IMG/VR virus record: IMGVR_UViG_3300001356_000003
Span: 1 to 54,977 of that record
Strand: one strand, 5' to 3'
DNA from: a virus
DNA: 54,977 bases
Under the pieces are notes generated by a model. The model had not been told where the DNA came from, searched no databases, and saw only the letters and a list, made by a program, of their open reading frames with translations. The translations under genes and the position numbers were made by a program. Below, piece by piece: positions 1 to 54,977 of the stretch (positions within the stretch are counted from its first letter, which is position 1; the number at the start of each line of letters is the position of its first letter).

Positions 1-592
1 CCGCCGCAACCGCCGGCCGCTGGAGCGTCTCGAGCACACTGCTCACAGGGGTCGTCGGGGCGATCGGCGGCTTGCTCGCGATCTCGGAGAGCACGGCCGC
101 TCTCCACCGCGCGAACTCACTCGCGGTCGGGTGGATCCCGTCGCGGAGCTGCAGGTTGAGCGTGCGCGAGTCGAAGTACCGATCGCCTAGCACGGACTGG
201 AGATGGGCCGGTGCTGCGCCGTCCTTCCCGCGAATCGACGGCGGTCCCACCCAGAGGGTCGACGCACCGGCGGCCTCGATGGCTTTCACGATCGCGGTCG
301 GGTCGGGCTTGCTGTCGTAGTCGTTCGAGCCGAGGAAGACGATCACAGTATCGCCTCTCGAAATGCCGAGCGTCGGCACGATGGCCGCGAACTCGGACGT
401 GTGTGCCCCGACCTTGCAGTGGACGCGCGCGGGCGTGCCGTTGAGATCGATGGTTTTGGTGGTCAGGTTCGGGGCACCGGTGGCGCCGCATGCCTGCGAG
501 TCGCCGATGACAAAGAGATGCGGCGTCACTTCATCAAGACCGAAGCCGACGGTTCGGTTTCCGGCGAACGAGATGGATTCTGCGAGGTGCAT
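1..592 (-). CDS. SGNH/GDSL-type hydrolase, 3' end outside window
   Basis: The frame starts at ATG 592, ten bases after the upstream transglycosylase stop, with a GAGGA Shine-Dalgarno between them; it runs off the window edge. It shows three SGNH blocks in order: GDSQ (nucleophile Ser, about residue 33), GSND (block III) and DGIHPT (catalytic Asp-x-x-His). The family are secreted esterases or lipases, often acting on acylated polysaccharide or peptidoglycan. Its N-terminus, ISFAGNRTVGFG, matches a motif shared with four small proteins at 18.5-20.6 kb. It is the last visible gene of the minus-strand operon, next to lytic enzymes, so a role in envelope penetration or release is inferred. Substrate unknown. 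Confidence 0.8.
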   Translation of the reverse strand, partial: MHLAESISFAGNRTVGFGLDEVTPHLFVIGDSQACGATGAPNLTTKTIDLNGTPARVHCKVGAHTSEFAAIVPTLGISRGDTVIVFLGSNDYDSKPDPTAIVKAIEAAGASTLWVGPPSIRGKDGAAPAHLQSVLGDRYFDSRTLNLQLRDGIHPTASEFARWRAAVLSEIASKPPIAPTTPVSSVLETLQRPAVAA

Positions 593-602
593 CACGTTCC
601 TC

Positions 603-1400
603 TTACGTCGCCGCCGCAGGTACGCGTTGCAGTGCCGGCACGCGTCGCGCGGGTCGGCTAGTCAGGGTGACCGCTCCCCAGGCCACGACTCCGGCAGCGG
701 CCACGATCGCGATCCCCGTCAGGATCGGTCGCAGCTTGATCGGTCGACGGACGAGCGGGATCCCGGTCGCGACCCGTTCCTTCGTGCCGTCGAGCATGGC
801 GTTGATTTTGCCGGTGATGTCCGCCTTCGTGATGTAGCCCTTGTGCGTGCTGTCGAATCCGGCGTTTTGCGTGTAGATGGCGCTTCCTGTCCGGCCCATC
901 ACTGCGTCGTCGGACGCTCCGATGAACGCGGGGTAGAGGACGGCCAGGTAAGCGTCCGAAAGGCTCTTCATCTTGCCCGCGTGGGGCGCGAAGTAGCGCT
1001 CGACCAGCTTCATCTGCTGGGGGAAGCTCATCGCTTCGAGCTGCCGGATCGCCTCTTCCGGCGTGGACGTGCCGAGGAGGTTCTGGGCCGTCTTTGGCAT
1101 GAACTGAATGAGGCCCGTTGCTCCCGACCCGGCCGCGTTCTTCTGGGTCGGGGAGAACGTTCCGCCGGTCTCGAAGTTGATGATGGTGGCGAGCCAGTCC
1201 GGTTCAATGCCGATAGTGTTGGCCGTCTCGGTGATGGACTGCAGTTCGCTTACGGAGAGCTTCTTGATGCCTGGGAAGGCGGGGAGCGTTTCTTCGCCAC
1301 CTTTGCTGCCGCTCCACCAGTTCCCGAGGCCCGGGGGCGGGACGACGCAACTGATGAGCGTCCGCGGCGGGGCGACGTCTTCCCACGAGCTGACGTGCAT
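603..1400 (-). CDS. Lytic transglycosylase (SLT fold) with C-terminal membrane anchor
   Basis: 265 aa. Residues about 55-125 carry an SLT lysozyme-like core: INFETGG with the presumed catalytic Glu, followed by SGATGLIQFMPKTA, the GLIQF/MP signature of soluble lytic transglycosylases that cleave peptidoglycan between MurNAc and GlcNAc. Near the C-terminus a hydrophobic helix (IAIVAAAGVVAWGAV) is followed by an Arg-rich tail, so the enzyme is probably tail-anchored rather than secreted; no N-terminal signal peptide is seen. The start follows AAGGGG about seven bases upstream. It lies between a peptidoglycan-binding membrane protein and an SGNH hydrolase. Virion-associated muralytic proteins with membrane anchors are known in membrane-containing phages; that parallel is inference. 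Confidence 0.85.
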   Translation of the reverse strand: MHVSSWEDVAPPRTLISCVVPPPGLGNWWSGSKGGEETLPAFPGIKKLSVSELQSITETANTIGIEPDWLATIINFETGGTFSPTQKNAAGSGATGLIQFMPKTAQNLLGTSTPEEAIRQLEAMSFPQQMKLVERYFAPHAGKMKSLSDAYLAVLYPAFIGASDDAVMGRTGSAIYTQNAGFDSTHKGYITKADITGKINAMLDGTKERVATGIPLVRRPIKLRPILTGIAIVAAAGVVAWGAVTLTSRPARRVPALQRVPAAAT

Positions 1401-1414
1401 CCGTCAACCCCTTT

Positions 1415-2413
1415 TCAGCCCCTCACGGGTCTGATTTCGACGCGCTTGTTCCAGCCGCGTCGGTCGGCTTGCTTCTCGTAGTGATCCTTGAGCCTCTCTG
1501 CTTCCGCTTGGGTGTTCGCGGGCGCGACCACTTCTGGATGCGAAGACCCCTGGTTGAAGACGAGTACTTGGTACCCGATTACGCGTCGCGCCTCGCTGGC
1601 CGCAGGCAGTGCGGTTCGCGGCTTCTTCTTGCCGTACGCCCCCGCGATCGCCGCCACGGTCCCACCGACCACCGCCGCTGCCGCGACGCCGATGCCGATC
1701 TTCATGGGCATGGGCAGGGTCGACAGAGCCGACAAGCAAAATACGGTGCCGGGGTACGGCGTCGGGAAGTCGGTCGCGTGCTGCCTTGTGACGGTCAGGA
1801 GCGCGCAGAGCGTGTCGCGGTCGAGCATCCCGTCGGTGCGCAGGCCCGGGTTCACGTTCGTGTTGAACCAGCCTTGGAAGCACGCGACCGCCGCGGGCTG
1901 CGCCTTGGTCGGGTCCGATGGCCAGGTTGCGCAGGGCTTGCTCCCGGCCTTGAGGATAAGCGCGTTGAGCTGCGTGAGGGTGGACAGCACCCACTGCGCC
2001 TCGGCGTCGGAGAGCTTGATTCCTGGTCCTGCGGCGGCTGCCGGTGCCTGCCCGAGCGTGCCGCTACGACGGACCGTCTCGCCGATGCCGCCAATGCCGG
2101 AGCTCATGAACCGGTTGCCGATGCAGAGCGAGTTCTGCGTCCACTGCGGCACGATGCGCCCTGCGTTGTCAGTGGCCTTATCGAGGACGTTGTCTTTCCA
2201 CCAGCAGTCGGCCTTGCGAATGTCGCGGTCGGTCGGTCCTTGGATGGGGACATCGTCGATCCAATCGCCGTAGGTGCCGTCGTCGTGCATGATCTGAGCG
2301 GCTTGCCGGGGCGTTGGCGATCCCGGTTCGAGGACGCAGGCCTTGGGGACCAGGATCCGCGGAAACTCGCTGCATCCGCCTCCGCACCCGCCGACTCCGG
2401 TTGTCTTCGTCAT
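1415..2413 (-). CDS. Peptidoglycan-binding-like membrane protein
   Basis: 332 aa. I chose ATG 2413, which overlaps the upstream stop as TGATG, over longer in-frame starts. The N-terminal third is Cys-rich (GGCGGGC). About residues 150-195 (CFQGWFNTNVNPGLRTDGM followed by LDRDTLCALL) resemble a PG_binding_1 helix bundle, which binds cell-wall peptide or glycan. One transmembrane helix follows (KIGIGVAAAAVVGGTVAAIA), then a basic KKKPR stop-transfer and a roughly 60-aa C-terminal domain rich in charged residues. Directly upstream of the transglycosylase in the same operon, it probably positions the lytic machinery at the wall. The peptidoglycan-binding call rests on weak pattern similarity. Confidence 0.6.
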   Translation of the reverse strand: MTKTTGVGGCGGGCSEFPRILVPKACVLEPGSPTPRQAAQIMHDDGTYGDWIDDVPIQGPTDRDIRKADCWWKDNVLDKATDNAGRIVPQWTQNSLCIGNRFMSSGIGGIGETVRRSGTLGQAPAAAAGPGIKLSDAEAQWVLSTLTQLNALILKAGSKPCATWPSDPTKAQPAAVACFQGWFNTNVNPGLRTDGMLDRDTLCALLTVTRQHATDFPTPYPGTVFCLSALSTLPMPMKIGIGVAAAAVVGGTVAAIAGAYGKKKPRTALPAASEARRVIGYQVLVFNQGSSHPEVVAPANTQAEAERLKDHYEKQADRRGWNKRVEIRPVRG

Positions 2414-3399
2414 CAGGGCACGTCCTCTCCCAGATTCTCGTCGAAGACGAGCGACCCCGCAATCCGGCCGTACTGCGCGGTCGTGTTGAAGGCGGTCAGA
2501 AACTGGTCTTCGGACCCTGTGCCGAGCGCCGTAAACTGATTGGCCGACAGGTCGCTCGCGGCCGGGTTGGTCGACGGGTCGTTCTGCCGGACGCTCGCGA
2601 AGAACGCGATGTCGCACGGCAGCGGCACCGGGATGTCGAGCATCTGTTCGAGGTAGCCGGTACGCCAGCGGTACCGCATGTCGTGCATGTTGCCGAGGCT
2701 CACGCTCCCAAGCGGCTTGCCCCACGGCCGGCCGGCGTTCGGGGGCTTGTACGCGGTCGGCGCGAACTGCGGGCCTGCGATCGTTTCGTAGAGCATGCAC
2801 GGCCCGTAGGCGTCGCGGAACTTCAGACTGTCCGCGTTCTGGACGTTGCGAGTCAGCATCCAGGTCTTCGGGATCATCACGATGTGCCAGGAGATGTTCC
2901 CGTCGGGCGGATGCCAGAGTGGACTCATGATCTCCTTACGGAAGGTCCCGACATCCGAAACGGTTGCGGTGAGCTCCGCGTACATCCGGATGCCTGTCAG
3001 TCGCACCCCCTGCTCGCCGGAATTGAACTGCTCGCGAGCGAGCAAGAAGAGGTACCGGTACTGCGACGGGGGTGCTCCGGTCGGAACGAGCGTGGCCGTT
3101 GGCGTGGAGGGGACGAGGACGCCGGTACCGACGGGCGATCCCCACGGGTCGCTGCCGAGCAGCGAGACAAACGGATCGATCGTCGCGGGGACGATCTCGT
3201 GGCGACCGGACCAGAGGCGCGTGCGGACTCCATAGCCGACCCCGTTCGGGTCGCGCTGCAGGTCGAGTAGCCTCACCTCCAAGTCGCCGCGCCGCCCCCT
3301 CGACGGCGGCACGATGGCTTTGGGGTCTGTCCCGTGCTGACCGACCCCGATGGGTTCGGCCTGCAGATCGGTTAGCTCCGCCGCCTGGTCGTCGCGCAT
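2413..3399 (-). CDS. Putative structural protein, 328 aa
   Basis: No recognised family. It has mixed beta-rich composition with many Trp, Tyr and Pro, no signal peptide and no membrane segment. Its C-terminal region (ADSLKFRDAYGPCMLYET onward) looks like a folded globular domain. It ends in a TGATG overlap with the peptidoglycan-binding gene and sits just downstream of the 198-aa and 438-aa genes, so it probably belongs with them as a minor capsid, vertex or spike component. That assignment is by position only. Confidence 0.45.
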   Translation of the reverse strand: MRDDQAAELTDLQAEPIGVGQHGTDPKAIVPPSRGRRGDLEVRLLDLQRDPNGVGYGVRTRLWSGRHEIVPATIDPFVSLLGSDPWGSPVGTGVLVPSTPTATLVPTGAPPSQYRYLFLLAREQFNSGEQGVRLTGIRMYAELTATVSDVGTFRKEIMSPLWHPPDGNISWHIVMIPKTWMLTRNVQNADSLKFRDAYGPCMLYETIAGPQFAPTAYKPPNAGRPWGKPLGSVSLGNMHDMRYRWRTGYLEQMLDIPVPLPCDIAFFASVRQNDPSTNPAASDLSANQFTALGTGSEDQFLTAFNTTAQYGRIAGSLVFDENLGEDVP

Positions 3400-3411
3400 C
3401 CGCTCATCCCC

Positions 3412-4008
3412 TTACGGTTTGAGCAGCTCGGCCAGATCGGGGGACTCGATGCCGAGCTTTCTCAGCCGGCAGCGTGCGTCGGTATCGCTCATGTCGTCCA
3501 TCACCTTGTCGAGGAATTGGAACCCGTTGAACAAAATGTGTACGTCGTACGGTACGCTCACCGGCGTCTGGAAAAGGACCGCGGCGATTTTGATGTTACT
3601 TTGTTTGAAAATCACCCAGCCAGACGGCCACGTGAGCTTGATCACGTCAAACAGGTTTGCGAGCTCGACGGGTCCGTCGCTGATGGCGTACTTCGGCCCC
3701 CCGTAAACGTCGAGCTTGATGCCGACGCCGGTCTGGGCCTTGAGGTACGCGAAGTACAGGCTCTGGAACGGGCTCCCAGGGAACGAGTTCTGCTGGAACA
3801 GCGTAAACGACACGTTGTCGATGACGGTGTCCGAGACGAGGTTGTTGTCGAAGCTCGTGATGATCGCGGGAGCATCGACTACGCTCGACGTGAACTGGAT
3901 CGGGAGGTCCGCGACGAACGGCACCCGAGGAACGCCCGCGACCATCCCATACGCGATCCGTGGGGCATAGAGGGCAAGGTTGCGGATGTCGTGGTCTCGC
4001 GGCTGCAT
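3412..4008 (-). CDS. Putative minor structural protein, 198 aa
   Basis: Unrecognised. The sequence alternates short hydrophobic and polar stretches (VPFVADLPIQFTSSVVD, VSFTLFQQNSFPGSPF), as expected of a beta-sandwich or jelly-roll fold, with no membrane helix or Cys. It is 12 bases upstream of the 328-aa gene and follows the 438-aa candidate capsid gene after about 100 bases. Size and position fit a second virion shell component; a beta-sandwich is an inference from residue pattern only. Confidence 0.45.
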   Translation of the reverse strand: MQPRDHDIRNLALYAPRIAYGMVAGVPRVPFVADLPIQFTSSVVDAPAIITSFDNNLVSDTVIDNVSFTLFQQNSFPGSPFQSLYFAYLKAQTGVGIKLDVYGGPKYAISDGPVELANLFDVIKLTWPSGWVIFKQSNIKIAAVLFQTPVSVPYDVHILFNGFQFLDKVMDDMSDTDARCRLRKLGIESPDLAELLKP

Positions 4009-4105
4009 GAGCTTCCTCCGGAATCAACGTACCTCAAAATTGAAACGAGAGGCGCGGCGCTCTCGCGACCACGCCTCTCGTTGATCCACTACGCGGTGAT
4101 CGAGA

Positions 4106-5422
4106 TCAGGCCGCGTGGGCTCGCATCATGCTCGGGTACTTTTCCGAGCAGTACGACTTCCATCCGCCAGGCATCTCCCAGCCCTTGATCTTGATGCCGA
4201 GCTTGAGGATGCCGCCCTTGAAGATTTGGCGGCTGTCGTTGACGACCTGCGACGCGTAAAGCGCCGTCCCGTCGAGTGTCTGCTCCATCATCGGCAGGGC
4301 CAGCGTAGGCAGGAGAGCGAGCACGGCGGCCGAGCTGAGGCTGGTGCTGCCTCCAGAGGTGACGGCGGCCAGGTTGACGTCCGGAAGGACGTTGATCCCG
4401 AACGGCTCGTTGTCGATCGTGAGCGCCTCGATCATCTGCGCCTGGTGCACGGCGTCCTGCGCGATGAAGATCATCCCGATGGGGATTCCGCGCTCGAGAA
4501 AGCACGGGCTCTCGACCGGTCGGTACATCTGTCCGCGGCAGCCGTACCCCTGCCACCGCAGGCCTCCCCAGGTGACCGGCGCGAGGTCGAAGTCGCGCGT
4601 CGGGTGGAAGATGCCGATGTTGACGCCGGTCGATGCTCCCGACGGGGTGAAGCTGCCGACCCGCCGGAAGTTGACCGGCAGGAAGATCGTGTCGGAACCC
4701 TGCGCGCGGTACTGCGCGTTGACGAGCGCGACGTAGTCGATGACCGGTAGCTCGCTCGTGCCGCTCGCTTCGGCGTCAGCGAACGATCCGAAGTACGAGA
4801 TGTCGGCCGCAAGCTCGTTGAGCACGAGCTCACGCTGCGACGTCTTCCACTGGAACTGGTAGGCGTTGATGAAGTTCCAGCCTGCGCGCCAGGTTGCCGC
4901 GCCGAACTCGAAAACCGCGGGGGTCACCTGATCGGGACCAGTCACGTAGGACCCGAAGGCGCCGTTTGCGTAGTCGTTGGCCGTCCAGACGTCCGGGCTC
5001 GGAGGGGAGCCGGTGGCGAGCTGCTGGGTCGGGGCGATGAACGCGTTGCCGATCGTGGAGAACGACATCGGCTCGCAGAAGACGTGCACGCCGATGCCCT
5101 GGGCGAGGATATCCGTCTGCAGGATACCGTTGATGAGGAACGTGCTGTCGATGCTCGCGACGCCGGGCACCGCGGACGACCCGCTGAGCGGGTTGACCGT
5201 GTCGCCGAACGTCGTCTGCGCCTGCTCCGCGGTCAGCGGCAAGGGGATCGTCCAGACCACCTCCTCGACGACGGGCACGTTGCCGAACCCGCATCGCAGG
5301 CACTTCTCTGCGGCCTTCTCGTCGCCGGGCGGAGCGCCCAGGCCGAACGGCACGCGCATCACCTTCTCGCGGCTCTCGCCGCCGTACTTGATCGACTTCT
5401 TCTGCAGCAGGTTCCTTGCCAT
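4106..5422 (-). CDS. Candidate major capsid/structural protein, 438 aa
   Basis: No family recognised by eye. After a short basic N-terminus (MARNLLQKKSIKYGG) and a possible zinc pair (CLRCG, residues about 42-46), the rest is long, beta-rich and neutral, with aromatic and Gly/Ser loops (GGLRWQGYGCRGQMYRPVES). It has no transmembrane segment and no HK97-type features such as a preceding protease or scaffold gene. Its central place in the operon, its size and the two smaller beta-rich neighbours fit a major shell protein. A double jelly-roll capsid, as in membrane-containing tailless phages of similar protein length, is one possibility but unproven. Confidence 0.4.
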   Translation of the reverse strand: MARNLLQKKSIKYGGESREKVMRVPFGLGAPPGDEKAAEKCLRCGFGNVPVVEEVVWTIPLPLTAEQAQTTFGDTVNPLSGSSAVPGVASIDSTFLINGILQTDILAQGIGVHVFCEPMSFSTIGNAFIAPTQQLATGSPPSPDVWTANDYANGAFGSYVTGPDQVTPAVFEFGAATWRAGWNFINAYQFQWKTSQRELVLNELAADISYFGSFADAEASGTSELPVIDYVALVNAQYRAQGSDTIFLPVNFRRVGSFTPSGASTGVNIGIFHPTRDFDLAPVTWGGLRWQGYGCRGQMYRPVESPCFLERGIPIGMIFIAQDAVHQAQMIEALTIDNEPFGINVLPDVNLAAVTSGGSTSLSSAAVLALLPTLALPMMEQTLDGTALYASQVVNDSRQIFKGGILKLGIKIKGWEMPGGWKSYCSEKYPSMMRAHAA

Positions 5423-5517
5423 GATCGCGCTCTCTTTCGATCCCCGCCGTTTCCCTGGTCCGCCGCGGGGGGTTGTGTGTGGCTAAAACGTTCTCTCGTG
5501 GTTGGTTTCTCTCGGCC

Positions 5518-8500
5518 TTACTCGGCCGCGTTCCAGAGCAGGTCTTGCTCGACTTCGTCCCCGATGAAGCCGAGGTACGGGCTGTCGTCCAGGCAACCGC
5601 ACTCCGACTGCAGCGGTTGCGGTCCCGGATGCGGCAGCTTGGGGGGGCCGACGGGGAGGTTCCTGGGTGGGTTCCCGACGCCCGAGGTGCCTGCGTGCGG
5701 TGCGGCGGCGTGGGCCGCCGCCGCCGCCGGTGCGGCTGCCACGACGGCCGCTTGAACGGCAGGGTGGTCAGCCACGGGACCGTGTGCGTCCGCGGCGGCT
5801 TGCGCCCCTTCCTTGGCGATCTGATGCACGACCGGAGTGGGCGTGCCGGGCGGAGCGGCGGATGCGGCGGTCGCCGCTCCGGTTGCTGCAGCCTGGACGG
5901 CAGCGGCCACGGCAGGCTTCTTGGCGTCCGCATGCGGAGCAGCCGCCTCTTTTGCGGCGTGCGTGGCGGCGGCCTCCACGGCCGGCGTGGCTTTGCCGTG
6001 TGTGCGATCCCAGTCTTGGCGTTCTTGCGTGTGCCATTCCGCTTCACCGCGTGTCCAGCTCGGGGGCGGTGGAGACGGCACGAACTCGATGACGGACAGA
6101 GGTGGTGCCGGTACGGGCGGAGTGGGCACCGCTGCGGTGGTCACCGGAACCCCCGTCTGCGCGTGCAGTTGCTGGATGTACGGACTCATGTTCTCGGCGC
6201 AGTAGCGTGCGAGCTCACTCCGGATGAGCGGCATCGCGCGTTCGATCGCCCGCGTGCAGTTGAACGGTTCGGCCGCTGCGTACGCGGTCGTGGTGACGGC
6301 GTTCTCGAGCGGTATGCCCGGGATCGAAGCTCCTGCAGCCTGCACGGCGTTCGAAAACACTTCGCCGAGTCCAGGCTGCCCTGGATTGCCGCCCGTTGCG
6401 GGCCCCCCGGCGCCGATCCCCATCACCTGCTGAACGGTCGGGTACCGGTCGTAGGCGATCTCTCGTTCGTAATTCGGGTGCCATTCGTGGCGCTCGCGCA
6501 AGTGCGCGGGCGTCGACGCCGGCAGATCGGGCGGTGGGGGAGCGTACGGCAATCCGGCGGACGCCCGCTTGCCATGCCACTCGCGCCACTCGCTCTCGGG
6601 CGCGTCGTGTTCGGGCGCCGGCAACCCTTCGGCTGCCCGCGCGCCGGTCCACTCTTCGTGCTCGCGCGGATACCTGGCGTGCGCGTGCATTCGGACCACG
6701 TGCGGATGCACGTGCCGCGCGCACTCGATGAGGAGCTCGCGACGCAGGTGCGGCAGCGCGCGCTGCAACGCCTGCGTGAGGTCGTGCGGTTCGGCCACCG
6801 CGTGCATCGCCGCGTTGACGGCGTGCGCCGGGTGCACGCCGGTCTTCGCCGCGATGGTGTGCGCCATGTCCTGCACCGCGTCGCCGACGCCGCGCAGGCC
6901 CCAGCGGTGCCAATGACCCCAGCGGGGCGGCCATGCCGACTGAACGGGGGGAGCGGGTTGATCGTCGTCGTCGACAATCATCTCCGTCGGACCCGGATCG
7001 TTGTACCCCGGAACGCCAGGGATGGCGGGCGGCGTCCACGAAGAGGGCGTGACCCACTCGCGGTGGCGGCCGAAGCGGTCGGCGAGCGCGAATGGGCCGG
7101 CGTCCTTTCCGACGCCGGTTTGCTCGGATCCGTCCGAGAGCGTGCCGGCCTTGCTGGCGGCGCCGCCGCTCGAGACAGCAGCGGTTCCGCTCTTCATGTT
7201 GAGGGCCGCCGAGACCTCGGCAGGGTACAGGCGCGCGATCCAGCTCTTCTGCAGCGCCGGTGTGCTCGTGTCCTTGCCGATGAGCAGCGGCATCAGCACG
7301 CTCGACCAGAGCGTCGCGGCGAACTTGATTCCGGCTCCGACCCCCATCCCCTCGACCGACGATCGAATTGCAGCCTTCTTGATGAAGAGCGAGCCGATGA
7401 GCGGTCCGAAGGTCAGGACTCCTAGGCTGCCGTAGCGCCACAGGTCGGGCGCCGACGCGACGTTGAGCGCATTGGCGAGCGTACCGACCCCGTCCGAAGT
7501 GAACTTGTTCGCCGGCTTGTTCGCGGCCGATGGATCGTAGCCCGCGAGGAACCGATCGATGGCGTCCGCGGCCAGGAAGGCGGCGGCGGCGGTCCCCACT
7601 TCGAGGGCCATGTTGCCCGCCGTGCGGGCCATACTGCCGAAGCTCGGCGCGCGGACCTTGTGCGCGCGGTAGGATCGAACGACTTTCGTCTCGCGGGCGC
7701 GCCGATGCTTCGGACGGCGACGGGCCTGGACGACCTTCGTCTCGCGAGCATGACGACGCGGACGCCGACGCGCCTGAACGGTCGTCGTCTCTCGGGTGTA
7801 CTTGCGCGGGCGCCGACGGGCCTGGACGACTTTCGTCTCACGAGCGCGCCGATGCTTCGGACGGCGACGGGCCTGCACGGTCATCGGCTCGTGGACACGA
7901 CGACGCGGGCGCCGACGGGCCTGAACGGTCGTCGTCTCGCGAGCGTGCCGACGCGGGCGACGCCGCGACTCGGCGGCCTTCCTGGTCGTCTTGCCGCCCT
8001 TGCGCGTTCGCCACCCCTTCTTCGCAGCCTTGCTGTGGCCTGCGCTGTCGCCACGCCACGCCGACACCTTGCGGTGGTGGTGCGGACGACGTTTCGCCAT
8101 CACGTAGCTCGACGGCCGCTTGCGGTGGGTCGATTTGCGATGGGTGGGCTTGCGGTGGGTGGGCTTGCGGTGCTTCGGACGGCGGCGCGCCTCGGCAACC
8201 ACGGGAGTCTCCCGCATGCGGCGCGGACGGCGCCGCGACTCGGTCGCGGTTCGTCTCACTTCTCGCGCATGGCGCGGACGCCGGCGCGCGGTGACGACGC
8301 TCGTTTTGGACTTCGGCGCCGCTCGGCGCTTCGGCGCGGTTCGGCGCTTCGGAGAGGCTCGATGGGCCGCCTTGGGCTTGGCCGCGGACTTGCGAGCAGG
8401 ACGACGGGTCGTCTTCGTCTTCTTTTTCATGGTCTCCTCACGAGCGACTACTGCGCGAATGCCCTTGCCGAACGGAACCGTTCGTTTGACTGCGAACCCC

Positions 8501-8886
8501 TTCGGGTCTTGCTGCCGCAGGCGAACGTACCGGTCGGTAACGTCCACCTTGCCGGATTTGTAGCCGTGACTTTTGGCCCACTGCTTCGCTTTCTCGACGG
8601 TCCAACCGGCGCTGCGATCGAAAAGCAGCGACTGCGCCTGCATGGCCTTGCGCTTGGCTTCAACGAACGAGTCCGGATCCGGAGGAGGAGGGGGAGGGGG
8701 AGAGTAGGGCGGCGGAACGTACGTGCTTGGGATGACCGTGCCGATGCGGACCTCACGGCGGCCGGGCGGCGCCGGGCGGAGCGATTGCCGATAGGGAGGC
8801 CGGGAAGGTCGACGTCCTGCGCCAAGCCGTTGACCGCGTTCGTGCGCGGCGGAGAGCTCGGCGAGACGGGAGTGGTACACGCCCAT
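5518..8886 (-). CDS. 1,122-aa multidomain basic protein (DNA-condensing region, hydrophobic segments, Ala/Pro-rich tail)
   Basis: Start ATG 8886; a TTG 18 bases upstream is possible. Residues about 70-140 form a small domain (SAGWTVEKAKQWAKSHGY ending GKGIRAVV) resembling a domain I associate with phage-encoded proteins. Residues 153-415 are extremely Arg/Lys-rich, built from about 16-17-aa repeats of the type VQARRRPRRHARET plus a GHSKAAKKGWRTRKG motif, and look protamine- or histone-H1-like. Hydrophobic helices follow (about 420-550). The C-terminal half has two related helical units (ALQRALPHLRRELL / AIERAMPLIRSELA) and a long Ala/Pro/His-rich tail. An internal ATG at 8430 (MKKKTK) is preceded by GAGGAGA and could yield a separate basic protein. 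Role inferred: genome condensation linked to the shell or membrane. Confidence 0.6.
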   Translation of the reverse strand: MGVYHSRLAELSAAHERGQRLGAGRRPSRPPYRQSLRPAPPGRREVRIGTVIPSTYVPPPYSPPPPPPPDPDSFVEAKRKAMQAQSLLFDRSAGWTVEKAKQWAKSHGYKSGKVDVTDRYVRLRQQDPKGFAVKRTVPFGKGIRAVVAREETMKKKTKTTRRPARKSAAKPKAAHRASPKRRTAPKRRAAPKSKTSVVTARRRPRHAREVRRTATESRRRPRRMRETPVVAEARRRPKHRKPTHRKPTHRKSTHRKRPSSYVMAKRRPHHHRKVSAWRGDSAGHSKAAKKGWRTRKGGKTTRKAAESRRRPRRHARETTTVQARRRPRRRVHEPMTVQARRRPKHRRARETKVVQARRRPRKYTRETTTVQARRRPRRHARETKVVQARRRPKHRRARETKVVRSYRAHKVRAPSFGSMARTAGNMALEVGTAAAAFLAADAIDRFLAGYDPSAANKPANKFTSDGVGTLANALNVASAPDLWRYGSLGVLTFGPLIGSLFIKKAAIRSSVEGMGVGAGIKFAATLWSSVLMPLLIGKDTSTPALQKSWIARLYPAEVSAALNMKSGTAAVSSGGAASKAGTLSDGSEQTGVGKDAGPFALADRFGRHREWVTPSSWTPPAIPGVPGYNDPGPTEMIVDDDDQPAPPVQSAWPPRWGHWHRWGLRGVGDAVQDMAHTIAAKTGVHPAHAVNAAMHAVAEPHDLTQALQRALPHLRRELLIECARHVHPHVVRMHAHARYPREHEEWTGARAAEGLPAPEHDAPESEWREWHGKRASAGLPYAPPPPDLPASTPAHLRERHEWHPNYEREIAYDRYPTVQQVMGIGAGGPATGGNPGQPGLGEVFSNAVQAAGASIPGIPLENAVTTTAYAAAEPFNCTRAIERAMPLIRSELARYCAENMSPYIQQLHAQTGVPVTTAAVPTPPVPAPPLSVIEFVPSPPPPSWTRGEAEWHTQERQDWDRTHGKATPAVEAAATHAAKEAAAPHADAKKPAVAAAVQAAATGAATAASAAPPGTPTPVVHQIAKEGAQAAADAHGPVADHPAVQAAVVAAAPAAAAAHAAAPHAGTSGVGNPPRNLPVGPPKLPHPGPQPLQSECGCLDDSPYLGFIGDEVEQDLLWNAAE

Positions 8887-8903
8887 GTCTTCAACGTTTT
8901 TCA

Positions 8904-8932
8904 AGATTCACAATGCGCTCTTGCAGCGTCAA
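8904..8932 (-). promoter_or_regulatory. Candidate promoter for the 8886-to-1 structural genes
   Basis: On the minus strand TTGACG (8932-8927) and GAATCT (8909-8904) are separated by 17 bases. The ATG of the 1,122-aa protein lies 17 bases past the -10 box. The GAxxCT -10 resembles those before the fibre genes at 38588 and 44517. Confidence 0.5.
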
Positions 8933-9166
8933 CAAGTGATTTCTGGCACGCGTGATTCGGACTCCAATCCGCGTGTGCGCACCGGGGGAGCCGAGGGGGA
9001 GTTGGCCGATCGGGAGGGCGTGCCGGCGATTGAACTAAACCCGCATCAAGTCAATGACTTGCGCTGCGCGCCCGAGCGCGACGAACGAACCGTATTGCAC
9101 GTCGAGAACAGTGCGCCGTTCGGCTCATCCGATTTCGATCACGCACCCGATCCGCATCTCGTAAAC

Positions 9167-9200
9167 GGCATACTCAGGTATGTCTCGGGTATTCCCTATT
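9167..9200. promoter_or_regulatory. Dispersed palindromic element, copy 1
   Basis: GCATAC-tcag-GTATGT followed by a GGTATTCCCTATTT block. It is the most diverged of three same-orientation copies; the others are at 21915 and 38125. It lies in the non-coding gap between the transglutaminase-like gene and the 1,122-aa gene. Confidence 0.55.
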
Positions 9201-9220
9201 TGGATGAGAGACATCGCCGG

Positions 9221-9288
9221 TTGCATGGTGCTCTCGATGCAACGGCGTTGCATGCTGCATCCGATGCAACGGTTGCATCGGGGTTGCA
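9221..9288. repeat. TTGCAT/ATGCAA inverted-repeat cluster (operator or origin-like)
   Basis: Six TTGCAT or ATGCAA hexamers occur in 68 bases (starting 9221, 9237, 9248, 9264, 9273, 9283). Four pair into palindromes. The best, 9261-9281, has perfect 10-bp arms CCGATGCAAC and GTTGCATCGG around a single G. The region is non-coding on both strands. It could be a multimeric operator for the structural operon or an iteron-like origin; the sequence alone does not decide. Confidence 0.55.
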
Positions 9289-9354
9289 TTCGCGCACGCG
9301 CGCCCGATGCTTCTCCATGCAGCGGCGCCACGCGCCAGCGTGCAATCCGAGAAC

Positions 9355-10029
9355 TTACCGGATCGACGGGTAGAGCAGATCGAGCACGCTCGCCAGCCCA
9401 CGGACGCTTCCGCTGACACCGACCTCGCTGCCGCCCGACATCCCGACGAAGTCTCCTTCGCCGCGGTTCTTCGCTTCCGCGCCCGGCTCGAACCACCACT
9501 CGCGCTTGTGCGGCGCGACGCGACCGACCGGATGCTTCGTAGTGCCGTCCATGCGGACCCAGTCGTCCTGCTCGTCCTGGAAGGCCATGAAGACGTGCGT
9601 CGGCACGTCGTGCGGGTGCTTGTGCGACGAGCCGATGATCATCGCGGGGATGCCGATCGACATCATCGCGGCGGCGAGCGAGATGCTTGCACCGTCGCAG
9701 TCCGTGCCGATGAAGCAAAGACCTCCCTCGTCCAAGCAGAGCGTCTGTTCCGGAGTTTCCATGAACTCGCCAAGAACTGGGTCAGCAACATACGGCACCT
9801 TCTTGCGGAACGCGTCGAGAACTGCTTGCCCCTTCTGCCGGCGCGACCCCGTCGATACGCCCACCTCGGCGAGTTTCTGCGTTGTCCACGCGCGCAGGCG
9901 CGGAGACATACGACTCTTCCACGCGCGCTCGGCAACCTCCTTGAGTGAGAGAAGCGACCCATCACGACCGGCTGGGTGCGAACGTACGTCCGTCTTCACA
10001 CCTTCTACGGGCTTGTCGATGATGATCAT
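9355..10029 (-). CDS. Transglutaminase-like cysteine protease/peptidase
   Basis: 224 aa from ATG 10029, which forms an ATGA overlap with the TnpB stop; a TTG six bases upstream is the only longer start. Residues about 100-165 show the transglutaminase-core order Cys (GTDCDGAS), His (PTHVFMAF) and Asp (VRMDGTT), the papain-like triad of this superfamily. It has no signal peptide. Bacterial and phage members act as peptidases or crosslink proteins. In this operon it might process or crosslink virion proteins, or act on cell-wall peptides; which is unknown. Confidence 0.7.
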   Translation of the reverse strand: MIIIDKPVEGVKTDVRSHPAGRDGSLLSLKEVAERAWKSRMSPRLRAWTTQKLAEVGVSTGSRRQKGQAVLDAFRKKVPYVADPVLGEFMETPEQTLCLDEGGLCFIGTDCDGASISLAAAMMSIGIPAMIIGSSHKHPHDVPTHVFMAFQDEQDDWVRMDGTTKHPVGRVAPHKREWWFEPGAEAKNRGEGDFVGMSGGSEVGVSGSVRGLASVLDLLYPSIR

Positions 10030-11225
10030 TGGCAAGCTCCAAGAGTGGCCATAAACTCCGGCCCTACCGTTGTAACGGCTTCGGTCAACGACGCCATAAA
10101 CTCCGGCCCTACCGTTGTAACGGCTTCGGTCAACGACCCCGCGCGCAAGCCGCGCGCCAAAACGTTCCGCGCAGCGTTCTCATCTCGATGGAGAATGAGT
10201 CCGCATTGCGGGCATCGGTGCTCACGTTGCGACAAGTCCTTCGGGACTGGTTCACCGCAGCCTGAGCAGTCGATACTGCTACGCCGCGGATCCGTCGCCA
10301 CCACCCACTTGCCGGCACCCTCCGCCTTGCAGTTGAGTGCTTTGATGGCGACGCCCCACGCGGCGTCACGAATGGATTTTGATAAATGTCCGCGCATCAT
10401 GCGGGCGATTTCTAGATTCTCGTGCGCTACGAGGTCGAACCGGTTGAAGATCGCACACGCGAACTTGCGGGCAAAATCCAGACGCTGATTGCGAATGTGC
10501 TCGTAGGTACGAGCAACCAGTGTACGAGCTTGACGTCGACTGTTCGATCCACGTTGCTTGCGAGCGAGCAACTGCTGGCGCCGCGCTAGCGTCTTCTCCG
10601 ACGCGCGGAAGAAGCGCGGATTTTCGACACGCTCACCGTTAGAGAGCGTAGCGAACGCTTCCAGGCCGACATCAATGCCGATAGCCGATCGGACCGCGAT
10701 TTTCGTTGGCGCTTCGCCGAGGTCGCAGACGAACGATACGTACCAGCCGCGCGTACTGCTGCGACCCACCGTGACCTGCTTCATCCGGCCACGCATCTCG
10801 CGGTACTGGTGAAACTTCACCAGGCCTAGTTTTGGTAAGCGTACATGGTCGCCTTCAGCGCGCACCCCGAAAAGCGGAGGCAGAGTAAATGAGTCATAAC
10901 GGTCGCGCGACCGAAAGCGCGGGTATCCTTTTTTTTCACCGCGCTTTACGTGTCGGAAGAACGCCAGAAACGCTCGGTCAAGACGTCGTAGTGCACTGCG
11001 CTGAACCAAGAGTGGGATCATCTCCCATTCTGGATCCGTGGCCCGAAGTTCAGTTAGTTCCTTCTGCTGATCGAAGCGACTGATTCGCACATGCTGTTTG
11101 CTCCACGCATCTCGTCGTTCTTGCAGAGCAGCGTTGTAAAGTGTGCAACTCGCCGTAAGCCATGCTTCAAGCGTCGCTTCCTGCGCTTTCGTTGGACGAA
11201 GTGGGTAACGAAATGCCCGGATCAT
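10026..11225 (-). CDS. tnpB: TnpB (IS200/IS605-family RNA-guided nuclease)
   Basis: 399 aa from ATG 11225. The RuvC-like site is complete: Asp in GIDVGLEAF, Glu in AHENLEIA and Asp in HRDENAARN. A Cys4 zinc ribbon (CSGCG...CPQCG) lies before the last Asp, and the N-terminus has the usual RAFRYPLRPTKAQEA helix-turn-helix start. TnpB proteins are omega-RNA-guided DNA nucleases of transposons. No TnpA transposase is nearby. The start forms ATGA with the LysM gene stop and the stop forms ATGA with the transglutaminase-like start, so it is translationally embedded in the operon. Its C-terminus carries a duplicated 15-residue unit. Confidence 0.93.
   Translation of the reverse strand: MIRAFRYPLRPTKAQEATLEAWLTASCTLYNAALQERRDAWSKQHVRISRFDQQKELTELRATDPEWEMIPLLVQRSALRRLDRAFLAFFRHVKRGEKKGYPRFRSRDRYDSFTLPPLFGVRAEGDHVRLPKLGLVKFHQYREMRGRMKQVTVGRSSTRGWYVSFVCDLGEAPTKIAVRSAIGIDVGLEAFATLSNGERVENPRFFRASEKTLARRQQLLARKQRGSNSRRQARTLVARTYEHIRNQRLDFARKFACAIFNRFDLVAHENLEIARMMRGHLSKSIRDAAWGVAIKALNCKAEGAGKWVVATDPRRSSIDCSGCGEPVPKDLSQREHRCPQCGLILHRDENAARNVLARGLRAGSLTEAVTTVGPEFMASLTEAVTTVGPEFMATLGACQ
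10048..10137. repeat. Perfect 45-bp tandem duplication at the 3' end of tnpB
   Basis: Bases 10048-10092 and 10093-10137 are identical (GCCATAAACTCCGGCC...CAACGAC). The duplication is in frame and repeats SLTEAVTTVGPEFMA in the TnpB C-terminus. In TnpB systems the omega-RNA usually overlaps this 3' part of the gene, so the duplication may alter the guide scaffold or element end. Confidence 0.9.
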
Positions 11226-12310
11226 GCGGGCTCCGGCGCGAAACTCGATCGGCGTGCGGGCTTGCTCGGTCTCGTCGCCACGTACGCGACACCGCCTACG
11301 GCCACCACTCCGAGCACCGTGGCTGCAGCAATCGTCCAAGAGGACCAGCCGCCGCTCTCATCGCTCGGCGGCGTGATCGCTTCCTGCTTCGGCGACGGGA
11401 TCGGTGGGGGTGGTTTCGGTGCGGGCATCGGGCGTTGACCCGCACCGCACGCCGACGGGGCCTGGCCGACCACCTGCGCGAGCGCCACCGTCGTGGCCAC
11501 TTCGTAGGTGCCCGTACCGACGGGGACCTTCGGAGACTGCGAAGCGTTCCACGCCAACTTGAAGCGGTGCACCGCGGCATTGACCGGAGTCCCGGGATGG
11601 GTGACCGAAGTGCAATAATTCGGGTCGGCCGAGAGGGCGGCCACCGCGGCTTTCGCGGCCGCTTGCAAACTGCTCGGCACAGGAGACGCAGACGGGGCAT
11701 GCGCCTGGATCGCCAGGTGCGCGTTGCCGAGTGCGGTCGAGAGGGCGTTCTGGATGTCGAGTCGCGCGCGGGTGACGGTGGCTCTGTCGTTCGCTGCGAC
11801 GGCGGCTGCGAGGTCGCGATTGCGTTGCCAGGCCCACTGCGTCGCGTCCTGGACGGCCTTCGCCTTGGCGGCGGCATCCGCCGACGTCGAACCGACTGCT
11901 TCCTTCACCGCTGCGTCGATCTTCGCGCCCGCGTCGCCCACGGCTTGAGTGAACGCGGTGTCACCGAGCGCCGCGAGCTGGGCGACCGCGGGCACGGCCA
12001 CGTCGAGCTCGGGGGATCCGTCGAGCATACCACTGAGCGACCCCCGCGTGACTCCGTCGTGGTGGGGGAGGATCTTGTAGTAGGTCGGCGGCAGGCTCTC
12101 GCGAGCCGGGTGGAACCACTCGTCGGGCAACAGCAAAGTCTCGCCGACGCGGAGCTCTTTGAAAGTGACGTAACCGTTTGGATGAACAATCGTTGGCTTG
12201 TGGACGTTCACGCGTCCAAGCTCGATCGAGCACTTCGGGCACCCGGCCATAAAATCCTTCGCCGCGATGCTCGCCGGTGAGTCGCCATGTTGTACGACGT
12301 ACGTCCTCAC
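11222..12310 (-). CDS. LysM-domain protein with C-terminal membrane anchor
   Basis: 362 aa from GTG 12310. Residues 1-65 are a LysM-like module (TYVVQHGDSPASIAA ... LRVGETLLLPDEW), a fold that binds GlcNAc-containing glycans such as peptidoglycan. A long Ala-rich helical middle (about 90-270) is followed by a Pro-rich linker (KPPPPIPSPK), a single transmembrane helix (WTIAAATVLGVVAVGGVAYV) and a basic tail. There is no signal peptide. The same tail-anchor layout recurs in the transglycosylase and peptidoglycan-binding proteins of this operon. Inferred role: attaching a membrane-bearing particle or complex to the cell wall. Confidence 0.8.
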   Translation of the reverse strand: MRTYVVQHGDSPASIAAKDFMAGCPKCSIELGRVNVHKPTIVHPNGYVTFKELRVGETLLLPDEWFHPARESLPPTYYKILPHHDGVTRGSLSGMLDGSPELDVAVPAVAQLAALGDTAFTQAVGDAGAKIDAAVKEAVGSTSADAAAKAKAVQDATQWAWQRNRDLAAAVAANDRATVTRARLDIQNALSTALGNAHLAIQAHAPSASPVPSSLQAAAKAAVAALSADPNYCTSVTHPGTPVNAAVHRFKLAWNASQSPKVPVGTGTYEVATTVALAQVVGQAPSACGAGQRPMPAPKPPPPIPSPKQEAITPPSDESGGWSSWTIAAATVLGVVAVGGVAYVATRPSKPARRSSFAPEPA

Positions 12311-12416
12311 AGCTCGTAGCCTACGCGCGACCCATCGGAGCGTCTAGCCTTCGTCCATCCTGCGCTCGTCGCGCCCTCGCTGCGTACGGCGGACGACGGT
12401 GGTTCATGGGAAGGAG

Positions 12417-12593
12417 CTACTCCGGCTTCGGTTGCAGCGCCACCGGGTCGCCGACCATCTTGATGCCCTCGGCCACGATCGCCGTCTTCGCCATCGGATC
12501 CTTGAGGAGCTTCTCGAGCCTCTTTGCCCAGTCGACCGCCTGCTGCGAGCCAGTCGCGTCGACGGAGACCTTCATAAAGATCGTGAACCGCAT
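12417..12593 (-). CDS. Small hypothetical protein, 58 aa
   Basis: Starts at ATG 12593 in a TGATG overlap with the preceding zinc-ribbon gene. MRFTIFMKVSVDATG begins like a beta-strand; the rest is charged helix (WAKRLEKLLKDP). No family recognised. The 106 bases between its stop and the LysM start hold no convincing gene. Confidence 0.55.
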   Translation of the reverse strand: MRFTIFMKVSVDATGSQQAVDWAKRLEKLLKDPMAKTAIVAEGIKMVGDPVALQPKPE

Positions 12594-13261
12594 CACGCCC
12601 CCTCGTTGGGAGGTGGCGATCCACCCATCCCAGGCCCTGGCGTGCGAATCGGCGGCGGTGTGACGATCGGCGGCTGCTCTCTCTCGTGACAGAGCGTGTG
12701 CCCGCAGTACCGGCAGACGGTGCGCTGCAACCCATTGAACGTCGCGCACTGGCAGCAACCGACCCCCTCCTCGGTCTGCCGAGTCCCCTCGATGGGGAAG
12801 CATCGCTCGATTCCATTGGTGCCACCGGAGCGGATGCCCTGCACGTTGCCTGGACTGGCCGGACCGTTCGCGCCAGGAGTCCCGTACGGCACTGCCCCAG
12901 GCCCGTAGGGACCTGGGGGTGCCCCAGGCCCGTAGGGACCTGGGGGTGCCCCAGGCCCGTAGGGACCTGGGGGTGGGTACCCAAACCCAATGGGTGCCAT
13001 CCCCGGACCGAATCCCGGTCCGTACCCAGGCGGGTGCGTGGGAACCGGACCGCGCTTGCGTTGCTGCTGCTGCTGCATCACCACCCGGCTGCCAGCCTGC
13101 ATGCCTTGCTGGAACAGGTTCATCGCGAACGCGGCGGCCTGCGGGTCGGTAAGCGCGCCCTCCATGCTACGCCACGCGGCACCGAGTACTTTCAGGAGCA
13201 CGTCGGCCGCGTACTCCTTCAGCTCGTCGTCGGTCACCTCCATATTTACGCTGAACTTCAC
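12593..13261 (-). CDS. Gly/Pro-rich linker protein with zinc-ribbon tail
   Basis: 222 aa from GTG 13261 (GTGA overlap with the upstream gene). The N-terminus is an acidic helical domain (VTDDELKEYAADVLLKVLG, residues 8-26). A Gln run and a Gly/Pro/Tyr-rich spacer with three GPYGPGAPP units follow. The C-terminal domain has Cys pairs CCQC and CRYC spaced like a zinc ribbon, then Pro-rich sequence. The spacer is encoded by a perfect 27-bp tandem repeat. Function unknown; the build suggests a flexible scaffold or adaptor. Confidence 0.6.
   Translation of the reverse strand: MKFSVNMEVTDDELKEYAADVLLKVLGAAWRSMEGALTDPQAAAFAMNLFQQGMQAGSRVVMQQQQQRKRGPVPTHPPGYGPGFGPGMAPIGFGYPPPGPYGPGAPPGPYGPGAPPGPYGPGAVPYGTPGANGPASPGNVQGIRSGGTNGIERCFPIEGTRQTEEGVGCCQCATFNGLQRTVCRYCGHTLCHEREQPPIVTPPPIRTPGPGMGGSPPPNEGA
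12894..12974. repeat. Three perfect 27-bp tandem repeats
   Basis: The unit begins GCCCCAGGCCCGTAGGGACC and repeats at 12894, 12921 and 12948. It encodes the GPYGPGAPP spacer of the 222-aa protein. Perfect identity suggests recent expansion or slippage. Confidence 0.9.
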
Positions 13262-15111
13262 CGCGGCATCCCCCACGCCCGCTTCGGCGGTGCGGCTGCG
13301 GGCGGCGGTTCTGCGATCGGTGGCGGCATCTCGGCCGGCGGTTCGGGCAACGCCTCCTGCGCAGACGATGGGATCTGGTCGACCGGGACCGCGACGAAGC
13401 CCTCCGGCGGTTCGTAGCCGGGTCCTACCCTGACGTAGCCGGGCGGCAACTGCTGCTGCTCTTGCCGTTTCTCGTTGGCCTTGCGGATCTCCGCCCGCTG
13501 CTCGCCGACCCACTTGAGGATGTCGGGCAGATTGGCCATGAACGTCTCGACGCCGCGCAGGCTTCCGTCCTCCCGGTTGATGACCCCCTTGGCCGGCCCC
13601 ATGTCGATGACGCGGACGGGGCTGTCGTCGTCCTCGGGCGGTGGCGGTTCGGCGGCTGCGCCACCGAACCCGAATTCGCGCGCGACTTCGATCGTGTCGC
13701 GGAAGACACTGGCCGCTTCGCGGAGCTGCTGGGATGGCGTCTGCGGGCGCGCGGGCGGTGAATAGGGCGATCGGGGATCGTACGGCGGCGCATTCGGGTC
13801 GCGCGGATCGGACGGACCCGGGTAGCGCGGCCGGTAGTACGGTCCGCCCGCGGGCGATGCGCCGGCTCCGCGCTGGGCCGTCTGCATCATCGTCAGCATC
13901 ATCTCGAACATCTGCTTCTGCATCGTCAGCATCGCCGTGGTCGGGTCCGTCGCTGGCGGTGGAGCGACGAACACCGGCGGCGTCGCGGGATGCGCCGGTC
14001 GCGCGTGCCCGGCCGCTGTCGCCTGCATCGCTTGCATCATCTCGAACAGTTGCTTCTGCATCGCGAGCATCGCCGCCGCCGGGTCGGGCGGGGCGGTCGC
14101 CGGTGGCGGCGGAGCCATCGGTTGGGGCGGCGGCGGTGGCGGCGGCGCGTGCCCGGCGGCCGTCGCCTGCATTGCTTGCATCATCTCGAACAGTTGCTTC
14201 TGCATCGCGAGCAGCGGGGTCGCCTGATCGACCGGTGCCTGGGGAGGAGCTGCAGGCGGCATGGGCGGCGGAGCGGTCACGGGCTTCGGAGCCATCGCCT
14301 GCATCATCTCGAAGAGCTGGCGCTGCATGGTGAGCAGCGTGTTCGCGTCGAACGGCGCGCCGGCTATAGGAGCGGCAGGAGGCATCGGGGGCGCCGCGTA
14401 CGCCGTGGGCATCTGCGCGTACGGCGGCGCGTACGGCGGTGGATAGGGCTGGGGCACAGCAGGAGCGCCGGGCGGCAAGGGGTCGCCCAGCGTGCTCGGC
14501 ATCGAGACTTGCCCCCCGTTGCCGTGGCCGGCCCCGTCGCGGAAGGTGACCTCGTAGGTGGTCTCTCCCGCTCGGCCGTGCAAGAGTTTGATCGCGTCGT
14601 ACAGCTCGTTGGCCGTGCGCGGGCGGCTGGTGATCATCCACTGCGCCGGCGTGCCGGTCTTTCTCTCGACGGCAATGGTCTGCGCTGCTGCCGGGAAGAG
14701 CCGGATCGTCTCTTCGAACGCGAGCAGGATGTTGCCGTCGGCGGCGTGCGACGCGGGCGGGATAGCCAGAGCGGGCGGCGGACCGGCAGCGGGCGGAGCG
14801 GGTGTGTTCATGGGGAGGATCGGGTCGGGAGAGGGTGGCGGCGCGGGGGGCGGTGCACGACGACGGCGAGGCGGTGGAGCGGCGTTGTTGGGGGCGTCGA
14901 GGCGGCGGCGAGGTCGCCGATCGGGAGGTGCTGGAGGTCGGTTGGCGGGCTCGCCGGAGTCGTTCGTCGGCGGATCGGGTCGGCGACGAGGAAGTCGCAC
15001 CAGCCTCTGATCGGTCGTGGACGTGACGGCGTCATCTTCCGTCTCGTCCGGGTCCTCTTCCTCCTCCTCTTCTTCAGGATTGTCTTCGTCGCGATCGTCC
15101 GGCGGCGGCAT
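13258..15111 (-). CDS. Proline-rich scaffold-like protein with four MQ-x-QLFEMM repeats
   Basis: 617 aa. An acidic N-terminus (poly-Glu/Asp, about 8-27) leads into a basic Pro-rich segment (about 40-95) and a small globular region (about 120-200). Four copies of a Met-rich amphipathic helix, MQKQLFEMMQAM-type, lie near residues 260, 300, 350 and 395, separated by long Pro/Ala linkers. A helical C-terminal domain follows (TFMANLPDILKWVGEQRAE, about 525-550) and the protein ends Pro-rich. No catalytic motif. Repeated short helices on flexible linkers suggest multivalent binding of one partner, such as a scaffold for assembly. No family recognised. Confidence 0.6.
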   Translation of the reverse strand: MPPPDDRDEDNPEEEEEEEDPDETEDDAVTSTTDQRLVRLPRRRPDPPTNDSGEPANRPPAPPDRRPRRRLDAPNNAAPPPRRRRAPPPAPPPSPDPILPMNTPAPPAAGPPPALAIPPASHAADGNILLAFEETIRLFPAAAQTIAVERKTGTPAQWMITSRPRTANELYDAIKLLHGRAGETTYEVTFRDGAGHGNGGQVSMPSTLGDPLPPGAPAVPQPYPPPYAPPYAQMPTAYAAPPMPPAAPIAGAPFDANTLLTMQRQLFEMMQAMAPKPVTAPPPMPPAAPPQAPVDQATPLLAMQKQLFEMMQAMQATAAGHAPPPPPPPQPMAPPPPATAPPDPAAAMLAMQKQLFEMMQAMQATAAGHARPAHPATPPVFVAPPPATDPTTAMLTMQKQMFEMMLTMMQTAQRGAGASPAGGPYYRPRYPGPSDPRDPNAPPYDPRSPYSPPARPQTPSQQLREAASVFRDTIEVAREFGFGGAAAEPPPPEDDDSPVRVIDMGPAKGVINREDGSLRGVETFMANLPDILKWVGEQRAEIRKANEKRQEQQQLPPGYVRVGPGYEPPEGFVAVPVDQIPSSAQEALPEPPAEMPPPIAEPPPAAAPPKRAWGMPR

Positions 15112-15120
15112 GGTGGGCCC

Positions 15121-15564
15121 CTACGTCGTTGCGCTCGGACCGTTGGTGCCTGGGGTCGGTGCGGGCTCCGGCTCCGGCTCCGGCTCCGGTTCCTCCGGTT
15201 CCGGCTCATCTTCGTCTTCCTCGGCGATCGTAATGAACTCGACGAAGGTGTCCTCGCTCATGGCCTCGTCGAAGAATCGAATGCAGCGTTCCGGAATGAC
15301 CGTGCGCACGAACATCTTGCCGTCGCTCGAGTACACCTCAATCCCGCCGTCTTCGCGGGAGTACATCCGCACGATCTTGGCCTCGGTCGCGAGCGGGTGC
15401 GGATGGTTCAGGATCCACACCGTGAGCTCTTTGTCTCCATCCGCGGTGAGCGAAGCGGTGACCAACCGGACCAGCGCCGTCGCGTCCGGGCTCGGTTGCG
15501 GCAAGAGACGTTCGACCGGGAGGATGGACGGACCGACATCGCGGGGGAGGTTGCTAGGCGGCAT
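15121..15564 (-). CDS. Hypothetical protein with acidic EPEP tail, 147 aa
   Basis: A compact alpha/beta domain (about 25-110; ELTVWILNHPHPL, KMFVRTVIPERCIRFFDE) is followed by a tail of alternating Glu and Pro (DEDEPEPEEPEPEPEPEPAP). No family recognised. It lies ten bases upstream of the proline-rich repeat protein in the same operon and probably works with it. Confidence 0.5.
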   Translation of the reverse strand: MPPSNLPRDVGPSILPVERLLPQPSPDATALVRLVTASLTADGDKELTVWILNHPHPLATEAKIVRMYSREDGGIEVYSSDGKMFVRTVIPERCIRFFDEAMSEDTFVEFITIAEEDEDEPEPEEPEPEPEPEPAPTPGTNGPSATT

Positions 15565-15603
15565 GGAAAGTTTGGCTCCGTGGGAAATGGGTGCAGACGA
15601 ACT

Positions 15604-16302
15604 TCACAAATCCTCGGGTGGTTGCAGAAGACCCGCCTCAACAAAACTGAAGTACGACGGTTTCTCTACAGTCCCACCCACGATGATGTGGTCCATCAGG
15701 TGGACGTTGATGACCTCGCACGCGTCTGCGAACGCCTCGGTCGTCTCCTTGTCCGCGTCGCTCGGCTCGGCCGGCACCCCAGAGGGGTGGCAGTGGCAGA
15801 GGATGATGGCGTGCGCACCGTCAATAAGTGCTGCCTGCAGCGTCGGCACCATTGGCGCCATCACGGCGGACGGTTCCCCTCGACCGGTCTCGGCGATGCT
15901 CTTCATCCTCAGATGCAGATCGAGGGTGACGATCCCGAAGACCTCGTTGACCTCGTCACCGATGGCCTCGCGGATTAGCTTGAACGCTTTTTTCGGATCA
16001 TCGAGCGGTCCGATCGAGTCGGCGAGTGCGTTGCAGGCCGCGAACCGCTCTTGGTCCTTCTGGACCGTCAGAAACGGGCGGCACTTCGATCCGTTGCCGG
16101 CTCCAAGGACCACCGGGTCGGCTCCCGCGTCCGCGAGTGCAACCTCGTGGGCGTCGTCCTTCATCCGGGGACGCCGGCCAGTTCGTTGACTGGATCGCAC
16201 CGCGCGCTCGGCGAGGGTTCGCGCCAACGCCGGCTCGTGGCAGGCGCACCCGCGCCGCAGGCGGCTGATCGCCGACGGGTCGTACGCGCTCCGGGTAATC
16301 AT
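15604..16302 (-). CDS. radC: RadC/JAB (MPN) domain protein
   Basis: 232 aa from ATG 16302, which has a strong AGGGGA site; GTG 16314 would give a GTGA overlap instead. The C-terminal half has the RadC-type JAB metalloprotease-like signature HCHPSG followed by PSDADKETT (His-x-His ... Ser/Asp zinc ligands), with VFGIVTLDLHLR before it. RadC proteins are common on phages and plasmids; their biochemical role is unsettled. The unusual N-terminal 80 residues, rich in Arg and Cys (RLRRGCACH), are not part of standard RadC. Its place inside a putative virion operon is unusual. Confidence 0.85.
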   Translation of the reverse strand: MITRSAYDPSAISRLRRGCACHEPALARTLAERAVRSSQRTGRRPRMKDDAHEVALADAGADPVVLGAGNGSKCRPFLTVQKDQERFAACNALADSIGPLDDPKKAFKLIREAIGDEVNEVFGIVTLDLHLRMKSIAETGRGEPSAVMAPMVPTLQAALIDGAHAIILCHCHPSGVPAEPSDADKETTEAFADACEVINVHLMDHIIVGGTVEKPSYFSFVEAGLLQPPEDL

Positions 16303-16310
16303 GGGTCCCC

Positions 16311-16694
16311 TCACGCCGCCGCTGCCGCGCGCTCGACGACAATTCCGAGCGACGGCGCCGCCCGCGGGTCGTCGAACGGCACGTACGCCTTGCCGTTCTC
16401 GGTCTGCACGTAGAAATCGTCGAGGCTGGTCCAGTCTCGGACGATGAGCACAACGTCGTCCTCTTCGACGAACGGTCGAACCGAGGTTCCTCCGTCCATC
16501 TGGATGATGTGGATCTTCCTTGGCAGCACCACGTCGCCCGCCCGCAGCCCTCTCTCCTCAAAATCAGAACCGACGGCGTCGAGCAGCATGAATTTCGTCG
16601 TCTCCTTCGTCTCGTCCGTCCGCACGATGGACGAGGAGGGGGGCCGGACGACGATGCGGCCGATCGCCTGACCGCGTCGGGGTTCGAACTTCAT
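16311..16694 (-). CDS. GroES-like co-chaperonin-fold protein
   Basis: 127 aa, ATGA overlap with the upstream gene. The pattern GRIVVRPP, then AVGSDFEERGLRAGDVVLP, then VEEDDVVLIVRD follows the GroES order: first strand, AVG...VGD-V turn, and a closing EE-hhh strand. A Thr/Glu-rich stretch (SSIVRTDETKETTK) sits where the mobile loop that contacts GroEL would be. Phages such as T4 encode substitute co-chaperonins (gp31) for capsid folding, so this location fits. Similarity is by pattern only and the C-terminal 25 residues are extra. Confidence 0.5.
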   Translation of the reverse strand: MKFEPRRGQAIGRIVVRPPSSSIVRTDETKETTKFMLLDAVGSDFEERGLRAGDVVLPRKIHIIQMDGGTSVRPFVEEDDVVLIVRDWTSLDDFYVQTENGKAYVPFDDPRAAPSLGIVVERAAAAA

Positions 16695-17140
16695 GGGGCT
16701 TTCTCCTTGAGCTTTGGGGTGGGGTCGTCGAAAGGCGGCATCGTCACCGCGGCGCCGCGCAGGGTTTCGAGCTCCGCCTGGCATGCCGCGAGATCCGCGA
16801 CGATGGCCGAGAAGGTTTCCCGGCTCGGCGCCGTGTACGGCTGCGCGAGCTTGGAGGCGACGGGCGGTGCCAACTGGTGGGCGGCGCTGAGGATCACGAG
16901 CGCCGACATCCGGATCTCGCGATCGGGGCAGTCGGGCAGGCAGGACTCGGTCTCGACCGATTCGGCGGGGCAGCCCGTCATGTGCGCGCAGCGCGCGAGG
17001 ATCTCGGCCGCTTGCTTGCCGGCAATCTCCAGGGCGACCTTGCTCTTCCAGAGCGCGAGCTTCTGGCCGAACCAGACCCGATTGTCGACGGTGGTGCGCG
17101 GTTCAGGGCCGAACCCCATCATGTGCTGCGAACGGTTCAT
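16691..17140 (-). CDS. Hypothetical protein, 149 aa
   Basis: ATG 17140 forms ATGA with the RHH gene stop, which is why the longer in-frame start is rejected. Mostly helical, with a Cys cluster (CAHMTGCP ... CLPDCPD) in the middle and a Pro-rich C-terminus. No family recognised. It is the second gene of the minus-strand operon. Confidence 0.5.
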   Translation of the reverse strand: MNRSQHMMGFGPEPRTTVDNRVWFGQKLALWKSKVALEIAGKQAAEILARCAHMTGCPAESVETESCLPDCPDREIRMSALVILSAAHQLAPPVASKLAQPYTAPSRETFSAIVADLAACQAELETLRGAAVTMPPFDDPTPKLKEKAP

Positions 17141-17346
17141 GTGGTCACTCCGTCCGGTTCGCGGATTCGAATGTAGCCATCGCTCGGCTGCCTGGCCGCG
17201 GACTGCGCCGCCTGCAGGAGCACCGATCGCATCCACACGGAGACGCGCACGCCGCAGTGCTTCGCACGTTGGCTGATAAGCCGCCGCTGTTCGGGGGTCA
17301 TTTTGATCGTCGCAACCTCGGTATAGATGATGGCTCGCGATGACAT
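17137..17346 (-). CDS. Ribbon-helix-helix DNA-binding protein
   Basis: 69 aa. TEVATIKMTPEQRRLISQRA gives the short strand then helix A, and VRVSVWMRSVLLQAA gives helix B: the RHH/CopG layout of small dimeric repressors. It is the first gene of the long minus-strand operon. Palindromes in the upstream region (17390-17407, 17432-17443) overlap its promoter, so autoregulation of the whole operon is likely. RBS GAGGG is directly before the ATG. Confidence 0.65.
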   Translation of the reverse strand: MSSRAIIYTEVATIKMTPEQRRLISQRAKHCGVRVSVWMRSVLLQAAQSAARQPSDGYIRIREPDGVTT

Positions 17347-17366
17347 CCCTCGGACCTACGCCGGGA

Positions 17367-17443
17367 ACTCTGCGGTAGTGCGTGTGACCTCGTCAATCGA
17401 TCGACGAGCGTCCACGCACGATTCTTCGCATGGTGTAGACACC
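17367..17443 (-). promoter_or_regulatory. Promoter and palindromic operators of the minus-strand operon
   Basis: On the minus strand TTGACG (17396-17391) and CAGAGT (17372-17367) are 18 bases apart, 20 bases before the RHH start codon. TCGTCAATCGATCGACGA (17390-17407), a near-perfect 18-bp palindrome, covers the -35 box. GGTGT-ag-ACACC (17432-17443) is a second dyad upstream. Both are plausible RHH-binding sites. Confidence 0.5.
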
Positions 17444-17479
17444 GTGATCGCATCGTGGAAACATGAACTCCAGAAACCG

Positions 17480-17680
17480 ATGCCCACCATCCCCGCCGCG
17501 ACCCTCCGCCGCCTCTCCGCCACGCACGACGTCGACCCCCGATCGATCTTGCGCGAGCTGCGCGAACCCGGGAGCGTGCGTGGGATGGCCGGCGAGCGGG
17601 CGAGAAAGGCCGTGGGCGCGTACCAGGCAGCCAAGAACGGATCCGAGACACAGACAGCAGCGGCAGCGCGAATACGGTGA
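17480..17680 (+). CDS. Small helical protein, 66 aa
   Basis: Divergent from the RHH gene. TIPAATLRRLSATHDVDPRS resembles a short helix-turn-helix or helical hairpin; the rest is Arg/Ala-rich. A longer in-frame start exists at 17327 but overlaps the RHH gene. No family recognised. Confidence 0.4.
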   Translation: MPTIPAATLRRLSATHDVDPRSILRELREPGSVRGMAGERARKAVGAYQAAKNGSETQTAAAARIR

Positions 17681-17691
17681 TTTTCCGGCAT

Positions 17692-17720
17692 TTGCGCTAG
17701 AATTATGCAGCCGCTACACT
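17692..17720 (+). promoter_or_regulatory. Promoter of the Fic module, leaderless type
   Basis: TTGCGC (17692-17697), 17-base spacer, TACACT (17715-17720), then eight bases to ATG 17729. Transcription should start at or next to the start codon. Confidence 0.55.
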
Positions 17721-17728
17721 AGACGACC

Positions 17729-17908
17729 ATGACCCGCGAACTCGCCCGACTGATTCGAGAGTCGCGCCCGATGACCGAGGCGGAGCGCGAAGAGCAGTCG
17801 CGCAACTTCGTCGTCGGAAACATCGGCCTGGAGAATCCTCGGGTAACGCGTGAGATCGTCGACATCGCAGCGGAGAGGTTGCGCGAACGCCGCCGCATGT
17901 CCGGCTAG
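17729..17908 (+). CDS. Fic antitoxin, VbhA-like
   Basis: 59 aa, overlapping the Fic start by one base (TAGTG). EEQSRNFVVGNIGLENPRVT aligns by eye with class I Fic antitoxins such as VbhA, whose inhibitory helix reads (S/T)xxxE(G/N). Here the motif is NIGLEN, so the Glu-Asn pair is kept but the Ser/Thr is replaced by Asn. Class I antitoxins place this Glu in the Fic ATP site and block AMP transfer. The operon layout of antitoxin followed by toxin is standard. Confidence 0.75.
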   Translation: MTRELARLIRESRPMTEAEREEQSRNFVVGNIGLENPRVTREIVDIAAERLRERRRMSG

Positions 17909-18534
17909 TGGGGTGGGGGTACGACGACGATTCGGACGAACCCGAGATCCGTGAGGCCGAAGGCGGCCTTGAGCAACTGCGGATGGTACGACAGTGGATG
18001 CGTCAATCTCTACGGTCACCTGCGTACCGAACGCTGACGCCGCGGATGATCCTCCGCCTTCATCAAGTTGCAATGCAGGATATTCTTCCGAACGCCGGTC
18101 GATGGAGAACAAGCGACGTCGAAATCTTCGGATCGCACCATGAGCCTCCGCCGTATGTGGACGTCGACCGTCTTGTGCAAGACGTGTGCACCTTCGTCAA
18201 CGAGTACGATGCCGAGGACGAGAGTGAAGCGATGTTTCTCGCTGCCTTCGTCATGTGGAAGATCGCGTGGATTCATCCGTTCGACGACGGCAACGGTCGA
18301 ACCGCCAGGGCCGTATCCTACTTGATCATGTGCCAGAGACTCGGCAAGGAACTCGGTGGCGAAAGTCCCGTACCGCAGCGAATCAAGTACGCTCCCATTG
18401 CATACGTCCGAGCGCTGGAAGCCGCTGATCGCGCTTGGGCCTCCGGAGTCATCGACGTGTCACGCCTGCAGCATCTCATTGAGTTCTGCCTCACCGCGCA
18501 GCTCCGCAACGACCCTCCGACACTCCCGGACTAG
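17908..18534 (+). CDS. fic: Fic-domain AMPylating toxin
   Basis: 208 aa from GTG 17908. The full Fic motif HPFDDGNGRTAR is present (catalytic His about residue 123), with NAGRWRTSDVEI upstream as in other Fic proteins. Fic enzymes move AMP from ATP to a hydroxyl of a target protein; class I toxins such as VbhT and FicT AMPylate topoisomerases. No inhibitory (S/T)xxxE(G/N) motif is evident in this chain, consistent with inhibition by the 59-aa partner. Probably an element-maintenance or host-inhibition module. Confidence 0.92.
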   Translation: MGWGYDDDSDEPEIREAEGGLEQLRMVRQWMRQSLRSPAYRTLTPRMILRLHQVAMQDILPNAGRWRTSDVEIFGSHHEPPPYVDVDRLVQDVCTFVNEYDAEDESEAMFLAAFVMWKIAWIHPFDDGNGRTARAVSYLIMCQRLGKELGGESPVPQRIKYAPIAYVRALEAADRAWASGVIDVSRLQHLIEFCLTAQLRNDPPTLPD

Positions 18535-18547
18535 CCCGTGGTACGTT
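18517..18547 (+). promoter_or_regulatory. Leaderless-type promoter
   Basis: TACGTT at 18542-18547 lies seven bases before GTG 18555; a weak -35 (CCGACA, 18517) overlaps the fic 3' end. The -10 and its spacing match the boxes before 19678 and 20284. Confidence 0.4.
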
Positions 18548-18554
18548 GAACGGC

Positions 18555-18944
18555 GTGCAAGACGGCATCCACCGCAACGGGCGGCTGGTCATCGGGTTCG
18601 GCCTCGGATCGATGCCGCTGCCCGAGTGGGTCGCGACGCGCAACAAGCTCCAGGACATGGATCGCCTCATCGCTTCTGGGCGAGGGGACGCGCTGGTCGA
18701 CGGGGGCGGCTGCACCGAACCGGGCGGCGGGATCGTGCCCACGCAGCGCACCGCGCTCGAGATGGCGAATCTCTTGCGCGGACGGATGAGCACTGGAGTG
18801 GGGCACCTCGATGCGCCGGCGACGGCTGCGCCTCCCCACCCGTCGCCGTGGAAGTACGCCCTGGTCATGAGCCTCGTCTCTACGGCGACCGGATGGGCCC
18901 TCGAAGAAATTGCTCGGCGGACGTTTCGGAGGAAGCGAAAATGA
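18555..18944 (+). CDS. GFG-motif protein with C-terminal hydrophobic helix, 129 aa
   Basis: Start GTG 18555, chosen because it sits seven bases after a TACGTT box and places the motif IHRNGRLVIGFGLG at the N-terminus. A Gly-rich middle (GGGCTEPGGGIVPTQ) is followed near the C-terminus by YALVMSLVSTATGWAL, a probable membrane or membrane-surface helix, and a strongly basic end (RRTFRRKRK). Ends in ATGA with the next gene. First of four consecutive genes sharing the N-terminal motif. Function unknown; a membrane-anchored particle component is inferred. Confidence 0.6.
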   Translation: MQDGIHRNGRLVIGFGLGSMPLPEWVATRNKLQDMDRLIASGRGDALVDGGGCTEPGGGIVPTQRTALEMANLLRGRMSTGVGHLDAPATAAPPHPSPWKYALVMSLVSTATGWALEEIARRTFRRKRK

Positions 18945-19657
18945 TCACCGAATCGATTCGATTCCGCGGCCGTGCCGTTGCTGGCTTTCTCGGAGCCGCC
19001 GCGCCGCCGCAGTCCGCGGTCGTCGCCGCAGTCCTCGCGTACCGCGGCGCGTGGGATCCGTACGTCCTCGGAATGCTCCGAAACATGACGACCGTGGCCG
19101 ACTCGTTCGACATGGTGGCGGCTCACCCACCGACCGGATTCACCACCGACGAGCTGAAGAAGCTGGGCGCCGCGTACCGCAATCAGGCGCAGACCATGCT
19201 CGCGGCGTGGAACCAGTTCGCCGGGCTGACGCCGAACCGGATCGAAGAACAATCCGGCATCATTCTCAAGTCCTGGGAAGACACGATTACGCGGATCAGC
19301 AACCTCGCCGCCGACGAAAAGGTCGACAAGTTCGCGCCCGGCATGAAATGGCCGGATCCACCGTCGCCGGACGTGCAACGCAAGGTGCTCACCGACCTGC
19401 AGTCTGTGGCCATCGATGCGGACTTTCTCGGGATCCTTGGCCTGGTCGGTTCACGGGGACTCCAGAAAATCGGGAACATCGCGACCGAAGCCCTCGAAGG
19501 GGCCGCAGCAGCGGCGGGGAAAGCTGCCAGCAACCTGATCCCGTGGCAGCTCTGGGTCGTGGTCGGGGTGGTGGTGGTCGGCGGTGTCGTCGCGGCGGTC
19601 AAACTCGCTCCTGTCGCAGCCGCCGCGTACCTGCCGCCGCGTAGACCAGCCGCCTGA
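18941..19657 (+). CDS. GFG-motif tail-anchored protein, 238 aa
   Basis: ATG 18941 overlaps the previous stop (ATGA) and follows GGAGGAAGC. The N-terminus IRFRGRAVAGFLG is a variant of the shared motif. A mainly helical domain (about 45-190) is followed by one strong membrane helix (LWVVVGVVVVGGVVAAVKLA) and a short Arg/Pro tail. No catalytic motif. Probably inserted in a membrane by its C-terminus with the helical domain in the cytoplasm or inside a particle. Confidence 0.65.
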   Translation: MITESIRFRGRAVAGFLGAAAPPQSAVVAAVLAYRGAWDPYVLGMLRNMTTVADSFDMVAAHPPTGFTTDELKKLGAAYRNQAQTMLAAWNQFAGLTPNRIEEQSGIILKSWEDTITRISNLAADEKVDKFAPGMKWPDPPSPDVQRKVLTDLQSVAIDADFLGILGLVGSRGLQKIGNIATEALEGAAAAAGKAASNLIPWQLWVVVGVVVVGGVVAAVKLAPVAAAAYLPPRRPAA

Positions 19658-19670
19658 AGCGGCGTACGCT
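19642..19670 (+). promoter_or_regulatory. Leaderless-type promoter
   Basis: TAGACC (19642), 17 bases, TACGCT (19665-19670), then seven bases to ATG 19678. Confidence 0.55.
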
Positions 19671-19677
19671 GGTCCGC

Positions 19678-20250
19678 ATGCTCCAGTTCAACGGCCGACC
19701 GGTGGCCTGGTTCGGCGTGGGCGCGCCCGATGTCATCGGTCCGGGCATCGCAGCGCTGCAGGCTGCGTTCGCGCAGTACCGCAGCCCGAGAATCACCAAT
19801 CCGAACAAAGCAGTCGCCGACCTGCAGGCGGCGGGAAACGCGGCGGTCAGTGTCGTGGGTCCCGCCATCGACGCGCTGTCCGGCGGCAGCCCCGACGTCA
19901 TGAAGAGGACGCAGCTCGTGTGGCAGAAGAACGGAGAGCTCGCGAACATCACGGGGGCTACCGGTTCGGACGTGGAGATGGCGAAGGGGATCGTCCACGA
20001 CATGATCGACGCCTACCAGCAGGCAGCGAGCCTTGCGGCGTCTCTCGCATCAAAGACGGTGCCGAGAGGATCCGCGCCGCCTCCGAGACTGCCGGGAGGG
20101 TCTCCCCCTGCATCCGATGCGCCCCAGCAGGGCGGCTTTCTCGATTGGTTCGCGGAGAACACGACCACCGTCCTGCTTGTGAGCGGTGCCGTCGTCGTCG
20201 TTGGAGGCGTGGCGCTGGCGGCGGCCGCCCGCACCCGCGCGACTGCGTAG
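19678..20250 (+). CDS. GFG-motif tail-anchored protein, 190 aa
   Basis: N-terminus LQFNGRPVAWFGVG is the shared motif. Residues about 15-120 are helical; about 120-155 are Pro/Ser-rich linker. The C-terminus is one membrane helix (VLLVSGAVVVVGGVALAAAA) and a short basic tail (RTRATA). It has its own leaderless-type promoter. Same architecture as the 238-aa neighbour; function unknown. Confidence 0.65.
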   Translation: MLQFNGRPVAWFGVGAPDVIGPGIAALQAAFAQYRSPRITNPNKAVADLQAAGNAAVSVVGPAIDALSGGSPDVMKRTQLVWQKNGELANITGATGSDVEMAKGIVHDMIDAYQQAASLAASLASKTVPRGSAPPPRLPGGSPPASDAPQQGGFLDWFAENTTTVLLVSGAVVVVGGVALAAAARTRATA

Positions 20251-20276
20251 ACGCGCTCGCCGAACCGTCGTACGCT
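20248..20276 (+). promoter_or_regulatory. Leaderless-type promoter
   Basis: TAGACG (20248), 17 bases, TACGCT (20271-20276), then seven bases to ATG 20284. Same hexamers and spacing as at 19642. Confidence 0.55.
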
Positions 20277-20283
20277 CGAGGGC

Positions 20284-20586
20284 ATGGAACGCATCCAGTT
20301 CGGCGGCCGACCGGCTCCCGGGTTCGGCGTGGGCCTCGCGCCGCAGAGCACTTTCGCCAAACCTGCGGCGGAATCGAGCATCCTCTCCGTGCCCGCTGGC
20401 AAGGTGGGGGCCTTCGTCGGCGGCGCCGCGATGTCCGCCGCCGCCGCCGCCTTTGCGACGACGTTCTTCGGGGAGGGGACCAACCTCGGCGGCGTCCGCG
20501 GCGTCGCCACGCGCCTGCAGCGCAACTGGAAAATCCTCGCTGCCACCGCGGTCGCGGGCGGCGTCGTCGGCGCCGTCGTAAAGTAG
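20284..20586 (+). CDS. GFG-motif small membrane protein, 100 aa
   Basis: N-terminus IQFGGRPAPGFGVG is the clearest copy of the motif. An Ala/Gly-rich hydrophobic stretch (about 40-62) and a C-terminal helix (KILAATAVAGGVVGAVVK) suggest two membrane spans. It ends ten bases from the convergent Phd-like gene. Function unknown. Confidence 0.6.
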   Translation: MERIQFGGRPAPGFGVGLAPQSTFAKPAAESSILSVPAGKVGAFVGGAAMSAAAAAFATTFFGEGTNLGGVRGVATRLQRNWKILAATAVAGGVVGAVVK

Positions 20587-20595
20587 TCCCTTGTT

Positions 20596-20796
20596 TTACT
20601 TGACGGGGTAGAGAGAAGCCAGCGTGGCACCGAGCGTAGCCACCTCGGTCAGGTCAATCCCCTCGACGCCAACAAGGACCGCGACAGGTCGCCCGTGCCT
20701 GGTCACCAGCACGTAACTGCCTTGTGAAGAGTCGACCGCCTCGCTGAGACGAGTCTTCACCTCGCGCAGCGCCATTGTCCGAGGAACCGTCTTCAT
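20596..20796 (-). CDS. Phd/YefM-type antitoxin
   Basis: 66 aa. KTVPRTMALREVKTRLSEAV followed by YVLVTRHGRPVAVLVG is the Phd/YefM N-terminal DNA-binding fold. The C-terminal toxin-binding tail is short. It starts in an ATGA overlap with the YafQ-like toxin stop, so the order is toxin then antitoxin. With the HicB-like gene upstream, the toxin has two candidate antitoxins. Confidence 0.8.
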   Translation of the reverse strand: MKTVPRTMALREVKTRLSEAVDSSQGSYVLVTRHGRPVAVLVGVEGIDLTEVATLGATLASLYPVK

Positions 20797-21077
20797 TTGC
20801 CGAACAGTTCCGCGTGCGACCCAAGGCGTTCGAGTAGCAGCGTGTTCTTGTCTGGCTTGTCGTAGACGAGCAGCAGGTCTGGCCGCACGTGACATTCACG
20901 GTGACCGGACCACTCGCCACTCAGCGCGTGGTCTCTGCAGGACTCAGGCAACAGCGCGTCGTTCGACAATGGGACCAAGATCGCTGCGAGTCGCTGATCG
21001 AGAGTTGGCCCATGCTGTCCCCGCATCTCTCGCTTGAAGTCACGCTTGAACGCGGTGGTTCGCTCAATCTTCCGCAT
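20793..21077 (-). CDS. YafQ-family mRNA-interferase toxin
   Basis: 94 aa from ATG 21077. The start lies within the end of the upstream antitoxin gene (14-base overlap). CRDHALSGEWSGHRECHV then PDLLLVY and LGSHAELFG match YafQ; the residues corresponding to the YafQ catalytic His, His, Asp and His are all present, so the toxin looks active. YafQ cuts mRNA on the ribosome. No frameshift. Confidence 0.9.
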   Translation of the reverse strand: MRKIERTTAFKRDFKREMRGQHGPTLDQRLAAILVPLSNDALLPESCRDHALSGEWSGHRECHVRPDLLLVYDKPDKNTLLLERLGSHAELFGK

Positions 21078-21411
21078 GCAGATCCGCCAGAAGCTCCTCG
21101 ATGCTGGCGAAACGCGGCCCTCGACGCGGCTCGCGCATCGCCGCGATCGTCTTGGCATTGGGTACGTTCGCCGCCTCGAAGAGGCGAGGTCTTCGACCGG
21201 GGAGACTGGCTGTACCGAAGAACAGTTCTTCGATGTCCTCCGTTCGCAGCGCCCCTCGCTCTACATCATCGGCAAGAATGCGCAGCGCCAACACGCGCAC
21301 ACGTGCGTCCGCCTCGGCCCGTGTGTGGCCATAGGCATGGCAACCGGGCAATTCCCGCACGTCAGCGACGTACCGACCTCCCTCACGGTCGAACTCGATG
21401 GTCAACTGCAT
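21064..21411 (-). CDS. Chimeric antitoxin: HicB-like domain with a DinJ/RelB-like tail
   Basis: 115 aa. Residues 1-60 (TIEFDREGGRYVADVRELPG, then CHAYGHTRAEADARV) are a HicB-type partial RNase H fold. The tail (TIAAMREPRRGPRFASIEEL then LADLHAED) resembles the toxin-binding end of DinJ/RelB antitoxins, which are the usual YafQ partners. The upstream promoter is leaderless. HicB domains normally pair with HicA, not YafQ, so the fusion is a swap of the N-terminal module. Confidence 0.75.
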   Translation of the reverse strand: MQLTIEFDREGGRYVADVRELPGCHAYGHTRAEADARVRVLALRILADDVERGALRTEDIEELFFGTASLPGRRPRLFEAANVPNAKTIAAMREPRRGPRFASIEELLADLHAED

Positions 21412-21417
21412 GCCGCA

Positions 21418-21446
21418 AATGTAGTCGCGTTTGAGGTCTAGGTCAA
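21418..21446 (-). promoter_or_regulatory. Leaderless-type promoter of the YafQ module
   Basis: On the minus strand TTGACC (21446-21441), 17 bases, TACATT (21423-21418), then six bases to ATG 21411. Confidence 0.6.
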
Positions 21447-21463
21447 GTCGAGACCGGTGAGGT

Positions 21464-21877
21464 TTAGCTCAGGATCATCGGCTCGCGCGCGTCGCGACCG
21501 GTCGCGTACGGAGCCGCGAAGAGGGCGATCATCACCGGCATGTCGTCGCGCAGGTTGATCACGAGCCAGAAGGCGTCCGCCTCCCACGGCAGGCTCGCGA
21601 CCTTGTGGGCTGACTGGTGCGCGATCGTGAGGGCGTTGATAATTTTGGCGCCGTTGGGATCGCTCCGTTTGGTGTCGACGTAGCGTGCGCGCGGCATCGC
21701 CTTGAACCCGGACGGATCGTACTCCGCGGTCTCGAGGACGATGTCACCGGTTCGAAACTGCTGACGCGCCGCGCGGTACGCGCCGAGCACCGCGCCGGGC
21801 TCTTGGAAGAGTCGCGTCACGAGGCGCTTGCAGTCGGGGGTCGTTCCGGGGGCGAACTCCAGGGCGGTTGCGAGCAT
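21464..21877 (-). CDS. Hypothetical protein, 137 aa
   Basis: Alpha/beta composition (DAFWLVINLRDDMPVMIALF near the C-terminus) with no recognised motif, signal or membrane helix. A promoter with six bases to the ATG and the second palindromic element lie directly upstream, so it is a separate transcription unit from the YafQ module. Function unknown. Confidence 0.55.
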   Translation of the reverse strand: MLATALEFAPGTTPDCKRLVTRLFQEPGAVLGAYRAARQQFRTGDIVLETAEYDPSGFKAMPRARYVDTKRSDPNGAKIINALTIAHQSAHKVASLPWEADAFWLVINLRDDMPVMIALFAAPYATGRDAREPMILS

Positions 21878-21883
21878 TCCGTC

Positions 21884-21913
21884 ACGGTAGCGCGGGACTC
21901 AGCGAATCGTCAA
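21884..21913 (-). promoter_or_regulatory. Leaderless-type promoter
   Basis: On the minus strand TTGACG (21913-21908), 18 bases, TACCGT (21889-21884), six bases to ATG 21877. The palindromic element at 21915 abuts the -35 box. Confidence 0.6.
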
Positions 21914-21914
21914 C

Positions 21915-21952
21915 GGACATACCCAAGTATGTCCTGAGTATTCCCTAGTTCG
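21915..21952. promoter_or_regulatory. Dispersed palindromic element, copy 2
   Basis: Perfect 8-bp arms GGACATAC and GTATGTCC around CCAA, then a TGAGTATTCCCTAGTT block. It directly abuts the promoter of the 137-aa gene. Copies at 9167 and 38125 have the same orientation. Confidence 0.65.
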
Positions 21953-22003
21953 GTGATTGTAGCGCGGTTGAGCCGCGTGGTACCGTAGACACGGACAAGA
22001 AGA

Positions 22004-22693
22004 TCAGTCATGCAGAGCGGACCGTTCACCGTCACGAGGGAAGTTGACGCGGGCGAACTCGCCGTGCAGTCGGCGCGCGGCCTCGTCGTACGCCAGCGCG
22101 GCGTCCTCTTCGGTGGTGAATCGTCCGAGGTGGATCGTTTTGTAGTCGGATCGGATCGATGCGCGCCAGTTTCGATCTCGAACCCACCACGACACACCCT
22201 TGAACTTCGACGAACCTCTACGACTCGGCGAGTTCATCATGTTCTGCTGAGTGGTCGCCTTACGAAGGTTCTCTCTGCGGTTGTCCAGACCGTCTCGGTT
22301 GCAGTGGTCTACCTCTTCGGGTGGTTCGCCGAGAAGGTATCGGTGCAAGGAAACGGGAGCCTTCTTTCCGCCTGCGTCACTTGGTGCTCTACCGCGGATG
22401 GCGTACCAGGAGTAAAGACCGCCCGCTTTGCTGCGCGAACGAATGGCGCACCAGTTCCACCGAGACACGTCGGCAAAATCGGCTTCGTCGACCAAAGCGA
22501 ACATGCTCTTCGTCAGTGCGATCCATCGAGCACCGGCAACCGATGGTGGTGGAGTTGCGGTGCGCGTAGCCCGAAGTCTGTTTCGGTAACTCTGCGCGCA
22601 ACTCTTGTCGCAGAACTGTCTCGGGCTTCTGGTTCCTGCCCGTTTCCCAGCCAGCGACGCGTTGCATTCGAGACAAGCGTGGTACGTTCCCAT
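22004..22693 (-). CDS. HNH-AP2 homing-type endonuclease
   Basis: 229 aa; ATG 22693 is preceded by AAGGAGG. In order: a zinc ribbon (CLEC ... CDKSC, residues 8-32), a linker domain (SVAGARWIALTKSMFALVDE), an HNH nuclease core (LHRYLLGEPPEEVDHCNRDG followed by LDNRRENLR) and a C-terminal AP2 DNA-binding domain (FKGVSWWVRDRNWRASI ... GRFTTEEDAALAYDEAA). This is the usual build of phage-borne free-standing homing endonucleases, which cut intronless or element-free alleles. No interrupted host gene is seen here. Confidence 0.92.
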   Translation of the reverse strand: MGTYHACLECNASLAGKRAGTRSPRQFCDKSCAQSYRNRLRATRTATPPPSVAGARWIALTKSMFALVDEADFADVSRWNWCAIRSRSKAGGLYSWYAIRGRAPSDAGGKKAPVSLHRYLLGEPPEEVDHCNRDGLDNRRENLRKATTQQNMMNSPSRRGSSKFKGVSWWVRDRNWRASIRSDYKTIHLGRFTTEEDAALAYDEAARRLHGEFARVNFPRDGERSALHD

Positions 22694-22775
22694 CGTTCGC
22701 CTCCTTCCGTGAGGTCGAGCCAGGCCCCGGCCGGTTGCACGGCGCGGGGCTATTTCAATGCTGGAGGTCTGTATC

Positions 22776-22967
22776 ATGGAATCGAATAAGATTCACGAAG
22801 AAGAACTTTGTTGTGGGTATGCCCGATGCCCGACCGTGAAGCTCTTCGACGACGGCTCCGTCGAGCTGATAGATGCCGACACTGAGGCCGGTTCGGTCGG
22901 CACGATCAAGCTCCGACCCGAAGCCGCCGAGCGACTCGTCCGCCTCCTGACGACGCAGCGGCGATGA
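22776..22967 (+). CDS. Small hypothetical protein, 63 aa
   Basis: ATG 22776 with TGGAGGT eight bases upstream; an earlier ATG at 22758 is less likely. A CCGYARC Cys cluster is followed by VKLFDDGSVELIDADTEAG and TIKLRPEAAERLVRLL. It overlaps the next gene (ATGA). Not recognised. Confidence 0.55.
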   Translation: MESNKIHEEELCCGYARCPTVKLFDDGSVELIDADTEAGSVGTIKLRPEAAERLVRLLTTQRR

Positions 22968-23266
22968 TCTTCGTCGCGCTCGTCGGCCTGACCCTCATTC
23001 TCGTGCGCGGCACGATCTTCCGGCCGTTGCAGCGGGTGTGGCCCGCGCTTTTCCGGTGCAGCCAGTGCATGGGGATGTGGATCGGTCTCGCGGCGGGCGC
23101 GAGCGGAATCGCATCGGTGGACCACGGCCACGGCGTGGATGCCGTCTTGGTCGGCCGCATCGTCGACGCCGTCCTGGTGGGGGCGGCGACCAGTGTTTTG
23201 TCGATAGGTACGGACGCCGTGCTCTTGAAGCTGCTCGGCGATCCGGACGAGGAGAAAGTCCCATGA
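22964..23266 (+). CDS. Small membrane protein, DUF1360-like
   Basis: 100 aa with an N-terminal membrane helix (IFVALVGLTLILV), a FRCSQCMGMWIGLAAG motif like the CxxCxxxW signature of DUF1360 proteins found in phages and sporulating bacteria, and a second hydrophobic stretch (about 60-85). ATGA overlaps on both sides place it in one operon with the 63-aa gene and the tandem paralogues. Function unknown. Confidence 0.6.
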   Translation: MIFVALVGLTLILVRGTIFRPLQRVWPALFRCSQCMGMWIGLAAGASGIASVDHGHGVDAVLVGRIVDAVLVGAATSVLSIGTDAVLLKLLGDPDEEKVP

Positions 23267-23811
23267 GGCGACGGCTCACCACCCTCCGCGCGAAGCAGGG
23301 GCATTCGCAGAACGGCGCTCCAAGGGCCCTCATTGACCTGGCGGTGTACCGGGAACACCGGGCCGTTCAGGATAGTTTCGCGGCACCTTGGGATCCAGCG
23401 TACAGCGGCTGGACCAACGCCAGGCGGCCGCGTGATTTCGCCATCAGCTTACGAAACATCAAGAACATCGGGAGCATGGGTCCCTCGGTGGCCGTTGCCC
23501 ATGCGCTTCCCGCCGACCCGATGACGGAATGGACGGAGCTCGCAAAGAGGGTCCCGATCGACGCGCTCCGTCGGTACCAAGCGCAAACCGACGAAGCCGT
23601 CCAGAAGGGTGCCGTTCGCGGCCGCGGCTGCCTGTGGCCGGACCCGGCCATCCGACTCGCCAACCCCCAGACCCCGGCCGGAGCGCACTGGGTGCACATG
23701 GCCCTGCAGCTCACGGCCGAGGAGGCGGCGGCCGTGCGGGCCAGCATGAACAAGGTCGTCGAAGATCGAGAATCGGCAAAATTAGGAGAAGTCCCATGCG
23801 TAGAAAAATGA
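23263..23811 (+). CDS. Tandem paralogue 1 (RRRLTTLR family) with C-terminal extension
   Basis: 182 aa from ATG 23263 (ATGA overlap). Residues 1-65 match the two following genes: an N-terminal RRRLTTLRAKQG, then NGAPRALIDLAVYREHR, then SGWTNARRPRDFAISLR. The extra 115 residues are helical (LTAEEAAAVRASMNKVVEDR at the end) with no known motif. The gene overlaps the next by 16 bases. Not recognised as any family. Confidence 0.6.
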   Translation: MRRRLTTLRAKQGHSQNGAPRALIDLAVYREHRAVQDSFAAPWDPAYSGWTNARRPRDFAISLRNIKNIGSMGPSVAVAHALPADPMTEWTELAKRVPIDALRRYQAQTDEAVQKGAVRGRGCLWPDPAIRLANPQTPAGAHWVHMALQLTAEEAAAVRASMNKVVEDRESAKLGEVPCVEK

Positions 23812-24017
23812 CGACCTTGAAGTGCAAATCCGGTGGTGTGCAGAACAGCAACGGCGCCGGTCATCCTCGGTCGCTCATCGACGAGTCAACGTACCGCGAG
23901 CACCGCAACTTTGTCGCCGTCGACACCCACTGGCCGGCGCAGTTCAGCGGCTGGAGCAACGCGTCCCGCCCGCGCGATTTCGCCATCACGTTGCGGCACG
24001 TACGGCCGCTGTCATGA
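23796..24017 (+). CDS. Tandem paralogue 2, 73 aa
   Basis: ATG 23796 with TAGGAGAAG upstream. It keeps the same three blocks: RRKMTTLKCKSGG, PRSLIDESTYREHR and FSGWSNASRPRDFAITLR. No membrane segment; strongly basic at both ends. Function unknown. Confidence 0.6.
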   Translation: MRRKMTTLKCKSGGVQNSNGAGHPRSLIDESTYREHRNFVAVDTHWPAQFSGWSNASRPRDFAITLRHVRPLS

Positions 24018-24036
24018 GACGAAAAAAGGAGAACCG

Positions 24037-24267
24037 ATGCGCCGAAAATTGAAAAACCTGAAAAACAAGTCGGGTGCTACCCAGAACGGCGCACCCCGCC
24101 AGCTCCTCGACGAGGCGGTGTACCGCGAACATCTCGCGCACATCTCGGGCCTGATCGGACAGAAGGTCTACGACTCGGAGTACTCCGGCTGGAGCTGGGC
24201 TTCGCGTCCTCGTGATCAGGCCATCAGTCTGCGATCCCCCAACCAACACGAGTCTCCTCCGGGATAG
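24037..24267 (+). CDS. Tandem paralogue 3, 76 aa
   Basis: ATG 24037 with AAGGAGAAC upstream. Blocks RRKLKNLKNKSG, NGAPRQLLDEAVYREH and YSGWSWASRPRDQAISLR. The gene lies 60 bases before the first collagen-like fibre. Function unknown; conservation of both ends suggests two binding surfaces. Confidence 0.6.
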   Translation: MRRKLKNLKNKSGATQNGAPRQLLDEAVYREHLAHISGLIGQKVYDSEYSGWSWASRPRDQAISLRSPNQHESPPG

Positions 24268-24330
24268 GTCTTACCTTTACGCGTCCTTTTTTTACCCCCT
24301 CAGTCACCGTCATCAAGGCAATCCATCACC

Positions 24331-25512
24331 ATGAGCTTCGTCATCGGCCGCGGACGGACCGCACGCGAGACGTACCCGACCGCACTGGGATCGGGCGGCG
24401 GAGGCGGCACGGGCCCGACCGGACCGAGCCAGGGGCCGTCGGGGGCAACAGGAACGACTGGAGCTACGGGAGCGACAGGATCCGGGCCCACCGGCGCGAC
24501 GGGCCCCGCGTCCACCGTCACGGGGCCGACCGGCGCGACGGGTCCCGCAGGAACCGCATCGGGCACGGGTGCCACCGGTCCGACGGGAGCCGCGTCCACG
24601 GGCGCTACGGGAGCGACGGGTGCCACCGGTGCCGGATCGACGGGACCAACCGGCGCTGGTGGTCTCACGTTGCACGTGCTGAATTTTACGGGAGCCACCG
24701 GAGCGTGGGTGGTGCCCGCAGGAGTGACGGGGGCCAGCTACGAAATCTACGGCGGCGGAGGAGGCGGCGCCGGAGCTCAGGCTGGAGCCACGAGCGGAAC
24801 CGGATCCAATGGGGGAGGGGGAGGCGGCGGATCGCTGCTCGCCACCGGGGTGATGACGGGGTTGACTCCCGCCGATTCGCTCACGATCGCCGTGGGTGCG
24901 GGGGGTGCGGGGGGTGCGGCCAACACCAACGGGTCGCCCGGCGGAGAGTCATCCATCGTTTCGCTGGCTCACGCCCTCACGTTAGTCGTCGCAGCGGGCG
25001 CGTCCGGCGGAACCGCCATCGGATCGGGCGACGCATCCGCAGCGCCCGGCGGAGGGCCTCCGGTGACCTCCCGCGCCACCACCGTCACGAACTTCCTGCC
25101 CATGAGCACTTCACCCGCTCAGGGTGGATCGGGAGGAGGGTCGGGCCTGCTGCTCGTGGGCAATACCGCCGCCCTCGACGGCAACGACAATCCCGACAGC
25201 ACCGGGCAGCATGGCGGCCTCGGGGGCGCGACCGGCACTGCATCCCCCGGATCCCCCGGCTTCGGCGGCGGCGGAGGTGGGTGCGGACCCAACATCTTCG
25301 GCGGTGCGGGCGACGGGGCCACCGGCGGGGCGGGGGGTAACGGAGGATCGACCACGGGGGTCAACGGCAGCCCAGGCAACAGCGCCGTCGCCAACAGCGG
25401 ATCGGGTGGCGGGGGTGGCGGAGCCGGAGGCAACGGAACGGTTACTCCAGGCACCGGAGGGGCGGGCGGCAACGGAGGCTCGGGAGGAGTGCGCATCGCG
25501 TGGCTCGCGTGA
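24331..25512 (+). CDS. Collagen-like fibre with Gly-rich head, 393 aa
   Basis: The N-terminal tag [18 protein letters not shown] (1-18) is followed by a Gly linker, then an uninterrupted collagen-like stretch of Gly-x-Thr/Ala triplets (about 29-108, GPTGATG type) expected to form a trimeric triple helix. The head (about 109-393) is Gly-rich with strand-like blocks ([34 protein letters not shown]). The same head design recurs twice in the next protein. No signal peptide. Bacterial and phage collagen-like proteins form surface fibres. Thr-rich triplets are typical O-glycosylation sites, and glycosyltransferases lie 6 kb downstream. Confidence 0.85.
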
Positions 25513-25525
25513 GAGGGAGATCCGA

Positions 25526-28500
25526 ATGAGTTTCATCATCGGCCGCGGACGGACCGCACGCGAGACGTACCCGACCGCACCGGGATCGGGCGGCGGTGGC
25601 ACGGGGCCGACCGGACCGAGCCAAGGGCCGACCGGAATGACCGGGGCGACTGGTTCGACGGGTGCAACCGGTCCGTCCACCACAGGCCCGACCGGTGCAA
25701 CAGGGGCTGCATCCACCGTAACAGGACCGACGGGATCGACCGGTCCGTCCACCACCGGCCCGACCGGAGCGACAGGCGCCGCATCGACCGTCACGGGACC
25801 GACCGGCGCGTCGGGCGCCACGGGACCGGCGGGTAGCGCCACCAACACCGGCGCAACGGGAACCACGGGCCCGACCGGAAGCACGGGGGCGACGGGTGCC
25901 GCATCGACAGTGACAGGCCCGACAGGGGCGGCATCCACCGGAGCCACCGGGAACACGGGACCGACCGGAGCAGCATCGATCATCACCGGTCCGACGGGAG
26001 CCACAGGAGCGCTCGGGACCGGTCCGACGGGAGCGTCTGGGCCGACGGGAGCCGCATCCACCGTCACGGGGCCCACGGGATCGACGGGATCGACCGGGCC
26101 CGCAGGCAGTGCAACCAACACAGGCGCGACAGGAACCAAAGGTCCGACCGGAAGCACGGGCCCAACCGGAGCCGCATCCACCGTCACCGGCGCGACCGGG
26201 GTGACGGGACCGCTCGGAACCGGACCGACAGGAACCACGGGCGCCGCATCCACAGTCACGGGACCCACGGGCGCATCGGGCGCGACCGGCCCAGCAGGTA
26301 GCGCAACCAATACCGGTGCGACGGGACCGACCGGCACGACGGGATCCACGGGTCCGGCAGGCACCGCGTCCAACACCGGCGCCACCGGCGCCACCGGACC
26401 GACGGGAGCGGGAGCAACGGGACCGGCAGGCACCGCGTCCAACACCGGCGCGACGGGAACCAAAGGTCCGACCGGAAGCACGGGACCGACGGGAGCGTCC
26501 GGCGCAGCGACCAACACCGGCGCGACGGGATCGACCGGCCCAACGGGTTCAGTGGGTCCGGCAGGCACCGCATCGAACACCGGCGCCACCGGGACGACCG
26601 GTCCAACGGGATCGACGGGATCGACGGGGCCTGCGGGCAGCGCGACCAACACAGGTGCGACGGGAACTTCGGGCCCGACCGGAAGTACGGGTCCAACCGG
26701 AGCGTCCGGTGCAGCGACCAACACGGGAGCGACCGGCCCGAGCGGGCCGACGGGATCCACCGGTCCGGCGGGCACTGCGTCGAATACAGGCGCCACGGGG
26801 GCCACCGGCCCGACGGGAGCGATGGGATCGACCGGGCCGACGGGATCCACCGGACCGATCTTCCCGGGAGCGAGTTTCGTCGCCACTTCTTCGCAACCGT
26901 TCGTCGTGCCGCCGGGCATCACGACCATGCGCGCGACGATCGTCCCCGCCGGAGGTGGAGGCGCGGGCGGCAACGGCGGCAACGCCAGTGCGGACGGATC
27001 GAACGGAGGGGGAGGCGGCGGCGGAGCGCTCGAATCCACGCAGGTGATGATCGCGGTCATCCCCGGCGACACACTCCAGCTCACCGTCGGACTCGGCGGC
27101 GCAGGCGGGGTGGGTGGTGCGGCCCTATTGCCCGGATCGAACGGATCGCCGGGCGGCCTCTCGAGCGTCGCCTCGATCGCACACCTCACGGTCTACGCGC
27201 AGGCGGCCGGGGCCTCCGGCGGGTCGGCTGCCCAAGATCTCGTCAGTGGCACCGGCCCTGGTGGCGGTCCTCCCGTCACAGCCGACGGGCTCACGGTCGT
27301 AAACATCGGTCCACTCGCGCAGCTCGCGCCCGCGCAGGGCGGGTACGGCGGGTCGGCCGCATTCACGAACACAGCGACAGCCTCGTTCGGCAACGACAAC
27401 CCGGCGGGATACATCGGGGGTGCGGGCGGCGCGAACGGGTCGATCATCTCGGGTCAGGCGGGCGGGTTCGGCGGCGGCGGCGGCGGCGGCGGTCCGCTGG
27501 GGATCGGCGGCGCCGGAGGCGCTGGCGGCAACGGTGCGGCCGGAACCGGTGTCGCTGGGTCAGCAGGATCCAACGCGCCCGCCAACAGCGGCGCAGGAGG
27601 AGGAGGCGCTGGCGCGGGCGGCAACGGTTCCACGGGCGGCGTGGGCGGCACGGGCGGCAACGGCGGCAGCGCGGAGATCATCCTCGAGTGGGGTGCCGGC
27701 ATTCAAGGAATGACCGGCCCCACCGGACCGTCCGGTGGCCCGATCGGGCCGACCGGTGCAACGTCGACCGTCACGGGACCGACCGGAGCATCGATCACGG
27801 GTCCGACCGGTGCCGCATCCACCGTCACCGGACCGACGGGCGCCACCGGCCACGCGTCCACAGGCCCGACGGGAGCCACATCCACCGTCACCGGCCCAAC
27901 GGGTGCAACAGGACCGCTTGGAACCGGCCCGACGGGAACGTCAGGACCGACGGGTGCTGCATCCACAGTCACGGGACCGACAGGTGCGTCGGGGTCGACC
28001 GGACCTGCAGGCAGTGCATCGTCCACGGGTGCGACCGGACCGGCGGGCGCCACCGGCGCCATCGCCACGGGACCGACGGGAGCCGCTGGAGCCGCATCAA
28101 CCGTCACCGGCCCGACCGGCGCGACGGGGGCTGCATCGACCGGAAGCACCGGCCCCACCGGAGCAGCGTCCATCGTCACGGGGCCAACAGGGGGTGCGTC
28201 CACCGTCACGGGTCCGACAGGAGCGGCGTCAACAATCACCGGTCCAACGGGGGCATCGGGATCGACCGGATCCACGGGACCGGCGGGCGCGGCGTCCGCC
28301 ACGGGAGCGACCGGACCGACAGGCGCCACCGGCGCGACTTCGACCGGACCCACGGGAGCGGCGTCGACCGTCACCGGTCCAACGGGAGCGCTTGGAACCG
28401 GGCCGACGGGGGCTGCATCGTTCGTCACAGGCCCGACAGGGGGCAAAGGATCGACAGGGCCGACGGGAGCCGCATCGACCGTCACCGGACCGACGGGCCC

Positions 28501-29500
28501 TTCAGGTCCGACGGGTGCCGCTTCGACTGTGACCGGACCGACGGGGACGACCGGTCTGTCGGTCACCGGCCCGACCGGTGCGGCATCCACGGTCACTGGA
28601 CCGACCGGATCGACGGGCACCAAAGGAACCACGGGTCCGACCGGAGCGGGAGCCTCGACGGCGACACTCAAGTCGCAGATATTCACCGCGGGAGGGACCT
28701 TCGCCGTCCCGGCCGGCGTTACGACGATGCAGGCGTGGGGCTACGGCGGTGGCGGCGGAGGGGCCTGCGGTGCGACGGGTCAAGTGGGGACCAGCCAGTC
28801 GTACGGGGGTGGCGGTGGTGGAACCGCCACTCCGCAGTATGAACCCATGATTTCGACCGTTCCTGGGGACGTGCTCACCGTCAGCATCGGTGCGGGCGGC
28901 GCTGGCGCCGGCGCCGCTTCCAATGCCAACGGAGGCCGTGGCAATGTGTCAACCGTTTTTTCTGTCGCGCACGCCACCACGTACGCCGAATTTCCTGGCG
29001 CTTCTGGCGGGACCAACAACCCGCTAAGCGTTGCGACCTCCGCTCCTGGGGTGGCTGGCGGTGGACCCCCCATCACTTCCGGCGCAGCCACCGTAGAATA
29101 CCTTTTTTACAGTGTTGCCCTCGGGCAAGGCGGTCCAGGCACGGGTGGCAGTGGTTCGCCTTTTGGTGCAGGACTCGATAGCGCGGTTGGTAGCTCAGGA
29201 GGAGCCGCAGGTGCTGCGGGAGCTACCTCCACGGGCCAGATGGGCGGTCTCGGTGGTGGTGGAGGCGGTGGCAGCAACCTCATCGGCGGCAGCGCGTCGC
29301 CCGGTGCGGCCGGAGGCAACGGAAACGCCGTCTCAGGCACCATAGGCGGTGACGGTGCCAATGCAACCAATGCGCTGGCGAACTCCGGCAGTGGTGGCGG
29401 CGGTGGTGGCGGCGGAGGATCGGGCAGCTCGGCGGGTGGTGAGGGTGGCGGGGGTGGAAATGGGGGTAGTGGTCTCGTCGTCCTGATGTGGGTGGGCTAA
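25526..29500 (+). CDS. Double collagen-like fibre with two Gly-rich heads, 1,324 aa
   Basis: Starts with the tag [18 protein letters not shown]. Domains: collagen-like GXT repeats (about 20-445), Gly-rich head A (about 446-728), second collagen-like stretch (about 729-1043), Gly-rich head B (about 1044-1324). The heads share [20 protein letters not shown] / [18 protein letters not shown] and [17 protein letters not shown] / [17 protein letters not shown] blocks, so the gene arose by duplicating a stalk-plus-head unit. RBS GGGAGATCCGA. The collagen DNA is highly repetitive, so length may vary between relatives. Predicted as a long trimeric bead-on-stalk fibre. Confidence 0.85.
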
Positions 29501-29504
29501 CTCG

Positions 29505-29912
29505 ATGAGCTTCGTCATCGGGCGAGGGCGACGCGCAAGCGAGACGTACCCGACCGCGCCTACGGGTGGAAGCGGTTCATCCGGACCGGTCCCGTGGACG
29601 AGGCCGAACGCCAACATCTACAACGCACCGAGCTCACGGAATCAATGGATCCTGCTCACCTCGGAGAGCGCCGTCAACCTGCCCTCCGCCGCGAGCGTCC
29701 AAGAGGCCGACGTGGTCGTCATCAAAGTGCGCAGCCTGGACAACCCGTGCGTGGTTACCCCGAGCCCGCCGATCACGATCGAGAACCCGGCCGCTCCGGG
29801 CGACTTCAGCGCCACCAGCGTTTCCTTGTCCACGAGCGGCGAAGTGGCGCGGTGGAAGTACACCGCCAACTCGGGCCAAACCGGCGCCGAGCAAGCCTAC
29901 ATCCTCTGGTGA
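29505..29912 (+). CDS. Tagged head-only protein, 135 aa
   Basis: The tag here is [18 protein letters not shown]. There is no collagen stalk; residues about 35-135 form one beta-rich domain (WILLTSESAVNLPSAASV, DVVVIKVRSLDNPCVV, WKYTANSGQTG) of the type seen at the tips of phage fibres. It follows the 1,324-aa fibre after four bases and may be an accessory tip or a short spike attached through the same tag. Confidence 0.65.
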   Translation: MSFVIGRGRRASETYPTAPTGGSGSSGPVPWTRPNANIYNAPSSRNQWILLTSESAVNLPSAASVQEADVVVIKVRSLDNPCVVTPSPPITIENPAAPGDFSATSVSLSTSGEVARWKYTANSGQTGAEQAYILW

Positions 29913-29942
29913 TCGGGTGATTATCCACCTCTGGGGAATCGG

Positions 29943-29969
29943 GTGAGTTTCATCGTCGGTCGCAGCTAA
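29943..29969 (+). pseudogene. Orphan copy of the fibre tag
   Basis: GTG 29943 opens a frame reading (M)SFIVGRS then a stop: the first eight residues of the fibre tag with nothing after it. It looks like the remnant left when a fibre gene was lost, or an insertion point for a new one. Confidence 0.6.
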
Positions 29970-29980
29970 GTATCTCCCGA

Positions 29981-30010
29981 TTGACGGTGGGTGACAGTCC
30001 GGTTTACGGT
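29981..30010 (+). promoter_or_regulatory. Promoter of the glycosylation operon, leaderless type
   Basis: TTGACG (29981-29986), 18 bases, TACGGT (30005-30010), then seven bases to an ATG at 30018 that opens a short leader peptide. Confidence 0.6.
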
Positions 30011-30017
30011 AGCCGGA

Positions 30018-30080
30018 ATGCGCCGTTCGGACCTCGAGAGGATGGCCATGCAGCCGCCGTACGCGGCCGGCGATGGGTAA
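30018..30080 (+). CDS. 20-aa leader peptide coupled to the epimerase
   Basis: ATG 30018 to TAA 30080, encoding MRRSDLERMAMQPPYAAGDG. Its end overlaps the epimerase start (ATGGGTAA), which suggests translational coupling: ribosomes loading on the leaderless 5' end would re-initiate at 30073, which lacks a good Shine-Dalgarno. No amino-acid bias typical of attenuator peptides. Confidence 0.4.
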   Translation: MRRSDLERMAMQPPYAAGDG

Positions 30081-31035
30081 AAGAGTGCATTCGTTCGTCA
30101 TCGGCGGCGCCGGCTTCATCGGAAGCCACCTGGTGGACCAGCTCGTCGAGCGCGGTCCCGTCACCGTGTTCGACAACCTGAGCGTCGGCAAGTCGGCGTT
30201 TCTCGCCGAACCGATCGCTTCCGGCCGGGCGACCCTTGTGTGCGGGGATGCACTCGACTTGCCTGCGCTCGCTGTGGCCATGCAGGGTCACGACGTCGTC
30301 TTCCATCTCGCCGCCAACCCCGAAGCGCGCCACGGCCTCACGAACACCCGGCTCGACCTCGAACAGGGGACGATCGCCACGTACAACGCGCTCGAGGCCG
30401 CCCGCCTCGGCTGCGTGAAGCGATTCGTGCTCGCGTCGAGCGGAACCGTGTACGGCAACGTCTCTGTTCCGTGCGGAGAACGGGATCTCGGGCACCTGCC
30501 CATCTCGCTCTACGGCGCCAGCAAGCTCGCGAGCGAGGCGATGCTCGCCGCCTTCGTGGAGTGCTTCGCCCTCGAAGGGGTTATCTGTCGGTTTGGCAAC
30601 GTCGTGGGCTCGCGTGGCACGCACGGCGTCCTTCTCGATTTCTGCAAGAAGCTCAAGGATCATCCAGACCATCTCGACGTGCTCGGCGACGGCCACCAGT
30701 CCAAGCCGTACCTGCACGTCCGCGACTGCGTGGCGGGCTTGCTCTTCGTGCTCGATCACACACAGGGTGGAGCGCTACGGCCGGCAATCTACAACATTGC
30801 GCCGCCCAACTCGACGAGCGTGGCGCGGATTGCCGAGCTGTGCGTTGCGGCCTCGCCGAACCCGTCCGCGCGCATCGCGTTCGGCACGGACGTGCAAGGG
30901 TGGCGAGGGGACGTCCCCCACTCGTGCCTGAAGCCGGACAAGTTGGCGGCGCTCGGGTTTCGCGTGACTCGCTCGTCCGATGAAGCGGTGCAGCTCGCCG
31001 TAACCGAGATCGCCCGCGAAGTGTTCGGAGGCTGA
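30073..31035 (+). CDS. NAD-dependent nucleotide-sugar epimerase/dehydratase (extended SDR)
   Basis: 320 aa. GGAGFIGSHLVDQLV is the NAD-binding Rossmann motif, SSGTVYGN and YGASKLASE (Tyr-x3-Lys) the catalytic pair, and HVRDCVAGLLFVLD the substrate-side signature of UDP-glucose 4-epimerase and dTDP-glucose dehydratase relatives. It should make an activated sugar for the downstream transferases; the exact sugar cannot be told. It ends in TGATG with the methyltransferase gene. First enzyme of a five-gene operon. Confidence 0.9.
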   Translation: MGKRVHSFVIGGAGFIGSHLVDQLVERGPVTVFDNLSVGKSAFLAEPIASGRATLVCGDALDLPALAVAMQGHDVVFHLAANPEARHGLTNTRLDLEQGTIATYNALEAARLGCVKRFVLASSGTVYGNVSVPCGERDLGHLPISLYGASKLASEAMLAAFVECFALEGVICRFGNVVGSRGTHGVLLDFCKKLKDHPDHLDVLGDGHQSKPYLHVRDCVAGLLFVLDHTQGGALRPAIYNIAPPNSTSVARIAELCVAASPNPSARIAFGTDVQGWRGDVPHSCLKPDKLAALGFRVTRSSDEAVQLAVTEIAREVFGG

Positions 31036-31604
31036 TGGGCATGGAGCACTATTTCAAAGAGATCCCGGGCTTCTTCACGTTCCCGGACTTCTACGCGTGG
31101 GTGGCCGGAGAGATGATCGGCAAGCCGTCGCCGCACCTCGTGGAGGTCGGCATCTACCACGGGCAATCCGCCGCCTTCTTGGGGGTGGAGCTGGTCAACC
31201 GAGGCGTCTCGGCTCAGGTGGATCTCGTCGACCAGTTTCACGACAGCCCTCCAGAAACCGTGATGGGCCGGCTCGCCAAGATTCCCGTGGCGTGGAGAAT
31301 CCAAAAGGGTTGCTCGTGGAATGTCGCAGCCCGTTATCCCGATGAGTCGCTCGACTTCGTCTTCCTCGACGCGAACCACGACCGCGATAGCATCTCCAGA
31401 GACATTGACGCATGGCGACCCAAGGTCAAAAAGGGTGGCCTGCTCGCCGGACACGACTACATCCACTGGCAGAATCCAGAGTTCGGCGTCGTCCGTGCCG
31501 TCAACGAGCGGTTCGCCCGCTTCGAGGTCTGGCCCGGGATCACCGACGGTGGAGATGCGCAGATGCAGGGGCACTTCTTCCCCTGCTGGTGCGTTCGGTT
31601 ATGA
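31035..31604 (+). CDS. Class I SAM-dependent methyltransferase, paralogue A
   Basis: 189 aa. LVEVGIYHGQSAAFLGVEL is motif I, VDLVDQF motif II, and LDFVFLDANHD then KVKKGGLLAGHDY are the late strands of the Methyltransf_24 type. Members methylate sugars or other small hydroxyl substrates. It shares about half its residues by eye with the next gene, including the N-terminal HYFKEIPGFFTFPDFYAWVA. Coupled to its neighbours by TGATG and ATGA. Likely modifies a glycan made by this operon. Confidence 0.85.
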   Translation: MGMEHYFKEIPGFFTFPDFYAWVAGEMIGKPSPHLVEVGIYHGQSAAFLGVELVNRGVSAQVDLVDQFHDSPPETVMGRLAKIPVAWRIQKGCSWNVAARYPDESLDFVFLDANHDRDSISRDIDAWRPKVKKGGLLAGHDYIHWQNPEFGVVRAVNERFARFEVWPGITDGGDAQMQGHFFPCWCVRL

Positions 31605-32152
31605 AAACGATCGAGCACTTCTACAAAACCCTGCCTGGGTACTTTACGTTCGAAGACTTCTACGCCTGGATTGCCAAGCGAGTGCCAGAGAAGGCACGCT
31701 GCGTCGAGGTGGGGGTCTTTGCCGGTCGGAGCGCGGCGTTTCTCGGTGTGGAGCTCTCTCGCGCCGACAAGGGCGCCACGCTCGATCTCGTGGATCAGGG
31801 GTTCAACGACCTGGGCACGGACGGAATCCGCCGCGCGCTCGATCCGATCGCGCATGCAATCGATCAGGTGCATCTCGGCGCATCCTGGGAAGCGGCCAGC
31901 TTCTACGCCGATAAGTCTCTCGACTTCGTGTTCCTCGACGCCGGCCATGAACATTCGGATGTCCAGAATGACATCGTTGCCTGGGGTCCGAAGATCAAAT
32001 CGGGCGGGGTCCTCGCGGGGCACGATTTCACCTGGGAGTATCCCGGCCTGGTTCGAGCCGTTATCGAAGCGTTTGATCATTTCAACATCTGGCGCGGAAG
32101 CCAATTCACAAACGGGCTCTATTACCCGGTGTGGTACGTCGAGGTGCCATGA
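31601..32152 (+). CDS. Class I SAM-dependent methyltransferase, paralogue B
   Basis: 183 aa, tandem duplicate of the previous gene: HFYKTLPGYFTFEDFYAWIA, CVEVGVFAGRSAAFLGVEL, LDFVFLDAGHEHSD and KSGGVLAGHDF. The Asp and His positions are conserved, so both copies look active. Divergence in the middle suggests a different acceptor position or sugar. ATGA overlaps on both sides. Confidence 0.85.
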   Translation: MKTIEHFYKTLPGYFTFEDFYAWIAKRVPEKARCVEVGVFAGRSAAFLGVELSRADKGATLDLVDQGFNDLGTDGIRRALDPIAHAIDQVHLGASWEAASFYADKSLDFVFLDAGHEHSDVQNDIVAWGPKIKSGGVLAGHDFTWEYPGLVRAVIEAFDHFNIWRGSQFTNGLYYPVWYVEVP

Positions 32153-33402
32153 GCGCGCAACTTGTTGTCGTCTCGACTTGCTTTCGCGCGTCGCCCACCG
32201 ACCGATGCCGCCACTCGGTCGCAGCCCAGACGGTCCCGGTGCGGCACATCTTCATCGAAGCCGCGTCGCAGCCGACTCCGAAGACGCACTCGGAGAACCT
32301 CGTCGACTCGGTTTCTGACCTCGATCCGGATGCCGTTGTCTTGCAGCTTGACGGGGACGACTGGTTTGCGCACACGACCGTTGCGGCGCGAATCGCCCGC
32401 CTCTATGAGGACCCGGCCGTGTGGCTCACCTACGGGTCCTTCGCGACCGAGGACGGTCGCACCCACGCGACGAACGCCCCCTACGCACCGGACGAAGACG
32501 TGCGTACGGCCCCGTGGCGGTGCTCGCACCTGAAGACGTTCCGGGCAGGCCTCTTCCAGCGCATCGACCCCTCCGACCTGAAGCTCCCGGACGGCACATG
32601 GACAGGACGCGCGGTCGATCACGCCACGATGTTCCCGATGGTCGAGATGGCGGGATGGGACCGCACGCGGTGGGTCGAGGACGTCTTGGTCATGTACGGG
32701 GAATCCGGAACCGACCCTTCCGGAGGAGCGCCCACCTTGGCGGCGGATCGGTTCTTCCGGAGCAAGCGCAGGTACCCGCGCCTGGCGAGTTACCACCGTT
32801 CGCGCCGCAACCTGGACGGCATCTACGACGCCCACTTCTTCGACGCATACCAGGGTCTCCAGAAAGCGGACATCCGAACCGCCGCAGAGATGGTCTTTCG
32901 TCTGCTCTCGCCCCAGAGGGTCCTCGACGTGGGGGCCGGTCCGGGGCAATTCGTGGGCCGATTGCGCGAACTGGGCGTGGATGCGTGGGGGCTAGAAGGC
33001 TCCACGGCCGCCTTCGACCGGGCAGACGCCGCCGTCCGACTTTACCTATGGCAGGAGGACATCACGGCGGGCGATGCGGCCTTTGGGGCGTCGCCTCCCT
33101 ACGACCTCGTGACGTGCATGGAGGTGGCCGAGCACCTGCCGGTAGAGGACGCAGACACGCTCGTGTGCAAGCTCTGCAGGGCATGCGCGCCGGGTGGTTC
33201 GATCCTGCTGACAGCCGCACCGATCGGCCAAGGGGGCCACGATCATATCAATTGCCAACCGCCGACGTACTGGATCACGAAGTTCGGCGCGGAGGGCTTC
33301 TCGGTTGACGAAACGAGGACTGCCGCCGTGAAAGCCGAGTGGACGAAACTCACTCGAATGCCGTGGTACGGGGACAACGTCCTCATTTTCCGAGCTTCGT
33401 GA
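32149..33402 (+). CDS. Glycosyltransferase-methyltransferase fusion, 417 aa
   Basis: Residues 1-230 form a GT-A-like domain: LVVVSTCFR start, then VVLQLDGDDWFAHTTVAARI with an Asp-rich metal site, then the acceptor half. Residues about 245-417 are a class I methyltransferase with VLDVGAGPGQFVGRLRELG (motif I), DLVTCMEVAEHLP and a late strand GGSILLTAAP. One chain that transfers a sugar and then methylates it would give defined, capped glycans. Overlaps both neighbours (ATGA, TGATG). Confidence 0.8.
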   Translation: MSAQLVVVSTCFRASPTDRCRHSVAAQTVPVRHIFIEAASQPTPKTHSENLVDSVSDLDPDAVVLQLDGDDWFAHTTVAARIARLYEDPAVWLTYGSFATEDGRTHATNAPYAPDEDVRTAPWRCSHLKTFRAGLFQRIDPSDLKLPDGTWTGRAVDHATMFPMVEMAGWDRTRWVEDVLVMYGESGTDPSGGAPTLAADRFFRSKRRYPRLASYHRSRRNLDGIYDAHFFDAYQGLQKADIRTAAEMVFRLLSPQRVLDVGAGPGQFVGRLRELGVDAWGLEGSTAAFDRADAAVRLYLWQEDITAGDAAFGASPPYDLVTCMEVAEHLPVEDADTLVCKLCRACAPGGSILLTAAPIGQGGHDHINCQPPTYWITKFGAEGFSVDETRTAAVKAEWTKLTRMPWYGDNVLIFRAS

Positions 33403-36400
33403 TGCCGCGCATCTTGCTGGGTGTCCCCTGCTTCGCGGAGCCTCGCGAGCTGCTGACGCGCGCCCTTCGATCCTTCCTGGAGGACGAGGTCGCCGTCGTG
33501 GCCGTGGACAACGGTGCGGCGACCGACGTGAAGGCCGTGCTGGCCGAAATGGAACCGTCCATCGAAATCCTCCGCAACCCAACGAACATCTACGTGAACC
33601 CGGCGTGGAACCAGCTTGCCGCGCATTTCCTCGCATCCGACTCGGAGATCCTCGTCCTCGCGAACGCGGACCTCATCGCAGCCCCTCACTGGTCCGCCTC
33701 CCTGCTGCTGCGCCGCGACCACTCGCGGTCCAAGGGCGACCGAGAGTTCTGGTTCGGACGAGCCCTCTCGAGCGTGAACGAAGCCTCGCGCGCGCAGACC
33801 GCATCCATCGATACGGTCGATGGTTCGTCGGGCCGATCGGTCAGCGGCGCCTTCTTTGCAATGACGCGGGAGGCGGTGTCCATCGCGTTCCCGATCCCGC
33901 CGGAGCTGCTCATCCACTGCGGCGATGACTGGATCCATTCGCTGCTCTCGGAGGCTGGCTTTCGGCAGCGAACGCTTTACGGCATGGCCGTGTGGCACGA
34001 GGGATTCGTCAGCGGCGGCCACGTGCCCGAGTTTCATTCCATGACGGCGCACGACCGGGTTGCGTGGTCTCGGCTCAGCAAAGCCTGCAGAAGTCTTGGA
34101 GAGATCGAACGCCAGTACGTCGCTGCCCGGGACACCCCGTCGGACATCCACGAGCACATCCCGATGCTCTCGATGTACGCCAAAGACTGCGAACGCGTGA
34201 CGGAGTTGGGGGTCGGTCTGTCGACATGGGGTCTGCTCCACGGCCGGCCGAAGCGGATGCGCTGTTACGACATCCGGGACAAGGTGAATCTTCAGAAGAA
34301 GGTGGCCACAGAAGCGGGGATCGATTTTGATTTCCAGCGAGTGAGCTCGCTGTCGGTCGGCATCGACGAGACCGATCTTCTGTTCATCGACACGATCCAC
34401 ACCTACGCGCAGCTCCGGCAGGAGCTCGCCCTGCACGGACCGAAAGTACGCAAGCACATCGTGCTGCACGACACGGAGACCTACGGCACCCGCGACGAGG
34501 GCGACGTCGGTCCCGGCCTCTGGCCCGCGGTCGAAGAATTCATTGCGGCGCATCCGGAATGGGGGATCGAGGTCCGCCTGCACAACAACAACGGCCTCAC
34601 GGTGCTGACGCGCACCCAGCGCACCCGCATCGTACTCGGCGTACCGTGCTTCGCGGAGGATCACGATCTCCTCGTGCGCGCGCTCCGGTCGTTCTGCGAG
34701 CCGGGGGTCGACGTCGTGGCGATCGACAACGGCGGCGCGCCGGCTGTCAAATCGGCGCTCGACGAAATGGGGGCCACCATTACGGTCCTGCGCAATCCGG
34801 AGAACGTCTACGTCAACCCCGCCTGGAATCAGCTTGCCGCACGGTTTCTCGAGTCGAACGCCGAGATCCTCGTCATTGCGAACGCCGACCTCGTCGTCAG
34901 TCCAGGATGGTCTTCATCGCTGCTCCAGCGGTTCGACCGCGCGCGCGGCCGGCGAGAGGTCTGGGTGGGTCGACGGGTCGGCACCGAAGCCGAAGCCGCC
35001 GGCGCCGTGCGGCCGTCCGGAGAATCGACCAACGACCCAAAGCACACGGCCGGAGCGTTTTTCGCCCTGACACGGGAAGCGGTCACGATCGCGTTCCCGA
35101 TCCCGCCGGAGCTGCGCCTCTGGTACGGCGACACGTGGATCCAAACCGTGCTCGCCGAAGCGGGCTTCCAATCGGTCACGTTGCGCGACGTCGTCGCATG
35201 GCACGCGGAAAAGGTCAGCTCGAGTCGGCTGCCGGAGCTCGCGGAGATGGTGACCCGCGAGGGCGTTGAGTGGAACGAGCGGCTCCACGCACTCGCCAGA
35301 GAGCGCGGATCGTCTCAGAAGAAACGTCCCGAAAGACCGACCCGGATGGATGATGTGCTCACCCTGCTGAAACGTCCGATCTCCAGCACCCGTTTTGTCT
35401 CAGCGTTCTTCCGGCTGCGGGATCGAACCGTGGACGAAGACGCGTATTTTCGATGGTTCTCCGAGCTCGCCGCGAGCGGCCTGCCGATCCTCCTCTTTCT
35501 CGACCGGCAGCTCGCCGAGCGAGCGCCCAAGCACCCGAACGTTCAAGTGGAACTGACCGACCTCGAATCGTTGTGGCCGTTCCAGCACGACGACGGCACC
35601 CGAACGCTTCCGGGCACCCGCTCGTCAGAAAAGGACGCGCGCGGTTCCCTCTTGCTCATCAACGCCAAGCTCGATCTCCTTGCGCTCGCCCGCGAGCTCG
35701 ACGACTCCTCTTCGCATTTCGCCTGGATCGACTTCGCGGTGATGAAGGTCGTCAAGAATCCGGCGAGCTTCCTCGACCGACTGCGTGCGCTCCATCCCCC
35801 GTCTGTATGCGTACTTGCACCGGGCTGCTGGAATAAGGAGACCGCCGCAGCGCGCGCGACCGACGACGACGTGAACTGGCGATTCTGCGGTGGCTTTCTG
35901 CTCGTCGACCGCGAATCGATCCCCGAGCTCGTCGAGCGCTACCACGCCGTTTTCCGGCGGATGCAGCAGATCACCTGGGAGGTCAACACCTGGGCTGAGA
36001 TGGAACGAGAGGGCCAGCGGTTCGACTGGTACCAGGCCGACCACGACGACAGCATCATCGATATTCCACGTGACGGAGACACCCCCATGAATCGGCTTGA
36101 ACGCCGTGCCACCGCCGCCCGCGGCAAGCACAAGGAGGAGAAATCGACGGTCACCCGGATCTGCCTCGTGATGATCGTCAAGAACGAGAGCGCCATCATC
36201 GAGCGGTGCCTCTCGGCCGCGCTGCCCTTCATCGACAAGTGGGTCATCACCGACACCGGATCGACCGACGGGACATTCGAGACGATCCAGCGGTTTTTCA
36301 AAGAGCACCAAGTCCCCGGCAAATTGGTCCGCACCACGTTCAAGAACTTCGCCCAGGCCAGAAACGAGTCGCTCGAGGCAGCACGAGCGTACGACGGATG

Positions 36401-38102
36401 GGACTACGCCCTGCTTATCGACGCCGACATGGTGCTCCGGGGGTCGCTGGACAAGCGGGCGCTCACCGCGCCCGCGTACCGGCTCCAGCAGTTGACCGGA
36501 GCCCTTCACTACTGGAATACGCGGCTCGTTCGGCGCGACGTGGTCGCGCAGTACGTCGGCGTCACTCACGAGTTTCTCTCTGTTCCCGGCGACACCCCGC
36601 CGAACCTCGACTCGTGCTCCATCGACGACCGCAACGACGGCGGGTCGAAGGGCGACAAGGGCGATCGGGACATCCGCCTGCTCATGGACGGCCTCACCCG
36701 GGAGCCGGACAACGCCCGTTATATGTTCTACCTCGCGAACACCTACCGCGAGATGGGACGGCAGCAGGAGGCCATCCAGTGGTACACGCGCCGGATTGCC
36801 GCCGGCGGGTGGGACGAAGAAGTCTGGGCATCGCACTACGGCATCGCGCGCAGCCATGCCGCGTTGAACGACGAGCCGGCGCTCGTCCTCGCCTGCTTCG
36901 ACGCCTACAACTTCCGACCCACCCGCGCGGAACCGCTGGCGCTGCTCGCGCGGTGGTGGCGCGAGCACGGCAAGAGCGATGCGGCGATCCTCCTCGCCGA
37001 ACAGGTCGCACGGATGCCCTGCCCGGACGAAATCCTCTTCGTCGAGAAGGATGTCTACGAACGCAAAAACGCGCCCGATGTCGCCATCAGCGGGTTCTAC
37101 AGCAAGCTCCCCGCGCGCCGGCAGGCCGGCTACGACGCGTGCGCCCGACTGACCATCGACCGGGACGCCAACGTGCGCGGCGAGGCCCGAGGGAATTTCG
37201 TTCACTACGTCAAGACCGCGCGCGAGCTCTGCGGCGCCGAGCTGCGCGCGATCGACTGGAAATCGGACGATGGGTACGCGCCGATGAACCCGTCGGTGCT
37301 CGTCGTGGGCGACCGGCGGCTCGTGCTGGTCCGCACCGTGAACTACACGGTCGCCGAGGGGCAGTACCCCACGATCGACGGCAGCGGCATCATCCGCACC
37401 AAAAACTGGATCCTCGAGATGAACAAGACGTGGAAGCCGACCGGATCGCCCACACTCCTGACCGACGCGACAGGCCTCCCGCGTACGAGCTACCCGGTCG
37501 AAGGGTTCGAGGACTGCCGGCTCTGGCTCGACGGCGACAAGTTTCGCGCGTCGGCCGTCGTCCGCGATCTAGGCGATGGACGATGCGAACAGTGCATTCT
37601 CACGATCGACCACGAGTGGAAGATCACGGACGTCCGCGTCATTCGCGACTACGAGCACGACCGCGCGCAGAAGAACTGGATGCCGATCCTCGGGCAACCC
37701 GGCAGTTTCCTCTACCTGTGCGACCCGACGATCGTGATCGACTGCGCGCCGGAGAAAACCACCGAGCGGTTCCGCATCACCGATCTTGACGAAAATCTGA
37801 CTGAGCTGCGCGGCGGATCGCAGGTCATCCCGCACGGAGACAGTTTCCTCTGCCTCGTGCACGAGGTCGTCCACACCCCTGGACGGATCTACCTTCACCG
37901 GTTCGTCCGGCTGACCGAGAAGCTCGAGATCCGGAGCATCTCCGAGCCGTTTTACTTCGAGCGCAAGGGCATCGAATTCGCCGCCGGGTTGGCTCGCGAC
38001 GGCGATCGGTTGGTGGTCAGCTTCGGGGTGAACGACGCCTCGGCGCACCTGGCGTTCTTCGATTCAGCCGCCGTCGATCGCCTCATCTCGACCCAGACTT
38101 GA
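33402..38102 (+). CDS. 1,566-aa multi-domain glycosyltransferase
   Basis: Approximate domain order: GT2-like A (1-175, ILLGVPCFAEPRELLTRALR), a methyltransferase-like insert (250-403, VTELGVGLSTWG ... LLFIDTIHTYAQL), GT2-like B (406-600, IVLGVPCFAEDHDLLVRALR, a clear duplicate of A), an HtrL/YibB-like domain (660-880, FVSAFFRLRDRTVDEDAYF), GT2 C (918-1100, LVMIVKNESAIIERCLSAAL, metal site LLIDADM), TPR-like helices (about 1100-1200, YMFYLANTYREMGRQQEAI) and a beta-propeller-like region (about 1290-1560, RTSYPVEGFEDCRLW) resembling GH130-type proteins. An in-frame ATG at 36088 marks a likely fusion seam. One enzyme could build a whole oligosaccharide on the collagen fibres (inference). Confidence 0.85.
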   Translation: MPRILLGVPCFAEPRELLTRALRSFLEDEVAVVAVDNGAATDVKAVLAEMEPSIEILRNPTNIYVNPAWNQLAAHFLASDSEILVLANADLIAAPHWSASLLLRRDHSRSKGDREFWFGRALSSVNEASRAQTASIDTVDGSSGRSVSGAFFAMTREAVSIAFPIPPELLIHCGDDWIHSLLSEAGFRQRTLYGMAVWHEGFVSGGHVPEFHSMTAHDRVAWSRLSKACRSLGEIERQYVAARDTPSDIHEHIPMLSMYAKDCERVTELGVGLSTWGLLHGRPKRMRCYDIRDKVNLQKKVATEAGIDFDFQRVSSLSVGIDETDLLFIDTIHTYAQLRQELALHGPKVRKHIVLHDTETYGTRDEGDVGPGLWPAVEEFIAAHPEWGIEVRLHNNNGLTVLTRTQRTRIVLGVPCFAEDHDLLVRALRSFCEPGVDVVAIDNGGAPAVKSALDEMGATITVLRNPENVYVNPAWNQLAARFLESNAEILVIANADLVVSPGWSSSLLQRFDRARGRREVWVGRRVGTEAEAAGAVRPSGESTNDPKHTAGAFFALTREAVTIAFPIPPELRLWYGDTWIQTVLAEAGFQSVTLRDVVAWHAEKVSSSRLPELAEMVTREGVEWNERLHALARERGSSQKKRPERPTRMDDVLTLLKRPISSTRFVSAFFRLRDRTVDEDAYFRWFSELAASGLPILLFLDRQLAERAPKHPNVQVELTDLESLWPFQHDDGTRTLPGTRSSEKDARGSLLLINAKLDLLALARELDDSSSHFAWIDFAVMKVVKNPASFLDRLRALHPPSVCVLAPGCWNKETAAARATDDDVNWRFCGGFLLVDRESIPELVERYHAVFRRMQQITWEVNTWAEMEREGQRFDWYQADHDDSIIDIPRDGDTPMNRLERRATAARGKHKEEKSTVTRICLVMIVKNESAIIERCLSAALPFIDKWVITDTGSTDGTFETIQRFFKEHQVPGKLVRTTFKNFAQARNESLEAARAYDGWDYALLIDADMVLRGSLDKRALTAPAYRLQQLTGALHYWNTRLVRRDVVAQYVGVTHEFLSVPGDTPPNLDSCSIDDRNDGGSKGDKGDRDIRLLMDGLTREPDNARYMFYLANTYREMGRQQEAIQWYTRRIAAGGWDEEVWASHYGIARSHAALNDEPALVLACFDAYNFRPTRAEPLALLARWWREHGKSDAAILLAEQVARMPCPDEILFVEKDVYERKNAPDVAISGFYSKLPARRQAGYDACARLTIDRDANVRGEARGNFVHYVKTARELCGAELRAIDWKSDDGYAPMNPSVLVVGDRRLVLVRTVNYTVAEGQYPTIDGSGIIRTKNWILEMNKTWKPTGSPTLLTDATGLPRTSYPVEGFEDCRLWLDGDKFRASAVVRDLGDGRCEQCILTIDHEWKITDVRVIRDYEHDRAQKNWMPILGQPGSFLYLCDPTIVIDCAPEKTTERFRITDLDENLTELRGGSQVIPHGDSFLCLVHEVVHTPGRIYLHRFVRLTEKLEIRSISEPFYFERKGIEFAAGLARDGDRLVVSFGVNDASAHLAFFDSAAVDRLISTQT

Positions 38103-38124
38103 CGCTGGCAATCCAGACCGTAAC

Positions 38125-38163
38125 CGACATACCTAAGTATGTCTCAGGTATTACTTAGTCCGG
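38125..38163. promoter_or_regulatory. Dispersed palindromic element, copy 3
   Basis: GACATAC-ctaa-GTATGTC followed by a CAGGTATTACTTAGTCCGG block, 24 bases after the giant glycosyltransferase stop. Same orientation as copies 1 and 2. Confidence 0.65.
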
Positions 38164-38197
38164 TCACGGATCCTAGTGGTAGCCTGAGTACCGCACC

Positions 38198-38287
38198 ATG
38201 AGCCGCATCATGGACCGAGGACGGACCGCACGTGTGGCAACAGGAACCGTGAATGCGGGAGGTGTCGGATGGGCAGTCATTTTGTGA
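38198..38287 (+). pseudogene. Degenerate fibre-tag peptide, 29 aa
   Basis: ATG 38198 reads MSRIMDRGRTARVATGTVNA and stops after 29 codons. RGRTAR is the core of the fibre tag. It overlaps the start of the next short reading frame. Either a decayed fibre gene or a short tagged peptide. Confidence 0.5.
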
Positions 38288-38473
38288 GATGGTTTGTACT
38301 GGTGCTCCTTACGGAGTTCTCACCGTTGGTTGCGTGCACGACCCCAGGGGCTCGTCGACCCCATCGTCGCGGCGTGCTCGGGCGATGACTGCCAGAACCA
38401 AGCGAACGGCCTGCAGGTGCTCGTCTGCGTCGTATGCGGACGGTGCGGAGACTGTTCGCAGCACGCGCACTGA
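38269..38473 (+). pseudogene. Possible frameshifted lipoprotein gene
   Basis: ATG 38269 follows GGGAGGTGTCGG and encodes a lipoprotein-like signal (FVRWFVLVLLTEFSPLVAC, lipobox LVAC), then stops at 38388. In a neighbouring frame 38348-38473 continues with a protein-like Cys-rich tail (GLVDPIVAACSGDD ... CVVCGRCGDC). A single frameshift would join them. Alternatively the 39-residue product is a complete small lipoprotein. Confidence 0.35.
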
Positions 38474-38543
38474 AGCATCCGCTAGACTGTCGGATGCTCC
38501 GTGCCTTGCGCGGCAACAGTGTTCTAGCTGGGAAAACTCGCAC

Positions 38544-38572
38544 TTGACCCGTCAAGGGCGCACTGCGAAACT
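38544..38572 (+). promoter_or_regulatory. Conserved fibre promoter 1
   Basis: TTGACC (38544), 17 bases, GAAACT (38567-38572); ATG 38588 is 15 bases on. TTGACCCGTCAAG contains the dyad TTGAC-cc-GTCAA and is also found before the fibre at 44517, within about 50 bases of shared upstream sequence. Confidence 0.6.
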
Positions 38573-38587
38573 ACCAGACGGAGCCGG

Positions 38588-40201
38588 ATGAGCTACGTCA
38601 TCGATCGCAGACGGTACGCGCGAGAGTACATTCGGGCGATGGAAGAAAATCGGTTGATGTCCCGCACTTTTGTTGCGCTCGTGTCCCTCGCGCTCCTCGC
38701 GTGCAGTCCAGTCACTGAGTCGTCCGACGCTCAGAAATCGGCGGAAGCACAGGTGTCCGACGCCGGAATCCTGGCCGACGCGCCGAATGCGGTGTTTGCT
38801 AGGATCTACCGACTCTCGCAGGGGGCGTTGGTCGAATCCGAGGCCGCACCGTACGTCGACCAACGCCCGCAGACGGTCATCGACTACGACGCGTGCATTG
38901 CATTTGACGGGAAATGGAGATGCAAGAAGCCCAAGCCGCTGCGCCCGCGATCTGCTGGCGCCTTCAATCCGATCTTCCCGCCCGCCTGGGGAATCTCCGC
39001 GTGGTACGTTGCCTCCACCGGGTCGGACACCAACCCATGCACGACGATCGCGCTGCCGTGCGCGACGTTCGGCGAAATCATTACCCATAGACTGGGTACG
39101 CAGTCGCCGACGTTGCTGCAGTTCACGGCATTCTACCTCCTGACGCCCCAGATCCCGAACACCGACGTCATCTTCTTCACGCCAAATTACGCAACGAGCC
39201 AAGATGCCTCCACCCTAGGTGGATCCGCTCTCTTCGTGACGCCGCAGACGGTCACGACATTCGAGGCAGGGGTGGTCACGCAGCCAGTCATCGTCGAGGG
39301 CGGAACTCTGCTCACGGTTGCCGGTATGCCGGATGGCGCGGCACCTGGCCAGCTCCTCGAGAACACGACCGCCGCCGGCCGCCAATCCTACGCGTACATT
39401 CTGTCCGTCGACGCTGGATCGGCGACCGTGGAGCAGCCACTGAACTTCGTTCCGCCGTCTCTAGGCGTGAGCACCAACAGCTCGTGGGCGCAAGGCGATA
39501 CGATCGTACTGGAGAACCCGTCCTTGGCCAACGTCGGAGAGTGGTCCGGTCATGGCAACGTTGGAGTCTCGGCCGTCGCGATGGCCCAGATCAGTGGCAA
39601 CTACAGCTTCACGAACTATGCGCTCTCATCTCTGCTTGTCCTGTCCAATGTAAGCGGCACATTGAACATTCGGGGCGGAACGGGCATCGCGCAGGCCGAA
39701 GGTACAGACGTGACCGGGATAGTCACCGCGGTCTCCGGCAATACAGGATTCGTCGCAGGGGCCTCTCGGTCGGAGTTTGTCTGCACATCCGGCACAACTG
39801 CCGTCAATGGCCAGACGATCCTACTGCCGAGTTCTTCCGTGTCCGCCAGTACGTTGGGGTGTGTCGCATCCTACGCCGGCGTATACATGGGAGCGGGCCA
39901 ATTCAATGTGGAGGAGAACGGAACGGTTGTCCTGAATAGCAACTCCGAGTGGGGCCTTTACTCCATGAACGCCAACTCAGGTGGCAACTTCTACAACTCA
40001 TTCGGCGCCGCCGCGTGGGCGTCCACGCTTCTCACGAACGGTCCCCTGTCGTTCGGCGGTGGTTCGACCGGTACCGGAAATAGCTTCAACCAGACGACCG
40101 GGACGTTCGGGCTAGGTCAGCCGATCACGATCGCGGCCCTGGTCGATGCCGGATCGCTGCTCGATCCGAACACCGGATCGGGTTACATTCTCTCCCATTG
40201 A
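38588..40201 (+). CDS. Tagged, lipoprotein-like beta-rich fibre/spike, 537 aa
   Basis: The N-terminus MSYVIDRRRYAREYI is a diverged fibre tag. An internal ATG at 38657 begins a textbook lipoprotein signal (MSRTFVALVSLALLACSP, lipobox LLAC), so two products are possible. Residues about 130-537 are beta-rich with repeated short strands and Asn/Gly/Ser turns (SGNYSFTNYALSSLLVLSNV, GTLNIRGGTGIAQAEGTDV), as in beta-helix tail spikes or pectate-lyase-like folds. No catalytic residues identified. GGAG precedes the first start. Confidence 0.6.
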   Translation: MSYVIDRRRYAREYIRAMEENRLMSRTFVALVSLALLACSPVTESSDAQKSAEAQVSDAGILADAPNAVFARIYRLSQGALVESEAAPYVDQRPQTVIDYDACIAFDGKWRCKKPKPLRPRSAGAFNPIFPPAWGISAWYVASTGSDTNPCTTIALPCATFGEIITHRLGTQSPTLLQFTAFYLLTPQIPNTDVIFFTPNYATSQDASTLGGSALFVTPQTVTTFEAGVVTQPVIVEGGTLLTVAGMPDGAAPGQLLENTTAAGRQSYAYILSVDAGSATVEQPLNFVPPSLGVSTNSSWAQGDTIVLENPSLANVGEWSGHGNVGVSAVAMAQISGNYSFTNYALSSLLVLSNVSGTLNIRGGTGIAQAEGTDVTGIVTAVSGNTGFVAGASRSEFVCTSGTTAVNGQTILLPSSSVSASTLGCVASYAGVYMGAGQFNVEENGTVVLNSNSEWGLYSMNANSGGNFYNSFGAAAWASTLLTNGPLSFGGGSTGTGNSFNQTTGTFGLGQPITIAALVDAGSLLDPNTGSGYILSH

Positions 40202-40227
40202 GCGTTGTACGAGAGCAGCAACCGTAG

Positions 40228-40527
40228 CTACTCCTTCTTGGTACCCACGGGGGTCTTCTTCGCGCCCGGCGTGCCTGGCCGGGTCGGCACCTCATCGGTT
40301 TCGAGCGGCACCGAGTGCGGGACGTCGCCAGCGCGGTCGAGCGGAATCTGCCAGTGCGATTCGAAGACGGCACGGATCGCCCCGCACTTGCGGCACCAGA
40401 GAAACCGCGATGCTTCGAGACTCCCGCTGCTCGTGCCCGTCCGGACGGTTGCCTCCACACTGCCGGCGGGCCGGTGCCAATACGACGACCCGCACACGCA
40501 CGTGTCGGCGAGCGGGACGTCGGGCAT
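40228..40527 (-). CDS. Small zinc-ribbon protein, 99 aa
   Basis: Convergent with the spike gene. CVCG (about 10-13) and CRKCG (about 45-49) form a plausible Cys4 zinc site; the Lys/Pro-rich C-terminus is disordered. A weak AAGGT precedes the ATG. One of several zinc-ribbon miniproteins in this half of the window; function unknown. Confidence 0.5.
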   Translation of the reverse strand: MPDVPLADTCVCGSSYWHRPAGSVEATVRTGTSSGSLEASRFLWCRKCGAIRAVFESHWQIPLDRAGDVPHSVPLETDEVPTRPGTPGAKKTPVGTKKE

Positions 40528-40562
40528 GACCTTGGAACCTTACCGCATCCAGCAGAGACAGC

Positions 40563-40592
40563 TTGACCTTGCGCGCGGACCCAGGGCAGGCT
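40563..40592 (+). promoter_or_regulatory. Leaderless-type promoter
   Basis: TTGACC (40563-40568), 18 bases, CAGGCT (40587-40592), six bases to ATG 40599. No Shine-Dalgarno. Confidence 0.5.
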
Positions 40593-40598
40593 CGCCGG

Positions 40599-41285
40599 AT
40601 GCTGAAAACAACCCTGCTACTCGGTCTCACACTCTGTTTGGCGGGTCTCACGATCCCGCTCGCGACCCCCTCGGTTCACGCGGGATCGCCGCCACCCACA
40701 GCCGAACCAGCAGCCCAAACCGCCACCATCGACACGCCGCCGACGGTCGAACCGCCCGTTGCACAACCGTCACAACCAGAGGACGACCCGTGGTTCGCGC
40801 CGCTGCGCGGGCGGGTCGAGCAACTGAGCGACGCCTACATGGACACGCCGCATGTCAGTCGCGGGATTCGGGTGGGTGGAGAGCCAACGGCGACACGCAC
40901 GGTGCGGCTCGACGCCTTCACCCACGACGTGCTCGGCGCCGTGCGGGCGCGGGCCGGGGAGCTGGCGCAGTTCGGACCGGATGCGGCATGGAAGTACGCG
41001 GTGACGCTCGCATGCATCGCACACAAGGAGACACGAATCTCGAGCAACCCGTCGAAACTCGGCGACCAAGACAACGGAAAAGCCGCTGGATACTGGCAGA
41101 TTTGGGAACGACGAGACCATGCCGATCGGTTCAGCGCGGCAACCGCGCTTGACATGCTCGTCCACGAGCCGACTTCGTCGTGGTCGTTGCCGAAGAACCA
41201 TCCGTGGACCGGGTACCCCGATTGCGCAAAGTGGCTCGCAGCGCATCCGGCGCCGGGGATTGCTGCGGGCGCTACCGCGCCTTAG
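40599..41285 (+). CDS. Secreted lytic-transglycosylase-like protein
   Basis: 228 aa. An N-terminal signal peptide (LKTTLLLGLTLCLAGLTIPL, cleavage near VHA-G) is followed by a Pro/Thr-rich linker (about 30-65). The C-terminal domain has CIAHKETRISSNPSKLG then AAGYWQIWERRD, which follows the Glu-then-GYWQI order of SLT-type lysozyme folds (catalytic Glu in HKET). It should act in the periplasm on peptidoglycan, for lysis or release. Own promoter upstream and strong terminator downstream make a single-gene unit. Confidence 0.65.
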   Translation: MLKTTLLLGLTLCLAGLTIPLATPSVHAGSPPPTAEPAAQTATIDTPPTVEPPVAQPSQPEDDPWFAPLRGRVEQLSDAYMDTPHVSRGIRVGGEPTATRTVRLDAFTHDVLGAVRARAGELAQFGPDAAWKYAVTLACIAHKETRISSNPSKLGDQDNGKAAGYWQIWERRDHADRFSAATALDMLVHEPTSSWSLPKNHPWTGYPDCAKWLAAHPAPGIAAGATAP

Positions 41286-41308
41286 CTTTCCGGATCTTCG
41301 CAGCCTGG

Positions 41309-41345
41309 AGCCCGCCTGGACATGGTGTCCGGGTGGGCTTTTTTC
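41309..41345 (+). terminator. Rho-independent terminator
   Basis: AGCCCGCCTGGACA and TGTCCGGGTGGGCT pair over 14 bases with two G-U wobbles around a TGG loop, followed by TTTTTT. Ends the secreted transglycosylase unit. Confidence 0.9.
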
Positions 41346-41361
41346 TGACAGAATCAAGGAG

Positions 41362-41742
41362 ATGAGGATCCTCATCGTCGAAGACGATCCATCCACCCGT
41401 CAGGCGCTCGCCACGTTTCTCCGTGGATGCGGCCACGACGTGTCCTCCACGTCCACCTGCGCCGGAGCCGTGCGCCTGCTCGCCGGCGAATCGCCGGAGT
41501 TGGTCTTGCTCGACATCGACCTCGGAGAGATGGAGCTCTCCGGGATCGACGTCGCGCGGCTGATGCGAAACGACGACAAATGGAAGGAGATCCCGATCAT
41601 CATCACGAGCGCCATGCCTCCCGAGGACGTCCGTTCCAAGGCGAGAGAGAACGCCTTCGAGGGGCTGCACCACATCATGCTCGGCAAGCCGATTGGCCTG
41701 GACTCGTTGGTCGACCTAATCCGCCGCACACCGGATTGGTGA
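41362..41742 (+). CDS. Stand-alone response-regulator receiver domain
   Basis: 126 aa, RBS AAGGAG. ILIVEDDPSTRQAL (acidic pocket), LVLLDIDLG (phospho-acceptor Asp), IIITSA (Thr/Ser switch) and GKP (invariant Lys) are all present. It has no output domain, so it would act by protein-protein contact like CheY or Spo0F. No histidine kinase is nearby; on a mobile element it may tap or divert a host phosphorelay. Confidence 0.9.
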   Translation: MRILIVEDDPSTRQALATFLRGCGHDVSSTSTCAGAVRLLAGESPELVLLDIDLGEMELSGIDVARLMRNDDKWKEIPIIITSAMPPEDVRSKARENAFEGLHHIMLGKPIGLDSLVDLIRRTPDW

Positions 41743-41814
41743 TCGTGCTCTCTTCCTCACCGTCGCGATGATCGTCAGAACCGGTGTGGCGACCATCGAC
41801 GTCCTGCTTTGGGA

Positions 41815-41820
41815 TACACT
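41815..41820 (+). promoter_or_regulatory. Leaderless-type -10 box
   Basis: TTGGGATACACT ends at 41820, six bases before ATG 41827. The -35 is weak; GGATAC-type boxes also precede the minus genes at 50236 and 52562. Confidence 0.4.
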
Positions 41821-41826
41821 GACCCC

Positions 41827-42477
41827 ATGACATTTATCGCTGTGCGCGCACCGACCTGCACGATGGTCGACACCGACACAAAGATCACGAACGGATCGAT
41901 CCTCGACGCCATCGCCAACCAGGGCTACGGAGGGATCCTCCGCTACACGCCGCTGCCGGGCAACAACCCCAAGGACGACATCGACCCGGATGAGCTCGAA
42001 CGGATCCTCACGCACCCGGCGCGCTTCCTCGCTGGGTTCATCCAACATCCGCGCGACCCAGGCTGGCATCCGGCGGCGTGCAACCCCGAGGCGGATGCGC
42101 TGACCTCCGTGGGGTGGGCCAAGGCCGCGGGCTACGCGCCCGGAACGCACGGATGGTTCGATGCCGAGGGGATGGCGAGCCCCGTGACGGAAGCGGAAGC
42201 CATCGCCTACTACAACCCGTACTGCCACGTGCTCGTCGAGGAAGGTTTCCGAGCCGGCGGCTACGCCGGGTACGACGACGCGCTGACCGCCGTCGATCTC
42301 TACGACCTGCACGATGCAGATGCGTACTGGTCCGACCTCGCCAAACGCAAAGTGGCCAAACGCGGGACGGCGATCGTCCAGCGCGCGACGATCAGGATCC
42401 TCGGTCTGCCGTTCGATCCGAACGACGTGGCCCCGGATCTGCTCGGAGAGACGCCCTACTTCACCCAGGCGGCATGA
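41827..42477 (+). CDS. Glycoside-hydrolase-like (DUF1906/Rv2525c-type) protein
   Basis: 216 aa. MVDTDTKITNGSILDAIANQ, GILRYTP, HGWFDAEGM and YNPYCHVLVEEGFRAGGYAG follow the TIM-barrel order of DUF1906 proteins, which are related to glycoside hydrolases and occur in mycobacterial cell-wall proteins and phage endolysins. The Asp-x-Glu after the central strand (DAE) could be the acid site. No signal peptide, so export would need a holin-type route or packaging. Confidence 0.7.
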   Translation: MTFIAVRAPTCTMVDTDTKITNGSILDAIANQGYGGILRYTPLPGNNPKDDIDPDELERILTHPARFLAGFIQHPRDPGWHPAACNPEADALTSVGWAKAAGYAPGTHGWFDAEGMASPVTEAEAIAYYNPYCHVLVEEGFRAGGYAGYDDALTAVDLYDLHDADAYWSDLAKRKVAKRGTAIVQRATIRILGLPFDPNDVAPDLLGETPYFTQAA

Positions 42478-42582
42478 GAAGGAATCTTCCGATCCGTAAC
42501 GGTTCTTCTCCTCACACGACCCGAAACCGCTCGCAACTCCGCGATCTTCCTGTTGGCCGCGCTCTTGCGATAGCTGCCCGCC

Positions 42583-42825
42583 ATGAGCGAATGGGGAAAT
42601 GGACGGTGCCCTTGCTGTCGCAAGCAAACGGAGACCGCACTCGGCCTGCTCTGCAACCGAACGGCGCGCGGGTGGGACAACCTCATGGGTCGCGAGCGCG
42701 CCGCAGAGCTCGCGCGCGCCGGCACCTGCCCGTGGTGCGGGCGAACGACGACGACGCCTGCGCGCATCCTGCTCGGACGGTTCGAGCCGCAGCTCCAGGC
42801 GTACACGCGGGAGCTGTCGTGGTGA
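42583..42825 (+). CDS. Zinc-ribbon miniprotein, 80 aa
   Basis: CPCC near residue 9, a single Cys (LLCN), then CPWCG form the metal site; the rest is Arg-rich helix. ATAGCT lies seven bases before the ATG and may be a leaderless promoter. GTGA overlap with the next gene. Function unknown. Confidence 0.6.
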   Translation: MSEWGNGRCPCCRKQTETALGLLCNRTARGWDNLMGRERAAELARAGTCPWCGRTTTTPARILLGRFEPQLQAYTRELSW

Positions 42826-42980
42826 GGCAGTACCTTGTCGAAGAAACCGACGTCGCCATCGTGGAGCGCGCAGCCAAACGCCTCTTCACCGAGCGCCGGC
42901 TAACCGGCGACGAGATGCGCAATCTGGCGCAAACCCTCGCGGCGGTCGCGAGTCGCGTTCGGGAGATCCCACTGCCATGA
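42822..42980 (+). CDS. Small helical protein, 52 aa
   Basis: GTG 42822 overlaps the previous stop and the end forms ATGA with the next gene. EETDVAIVERAAKRLFTERR and MRNLAQTLAAVASRV suggest two helices. Not recognised. Confidence 0.5.
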   Translation: MRQYLVEETDVAIVERAAKRLFTERRLTGDEMRNLAQTLAAVASRVREIPLP

Positions 42981-43156
42981 GCCGTTCACGCGGTGGGCGC
43001 CGCTGCCGCATCCGATGCTGCTGCGATCGGCCGTCCCCCGTGTCCTTCGTGGAGCTCGCACACGCACGAAGAGAGGCAGTGGACGCGATGGACTCGGAAG
43101 TCTGGTGGTGGTTCGAGTGCTGGTCGTGCGGGTATGTCTGCACGTGCGAGGTCTAG
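42977..43156 (+). CDS. Cys-rich miniprotein, 59 aa
   Basis: CRIRCCCD near the N-terminus and CWSCGYVCTCEV at the C-terminus, with WWWF between, look like a zinc-binding knuckle. Coupled by ATGA to the preceding gene. Function unknown. Confidence 0.5.
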   Translation: MSRSRGGRRCRIRCCCDRPSPVSFVELAHARREAVDAMDSEVWWWFECWSCGYVCTCEV

Positions 43157-43157
43157 G

Positions 43158-43457
43158 GTGAACTCACTGCTGCGCGATCACCCGTGGGCGTTCGAAGAGG
43201 CCGTGCGGCTCGCCGGCCGCGAAGGCGACGAACAAGCATTCGCGCGCGAGCTCGAGGAAGCGATGTGGGCCGGCGACGTCGACCGGCTCTGCGAAATGGC
43301 GGGGTGCGGCTGCTGCTGCGGGGAGCACACCTTCGAAGGGTGTCCGTCCCGCGTGTGGGGCGGCTGCCGAGGGCAGGGATCGATGACGCGGGCGGAGCTC
43401 GAGTCATGGATGGCACACTACGAGCGATTCCACGGCTTGCCGCGTGAGCAGTTCTAA
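43158..43457 (+). CDS. Hypothetical protein with Cys cluster, 99 aa
   Basis: GTG 43158 one base after the preceding stop. Helical N-terminus (NSLLRDHPWAFEEAVRLAGR), then GCGCCCGEHTFEGCP and a Gly/Cys-rich region, then a helical end. Likely metal-binding. Last gene of the 42.6-43.5 kb cluster; convergent with the next gene. Confidence 0.5.
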   Translation: MNSLLRDHPWAFEEAVRLAGREGDEQAFARELEEAMWAGDVDRLCEMAGCGCCCGEHTFEGCPSRVWGGCRGQGSMTRAELESWMAHYERFHGLPREQF

Positions 43458-43458
43458 G

Positions 43459-43683
43459 TCACTCCTCAAGCAGTTCGTCTAGGCACCTTACCGAGCACAC
43501 GACGAGCAACTTCGGCGATTCACCCTCGTACGCAGGACCCTCGATGCCGATCCACGCCTGGTCGGAGAGGAGCTGGACCATCTCGGGGGCCTCCGGATGC
43601 GGCGAGGTGGTCGAGTAAGCCGTGATCGGTTCCCCGCAGATGATGCAGGACAGCTTGCGCGTGATCTCCTTCGCCCAAGGCAT
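43459..43683 (-). CDS. Small zinc-finger-like protein, 74 aa
   Basis: CIICGEPI near residue 13 and CSVRCLDELLEE at the end supply four Cys, as in MYM/YacG-like treble clefts. It starts next to a short non-coding stretch. Function unknown. Confidence 0.5.
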   Translation of the reverse strand: MPWAKEITRKLSCIICGEPITAYSTTSPHPEAPEMVQLLSDQAWIGIEGPAYEGESPKLLVVCSVRCLDELLEE

Positions 43684-44248
43684 GAATTGGCCACCCTACC
43701 CCATGAGAGCGACGGCCGTGGTGGTAACGGCCCCTTTACGGGGCCTCCCACGGGTTGCATTCGCTCTTCTCCATGCGTTCGCGCTGACCAGCCTTGGTGG
43801 AGTCGCGGGCATCCGAGAGCCCGGTCCGCAAGAGCGCCGCAATCATCCTCTTCACGTGCGTAGTCGGTCTGAGGCTCCCGACGGCCTCGCGGTGTTTCGC
43901 GTGCGAGCATTCCGCCGCTCGGCCACCCTGAAGTCCTCAGCCACCCGATGGCTGGGCGCTGTCTGTCTCGTGTATTGACGCCCCGGCAGGTACTCGAGAT
44001 CCTCGCTGCCGGGACGCACCGCGGATTTCTAGGCCGCGATGAGGTGCGCGTTGTCGTTCGCAGATAAAAACGGCTCGCTTGATCAAGACCGGGTCGAGCG
44101 CCGGTCGCACGCAGACGACTGTTCTTCTCCTCCGTCGAATCCTTTCGACCCCGAATGGGAGAAGACTACCTGAGCGGCCGTGAGGCGCGCAACCGCTACC
44201 CCGCCGCCGGCGACCGGTGGTACGTTCTCCTCCGTGGAAGAGACTGCC
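43684..44248. other. Non-coding stretch with several hairpins
   Basis: I see no convincing gene in these 565 bases; the plus-strand frame 43622-43978 has no protein-like composition. Hairpins are present: GGCCCC-tttac-GGGGCC (43729-43745), CCCGGCAG/CTGCCGGG (43982-44013) and a nested structure at 44124-44164. None has a U-run. Confidence 0.4.
44124..44164. other. Nested hairpin, possible structured RNA
   Basis: Outer arms CTTCTCC and GGAGAAG (7 bp) enclose GTCGA-atcctt-TCGAC (5 bp). It lies upstream of the 48-aa gene and the large fibre. Not a recognised RNA family. Confidence 0.25.
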
Positions 44249-44395
44249 ATGATCCGCCGACCGTACATCCCGCCGCGCATGCAGCCGTTGGACGAAACCA
44301 ATCCCCGCGCAGTCGCCCTCCGAGCCACGCTCGACGAAGCGCAGCTTGAGCGGCTCGCGAAGGCTGCATCGCGAACACAGCCGCCGATTCCATGA
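44249..44395 (+). CDS. Small hypothetical protein, 48 aa
   Basis: ATG 44249 with GGAAGAG upstream. RRPYIPPRMQPLDETNP then RATLDEAQLERLAKAAS gives a basic N-terminus and one helix. A TACGTT box lies 31 bases before the ATG. Not recognised. Confidence 0.4.
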   Translation: MIRRPYIPPRMQPLDETNPRAVALRATLDEAQLERLAKAASRTQPPIP

Positions 44396-44474
44396 GTTAG
44401 CGGCCTCCGCTGGGCATCCCGCGGTATGCCCATCTCGCGCACTGCGACGACGTTCTAGCCGAAAAAAGCTTCGA

Positions 44475-44503
44475 TTGACCCGTCAAGAGCGCAGCGTGAG
44501 GCT
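44475..44503 (+). promoter_or_regulatory. Conserved fibre promoter 2
   Basis: TTGACC (44475), 17 bases, GAGGCT (44498-44503), 13 bases to ATG 44517. Shares TTGACCCGTCAAG plus flanking GTTCTAGC and A-rich sequence with the region before 38588. Confidence 0.6.
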
Positions 44504-44516
44504 CTAGCAGAGCCGT

Positions 44517-46622
<2,106 letters not shown>

Positions 46623-46626
46623 AAAT

Positions 46627-47001
46627 ATGGCCGCTCCCGCTACCCCCATCGTCAACGCCACGCTCGCCAACGCGTTGGCCGTCGGGCAAGCAGCTCCCGT
46701 CGCCGACGGGAACTCGGGTGCGAACTTCACAGTCGACTGGACGAAGGGGGCGACCCACAAGATCACCCTTAGTGCTACGTGCACGTTCGTATTCACCGCC
46801 CCCATCGGCCCTGTCACCAACGAGAACTTGACGATCTACCTCACCCAGAACGGTGGATTCACGGCGACGTGGCCGGGCACGGTCAAGTGGACCGGAAGCG
46901 CGGCGCCGACGCTGACGAGCACAGCGGCCGCTGTGGACATCATCACCTTCAAGTGGGACGGGACGAATTACTGGGGAATCCTAAGCCCCAACTTCGGATA
47001 G
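46627..47001 (+). CDS. Virion-fibre-type beta domain protein, 124 aa
   Basis: GANFTVDWTKGATHKITLSA, LTIYLTQNGGFTATWPG and VKWTGSAAPTLTSTAAAVD follow a pattern I know from distal domains of phage tail-fibre proteins, ending in a strand with WDGTNYWGI. No signal peptide or tag. Five bases after the collagen fibre, so it may cap or extend it. Confidence 0.65.
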   Translation: MAAPATPIVNATLANALAVGQAAPVADGNSGANFTVDWTKGATHKITLSATCTFVFTAPIGPVTNENLTIYLTQNGGFTATWPGTVKWTGSAAPTLTSTAAAVDIITFKWDGTNYWGILSPNFG

Positions 47002-47004
47002 ATC

Positions 47005-47688
47005 GTGGCTGGACCCACATTCGTTCAGGGGGCGGTCAACAGCGACGGCGCCGGAACTGGAGTTGCTACGCTTGCGCAAGCGTTCGGATCCAACAACGTC
47101 ACTGGCAATGCAATCGCGGTTATTGTCACATCATTCGACACGCGAGCGAACCTTACCAACACCTCAGTGAGTGACGCACCCGGCGGGGGTGCCAGCAACA
47201 AATACTCACTGGTTGGTACTTTCGTAAACGTGGCGTCAGGGTGCTCGATACACGCCTACCTGGCCTCCAACATAAAGGCCGGCGCCAATACGGTGACTGT
47301 CAACTGGGGCACTGGCGGCGGCGACTTCCCTGATCTGTGGATCGTCGAAACGACATCGGCAATATTCGATGCTGTAGGGTTTGGCGGGGCTGCGTCGGGA
47401 GGAACGGCGCAAGGGATGAGCGCCACAGTCGTGCCGGTAGCCAGTAACGACTTGATTATTGAGACAGGTATCGTCGGATCGCACATCACGGCCGCTGAGG
47501 CAGGATATACCCAAAAGGTGCCTGGCGCAGGGATCGATAACAATGGTGCATTCCTAGCTACCAAGGCAGGAGCTGCCGTCGGATCCCAAGCCGTGACGAT
47601 GTCTCAAAACACATCGGACATCTGGGCGATGGTGGCGTTGGCCCTACAATCGTCAGCCGCGAATTGTATTTTCTTTGGTAGCGACTAA
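47005..47688 (+). CDS. Beta-sandwich head protein, 227 aa
   Basis: GTG 47005, three bases after the previous stop. Repeated strands (GNAIAVIVTSFDTRANLTN, NTVTVNWGTGGGDFPDLWIV) resemble jelly-roll surface domains common in phage and secreted adhesins. It ends NCIFFGSD, a C-terminus matched by the next protein (NCVFYADS). Codon use is less GC-biased than in the collagen genes, hinting at separate acquisition. Confidence 0.6.
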   Translation: MAGPTFVQGAVNSDGAGTGVATLAQAFGSNNVTGNAIAVIVTSFDTRANLTNTSVSDAPGGGASNKYSLVGTFVNVASGCSIHAYLASNIKAGANTVTVNWGTGGGDFPDLWIVETTSAIFDAVGFGGAASGGTAQGMSATVVPVASNDLIIETGIVGSHITAAEAGYTQKVPGAGIDNNGAFLATKAGAAVGSQAVTMSQNTSDIWAMVALALQSSAANCIFFGSD

Positions 47689-49019
47689 TGGCAAGCAGAT
47701 TTCCACTCGTCATCCCTACTGGAAAACGGTATCTTGTCGATCAATTCGGAGTACCGTTTCAGATGCGTGGAGACTCCGGTTGGAACATCGGCATTTCACT
47801 AAATAGCTCCGGCATCACACAGTACGTGCAGGATCGGATCGCTCGGGGGTTCAACACCACGTTGCTGTATATGGCGCCCGTTGGACCGGACGGGAGTACG
47901 GCGGCCAACCTCAACGGAGATCAGCCGTTTTTGAAAGCCACCGACGGGAGCACGTACACCAATCGATCCCAATTGGCCGATTTCTCCACATGGAATACAG
48001 CCTATTTCGATCAGTGGGACTTGGCAATCAACACATGCGCGACCTACGGAATGATGGTACTTCTATTCCCAGCATACCTCGGGTTCAACGGGGGTAACCA
48101 AGGCTGGTACACTGATCTCCAGGCGAACAGCGGTGCTAAACGAACAGCCTATGGCAACTTCTTCGGGTCAAGATACACGAGCTTTCCAAACATTATTTAC
48201 GTTATGGGCGGTGATTATAATCCAGCCGACACGAGCTCGACGATCGCCATAGCGACCGCGATCGTCGCGGCCGATTCGACTCATCTGATGACGGCCCACT
48301 GCGCAGACGGTACCAACGCGAGCACAGAGTGGGGTGGCCAATCCTGGCTCACGGTAGACAGTGTGTACACAGATGTCCAAAATGGGCATCCGTGGATCCA
48401 CACGAACATGCAGTCGTCGTATACCGGTCAATCACGACCGTCGTTCATGATCGAAAGCTGCTACGAGTTCGATAACTCCGGCACCGAACAGCTTATTCGT
48501 CAGGAAAATTGGGAGTCGCTACTCAACGGAGGAATGGGATACACCTTTGGTAGCGGCGGTTCCGTGGCCCCAAAGCCGCTCTGGGAGTTTCTCACGAGCT
48601 GGCCGACGTTGCTCGGAACAACAGGCGCCCTTGGCAGCAACGTCGTCAACAACCTCATGGCTTCGCGTGCCTGGTGGCTCCTCGTGCCCGATACAGGATT
48701 CACCTTCTTGACCAACGGCGGCAGCTACAGCGGGGCCGCTTTCGCGAGCGCTGCGCAAGCCTCCGACGGCTCATGGGGCGCCATCTACGTGCCCACCAAT
48801 GAATCGTTGACCGTTGCCCTATCCGGGTTCACTCGTCGCGTCGGCGCCTTTTGGATGGACCCCACAAGCGGTAGCGTGCAATCGGCCGTCAACGGAACAC
48901 TCGGGACGTCGGGCAGCCACACGTTCGCCGCCACTCCAGGCACCAACGCCGCTGGTGACAACGACTGGGTGCTGCTCTTCGAGGCGCCGAACAACTGCGT
49001 CTTCTACGCCGATTCTTGA
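47688..49019 (+). CDS. GH140/DUF4038-like glycoside hydrolase
   Basis: 443 aa; TAATG overlap with the previous gene. FGVPFQMRGDSGWNIGISLN and RIARGFNTTLLYMAP match the start of DUF4038 apiosidase-like TIM barrels; PNIIYVMGGDYNPAD and SFMIESCYEFD fall where the acid/base and nucleophile lie in that family. The C-terminal 100 residues are a beta domain ending NCVFYADS. No signal peptide. As part of a fibre locus it could be a depolymerase that degrades capsule or other surface glycan. Confidence 0.7.
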   Translation: MASRFPLVIPTGKRYLVDQFGVPFQMRGDSGWNIGISLNSSGITQYVQDRIARGFNTTLLYMAPVGPDGSTAANLNGDQPFLKATDGSTYTNRSQLADFSTWNTAYFDQWDLAINTCATYGMMVLLFPAYLGFNGGNQGWYTDLQANSGAKRTAYGNFFGSRYTSFPNIIYVMGGDYNPADTSSTIAIATAIVAADSTHLMTAHCADGTNASTEWGGQSWLTVDSVYTDVQNGHPWIHTNMQSSYTGQSRPSFMIESCYEFDNSGTEQLIRQENWESLLNGGMGYTFGSGGSVAPKPLWEFLTSWPTLLGTTGALGSNVVNNLMASRAWWLLVPDTGFTFLTNGGSYSGAAFASAAQASDGSWGAIYVPTNESLTVALSGFTRRVGAFWMDPTSGSVQSAVNGTLGTSGSHTFAATPGTNAAGDNDWVLLFEAPNNCVFYADS

Positions 49020-49027
49020 AGAGGTGG

Positions 49028-49033
49028 TAAAGT
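49028..49033 (+). promoter_or_regulatory. Leaderless-type -10 box
   Basis: TAAAGT ends six bases before ATG 49040; no Shine-Dalgarno between. The -35 is not clear. Confidence 0.35.
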
Positions 49034-49039
49034 TCCCGA

Positions 49040-49447
49040 ATGAGCGGCTACCACTACCTCCTCTCCGGCGGCCGGCTCGCGCAGGGGAGCGCCCCGCCTC
49101 CTCGCGCACGCATCCCCTTCGACGTCGTCGTGCTCGCGGCCGAGGAATACCAGCCGGATCTGCCCGGCTACCGCGTGCTGCACGTGCCGCTCGACGATGG
49201 GCCCCCGCCGGACAAGGTGACTCGCCTGCGCATCCGGAGCGCCGCGCGAACGGTGGCGGACCATGTGCGGATCGGACATCGCGTGATCGTTACTTGCTGG
49301 CAGGGCCGCAACCGTTCCGGGGTCATTGCGGGCCTGGCGCTCGTCGAGCTCGGGGTGCCGCGGGACCGCGCCGTCCGCCGCATCCGAGAACTCCGCGATG
49401 GCCTGACGAACCCTTACTTCCGTGCGATGGTCGAGGGCAGGCCGTGA
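49040..49447 (+). CDS. Dual-specificity-type protein phosphatase
   Basis: 135 aa. CWQGRNRSG is the Cys-x5-Arg phosphatase loop, with the general-acid Asp probably in VPLDDGPPP. Compact size and PFDVVVLAAEE / YRVLHVPLDD strands fit DSP/PTP-like enzymes. Substrates may be phosphoproteins, phosphoinositides or capped nucleotides. Followed by a 19-aa frame and a second phosphatase. Confidence 0.85.
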   Translation: MSGYHYLLSGGRLAQGSAPPPRARIPFDVVVLAAEEYQPDLPGYRVLHVPLDDGPPPDKVTRLRIRSAARTVADHVRIGHRVIVTCWQGRNRSGVIAGLALVELGVPRDRAVRRIRELRDGLTNPYFRAMVEGRP

Positions 49448-49503
49448 ACCCCCTCCGGTTGCTGGCCTGGCTGCTGGCCGCCCTCGCGGAGTGCACCCCA
49501 TGA
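49444..49503 (+). CDS. 19-aa coupling peptide
   Basis: GTG 49444 overlaps the stop of the first phosphatase (GTGA) and its own stop overlaps the next start (ATGA). It encodes a hydrophobic peptide (VNPLRLLAWLLAALAECTP). Its main effect may be to carry ribosomes from one phosphatase gene to the other. Confidence 0.4.
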   Translation: MNPLRLLAWLLAALAECTP

Positions 49504-50060
49504 AGCTGCCCCGGTTCGTGCTGTCCGTCCTGGCCCTCTTCGGATGTGGATTCGGGTTTCACGAGACCGTGACGCCGGCAGGCACCCCGAACCTCGTCTC
49601 CTTCGCCCCACGCATGTGGCGGATGGGCCAACCACCGAACGAGGCGGCATGGAAGGAGCTCGCGGCGCGCATCGCCCCGAGCGGCGAGCGGGTCGTCATC
49701 GTCAAGCTCAACGACGACGAGGAGGGATCCGACGATCCTGCCACCACGCTCGGCTGGAAGGTTCTCAAATTCCCGATGCCGCCCGAGGACGACAAACCGT
49801 GGTCCGTCCTGATCAAACCGTCCGTAGAGCAGGTCATGGGCGCAGTGCAAGTCATCCACTACGCATGGACGCAAGGCTACGTGGTCGCTTTCCACTGCTC
49901 GCACGGCCGCGATCGGACGGGCCTCGTCAGCGCGCTCGAGGGCAGAAAGATGTTCGGGTGGTCTCGGTCCCAAATGGAGAAGGACATGACCGACCACGGG
50001 TTTCGCTGGGTGGACGTGGACCTGACAGCTTATTTCTTCGAAGACGCGGCGACGCGCTAG
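49500..50060 (+). CDS. Exported protein phosphatase (PTP/DSP), lipoprotein-like
   Basis: 186 aa. N-terminal signal (KLPRFVLSVLALFGCGFG, possible lipobox LFGC). FHCSHGRDRTG is the Cys-x5-Arg loop and PMPPEDD a likely general-acid loop. It would act outside the cytoplasm, unlike its upstream partner. Its stop shares the palindrome CTAG with the convergent gene. Confidence 0.85.
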   Translation: MKLPRFVLSVLALFGCGFGFHETVTPAGTPNLVSFAPRMWRMGQPPNEAAWKELAARIAPSGERVVIVKLNDDEEGSDDPATTLGWKVLKFPMPPEDDKPWSVLIKPSVEQVMGAVQVIHYAWTQGYVVAFHCSHGRDRTGLVSALEGRKMFGWSRSQMEKDMTDHGFRWVDVDLTAYFFEDAATR

Positions 50061-50236
50061 TCGTGCGTCGCGTCCTCGACCCCGGTGCCGGGCGGCGCAG
50101 GGCCATCGACTTGCGCTGGCGCCGCCGCCGCGCGCGGCCGCTCCTGCGCTCGAAGATCCTTCTCGCACGCCGCGCACGTGCGTGTCGCATTGACAAGGCG
50201 GAGCCGGTGGCAGCGGCGGCAAATGAGTGTTCGCAT
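50057..50236 (-). CDS. Zinc-ribbon miniprotein, 59 aa
   Basis: From ATG 50236. CRRCHRLRLVNATRTCAACE is a Cys4 zinc ribbon; the rest is Pro/Ala-rich. TACCGT lies nine bases upstream of the ATG. Function unknown. Confidence 0.55.
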   Translation of the reverse strand: MRTLICRRCHRLRLVNATRTCAACEKDLRAQERPRAAAAPAQVDGPAPPGTGVEDATHD

Positions 50237-50257
50237 GGAGACCTTACGGTATCCCAA

Positions 50258-50468
50258 GAGACCCTTGACCGGCTACGCTTCGTCGCGCGCGCGCCGCCTC
50301 GAACCCTCGGGCTTCCTCCCTCGATCCAATTCGGGCTCGAGGGTCCTTTCTCCCGAGGCACGGTAGGCGGTGCGCGCACTTCAAATCGACCGGATGGAGC
50401 GTAGGCTGGGGCTGCGTTTCCTCTACGGTCCTTGGCCGGCCGCCTGCGTCCCCGCGACAACCGTTCCA
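50258..50468. other. Non-coding stretch with nested hairpin
   Basis: No gene is visible here. Bases 50305-50358 can fold as CCTCGGG/CCCGAGG enclosing CCCTCGA/TCGAGGG (7 bp each). TTGACC occurs at 50269 on the plus strand, but no clear -10 or downstream gene follows. Possible structured RNA or bidirectional termination signal. Confidence 0.3.
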
Positions 50469-50990
50469 TCACGCGGTCCTGAGCCGTCCCTGGTGCAGCA
50501 CCCCGTGCCACTGGGGGTGGCCGAACGAACCGCCGCCCGCGCTGCACGTCGGTCCGGGGTCCTTGGCCACGTGCAGTGATCCGGGGACCCGCGGGTCCCC
50601 GCTCCGGCACCAGCACCGATGCAGGGTGTCGGCCGGCAGGGTACAATTTGCCGCGCGTGCGTCGAGATTCCAGATGTGCCATAGCCAGCCGTACTCCGGT
50701 GTGCCGATCCCCCACTCGTCCTTCGCAGGGGTCACGACGAAGAGGTGCTGTCCGTCGCAGTGGGTCCAGGCGCATGCCCCCTCGGCTTCGTCGAGCGCGT
50801 GCGCGCGATGGAAGAAAACATCGCCCGGGACTTTGTCGACCACCGTACCGTCCAGCGTTCGGTACGTCGGGATGCTCGTGGTGCAGCCCGCGATCGTGCA
50901 GTCGGGGTACGGGCACGGATGCTTGTCGATCGTCTCGACGAGGAATCGAATTGGGACGTCGAAATCGCGGGCGCTCGGATCGGTGCTCAT
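50469..50990 (-). CDS. Hypothetical Cys/His-rich protein, 173 aa
   Basis: ATG 50990, ATGA overlap with the upstream gene. HPCPYPDCTIAGC, WTHCDGQHLFVVTPAKDEWG, and CWCRSGDPRVPGSLHVAKD give several possible metal ligands. The last block resembles short phage proteins of unknown function with a Cys/His core. No enzyme motif. Confidence 0.5.
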   Translation of the reverse strand: MSTDPSARDFDVPIRFLVETIDKHPCPYPDCTIAGCTTSIPTYRTLDGTVVDKVPGDVFFHRAHALDEAEGACAWTHCDGQHLFVVTPAKDEWGIGTPEYGWLWHIWNLDARAANCTLPADTLHRCWCRSGDPRVPGSLHVAKDPGPTCSAGGGSFGHPQWHGVLHQGRLRTA

Positions 50991-51253
50991 GATACCGGGA
51001 TCCACTTCCCTTCGCGGATGTGCCCGTGGAATTGGCAGGCACGGCAGAGGATCGAGGGCGACAGCGTGAGCGGGTGGACCTGCTCTACGACCCACCCGTC
51101 CTGCCACGGGGGCTCTGTGCCCATGAAGTCCTCGCACTCGACCCCGTGGCAGAGGTGCCACCAGGCGATGCCCTCGAGAACTCCGTCGAGGTAGCGGCGT
51201 TCGACCCGGACCCCGGATCCGCAGCCCTCGATCGGGTCCTTCGTGCACTCCAC
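50987..51253 (-). CDS. Hypothetical Cys-rich protein, 88 aa
   Basis: GTG 51253. GIAWWHLCHGVECEDFMG and LCRACQFHGHIREGKWIPV suggest a zinc-ribbon fold; the second block looks like small phage-encoded proteins. Translationally coupled to the 173-aa gene. Confidence 0.5.
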   Translation of the reverse strand: MECTKDPIEGCGSGVRVERRYLDGVLEGIAWWHLCHGVECEDFMGTEPPWQDGWVVEQVHPLTLSPSILCRACQFHGHIREGKWIPVS

Positions 51254-51308
51254 CCTGTCAGATTAGCTCACGCCAGCGCCTCGGCATGATCGACGGAAGA
51301 ATCGACAC

Positions 51309-51410
51309 CATGTCACGTTTACCGAGGACGAGGCGGCGGACCTCGTCGCCGTGTTCGAGTGGGCCATGCGTCACGCGTTCCGCACACGGCGGGCACTCAG
51401 GAAGCCGTAG
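51309..51410 (+). pseudogene. Fragment of a small helical protein
   Basis: A protein-like frame (VTFTEDEAADLVAVFEWAMR then HAFRTRRALRKP) ends at TAG 51410 but has no start codon in frame back to a stop at 51260. Probably a decayed gene or one with a frameshift upstream near the ATG at 51286. Confidence 0.3.
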
Positions 51411-51606
51411 TCATCAGACTGCGCAGCCCACGGATCACCCGCTCGATCGCTTCTCCGCGCTCGTCGTCGAGCTTAGCGCGCAGCCGCTGGAGGTGCTCGA
51501 GAGTTGCCTGATCATCGTCTTCGTCCATGATCCGACCGCTTGAAGCGAACGCGCCGTACATCACCAACACCCGCGACAACTCCTCGCGAGATGGAACGCG
51601 ACTCAT
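51397..51606 (-). CDS. Small hypothetical protein, 69 aa
   Basis: SRVPSREELSRVLVMYGAF then a charged helix (ATLEHLQRLRAKLDDERGEA). ATGA overlap with the XRE gene. Last gene of the DUF4160/DUF2442 set. Confidence 0.45.
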   Translation of the reverse strand: MSRVPSREELSRVLVMYGAFASSGRIMDEDDDQATLEHLQRLRAKLDDERGEAIERVIRGLRSLMTTAS

Positions 51607-51854
51607 GTTCTGGCGCCTCCGTCGAACAAGTCGAGCAGGTAGCGTCGACCATCGATAACAACCGCTACCTCGGTAGCGCCACCGATGGCAGCGGCGTAGC
51701 GCGCGAGCGTTGAGAGCTTGACATCCCGACGCGACTCGAGAAGTGACACGTCGCCCTGCGCCATCCTCGCTGCGCGCGAGACGTCGATCTGCGTCTTGCC
51801 GAGCGCCATTCGCAACGACCGCAGGTTGTAACGGCGTCGGATCTTGGACCGCAT
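51603..51854 (-). CDS. XRE-family helix-turn-helix regulator
   Basis: 83 aa; ATG 51854 overlaps the upstream stop as TGATG (GTG 51857 is an alternative). RMALGKTQIDVSRAARMAQG followed by DVSLLESRRDVKLSTLARYA is a complete XRE HTH. The C-terminal strands (EVAVVIDGRRYLLDL) may dimerise. It probably controls this small operon. Confidence 0.85.
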   Translation of the reverse strand: MRSKIRRRYNLRSLRMALGKTQIDVSRAARMAQGDVSLLESRRDVKLSTLARYAAAIGGATEVAVVIDGRRYLLDLFDGGART

Positions 51855-52042
51855 CACGGCCTCCGGCGTCGAATGACCGACTGCTCTTCCACTGGCTGAA
51901 CACCGGCTGGCGGTCCGCCTACGGCTTCCGAGTACGCATCATCATTCCACGGAACATAGTATCGGTTCCAGAACGCAAGCTCGTCCTCGTACGAGTCGAA
52001 GTTCGGAAGCGTTCTGTCTTTCGGCCAAGGCTTGCGGATCAT
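51854..52042 (-). CDS. Antitoxin-like small protein, 62 aa
   Basis: PNFDSYEDELAFWNRYYVPW resembles the F-x-S-EDE-x-x-FW start of BrnA/CopG-type antitoxins, but the RHH part is not obvious; the C-terminus is Pro/Arg-rich. ATGA overlap with the DUF2442-like gene. Confidence 0.4.
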   Translation of the reverse strand: MIRKPWPKDRTLPNFDSYEDELAFWNRYYVPWNDDAYSEAVGGPPAGVQPVEEQSVIRRRRP

Positions 52043-52296
52043 CGGACTGGACGCCTTCTCGCTTCCCCAACATGATAAACGCGACGCCCCTTGCACGGGC
52101 GATTTAGCATGTGAGCGCTCATCTCGCCTTTACCGTCTCCTGGATCGAGACCGAGCCCGTCGTCAACGATGCGAACGCTTCGGAGCTTGCTCACACCTGG
52201 CAAGGAGCGCTCTACGACGGTGCCGTCCGAAAAAAAGAGTCGCACCTCGGTCGGTCCGATCACTTCCGCCAAACGAAGAAGTACGCCCTTCTTCAT
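52039..52296 (-). CDS. DUF2442-like protein
   Basis: 85 aa from ATG 52296. LRLAEVIGPTEVRLFFSDGT and VERSLPGVSKLRSVRI follow the DUF2442 pattern of strands. DUF2442 genes usually sit beside DUF4160 genes, as here, and the pair is suspected to be a toxin-antitoxin system. Confidence 0.65.
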   Translation of the reverse strand: MKKGVLLRLAEVIGPTEVRLFFSDGTVVERSLPGVSKLRSVRIVDDGLGLDPGDGKGEMSAHMLNRPCKGRRVYHVGEARRRPVR

Positions 52297-52562
52297 TCCA
52301 GCGGCTCGATTCCACGCACCCGTTGTCCCTGCCGAGCGTGCGTCCATTCCGTCTCCACTTCGTCCGCGTGCAGCCGTAGCCACTGCTTGACGAGGCGATG
52401 TGCCGTTTTCGGCAACCAACCAGCCAAAATCTCGCCGTCGAGCGCCACCTGCGCCGAATCCCCGCTGTAGGTGACGTGCACGTGTGGCCGATTGTGTCGG
52501 CCTATCTCGCCGCGGAAATAGATGGCGACGACGATGCCGTAAAAGCGCGACAATTCAGCCAC
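52293..52562 (-). CDS. DUF4160 protein
   Basis: 89 aa from GTG 52562, RBS AAGAGG. SRFYGIVVAIYFRGEIGRHN, then RPHVHVTYSGDSAQVALDGE and WLPKTAHRLVKQWLRLHADE match the DUF4160 core, including the PHxH motif. First gene of a five-gene operon coupled by ATGA/TGATG overlaps, followed by DUF2442. A GGATACACT box lies upstream. Confidence 0.85.
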   Translation of the reverse strand: MAELSRFYGIVVAIYFRGEIGRHNRPHVHVTYSGDSAQVALDGEILAGWLPKTAHRLVKQWLRLHADEVETEWTHARQGQRVRGIEPLE

Positions 52563-52806
52563 GCGAACGCCTCTTTGCTTGAGTGTATCCTAACTGAACA
52601 AGCGCGGTCGCGATGCGGGCGGCAATGGTTGATCGTTGCGGTCGACCCGCAAGATGCGCGCGCACCGATCGAGGATCACAACCGGCAGCTACTGCAACTT
52701 CGCGTTCCTGATGTGGCGTGAGTTCAGCACTCATGCTGCAATTATGACGCAGGCACAGTCAATTTGGCAAGCAGAACCTGTCCTGGTTCGTGACGGCGGC
52801 GCCGCT

Positions 52807-53184
52807 TCACGGAGCCTCCGTGATCCACCGTTCGCCGTCCGGTACTCCCACGATCGTGGGCGTCTCGTGCCAGGGGCTCGGCTCGCGTGTCCCGTCCGGC
52901 CGCTCGTCGCCGACCACGTCGATCGACGGCGAGATTTGCCAATCGCGCTCCGAGACGGGATTCAACCCCCACGAATGCCGGCCGCTCGGGCCGACGTCCA
53001 GGTACGGGCCGTGGGGGTTGACGGGCACCCCCACGTAGAACGGCTGTCCGGTGTCCGCCCGGCGGACGTACGCCCAGAGCTGCCACCACGCGCGGCCCTC
53101 CGCGTCCCGTGCGCTGCGGATCGTGCACTCGTCGATCGCGAGATCGCCGAGCCGGCTGCCGGCGCGATAAACGAGGACGCTCAC
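52807..53184 (-). CDS. Hypothetical protein, 125 aa
   Basis: GTG 53184. Beta-rich (LAIDECTIRSARDAEGRAWW, FYVGVPVNPHGPYLDVGPSG). No motif, signal or membrane helix. Divergent from the promoter at 53194. The 244 bases between it and the DUF4160 gene hold nothing I can identify. Confidence 0.45.
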   Translation of the reverse strand: MSVLVYRAGSRLGDLAIDECTIRSARDAEGRAWWQLWAYVRRADTGQPFYVGVPVNPHGPYLDVGPSGRHSWGLNPVSERDWQISPSIDVVGDERPDGTREPSPWHETPTIVGVPDGERWITEAP

Positions 53185-53193
53185 GAAATAATC

Positions 53194-53300
53194 TTGCCAC
53201 GGCCGCGCACAGGCGTACGCTGGTCGTGGGCATGTAACGGGTACCTCCTGGATGGGGCCGAGGCCGCCGCGCTGGACCAGCATGGCGGCCTTGGTTTTTT
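53194..53300 (+). ncRNA. Short promoter-terminator unit: candidate small RNA or attenuator leader
   Basis: TTGCCA (53194-53199), 16 bases, TACGCT (53216-53221) is a promoter of the type used elsewhere here. Transcription from about 53228-53231 would begin at or near AUGUAA (53231-53236, a start followed at once by a stop) and end about 70 bases later at a hairpin with U6. The acidic-protein operon starts 65 bases beyond. It may be an independent small RNA or a leader whose readthrough controls that operon. Confidence 0.5.
53259..53300 (+). terminator. Rho-independent terminator/attenuator
   Basis: CCGAGGCCGCC (53259-53269) pairs with GGCGGCCTTGG (53284-53294, one G-U) with inner GCTGG/CCAGC, followed by six T. 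Confidence 0.8.
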
Positions 53301-53364
53301 GTCGCCCTTGCACGCACCTCGGTGCCGTGAGAGGATGGGCTCGACAAGATAAGGAGGTTCCCGA

Positions 53365-53769
53365 ATGACGTCGCGCAAGCGAGTCGTCGAAGCCACGCGC
53401 AAGAAGTCCGCACCGACGGTGCAGGAGATTCGTGTGCGCGTGATGCACGACGAGGACCCGGACACATCGTTCTTCGACAGCGGTGACCCCGAGTACAAGG
53501 ACCAAGACGAGGACCGCCGGAAACAGTACGAGCGCGGCGACTTCTCATTCGTCGGTGTGCGCGCGGAGACCGACGTCGACATCCAGGGTGTCCTCCAGAC
53601 GCTCACGAGCGGCGGTCTCTGGGGCGTAGAAAGCGACGGCAAGGTGTACATCGAGGAGGTCGCGGCCGAAGAATACAACGACCTGCGCAAAATCCTAATC
53701 TCGATCGGGGTGTCGACCGCGCAGCTCCCGACGAAATTCGATCCCAAGTGGATCAAGTGGGAGGCGTGA
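53365..53769 (+). CDS. Hypothetical acidic protein, 134 aa
   Basis: ATG 53365 with AAGGAGG upstream. A basic N-terminus (TSRKRVVEATRKKSAP), an acidic middle (HDEDPDTSFFDSGDPEYKDQ) and an alpha/beta domain (FVGVRAETDVDIQGVLQTLT) ending KWIKWEA. Not recognised. First of four co-directional genes. Confidence 0.55.
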   Translation: MTSRKRVVEATRKKSAPTVQEIRVRVMHDEDPDTSFFDSGDPEYKDQDEDRRKQYERGDFSFVGVRAETDVDIQGVLQTLTSGGLWGVESDGKVYIEEVAAEEYNDLRKILISIGVSTAQLPTKFDPKWIKWEA

Positions 53770-53770
53770 G

Positions 53771-54139
53771 ATGGCGAAAGCGGAAGGAATCCGATCGTAC
53801 GGCCCCGGCAAGTACAGCACGATCATCGACAGCTACGTGCATGGTGCGACGATCGACTTCGGCGCCGACCACGAAGAGAGCTACCCCGAGGGGGGCGGCT
53901 GGTACGGCTTCATGGCGCTCGATCGAGACACGGTCGAGCGCATTCTCGAGGATGCGGCCGAGGCCAAAGACCGGCTCACCAAGGAGGAGGAAGAACTCCT
54001 CGACGAGAGTCTGGCGGTCATCCTCTTCGAGCGATCGGACGGTATTGTCGAGGTCGAGTGGTACGACGACCTAGCCGAAGCCGAAGAAGCGTGGGCTGAA
54101 ATCGAAGAGGAGTTTGCCGACCTCGAAGGAGATGAGTGA
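53771..54139 (+). CDS. Hypothetical acidic protein, 122 aa
   Basis: One base after the previous stop. SYGPGKYSTIIDSYVHGATI and WYGFMALDRDTVERILEDAA lead into a very acidic coiled-coil-like end (AEEAWAEIEEEFADLEGDE). Ends in TGATG with the next gene. Not recognised. Confidence 0.55.
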   Translation: MAKAEGIRSYGPGKYSTIIDSYVHGATIDFGADHEESYPEGGGWYGFMALDRDTVERILEDAAEAKDRLTKEEEELLDESLAVILFERSDGIVEVEWYDDLAEAEEAWAEIEEEFADLEGDE

Positions 54140-54840
54140 TGGTCCGCCGATTTATCCACGAATCCGACACGGTCGACTTCGGCGACGAGGACGCCGTACT
54201 CGCCGAGATGGCGAAGGAACTCGACATCGACCCGGACGAGCTGAAGATCCAAGACGATCGATCCGGCTTCAGCGTCCAGGCGTACGAGATCACCATCCGC
54301 GGCGGCAAGCACGGCAAGGAATGGAAGGTCGTCGCCAGCGAAGACGATGAGCGGGAGCTTGCGCTCGAGATCGTCAAGCAAGATCTCGACGATCAGCCGG
54401 AAATCTTCAACAAGGACTTCATCGAGTCGCACATCGACACGGACCGATTGAAGCGCGATCTATGGGGCGACACGCGAGACAGCAACGAAGAGAGGTTGCG
54501 CGACGAGCGCGACCGCGACTTCTGGCGCGAGTGGGAAGCGCAGGGGCTCGACATGCCAGAGGAGAACGAGGACGGAGAGCTCGAATCGCCCGACGATTCT
54601 CAGATCGAAGAACTGGCCGAGCGGCTGACCGAGAGCGAACTCCAAGACCCGATGGAGTATCTCGAGAACATTTACGGCAAGGAGAACGCCGTCAAAGAGG
54701 CCATCCGGATCGCCGGCATCGACATCGACGCCGCCGCCGAAGAGGCCGTCGACACCGACGGAGCGTCGCACTTCCTGTCGTCGTACGACGGCCAGTCGTA
54801 CACGACCGATGGCGGGCTGGTTTACTGGAGGGTGAACTAA
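54139..54840 (+). CDS. Hypothetical acidic protein, 233 aa
   Basis: ATG 54139 (TGATG overlap; GTG one codon earlier is possible). An N-terminal alpha/beta unit (about 1-80) is followed by a long charged helical region (EERLRDERDRDFWREWEAQG) and an acidic C-terminus ending SYTTDGGLVYWRVN. No motif identified. Confidence 0.55.
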   Translation: MVRRFIHESDTVDFGDEDAVLAEMAKELDIDPDELKIQDDRSGFSVQAYEITIRGGKHGKEWKVVASEDDERELALEIVKQDLDDQPEIFNKDFIESHIDTDRLKRDLWGDTRDSNEERLRDERDRDFWREWEAQGLDMPEENEDGELESPDDSQIEELAERLTESELQDPMEYLENIYGKENAVKEAIRIAGIDIDAAAEEAVDTDGASHFLSSYDGQSYTTDGGLVYWRVN

Positions 54841-54977
54841 TGGCTACTCGAAGACGGATGCGAGAGACCGACAATAACTGGGCGGCGACCTACATCGAGT
54901 GGGAATCGGTCGAGGACAGCTACGAACACGGTGAGCAGGACAACTCGCAGACCGTCCTGTCCGAGAGTATCTTCGTC
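54840..54977 (+). CDS. Hypothetical protein, 5' part only
   Basis: ATG 54840 overlaps the previous stop (TAATG). MATRRRMRETDNNWAATYIE then an acidic stretch; runs off the window. Same operon as the three acidic proteins. Confidence 0.5.
   Translation, partial: MATRRRMRETDNNWAATYIEWESVEDSYEHGEQDNSQTVLSESIFV

Follow-up and report, generated by a model that had tools for sequence, protein, structure and literature searches.

Genes of the window and their relatives

The window analysed here is a stretch of 54,977 nt forming part of a 117.7-kb metagenomic virus record (IMGVR_UViG_3300001356_000003). Its main features are the following.

2..661 (minus): GDSL/SGNH hydrolase-like protein, truncated at the record end (PF13472 below cut-off, E 0.0047)
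603..1400 (minus): SLT lytic transglycosylase (PF01464), 265 aa, C-terminal anchor at 226-244 and basic tail
1415..2413 (minus): anchored protein of a conserved family, C-terminal anchor (also in relatives) and basic tail
2413..3399 (minus): 328-aa candidate minor capsid protein
3412..4008 (minus): 198-aa candidate small capsid or penton protein
4106..5422 (minus): 438-aa candidate major capsid protein; AlphaFold model jelly-roll-like by VIA-align
5518..8904 (minus): long histone/protamine-like protein (K+R content), hydrophobic in the middle; candidate for DNA condensation or membrane linking
9355..10035 (minus): transglutaminase-like enzyme (PF01841, E 3.3e-4, 21.4 bits, just below the cut-off of 23)
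10026..11339 (minus): TnpB (IS605 OrfB) insertion, outside the module (PF01385, E 1e-22)
11222..12310 (minus): anchored protein, C-terminal anchor and basic tail (10/10 family members among those listed)
13258..15111 (minus): proline-rich 617-aa array protein (similar protein in 3/13 other records)
15121..15564 (minus): 147-aa conserved protein with an acidic tail (9/13 other records)
15604..16314 (minus): RadC-like JAB domain protein (PF04002, E 9.7e-25; 12/13 other records)
16311..16784 (minus): 157-aa conserved protein (9/13 other records)
16691..17236 (minus): 181-aa conserved protein (10/13 other records)
18546..18944 (plus): GFG protein, weak C-terminal hydrophobic segment, strongly basic tail (hydropathy)
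19678..20250 (plus): GFG protein, C-terminal anchor, short basic tail (3/3 family members among those listed)
20284..20586 (plus): GFG protein, weakly hydrophobic segments (hydropathy)
24331..29500 (plus): collagen-like (GPTGATG) fibre proteins, from sequence; Gly_rich_2 domain in the first
30073..38102 (plus): epimerase-, methyltransferase- and glycosyltransferase-like genes, named by eye
44517..46622 (plus): collagen-like fibre protein, from sequence

The first-pass annotation had described positions 1-20586 as one operon. This does not hold: the genes from 2 to 17236 are on the minus strand and those from 17327 to 20586 on the plus strand, and a TnpB gene, for which the five other records compared contain no relative, is inserted. 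The 438-aa ORF is a real and strongly conserved gene, with relatives in 33 IMG/VR records, and the smaller partners predicted for it exist as the 198-aa and 328-aa genes, both conserved (32/32 records searched). The order transglutaminase-438-198-328 is kept in 13/14 records, the fourteenth being cut before reaching the array. No match was found for the 198-aa protein among GenBank phages, nor any PDB profile match for the 328-aa family or family A1. A lone PDB profile match of the 198-aa family (E 1.6) was put down to chance, and matches of family A3 with two virion structural proteins (E 0.84 and 1.2) were judged likewise. Comparing the profiles of the 438-, 198- and 328-aa families with one another gave null results.

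In the transglutaminase-like enzyme, Cys113, His147 and Asp163 are invariant (11/13 family members aligned). The histone-like protein recognized earlier is well founded, as K+R amounts to 37-42% over residues 181-420 of the 5518-8904 product; seven counterparts picked by position reach 41-51% K+R in their best 100-aa window. A GroES-like label, probably meant for the 157-aa protein, found no Pfam match. PF00535 was found in the counterpart of 33339-38102 in a related record, G002.

At least six proteins had been proposed to carry C-terminal membrane anchors. By hydropathy the anchor is clear in four (603-1400, 1415-2413, 11222-12310 and 19678-20250) but weaker in 18546-18944 and 20284-20586. 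Relatives again show such anchors with basic tails; anchor-like proteins number 0-8 per record, partly outside the array, in a hydropathy screen that is unspecific and picks up internal stretches of the 438-aa, 1128-aa and transglutaminase proteins as well. The transglycosylase label is upheld by an SLT domain just above the cut-off (E 1.7e-4, 21.6 bits versus 21.3), whereas the peptidoglycan-binding and LysM labels of 1415..2413 and 11222..12310 were not confirmed, such Pfam models having matched 0/18 family members. For the transglycosylase, the nearest sequences come from Variovorax and Pseudomonas phages (about 50% along 54% of the enzyme), which faintly hints at Gram-negative hosts. PRD1 P7 is likewise 265 aa long, with a hydrophobic segment at 221-239. 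The anchored wall enzymes could have a role in lysis instead of entry.

GenBank phages, plasmids and species genomes yielded no relative of the 438-aa protein, and two scans of genome contigs likewise gave neither a relative nor a host. A search of open papers found, among those listed, no description of this virus group, which so far is metagenome-only and unclassified. Exact direct repeats (127, 87, 127, 127 and 123 b) occur at both termini of 5/14 fully read records (G002, G014, G020, G023 and G025), which therefore look complete and circular; these five measure 79.6-124.6 kb. In G002 the conserved gene array spans the joined record ends. The genome carrying the window is large and probably circular. 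Relatives carry virus-type replication genes (DNA polymerase A, primase, helicases, ThyX, dCMP deaminase, integrase), the G014 polymerase showing 22-24% similarity to phage polymerases among the matches listed. A recoded genetic code was rejected: across 14 records, 78,563 aligned residues contained 6 in-frame stops. The peptidoglycan enzyme points to a host that is presumably bacterial; together with a tmRNA, for which no match was found on plasmids, it led us to reject a eukaryotic virus.

Fold of the 438-aa protein and comparison with jelly-roll viruses

An AlphaFold model of residues 24-438, based on a 30-sequence alignment, is of medium confidence (pLDDT 67.4, pTM 0.69). With 25 sequences, mostly close ones, an earlier model had been poor (pLDDT 46.3) and a fold search with it meaningless. 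Jelly-roll capsid proteins lead the VIA-align neighbours of the later model: PRD1 P3 (Z 6.0, 164 residues aligned), SPV1 (Z 5.7, 146/178 residues, model range 1-406), PR772 (Z 5.6), the iridovirus SGIV (Z 5.5) and STIV (Z 5.4). All these capsid matches, at Z 5.4-6.0, are below significance, since the tool warns that a Z below 8 may reflect no more than a shared arrangement; among the first 14, two unrelated chains rank close to them (UBR4 complex, Z 5.0; arabinofuranosidase, Z 4.4). Foldseek gave no match reaching E 0.001. HK97 chains are absent from the 50 VIA-align rows, an absence that carries no proof and leaves the HK97 fold compatible. Because of the alignment ranges, the single jelly-roll domains of STIV, SGIV, faustovirus and FLiP mapping across the whole model, one jelly roll with long insertions is favoured by the modelling over a double jelly roll. 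We infer both a capsid role and a capsid fold for the 438-aa protein.

The alternative that survives best is an enlarged PRD1-like, double jelly-roll member of the Bamfordvirae that has lost or replaced the HerA-like packaging ATPase in some branches. It overlaps the explanation preferred below, a large tailless bacterial virus of a new lineage, and differs in shell fold and origin; we regard it as unlikely. An FtsK/HerA packaging ATPase is usual in Bamfordvirae, though not universal. Here six records in total have a HerA-like ATPase (PF05872 in 3/28, our own profile in 5/14), which favours this alternative, as do the P7-like transglycosylase and the first rank of PRD1 P3. However, the ATPase was not found in G011, G020 and G025, and the FtsK_SpoIIIE model matched 0/32 records. 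The search for a packaging ATPase beyond the window, which the first-pass annotation had proposed, was accordingly positive in part: it failed in 2/5 terminal-repeat records and in the window's own 117.7-kb record. Against a double jelly roll stand the single domains that cover the whole model and a 438-aa profile with no sign of internal repeat or duplication, a weak test that an old duplication would be expected to escape too. Profile comparison of the 438-aa family with PRD1 P3 was null. In a large survey, prokaryotic double jelly-roll viruses have genomes of about 7-18 kb (PMC5894146).

Members of the Tectiviridae (PRD1, PR772) share with the present group a membrane-anchored transglycosylase of equal length and similar plan (P7), and their capsid proteins are neighbours of the shell model. 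PRD1-like phages had been said to lack collagen fibres, but the PR772 spike P5 carries a collagen-like motif (PMC6750898), which parallels the collagen-like fibre genes found here. In contrast, PRD1 has a 14.9-kb linear genome with a terminal protein and the packaging ATPase P9, whereas the present genomes are 79.6-124.6 kb, circular-looking and with direct terminal repeats, and the tectiviral capsid protein has no profile match to the 438-aa family. SPV1 (Portogloboviridae) has single jelly-roll capsid proteins, circular dsDNA and a condensed nucleoprotein core (PMC8459092) but no packaging ATPase (PMC8812541), features that the present group may share; it differs in its genome of about 20 kb, its archaeal (Sulfolobales) host and its 178-residue capsid chain. 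P23-77 (Helvetiavirae) may be similar in its adjacent small and larger capsid genes, its circular genome, and its virion lysozyme and transglycosylase, but its genome is 17 kb, a packaging ATPase is present, and profile comparisons of VP17 with the 438-aa family and of VP16 with the 198-aa family were null. Genomes of its halophilic relatives, the Simuloviridae and Sphaerolipoviridae, are of 16-30 kb.

Search for tailed-phage hallmarks

The statement that the 55 kb hold no portal, terminase or tail gene agrees with our searches, as none of the models run for terminase, portal, capsid and tape measure gave a match in the window. Its flanks and relatives were covered too. Large terminase was not found with Terminase_6N (PF03237, 0/27 records and 0/1), Terminase_3 (PF04466, 0/28) or TerL_ATPase (PF03354, 0/28). 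The single models used for portal (PF04860, 0/28), HK97-type Phage_capsid (PF05065, 0/32) and tape measure (PhageMin_Tail, PF10145, 0/32) gave no match either, including in the terminal-repeat records. As a positive control, each of these models rang in 3-7/14 control genomes. A Pfam scan of 95 proteins showed no tail or head family among the best 25 of 26 families. One weak match to phrog_2, a presumed terminase family, was seen in a 568-aa ORF (E 1.1e-4, 1/28 records); it was given no weight, as phrog_2 rang in 11/14 control genomes and may not be a terminase family.

These results bear on a second alternative, a very divergent member of the Caudoviricetes whose hallmark proteins lie beyond the profile HMMs used, the 438-, 198- and 328-aa proteins being fibre, baseplate or decoration proteins. 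The phage-type replication, nucleotide and integrase genes and the collagen-like fibres are shared with Caudoviricetes. In PHROG the transglycosylase hits a baseplate hub family (E 2.5e-36), and tail fibre, tail and baseplate names are among the PHROG families listed (best 25 of 87 and 25 of 88). Many genes are orphans, and portal, capsid and tape measure were each sought with only one model. The null results in 27-32 records with models that ring in control genomes, and the Pfam scan, nevertheless make this alternative improbable in our view. A non-viral mobile element, such as a large plasmid or integrative element encoding a cell-surface or extracellular structure and no virion, is least credible: a ParB domain in G002, integrases in relatives, circular-looking records, a capsid that is only a candidate and a packaging ATPase that is not universal would suit it, but no relaxase or secretion family appears among the best 25 of 26 and best 25 of 37 families, the nucleotide and replication genes are of phage type, and the 438-aa protein has no relative on 72,556 plasmid records.

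A candidate lineage of large tailless viruses

As none of the tailed-phage models used matched and a candidate set of shell and anchored proteins is conserved, the window may belong to an unusually large tailless bacterial virus. On balance we consider it likely that the genes described here are those of a new lineage of large, tailless bacterial viruses, probably with a membrane; virion lipid, anchor placement, entry route and absence of a tail are what we infer from them. The lineage would comprise circular dsDNA viruses of bacteria of about 80-125 kb, with a tailless shell built from the jelly-roll-type 438-aa major protein and its 198-aa and 328-aa partners. Wall-active and related proteins, namely the transglycosylase and two more families, would be fixed through their C-terminal anchors in a membrane that would most likely lie within the virion, and their basic tails would face the DNA that the protamine-like protein would condense. 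Host binding may be mediated by the collagen-like, perhaps glycosylated fibres. By analogy with PRD1, entry would involve opening of the shell, cleavage of the wall by the membrane proteins and passage of the DNA.

A more specific version is possible, though we advance it only tentatively: a high-rank bacterial virus lineage whose circular, protamine-condensed genomes of 80-125 kb would lie in a single jelly-roll shell with an internal membrane, and which would have no universal packaging motor and a descent separate from the PRD1 line. If true, this would be a bacterial large-genome counterpart of the big jelly-roll viruses of eukaryotes. If genomes of 80-125 kb are packed in jelly-roll shells, large size is not confined to eukaryotic hosts. 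The conserved gene trio provides a marker for spotting such viruses in metagenomes. That no packaging motor is common to the group would also matter for the question whether jelly-roll shells predate packaging ATPases, a case made from SPV1 and FLiP (PMC8812541).

Gene arrays and parent genome

The interval 1-20586 had been read in the first-pass annotation as a single operon. It instead holds two arrays on opposite strands, one on the minus strand to 17,236, broken by a TnpB gene, and one, among the genes kept, on the plus strand from 17,327 onwards. Both the 438-aa ORF and the genes around it are present as previously described. The standard genetic code fits, and the GC content of the window is 65.6%. 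The features concerned are the following.

603-1400 (-), transglycosylase, C-terminally anchored
1415-2413 (-), C-terminally anchored protein
2413-3399, 328-aa protein, candidate shell trio
3412-4008, 198-aa protein, candidate shell trio
4106-5422 (-), 438-aa protein, candidate shell trio
5518-8904 (-), 1128-aa protein
9355-10035 (-), transglutaminase-like enzyme
10026-11339 (-), TnpB, within the structural array
11222-12310 (-), C-terminally anchored protein
15604-16314 (-), RadC-like protein
16311-16784 (-), probably the protein formerly labelled GroES-like
17908-18534 (+), Fic/DOC family protein of the plus-strand array (E 1.1e-18)
19678-20250 (+), C-terminally anchored protein

A relative of the TnpB is absent from five other records compared. 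Further along the window, 20596-21158 (-) carries two small overlapping ORFs, which by eye resemble an antitoxin and a RelE/YafQ-type toxin, and 22004-22777 (-) encodes an HNH endonuclease with an AP2 domain, perhaps a homing endonuclease. A tmRNA gene lies at 43795-44152 (-) (Rfam RF00023, 68.9 bits; not reported by ARAGORN); one is also found in the related record G002 (65.1 bits), and none was seen in six other stretches scanned.

The IMG/VR record of 54,977 bases coincides with the whole window and offers no flanking sequence. Most called window genes recur in reversed order, with 99-100% protein identity, in a record of 117,665 bases (G011), and by this sequence match the window is thus an internal segment of a bigger genome.

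Relatives, gene order and genome ends

Six scans of viral contigs returned the 438-aa family from 33 distinct records (41-100% identity). No member was found in species genomes (two pattern scans), GenBank phages or plasmids, and GenBank phages gave no match for the 198-aa, 328-aa and transglutaminase-like proteins either. A PHROG scan of 23 proteins, taken from the array and from its relatives, matched a single protein to a single family (E 0.097). The 198-aa and 328-aa genes are present in 32/32 records searched, i.e. 34 including the window minus the short L009 and L012. The order transglutaminase-438-198-328 on one strand is kept in 13 of the 14 records read whole, G002 being taken as a circle; the fourteenth stops short of the transglutaminase. 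In G021 the 198-aa gene is tandemly duplicated (69850-70527 and 70533-71123).

Identical stretches of 87-127 bases occur at both ends of five of the 14 joined records, which are metagenome assemblies listed as linear or unclassed.

Records with terminal repeats
G002, 124.6 kb
G020, 116.3 kb
G014, 111.5 kb
G023, 85.6 kb
G025, 79.6 kb

Since the array of G002 continues across the record ends, a circular genome fits this record. G020 and G011 share the structural array with G002 but lack many of its replication genes, which suggests that whole modules are exchanged.

Fold of the candidate shell protein and search for packaging genes

AlphaFold2 modelled the 438-aa protein with a pLDDT of 67.4 and a pTM of 0.69 from 30 sequences, and with a pLDDT of only 46.3 from 25. 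Jelly-roll capsids lead the VIA-align 2 ranking, but all Z are below 8 and Foldseek gave no match at E 0.001. Its top PDB rows were papillomavirus L1, a jelly roll (E 0.08 and worse, TM-scores of about 0.1), and many BFVD rows at E >0.05 were capsid proteins. Among the 277 chains preselected by Foldseek for VIA-align 2, where a Z <8 may reflect a common arrangement only, PRD1 P3 ranked first (Z 6.0, 164 residues, 6.2 A), with SPV1 (Z 5.7, 146 residues, 4.1 A), PR772 (Z 5.6), SGIV (Z 5.5) and STIV (Z 5.4) next, and a UBR4 complex (Z 5.0) and an arabinofuranosidase (Z 4.4) close behind. For STIV, SGIV, faustovirus and FLiP, the aligned range of one jelly-roll domain alone appears to run the full length of this medium-confidence model, so that a lone jelly roll carrying long insertions seems likelier than a pair.

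The flanks, as seen through the relatives, likewise gave no terminase, portal or tape-measure match with the Pfam models used. These models, each of which picks up 3-10 of 14 control genomes, found no Terminase_6N (0/27 records), Terminase_3, TerL_ATPase or Phage_portal (each 0/28), and no Phage_capsid or PhageMin_Tail (each 0/32). For 95 and 80 further proteins, the 25 of 26 and 25 of 37 Pfam families listed cover replication, nucleotide, sugar and integrase functions, and none of these families belongs to tails, heads, relaxases or secretion. Families named for tail fibres, tails and baseplates do occur among the first 25 of 87 and 88 in PHROG; the transglycosylase matches the baseplate hub family.

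As to an FtsK/HerA-type packaging ATPase, the outcome is divided. HerA_C (PF05872) matches 3/28 records (G002, G004, G009) and a HerA-like profile built here 5/14 (G002, G004 in part, G005, G014, G023), therefore six records, including three of the five with terminal repeats, have a HerA-like ATPase; however, none was found in G020, G025 or G011, which contains the window, and FtsK_SpoIIIE, one of the control-tested models, matches 0/32. Some P-loop patterns in G020 and G011 belong to helicases (ResIII; UvrD relatives). A UvrD-like helicase of G002 (L038:16667-19087) carries an intein-like insert with Intein_splicing and Hint matches. Packaging ATPases are also missing from FLiP and SPV1 (PMC8812541).

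Anchored proteins and proposed virion

At least six anchored proteins had been claimed; by hydropathy, C-terminal segments are clear in four window proteins but weak in two. Among the BLAST relatives listed, a hydrophobic segment with a net basic tail occurs in 10/10 of the 11222-12310 family (one tail being a single residue, another 61 residues), 11/12 of the 1415-2413 family (the twelfth match is a spurious-looking 68-aa ORF), 5/5 in the transglycosylase family (where one segment, at 1.44, is weak) and 3/3 of the 19678-20250 family. The hydropathy screen is non-specific: it picks up internal stretches in the 438-aa, 1128-aa and transglutaminase proteins as well, and gives 0-8 anchor-like proteins per record, some outside the array.

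The transglycosylase narrowly exceeds its Pfam cut-off, the transglutaminase-like enzyme scores just below, and the RadC-like protein matches clearly. The LysM and peptidoglycan-binding labels are not confirmed, such Pfam models matching 0/18 members of the 11222-12310 and 1415-2413 families, and the GroES-like protein has no Pfam match. The histone-like protein is recovered in the 1128-aa protein, with 37-42% K+R across residues 181-420; seven counterparts, chosen by hand at the corresponding place, reach 41-51% in 100-aa windows. Cys113, His147 and Asp163 of the transglutaminase-like enzyme, which we take to be catalytic, are kept in 11/13 family members aligned, the other two being excluded from the count since they cross piece borders. 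In G012 (L063:10898-12529) an intein-like insert sits exactly before the conserved Cys.

PRD1 P7 and the window transglycosylase are both 265 aa long and share one plan, with the SLT domain first, then a hydrophobic segment (221-239 and 226-244, respectively) and a short tail; local similarity is 29% across 55 aa. Rydman and Bamford (2000, cited in PMC6750898) are said to have assigned the membrane-associated transglycosylase of PRD1 a function in DNA entry. Taken together, the P7-like transglycosylase, the K+R-rich 1128-aa protein and the conserved transglutaminase-like residues suggest, by inference from gene content, a virion plan: the particle would carry an anchored set of wall-cutting proteins, the basic tails and a protamine-like protein would face the DNA side, and collagen-like fibres, perhaps glycosylated, would form the outside. 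The original idea of a large, possibly membrane-containing and tailless virus survives those of the proposed checks that were run, and the 33 metagenomic records besides the window add to it a clearly defined, unclassified lineage.
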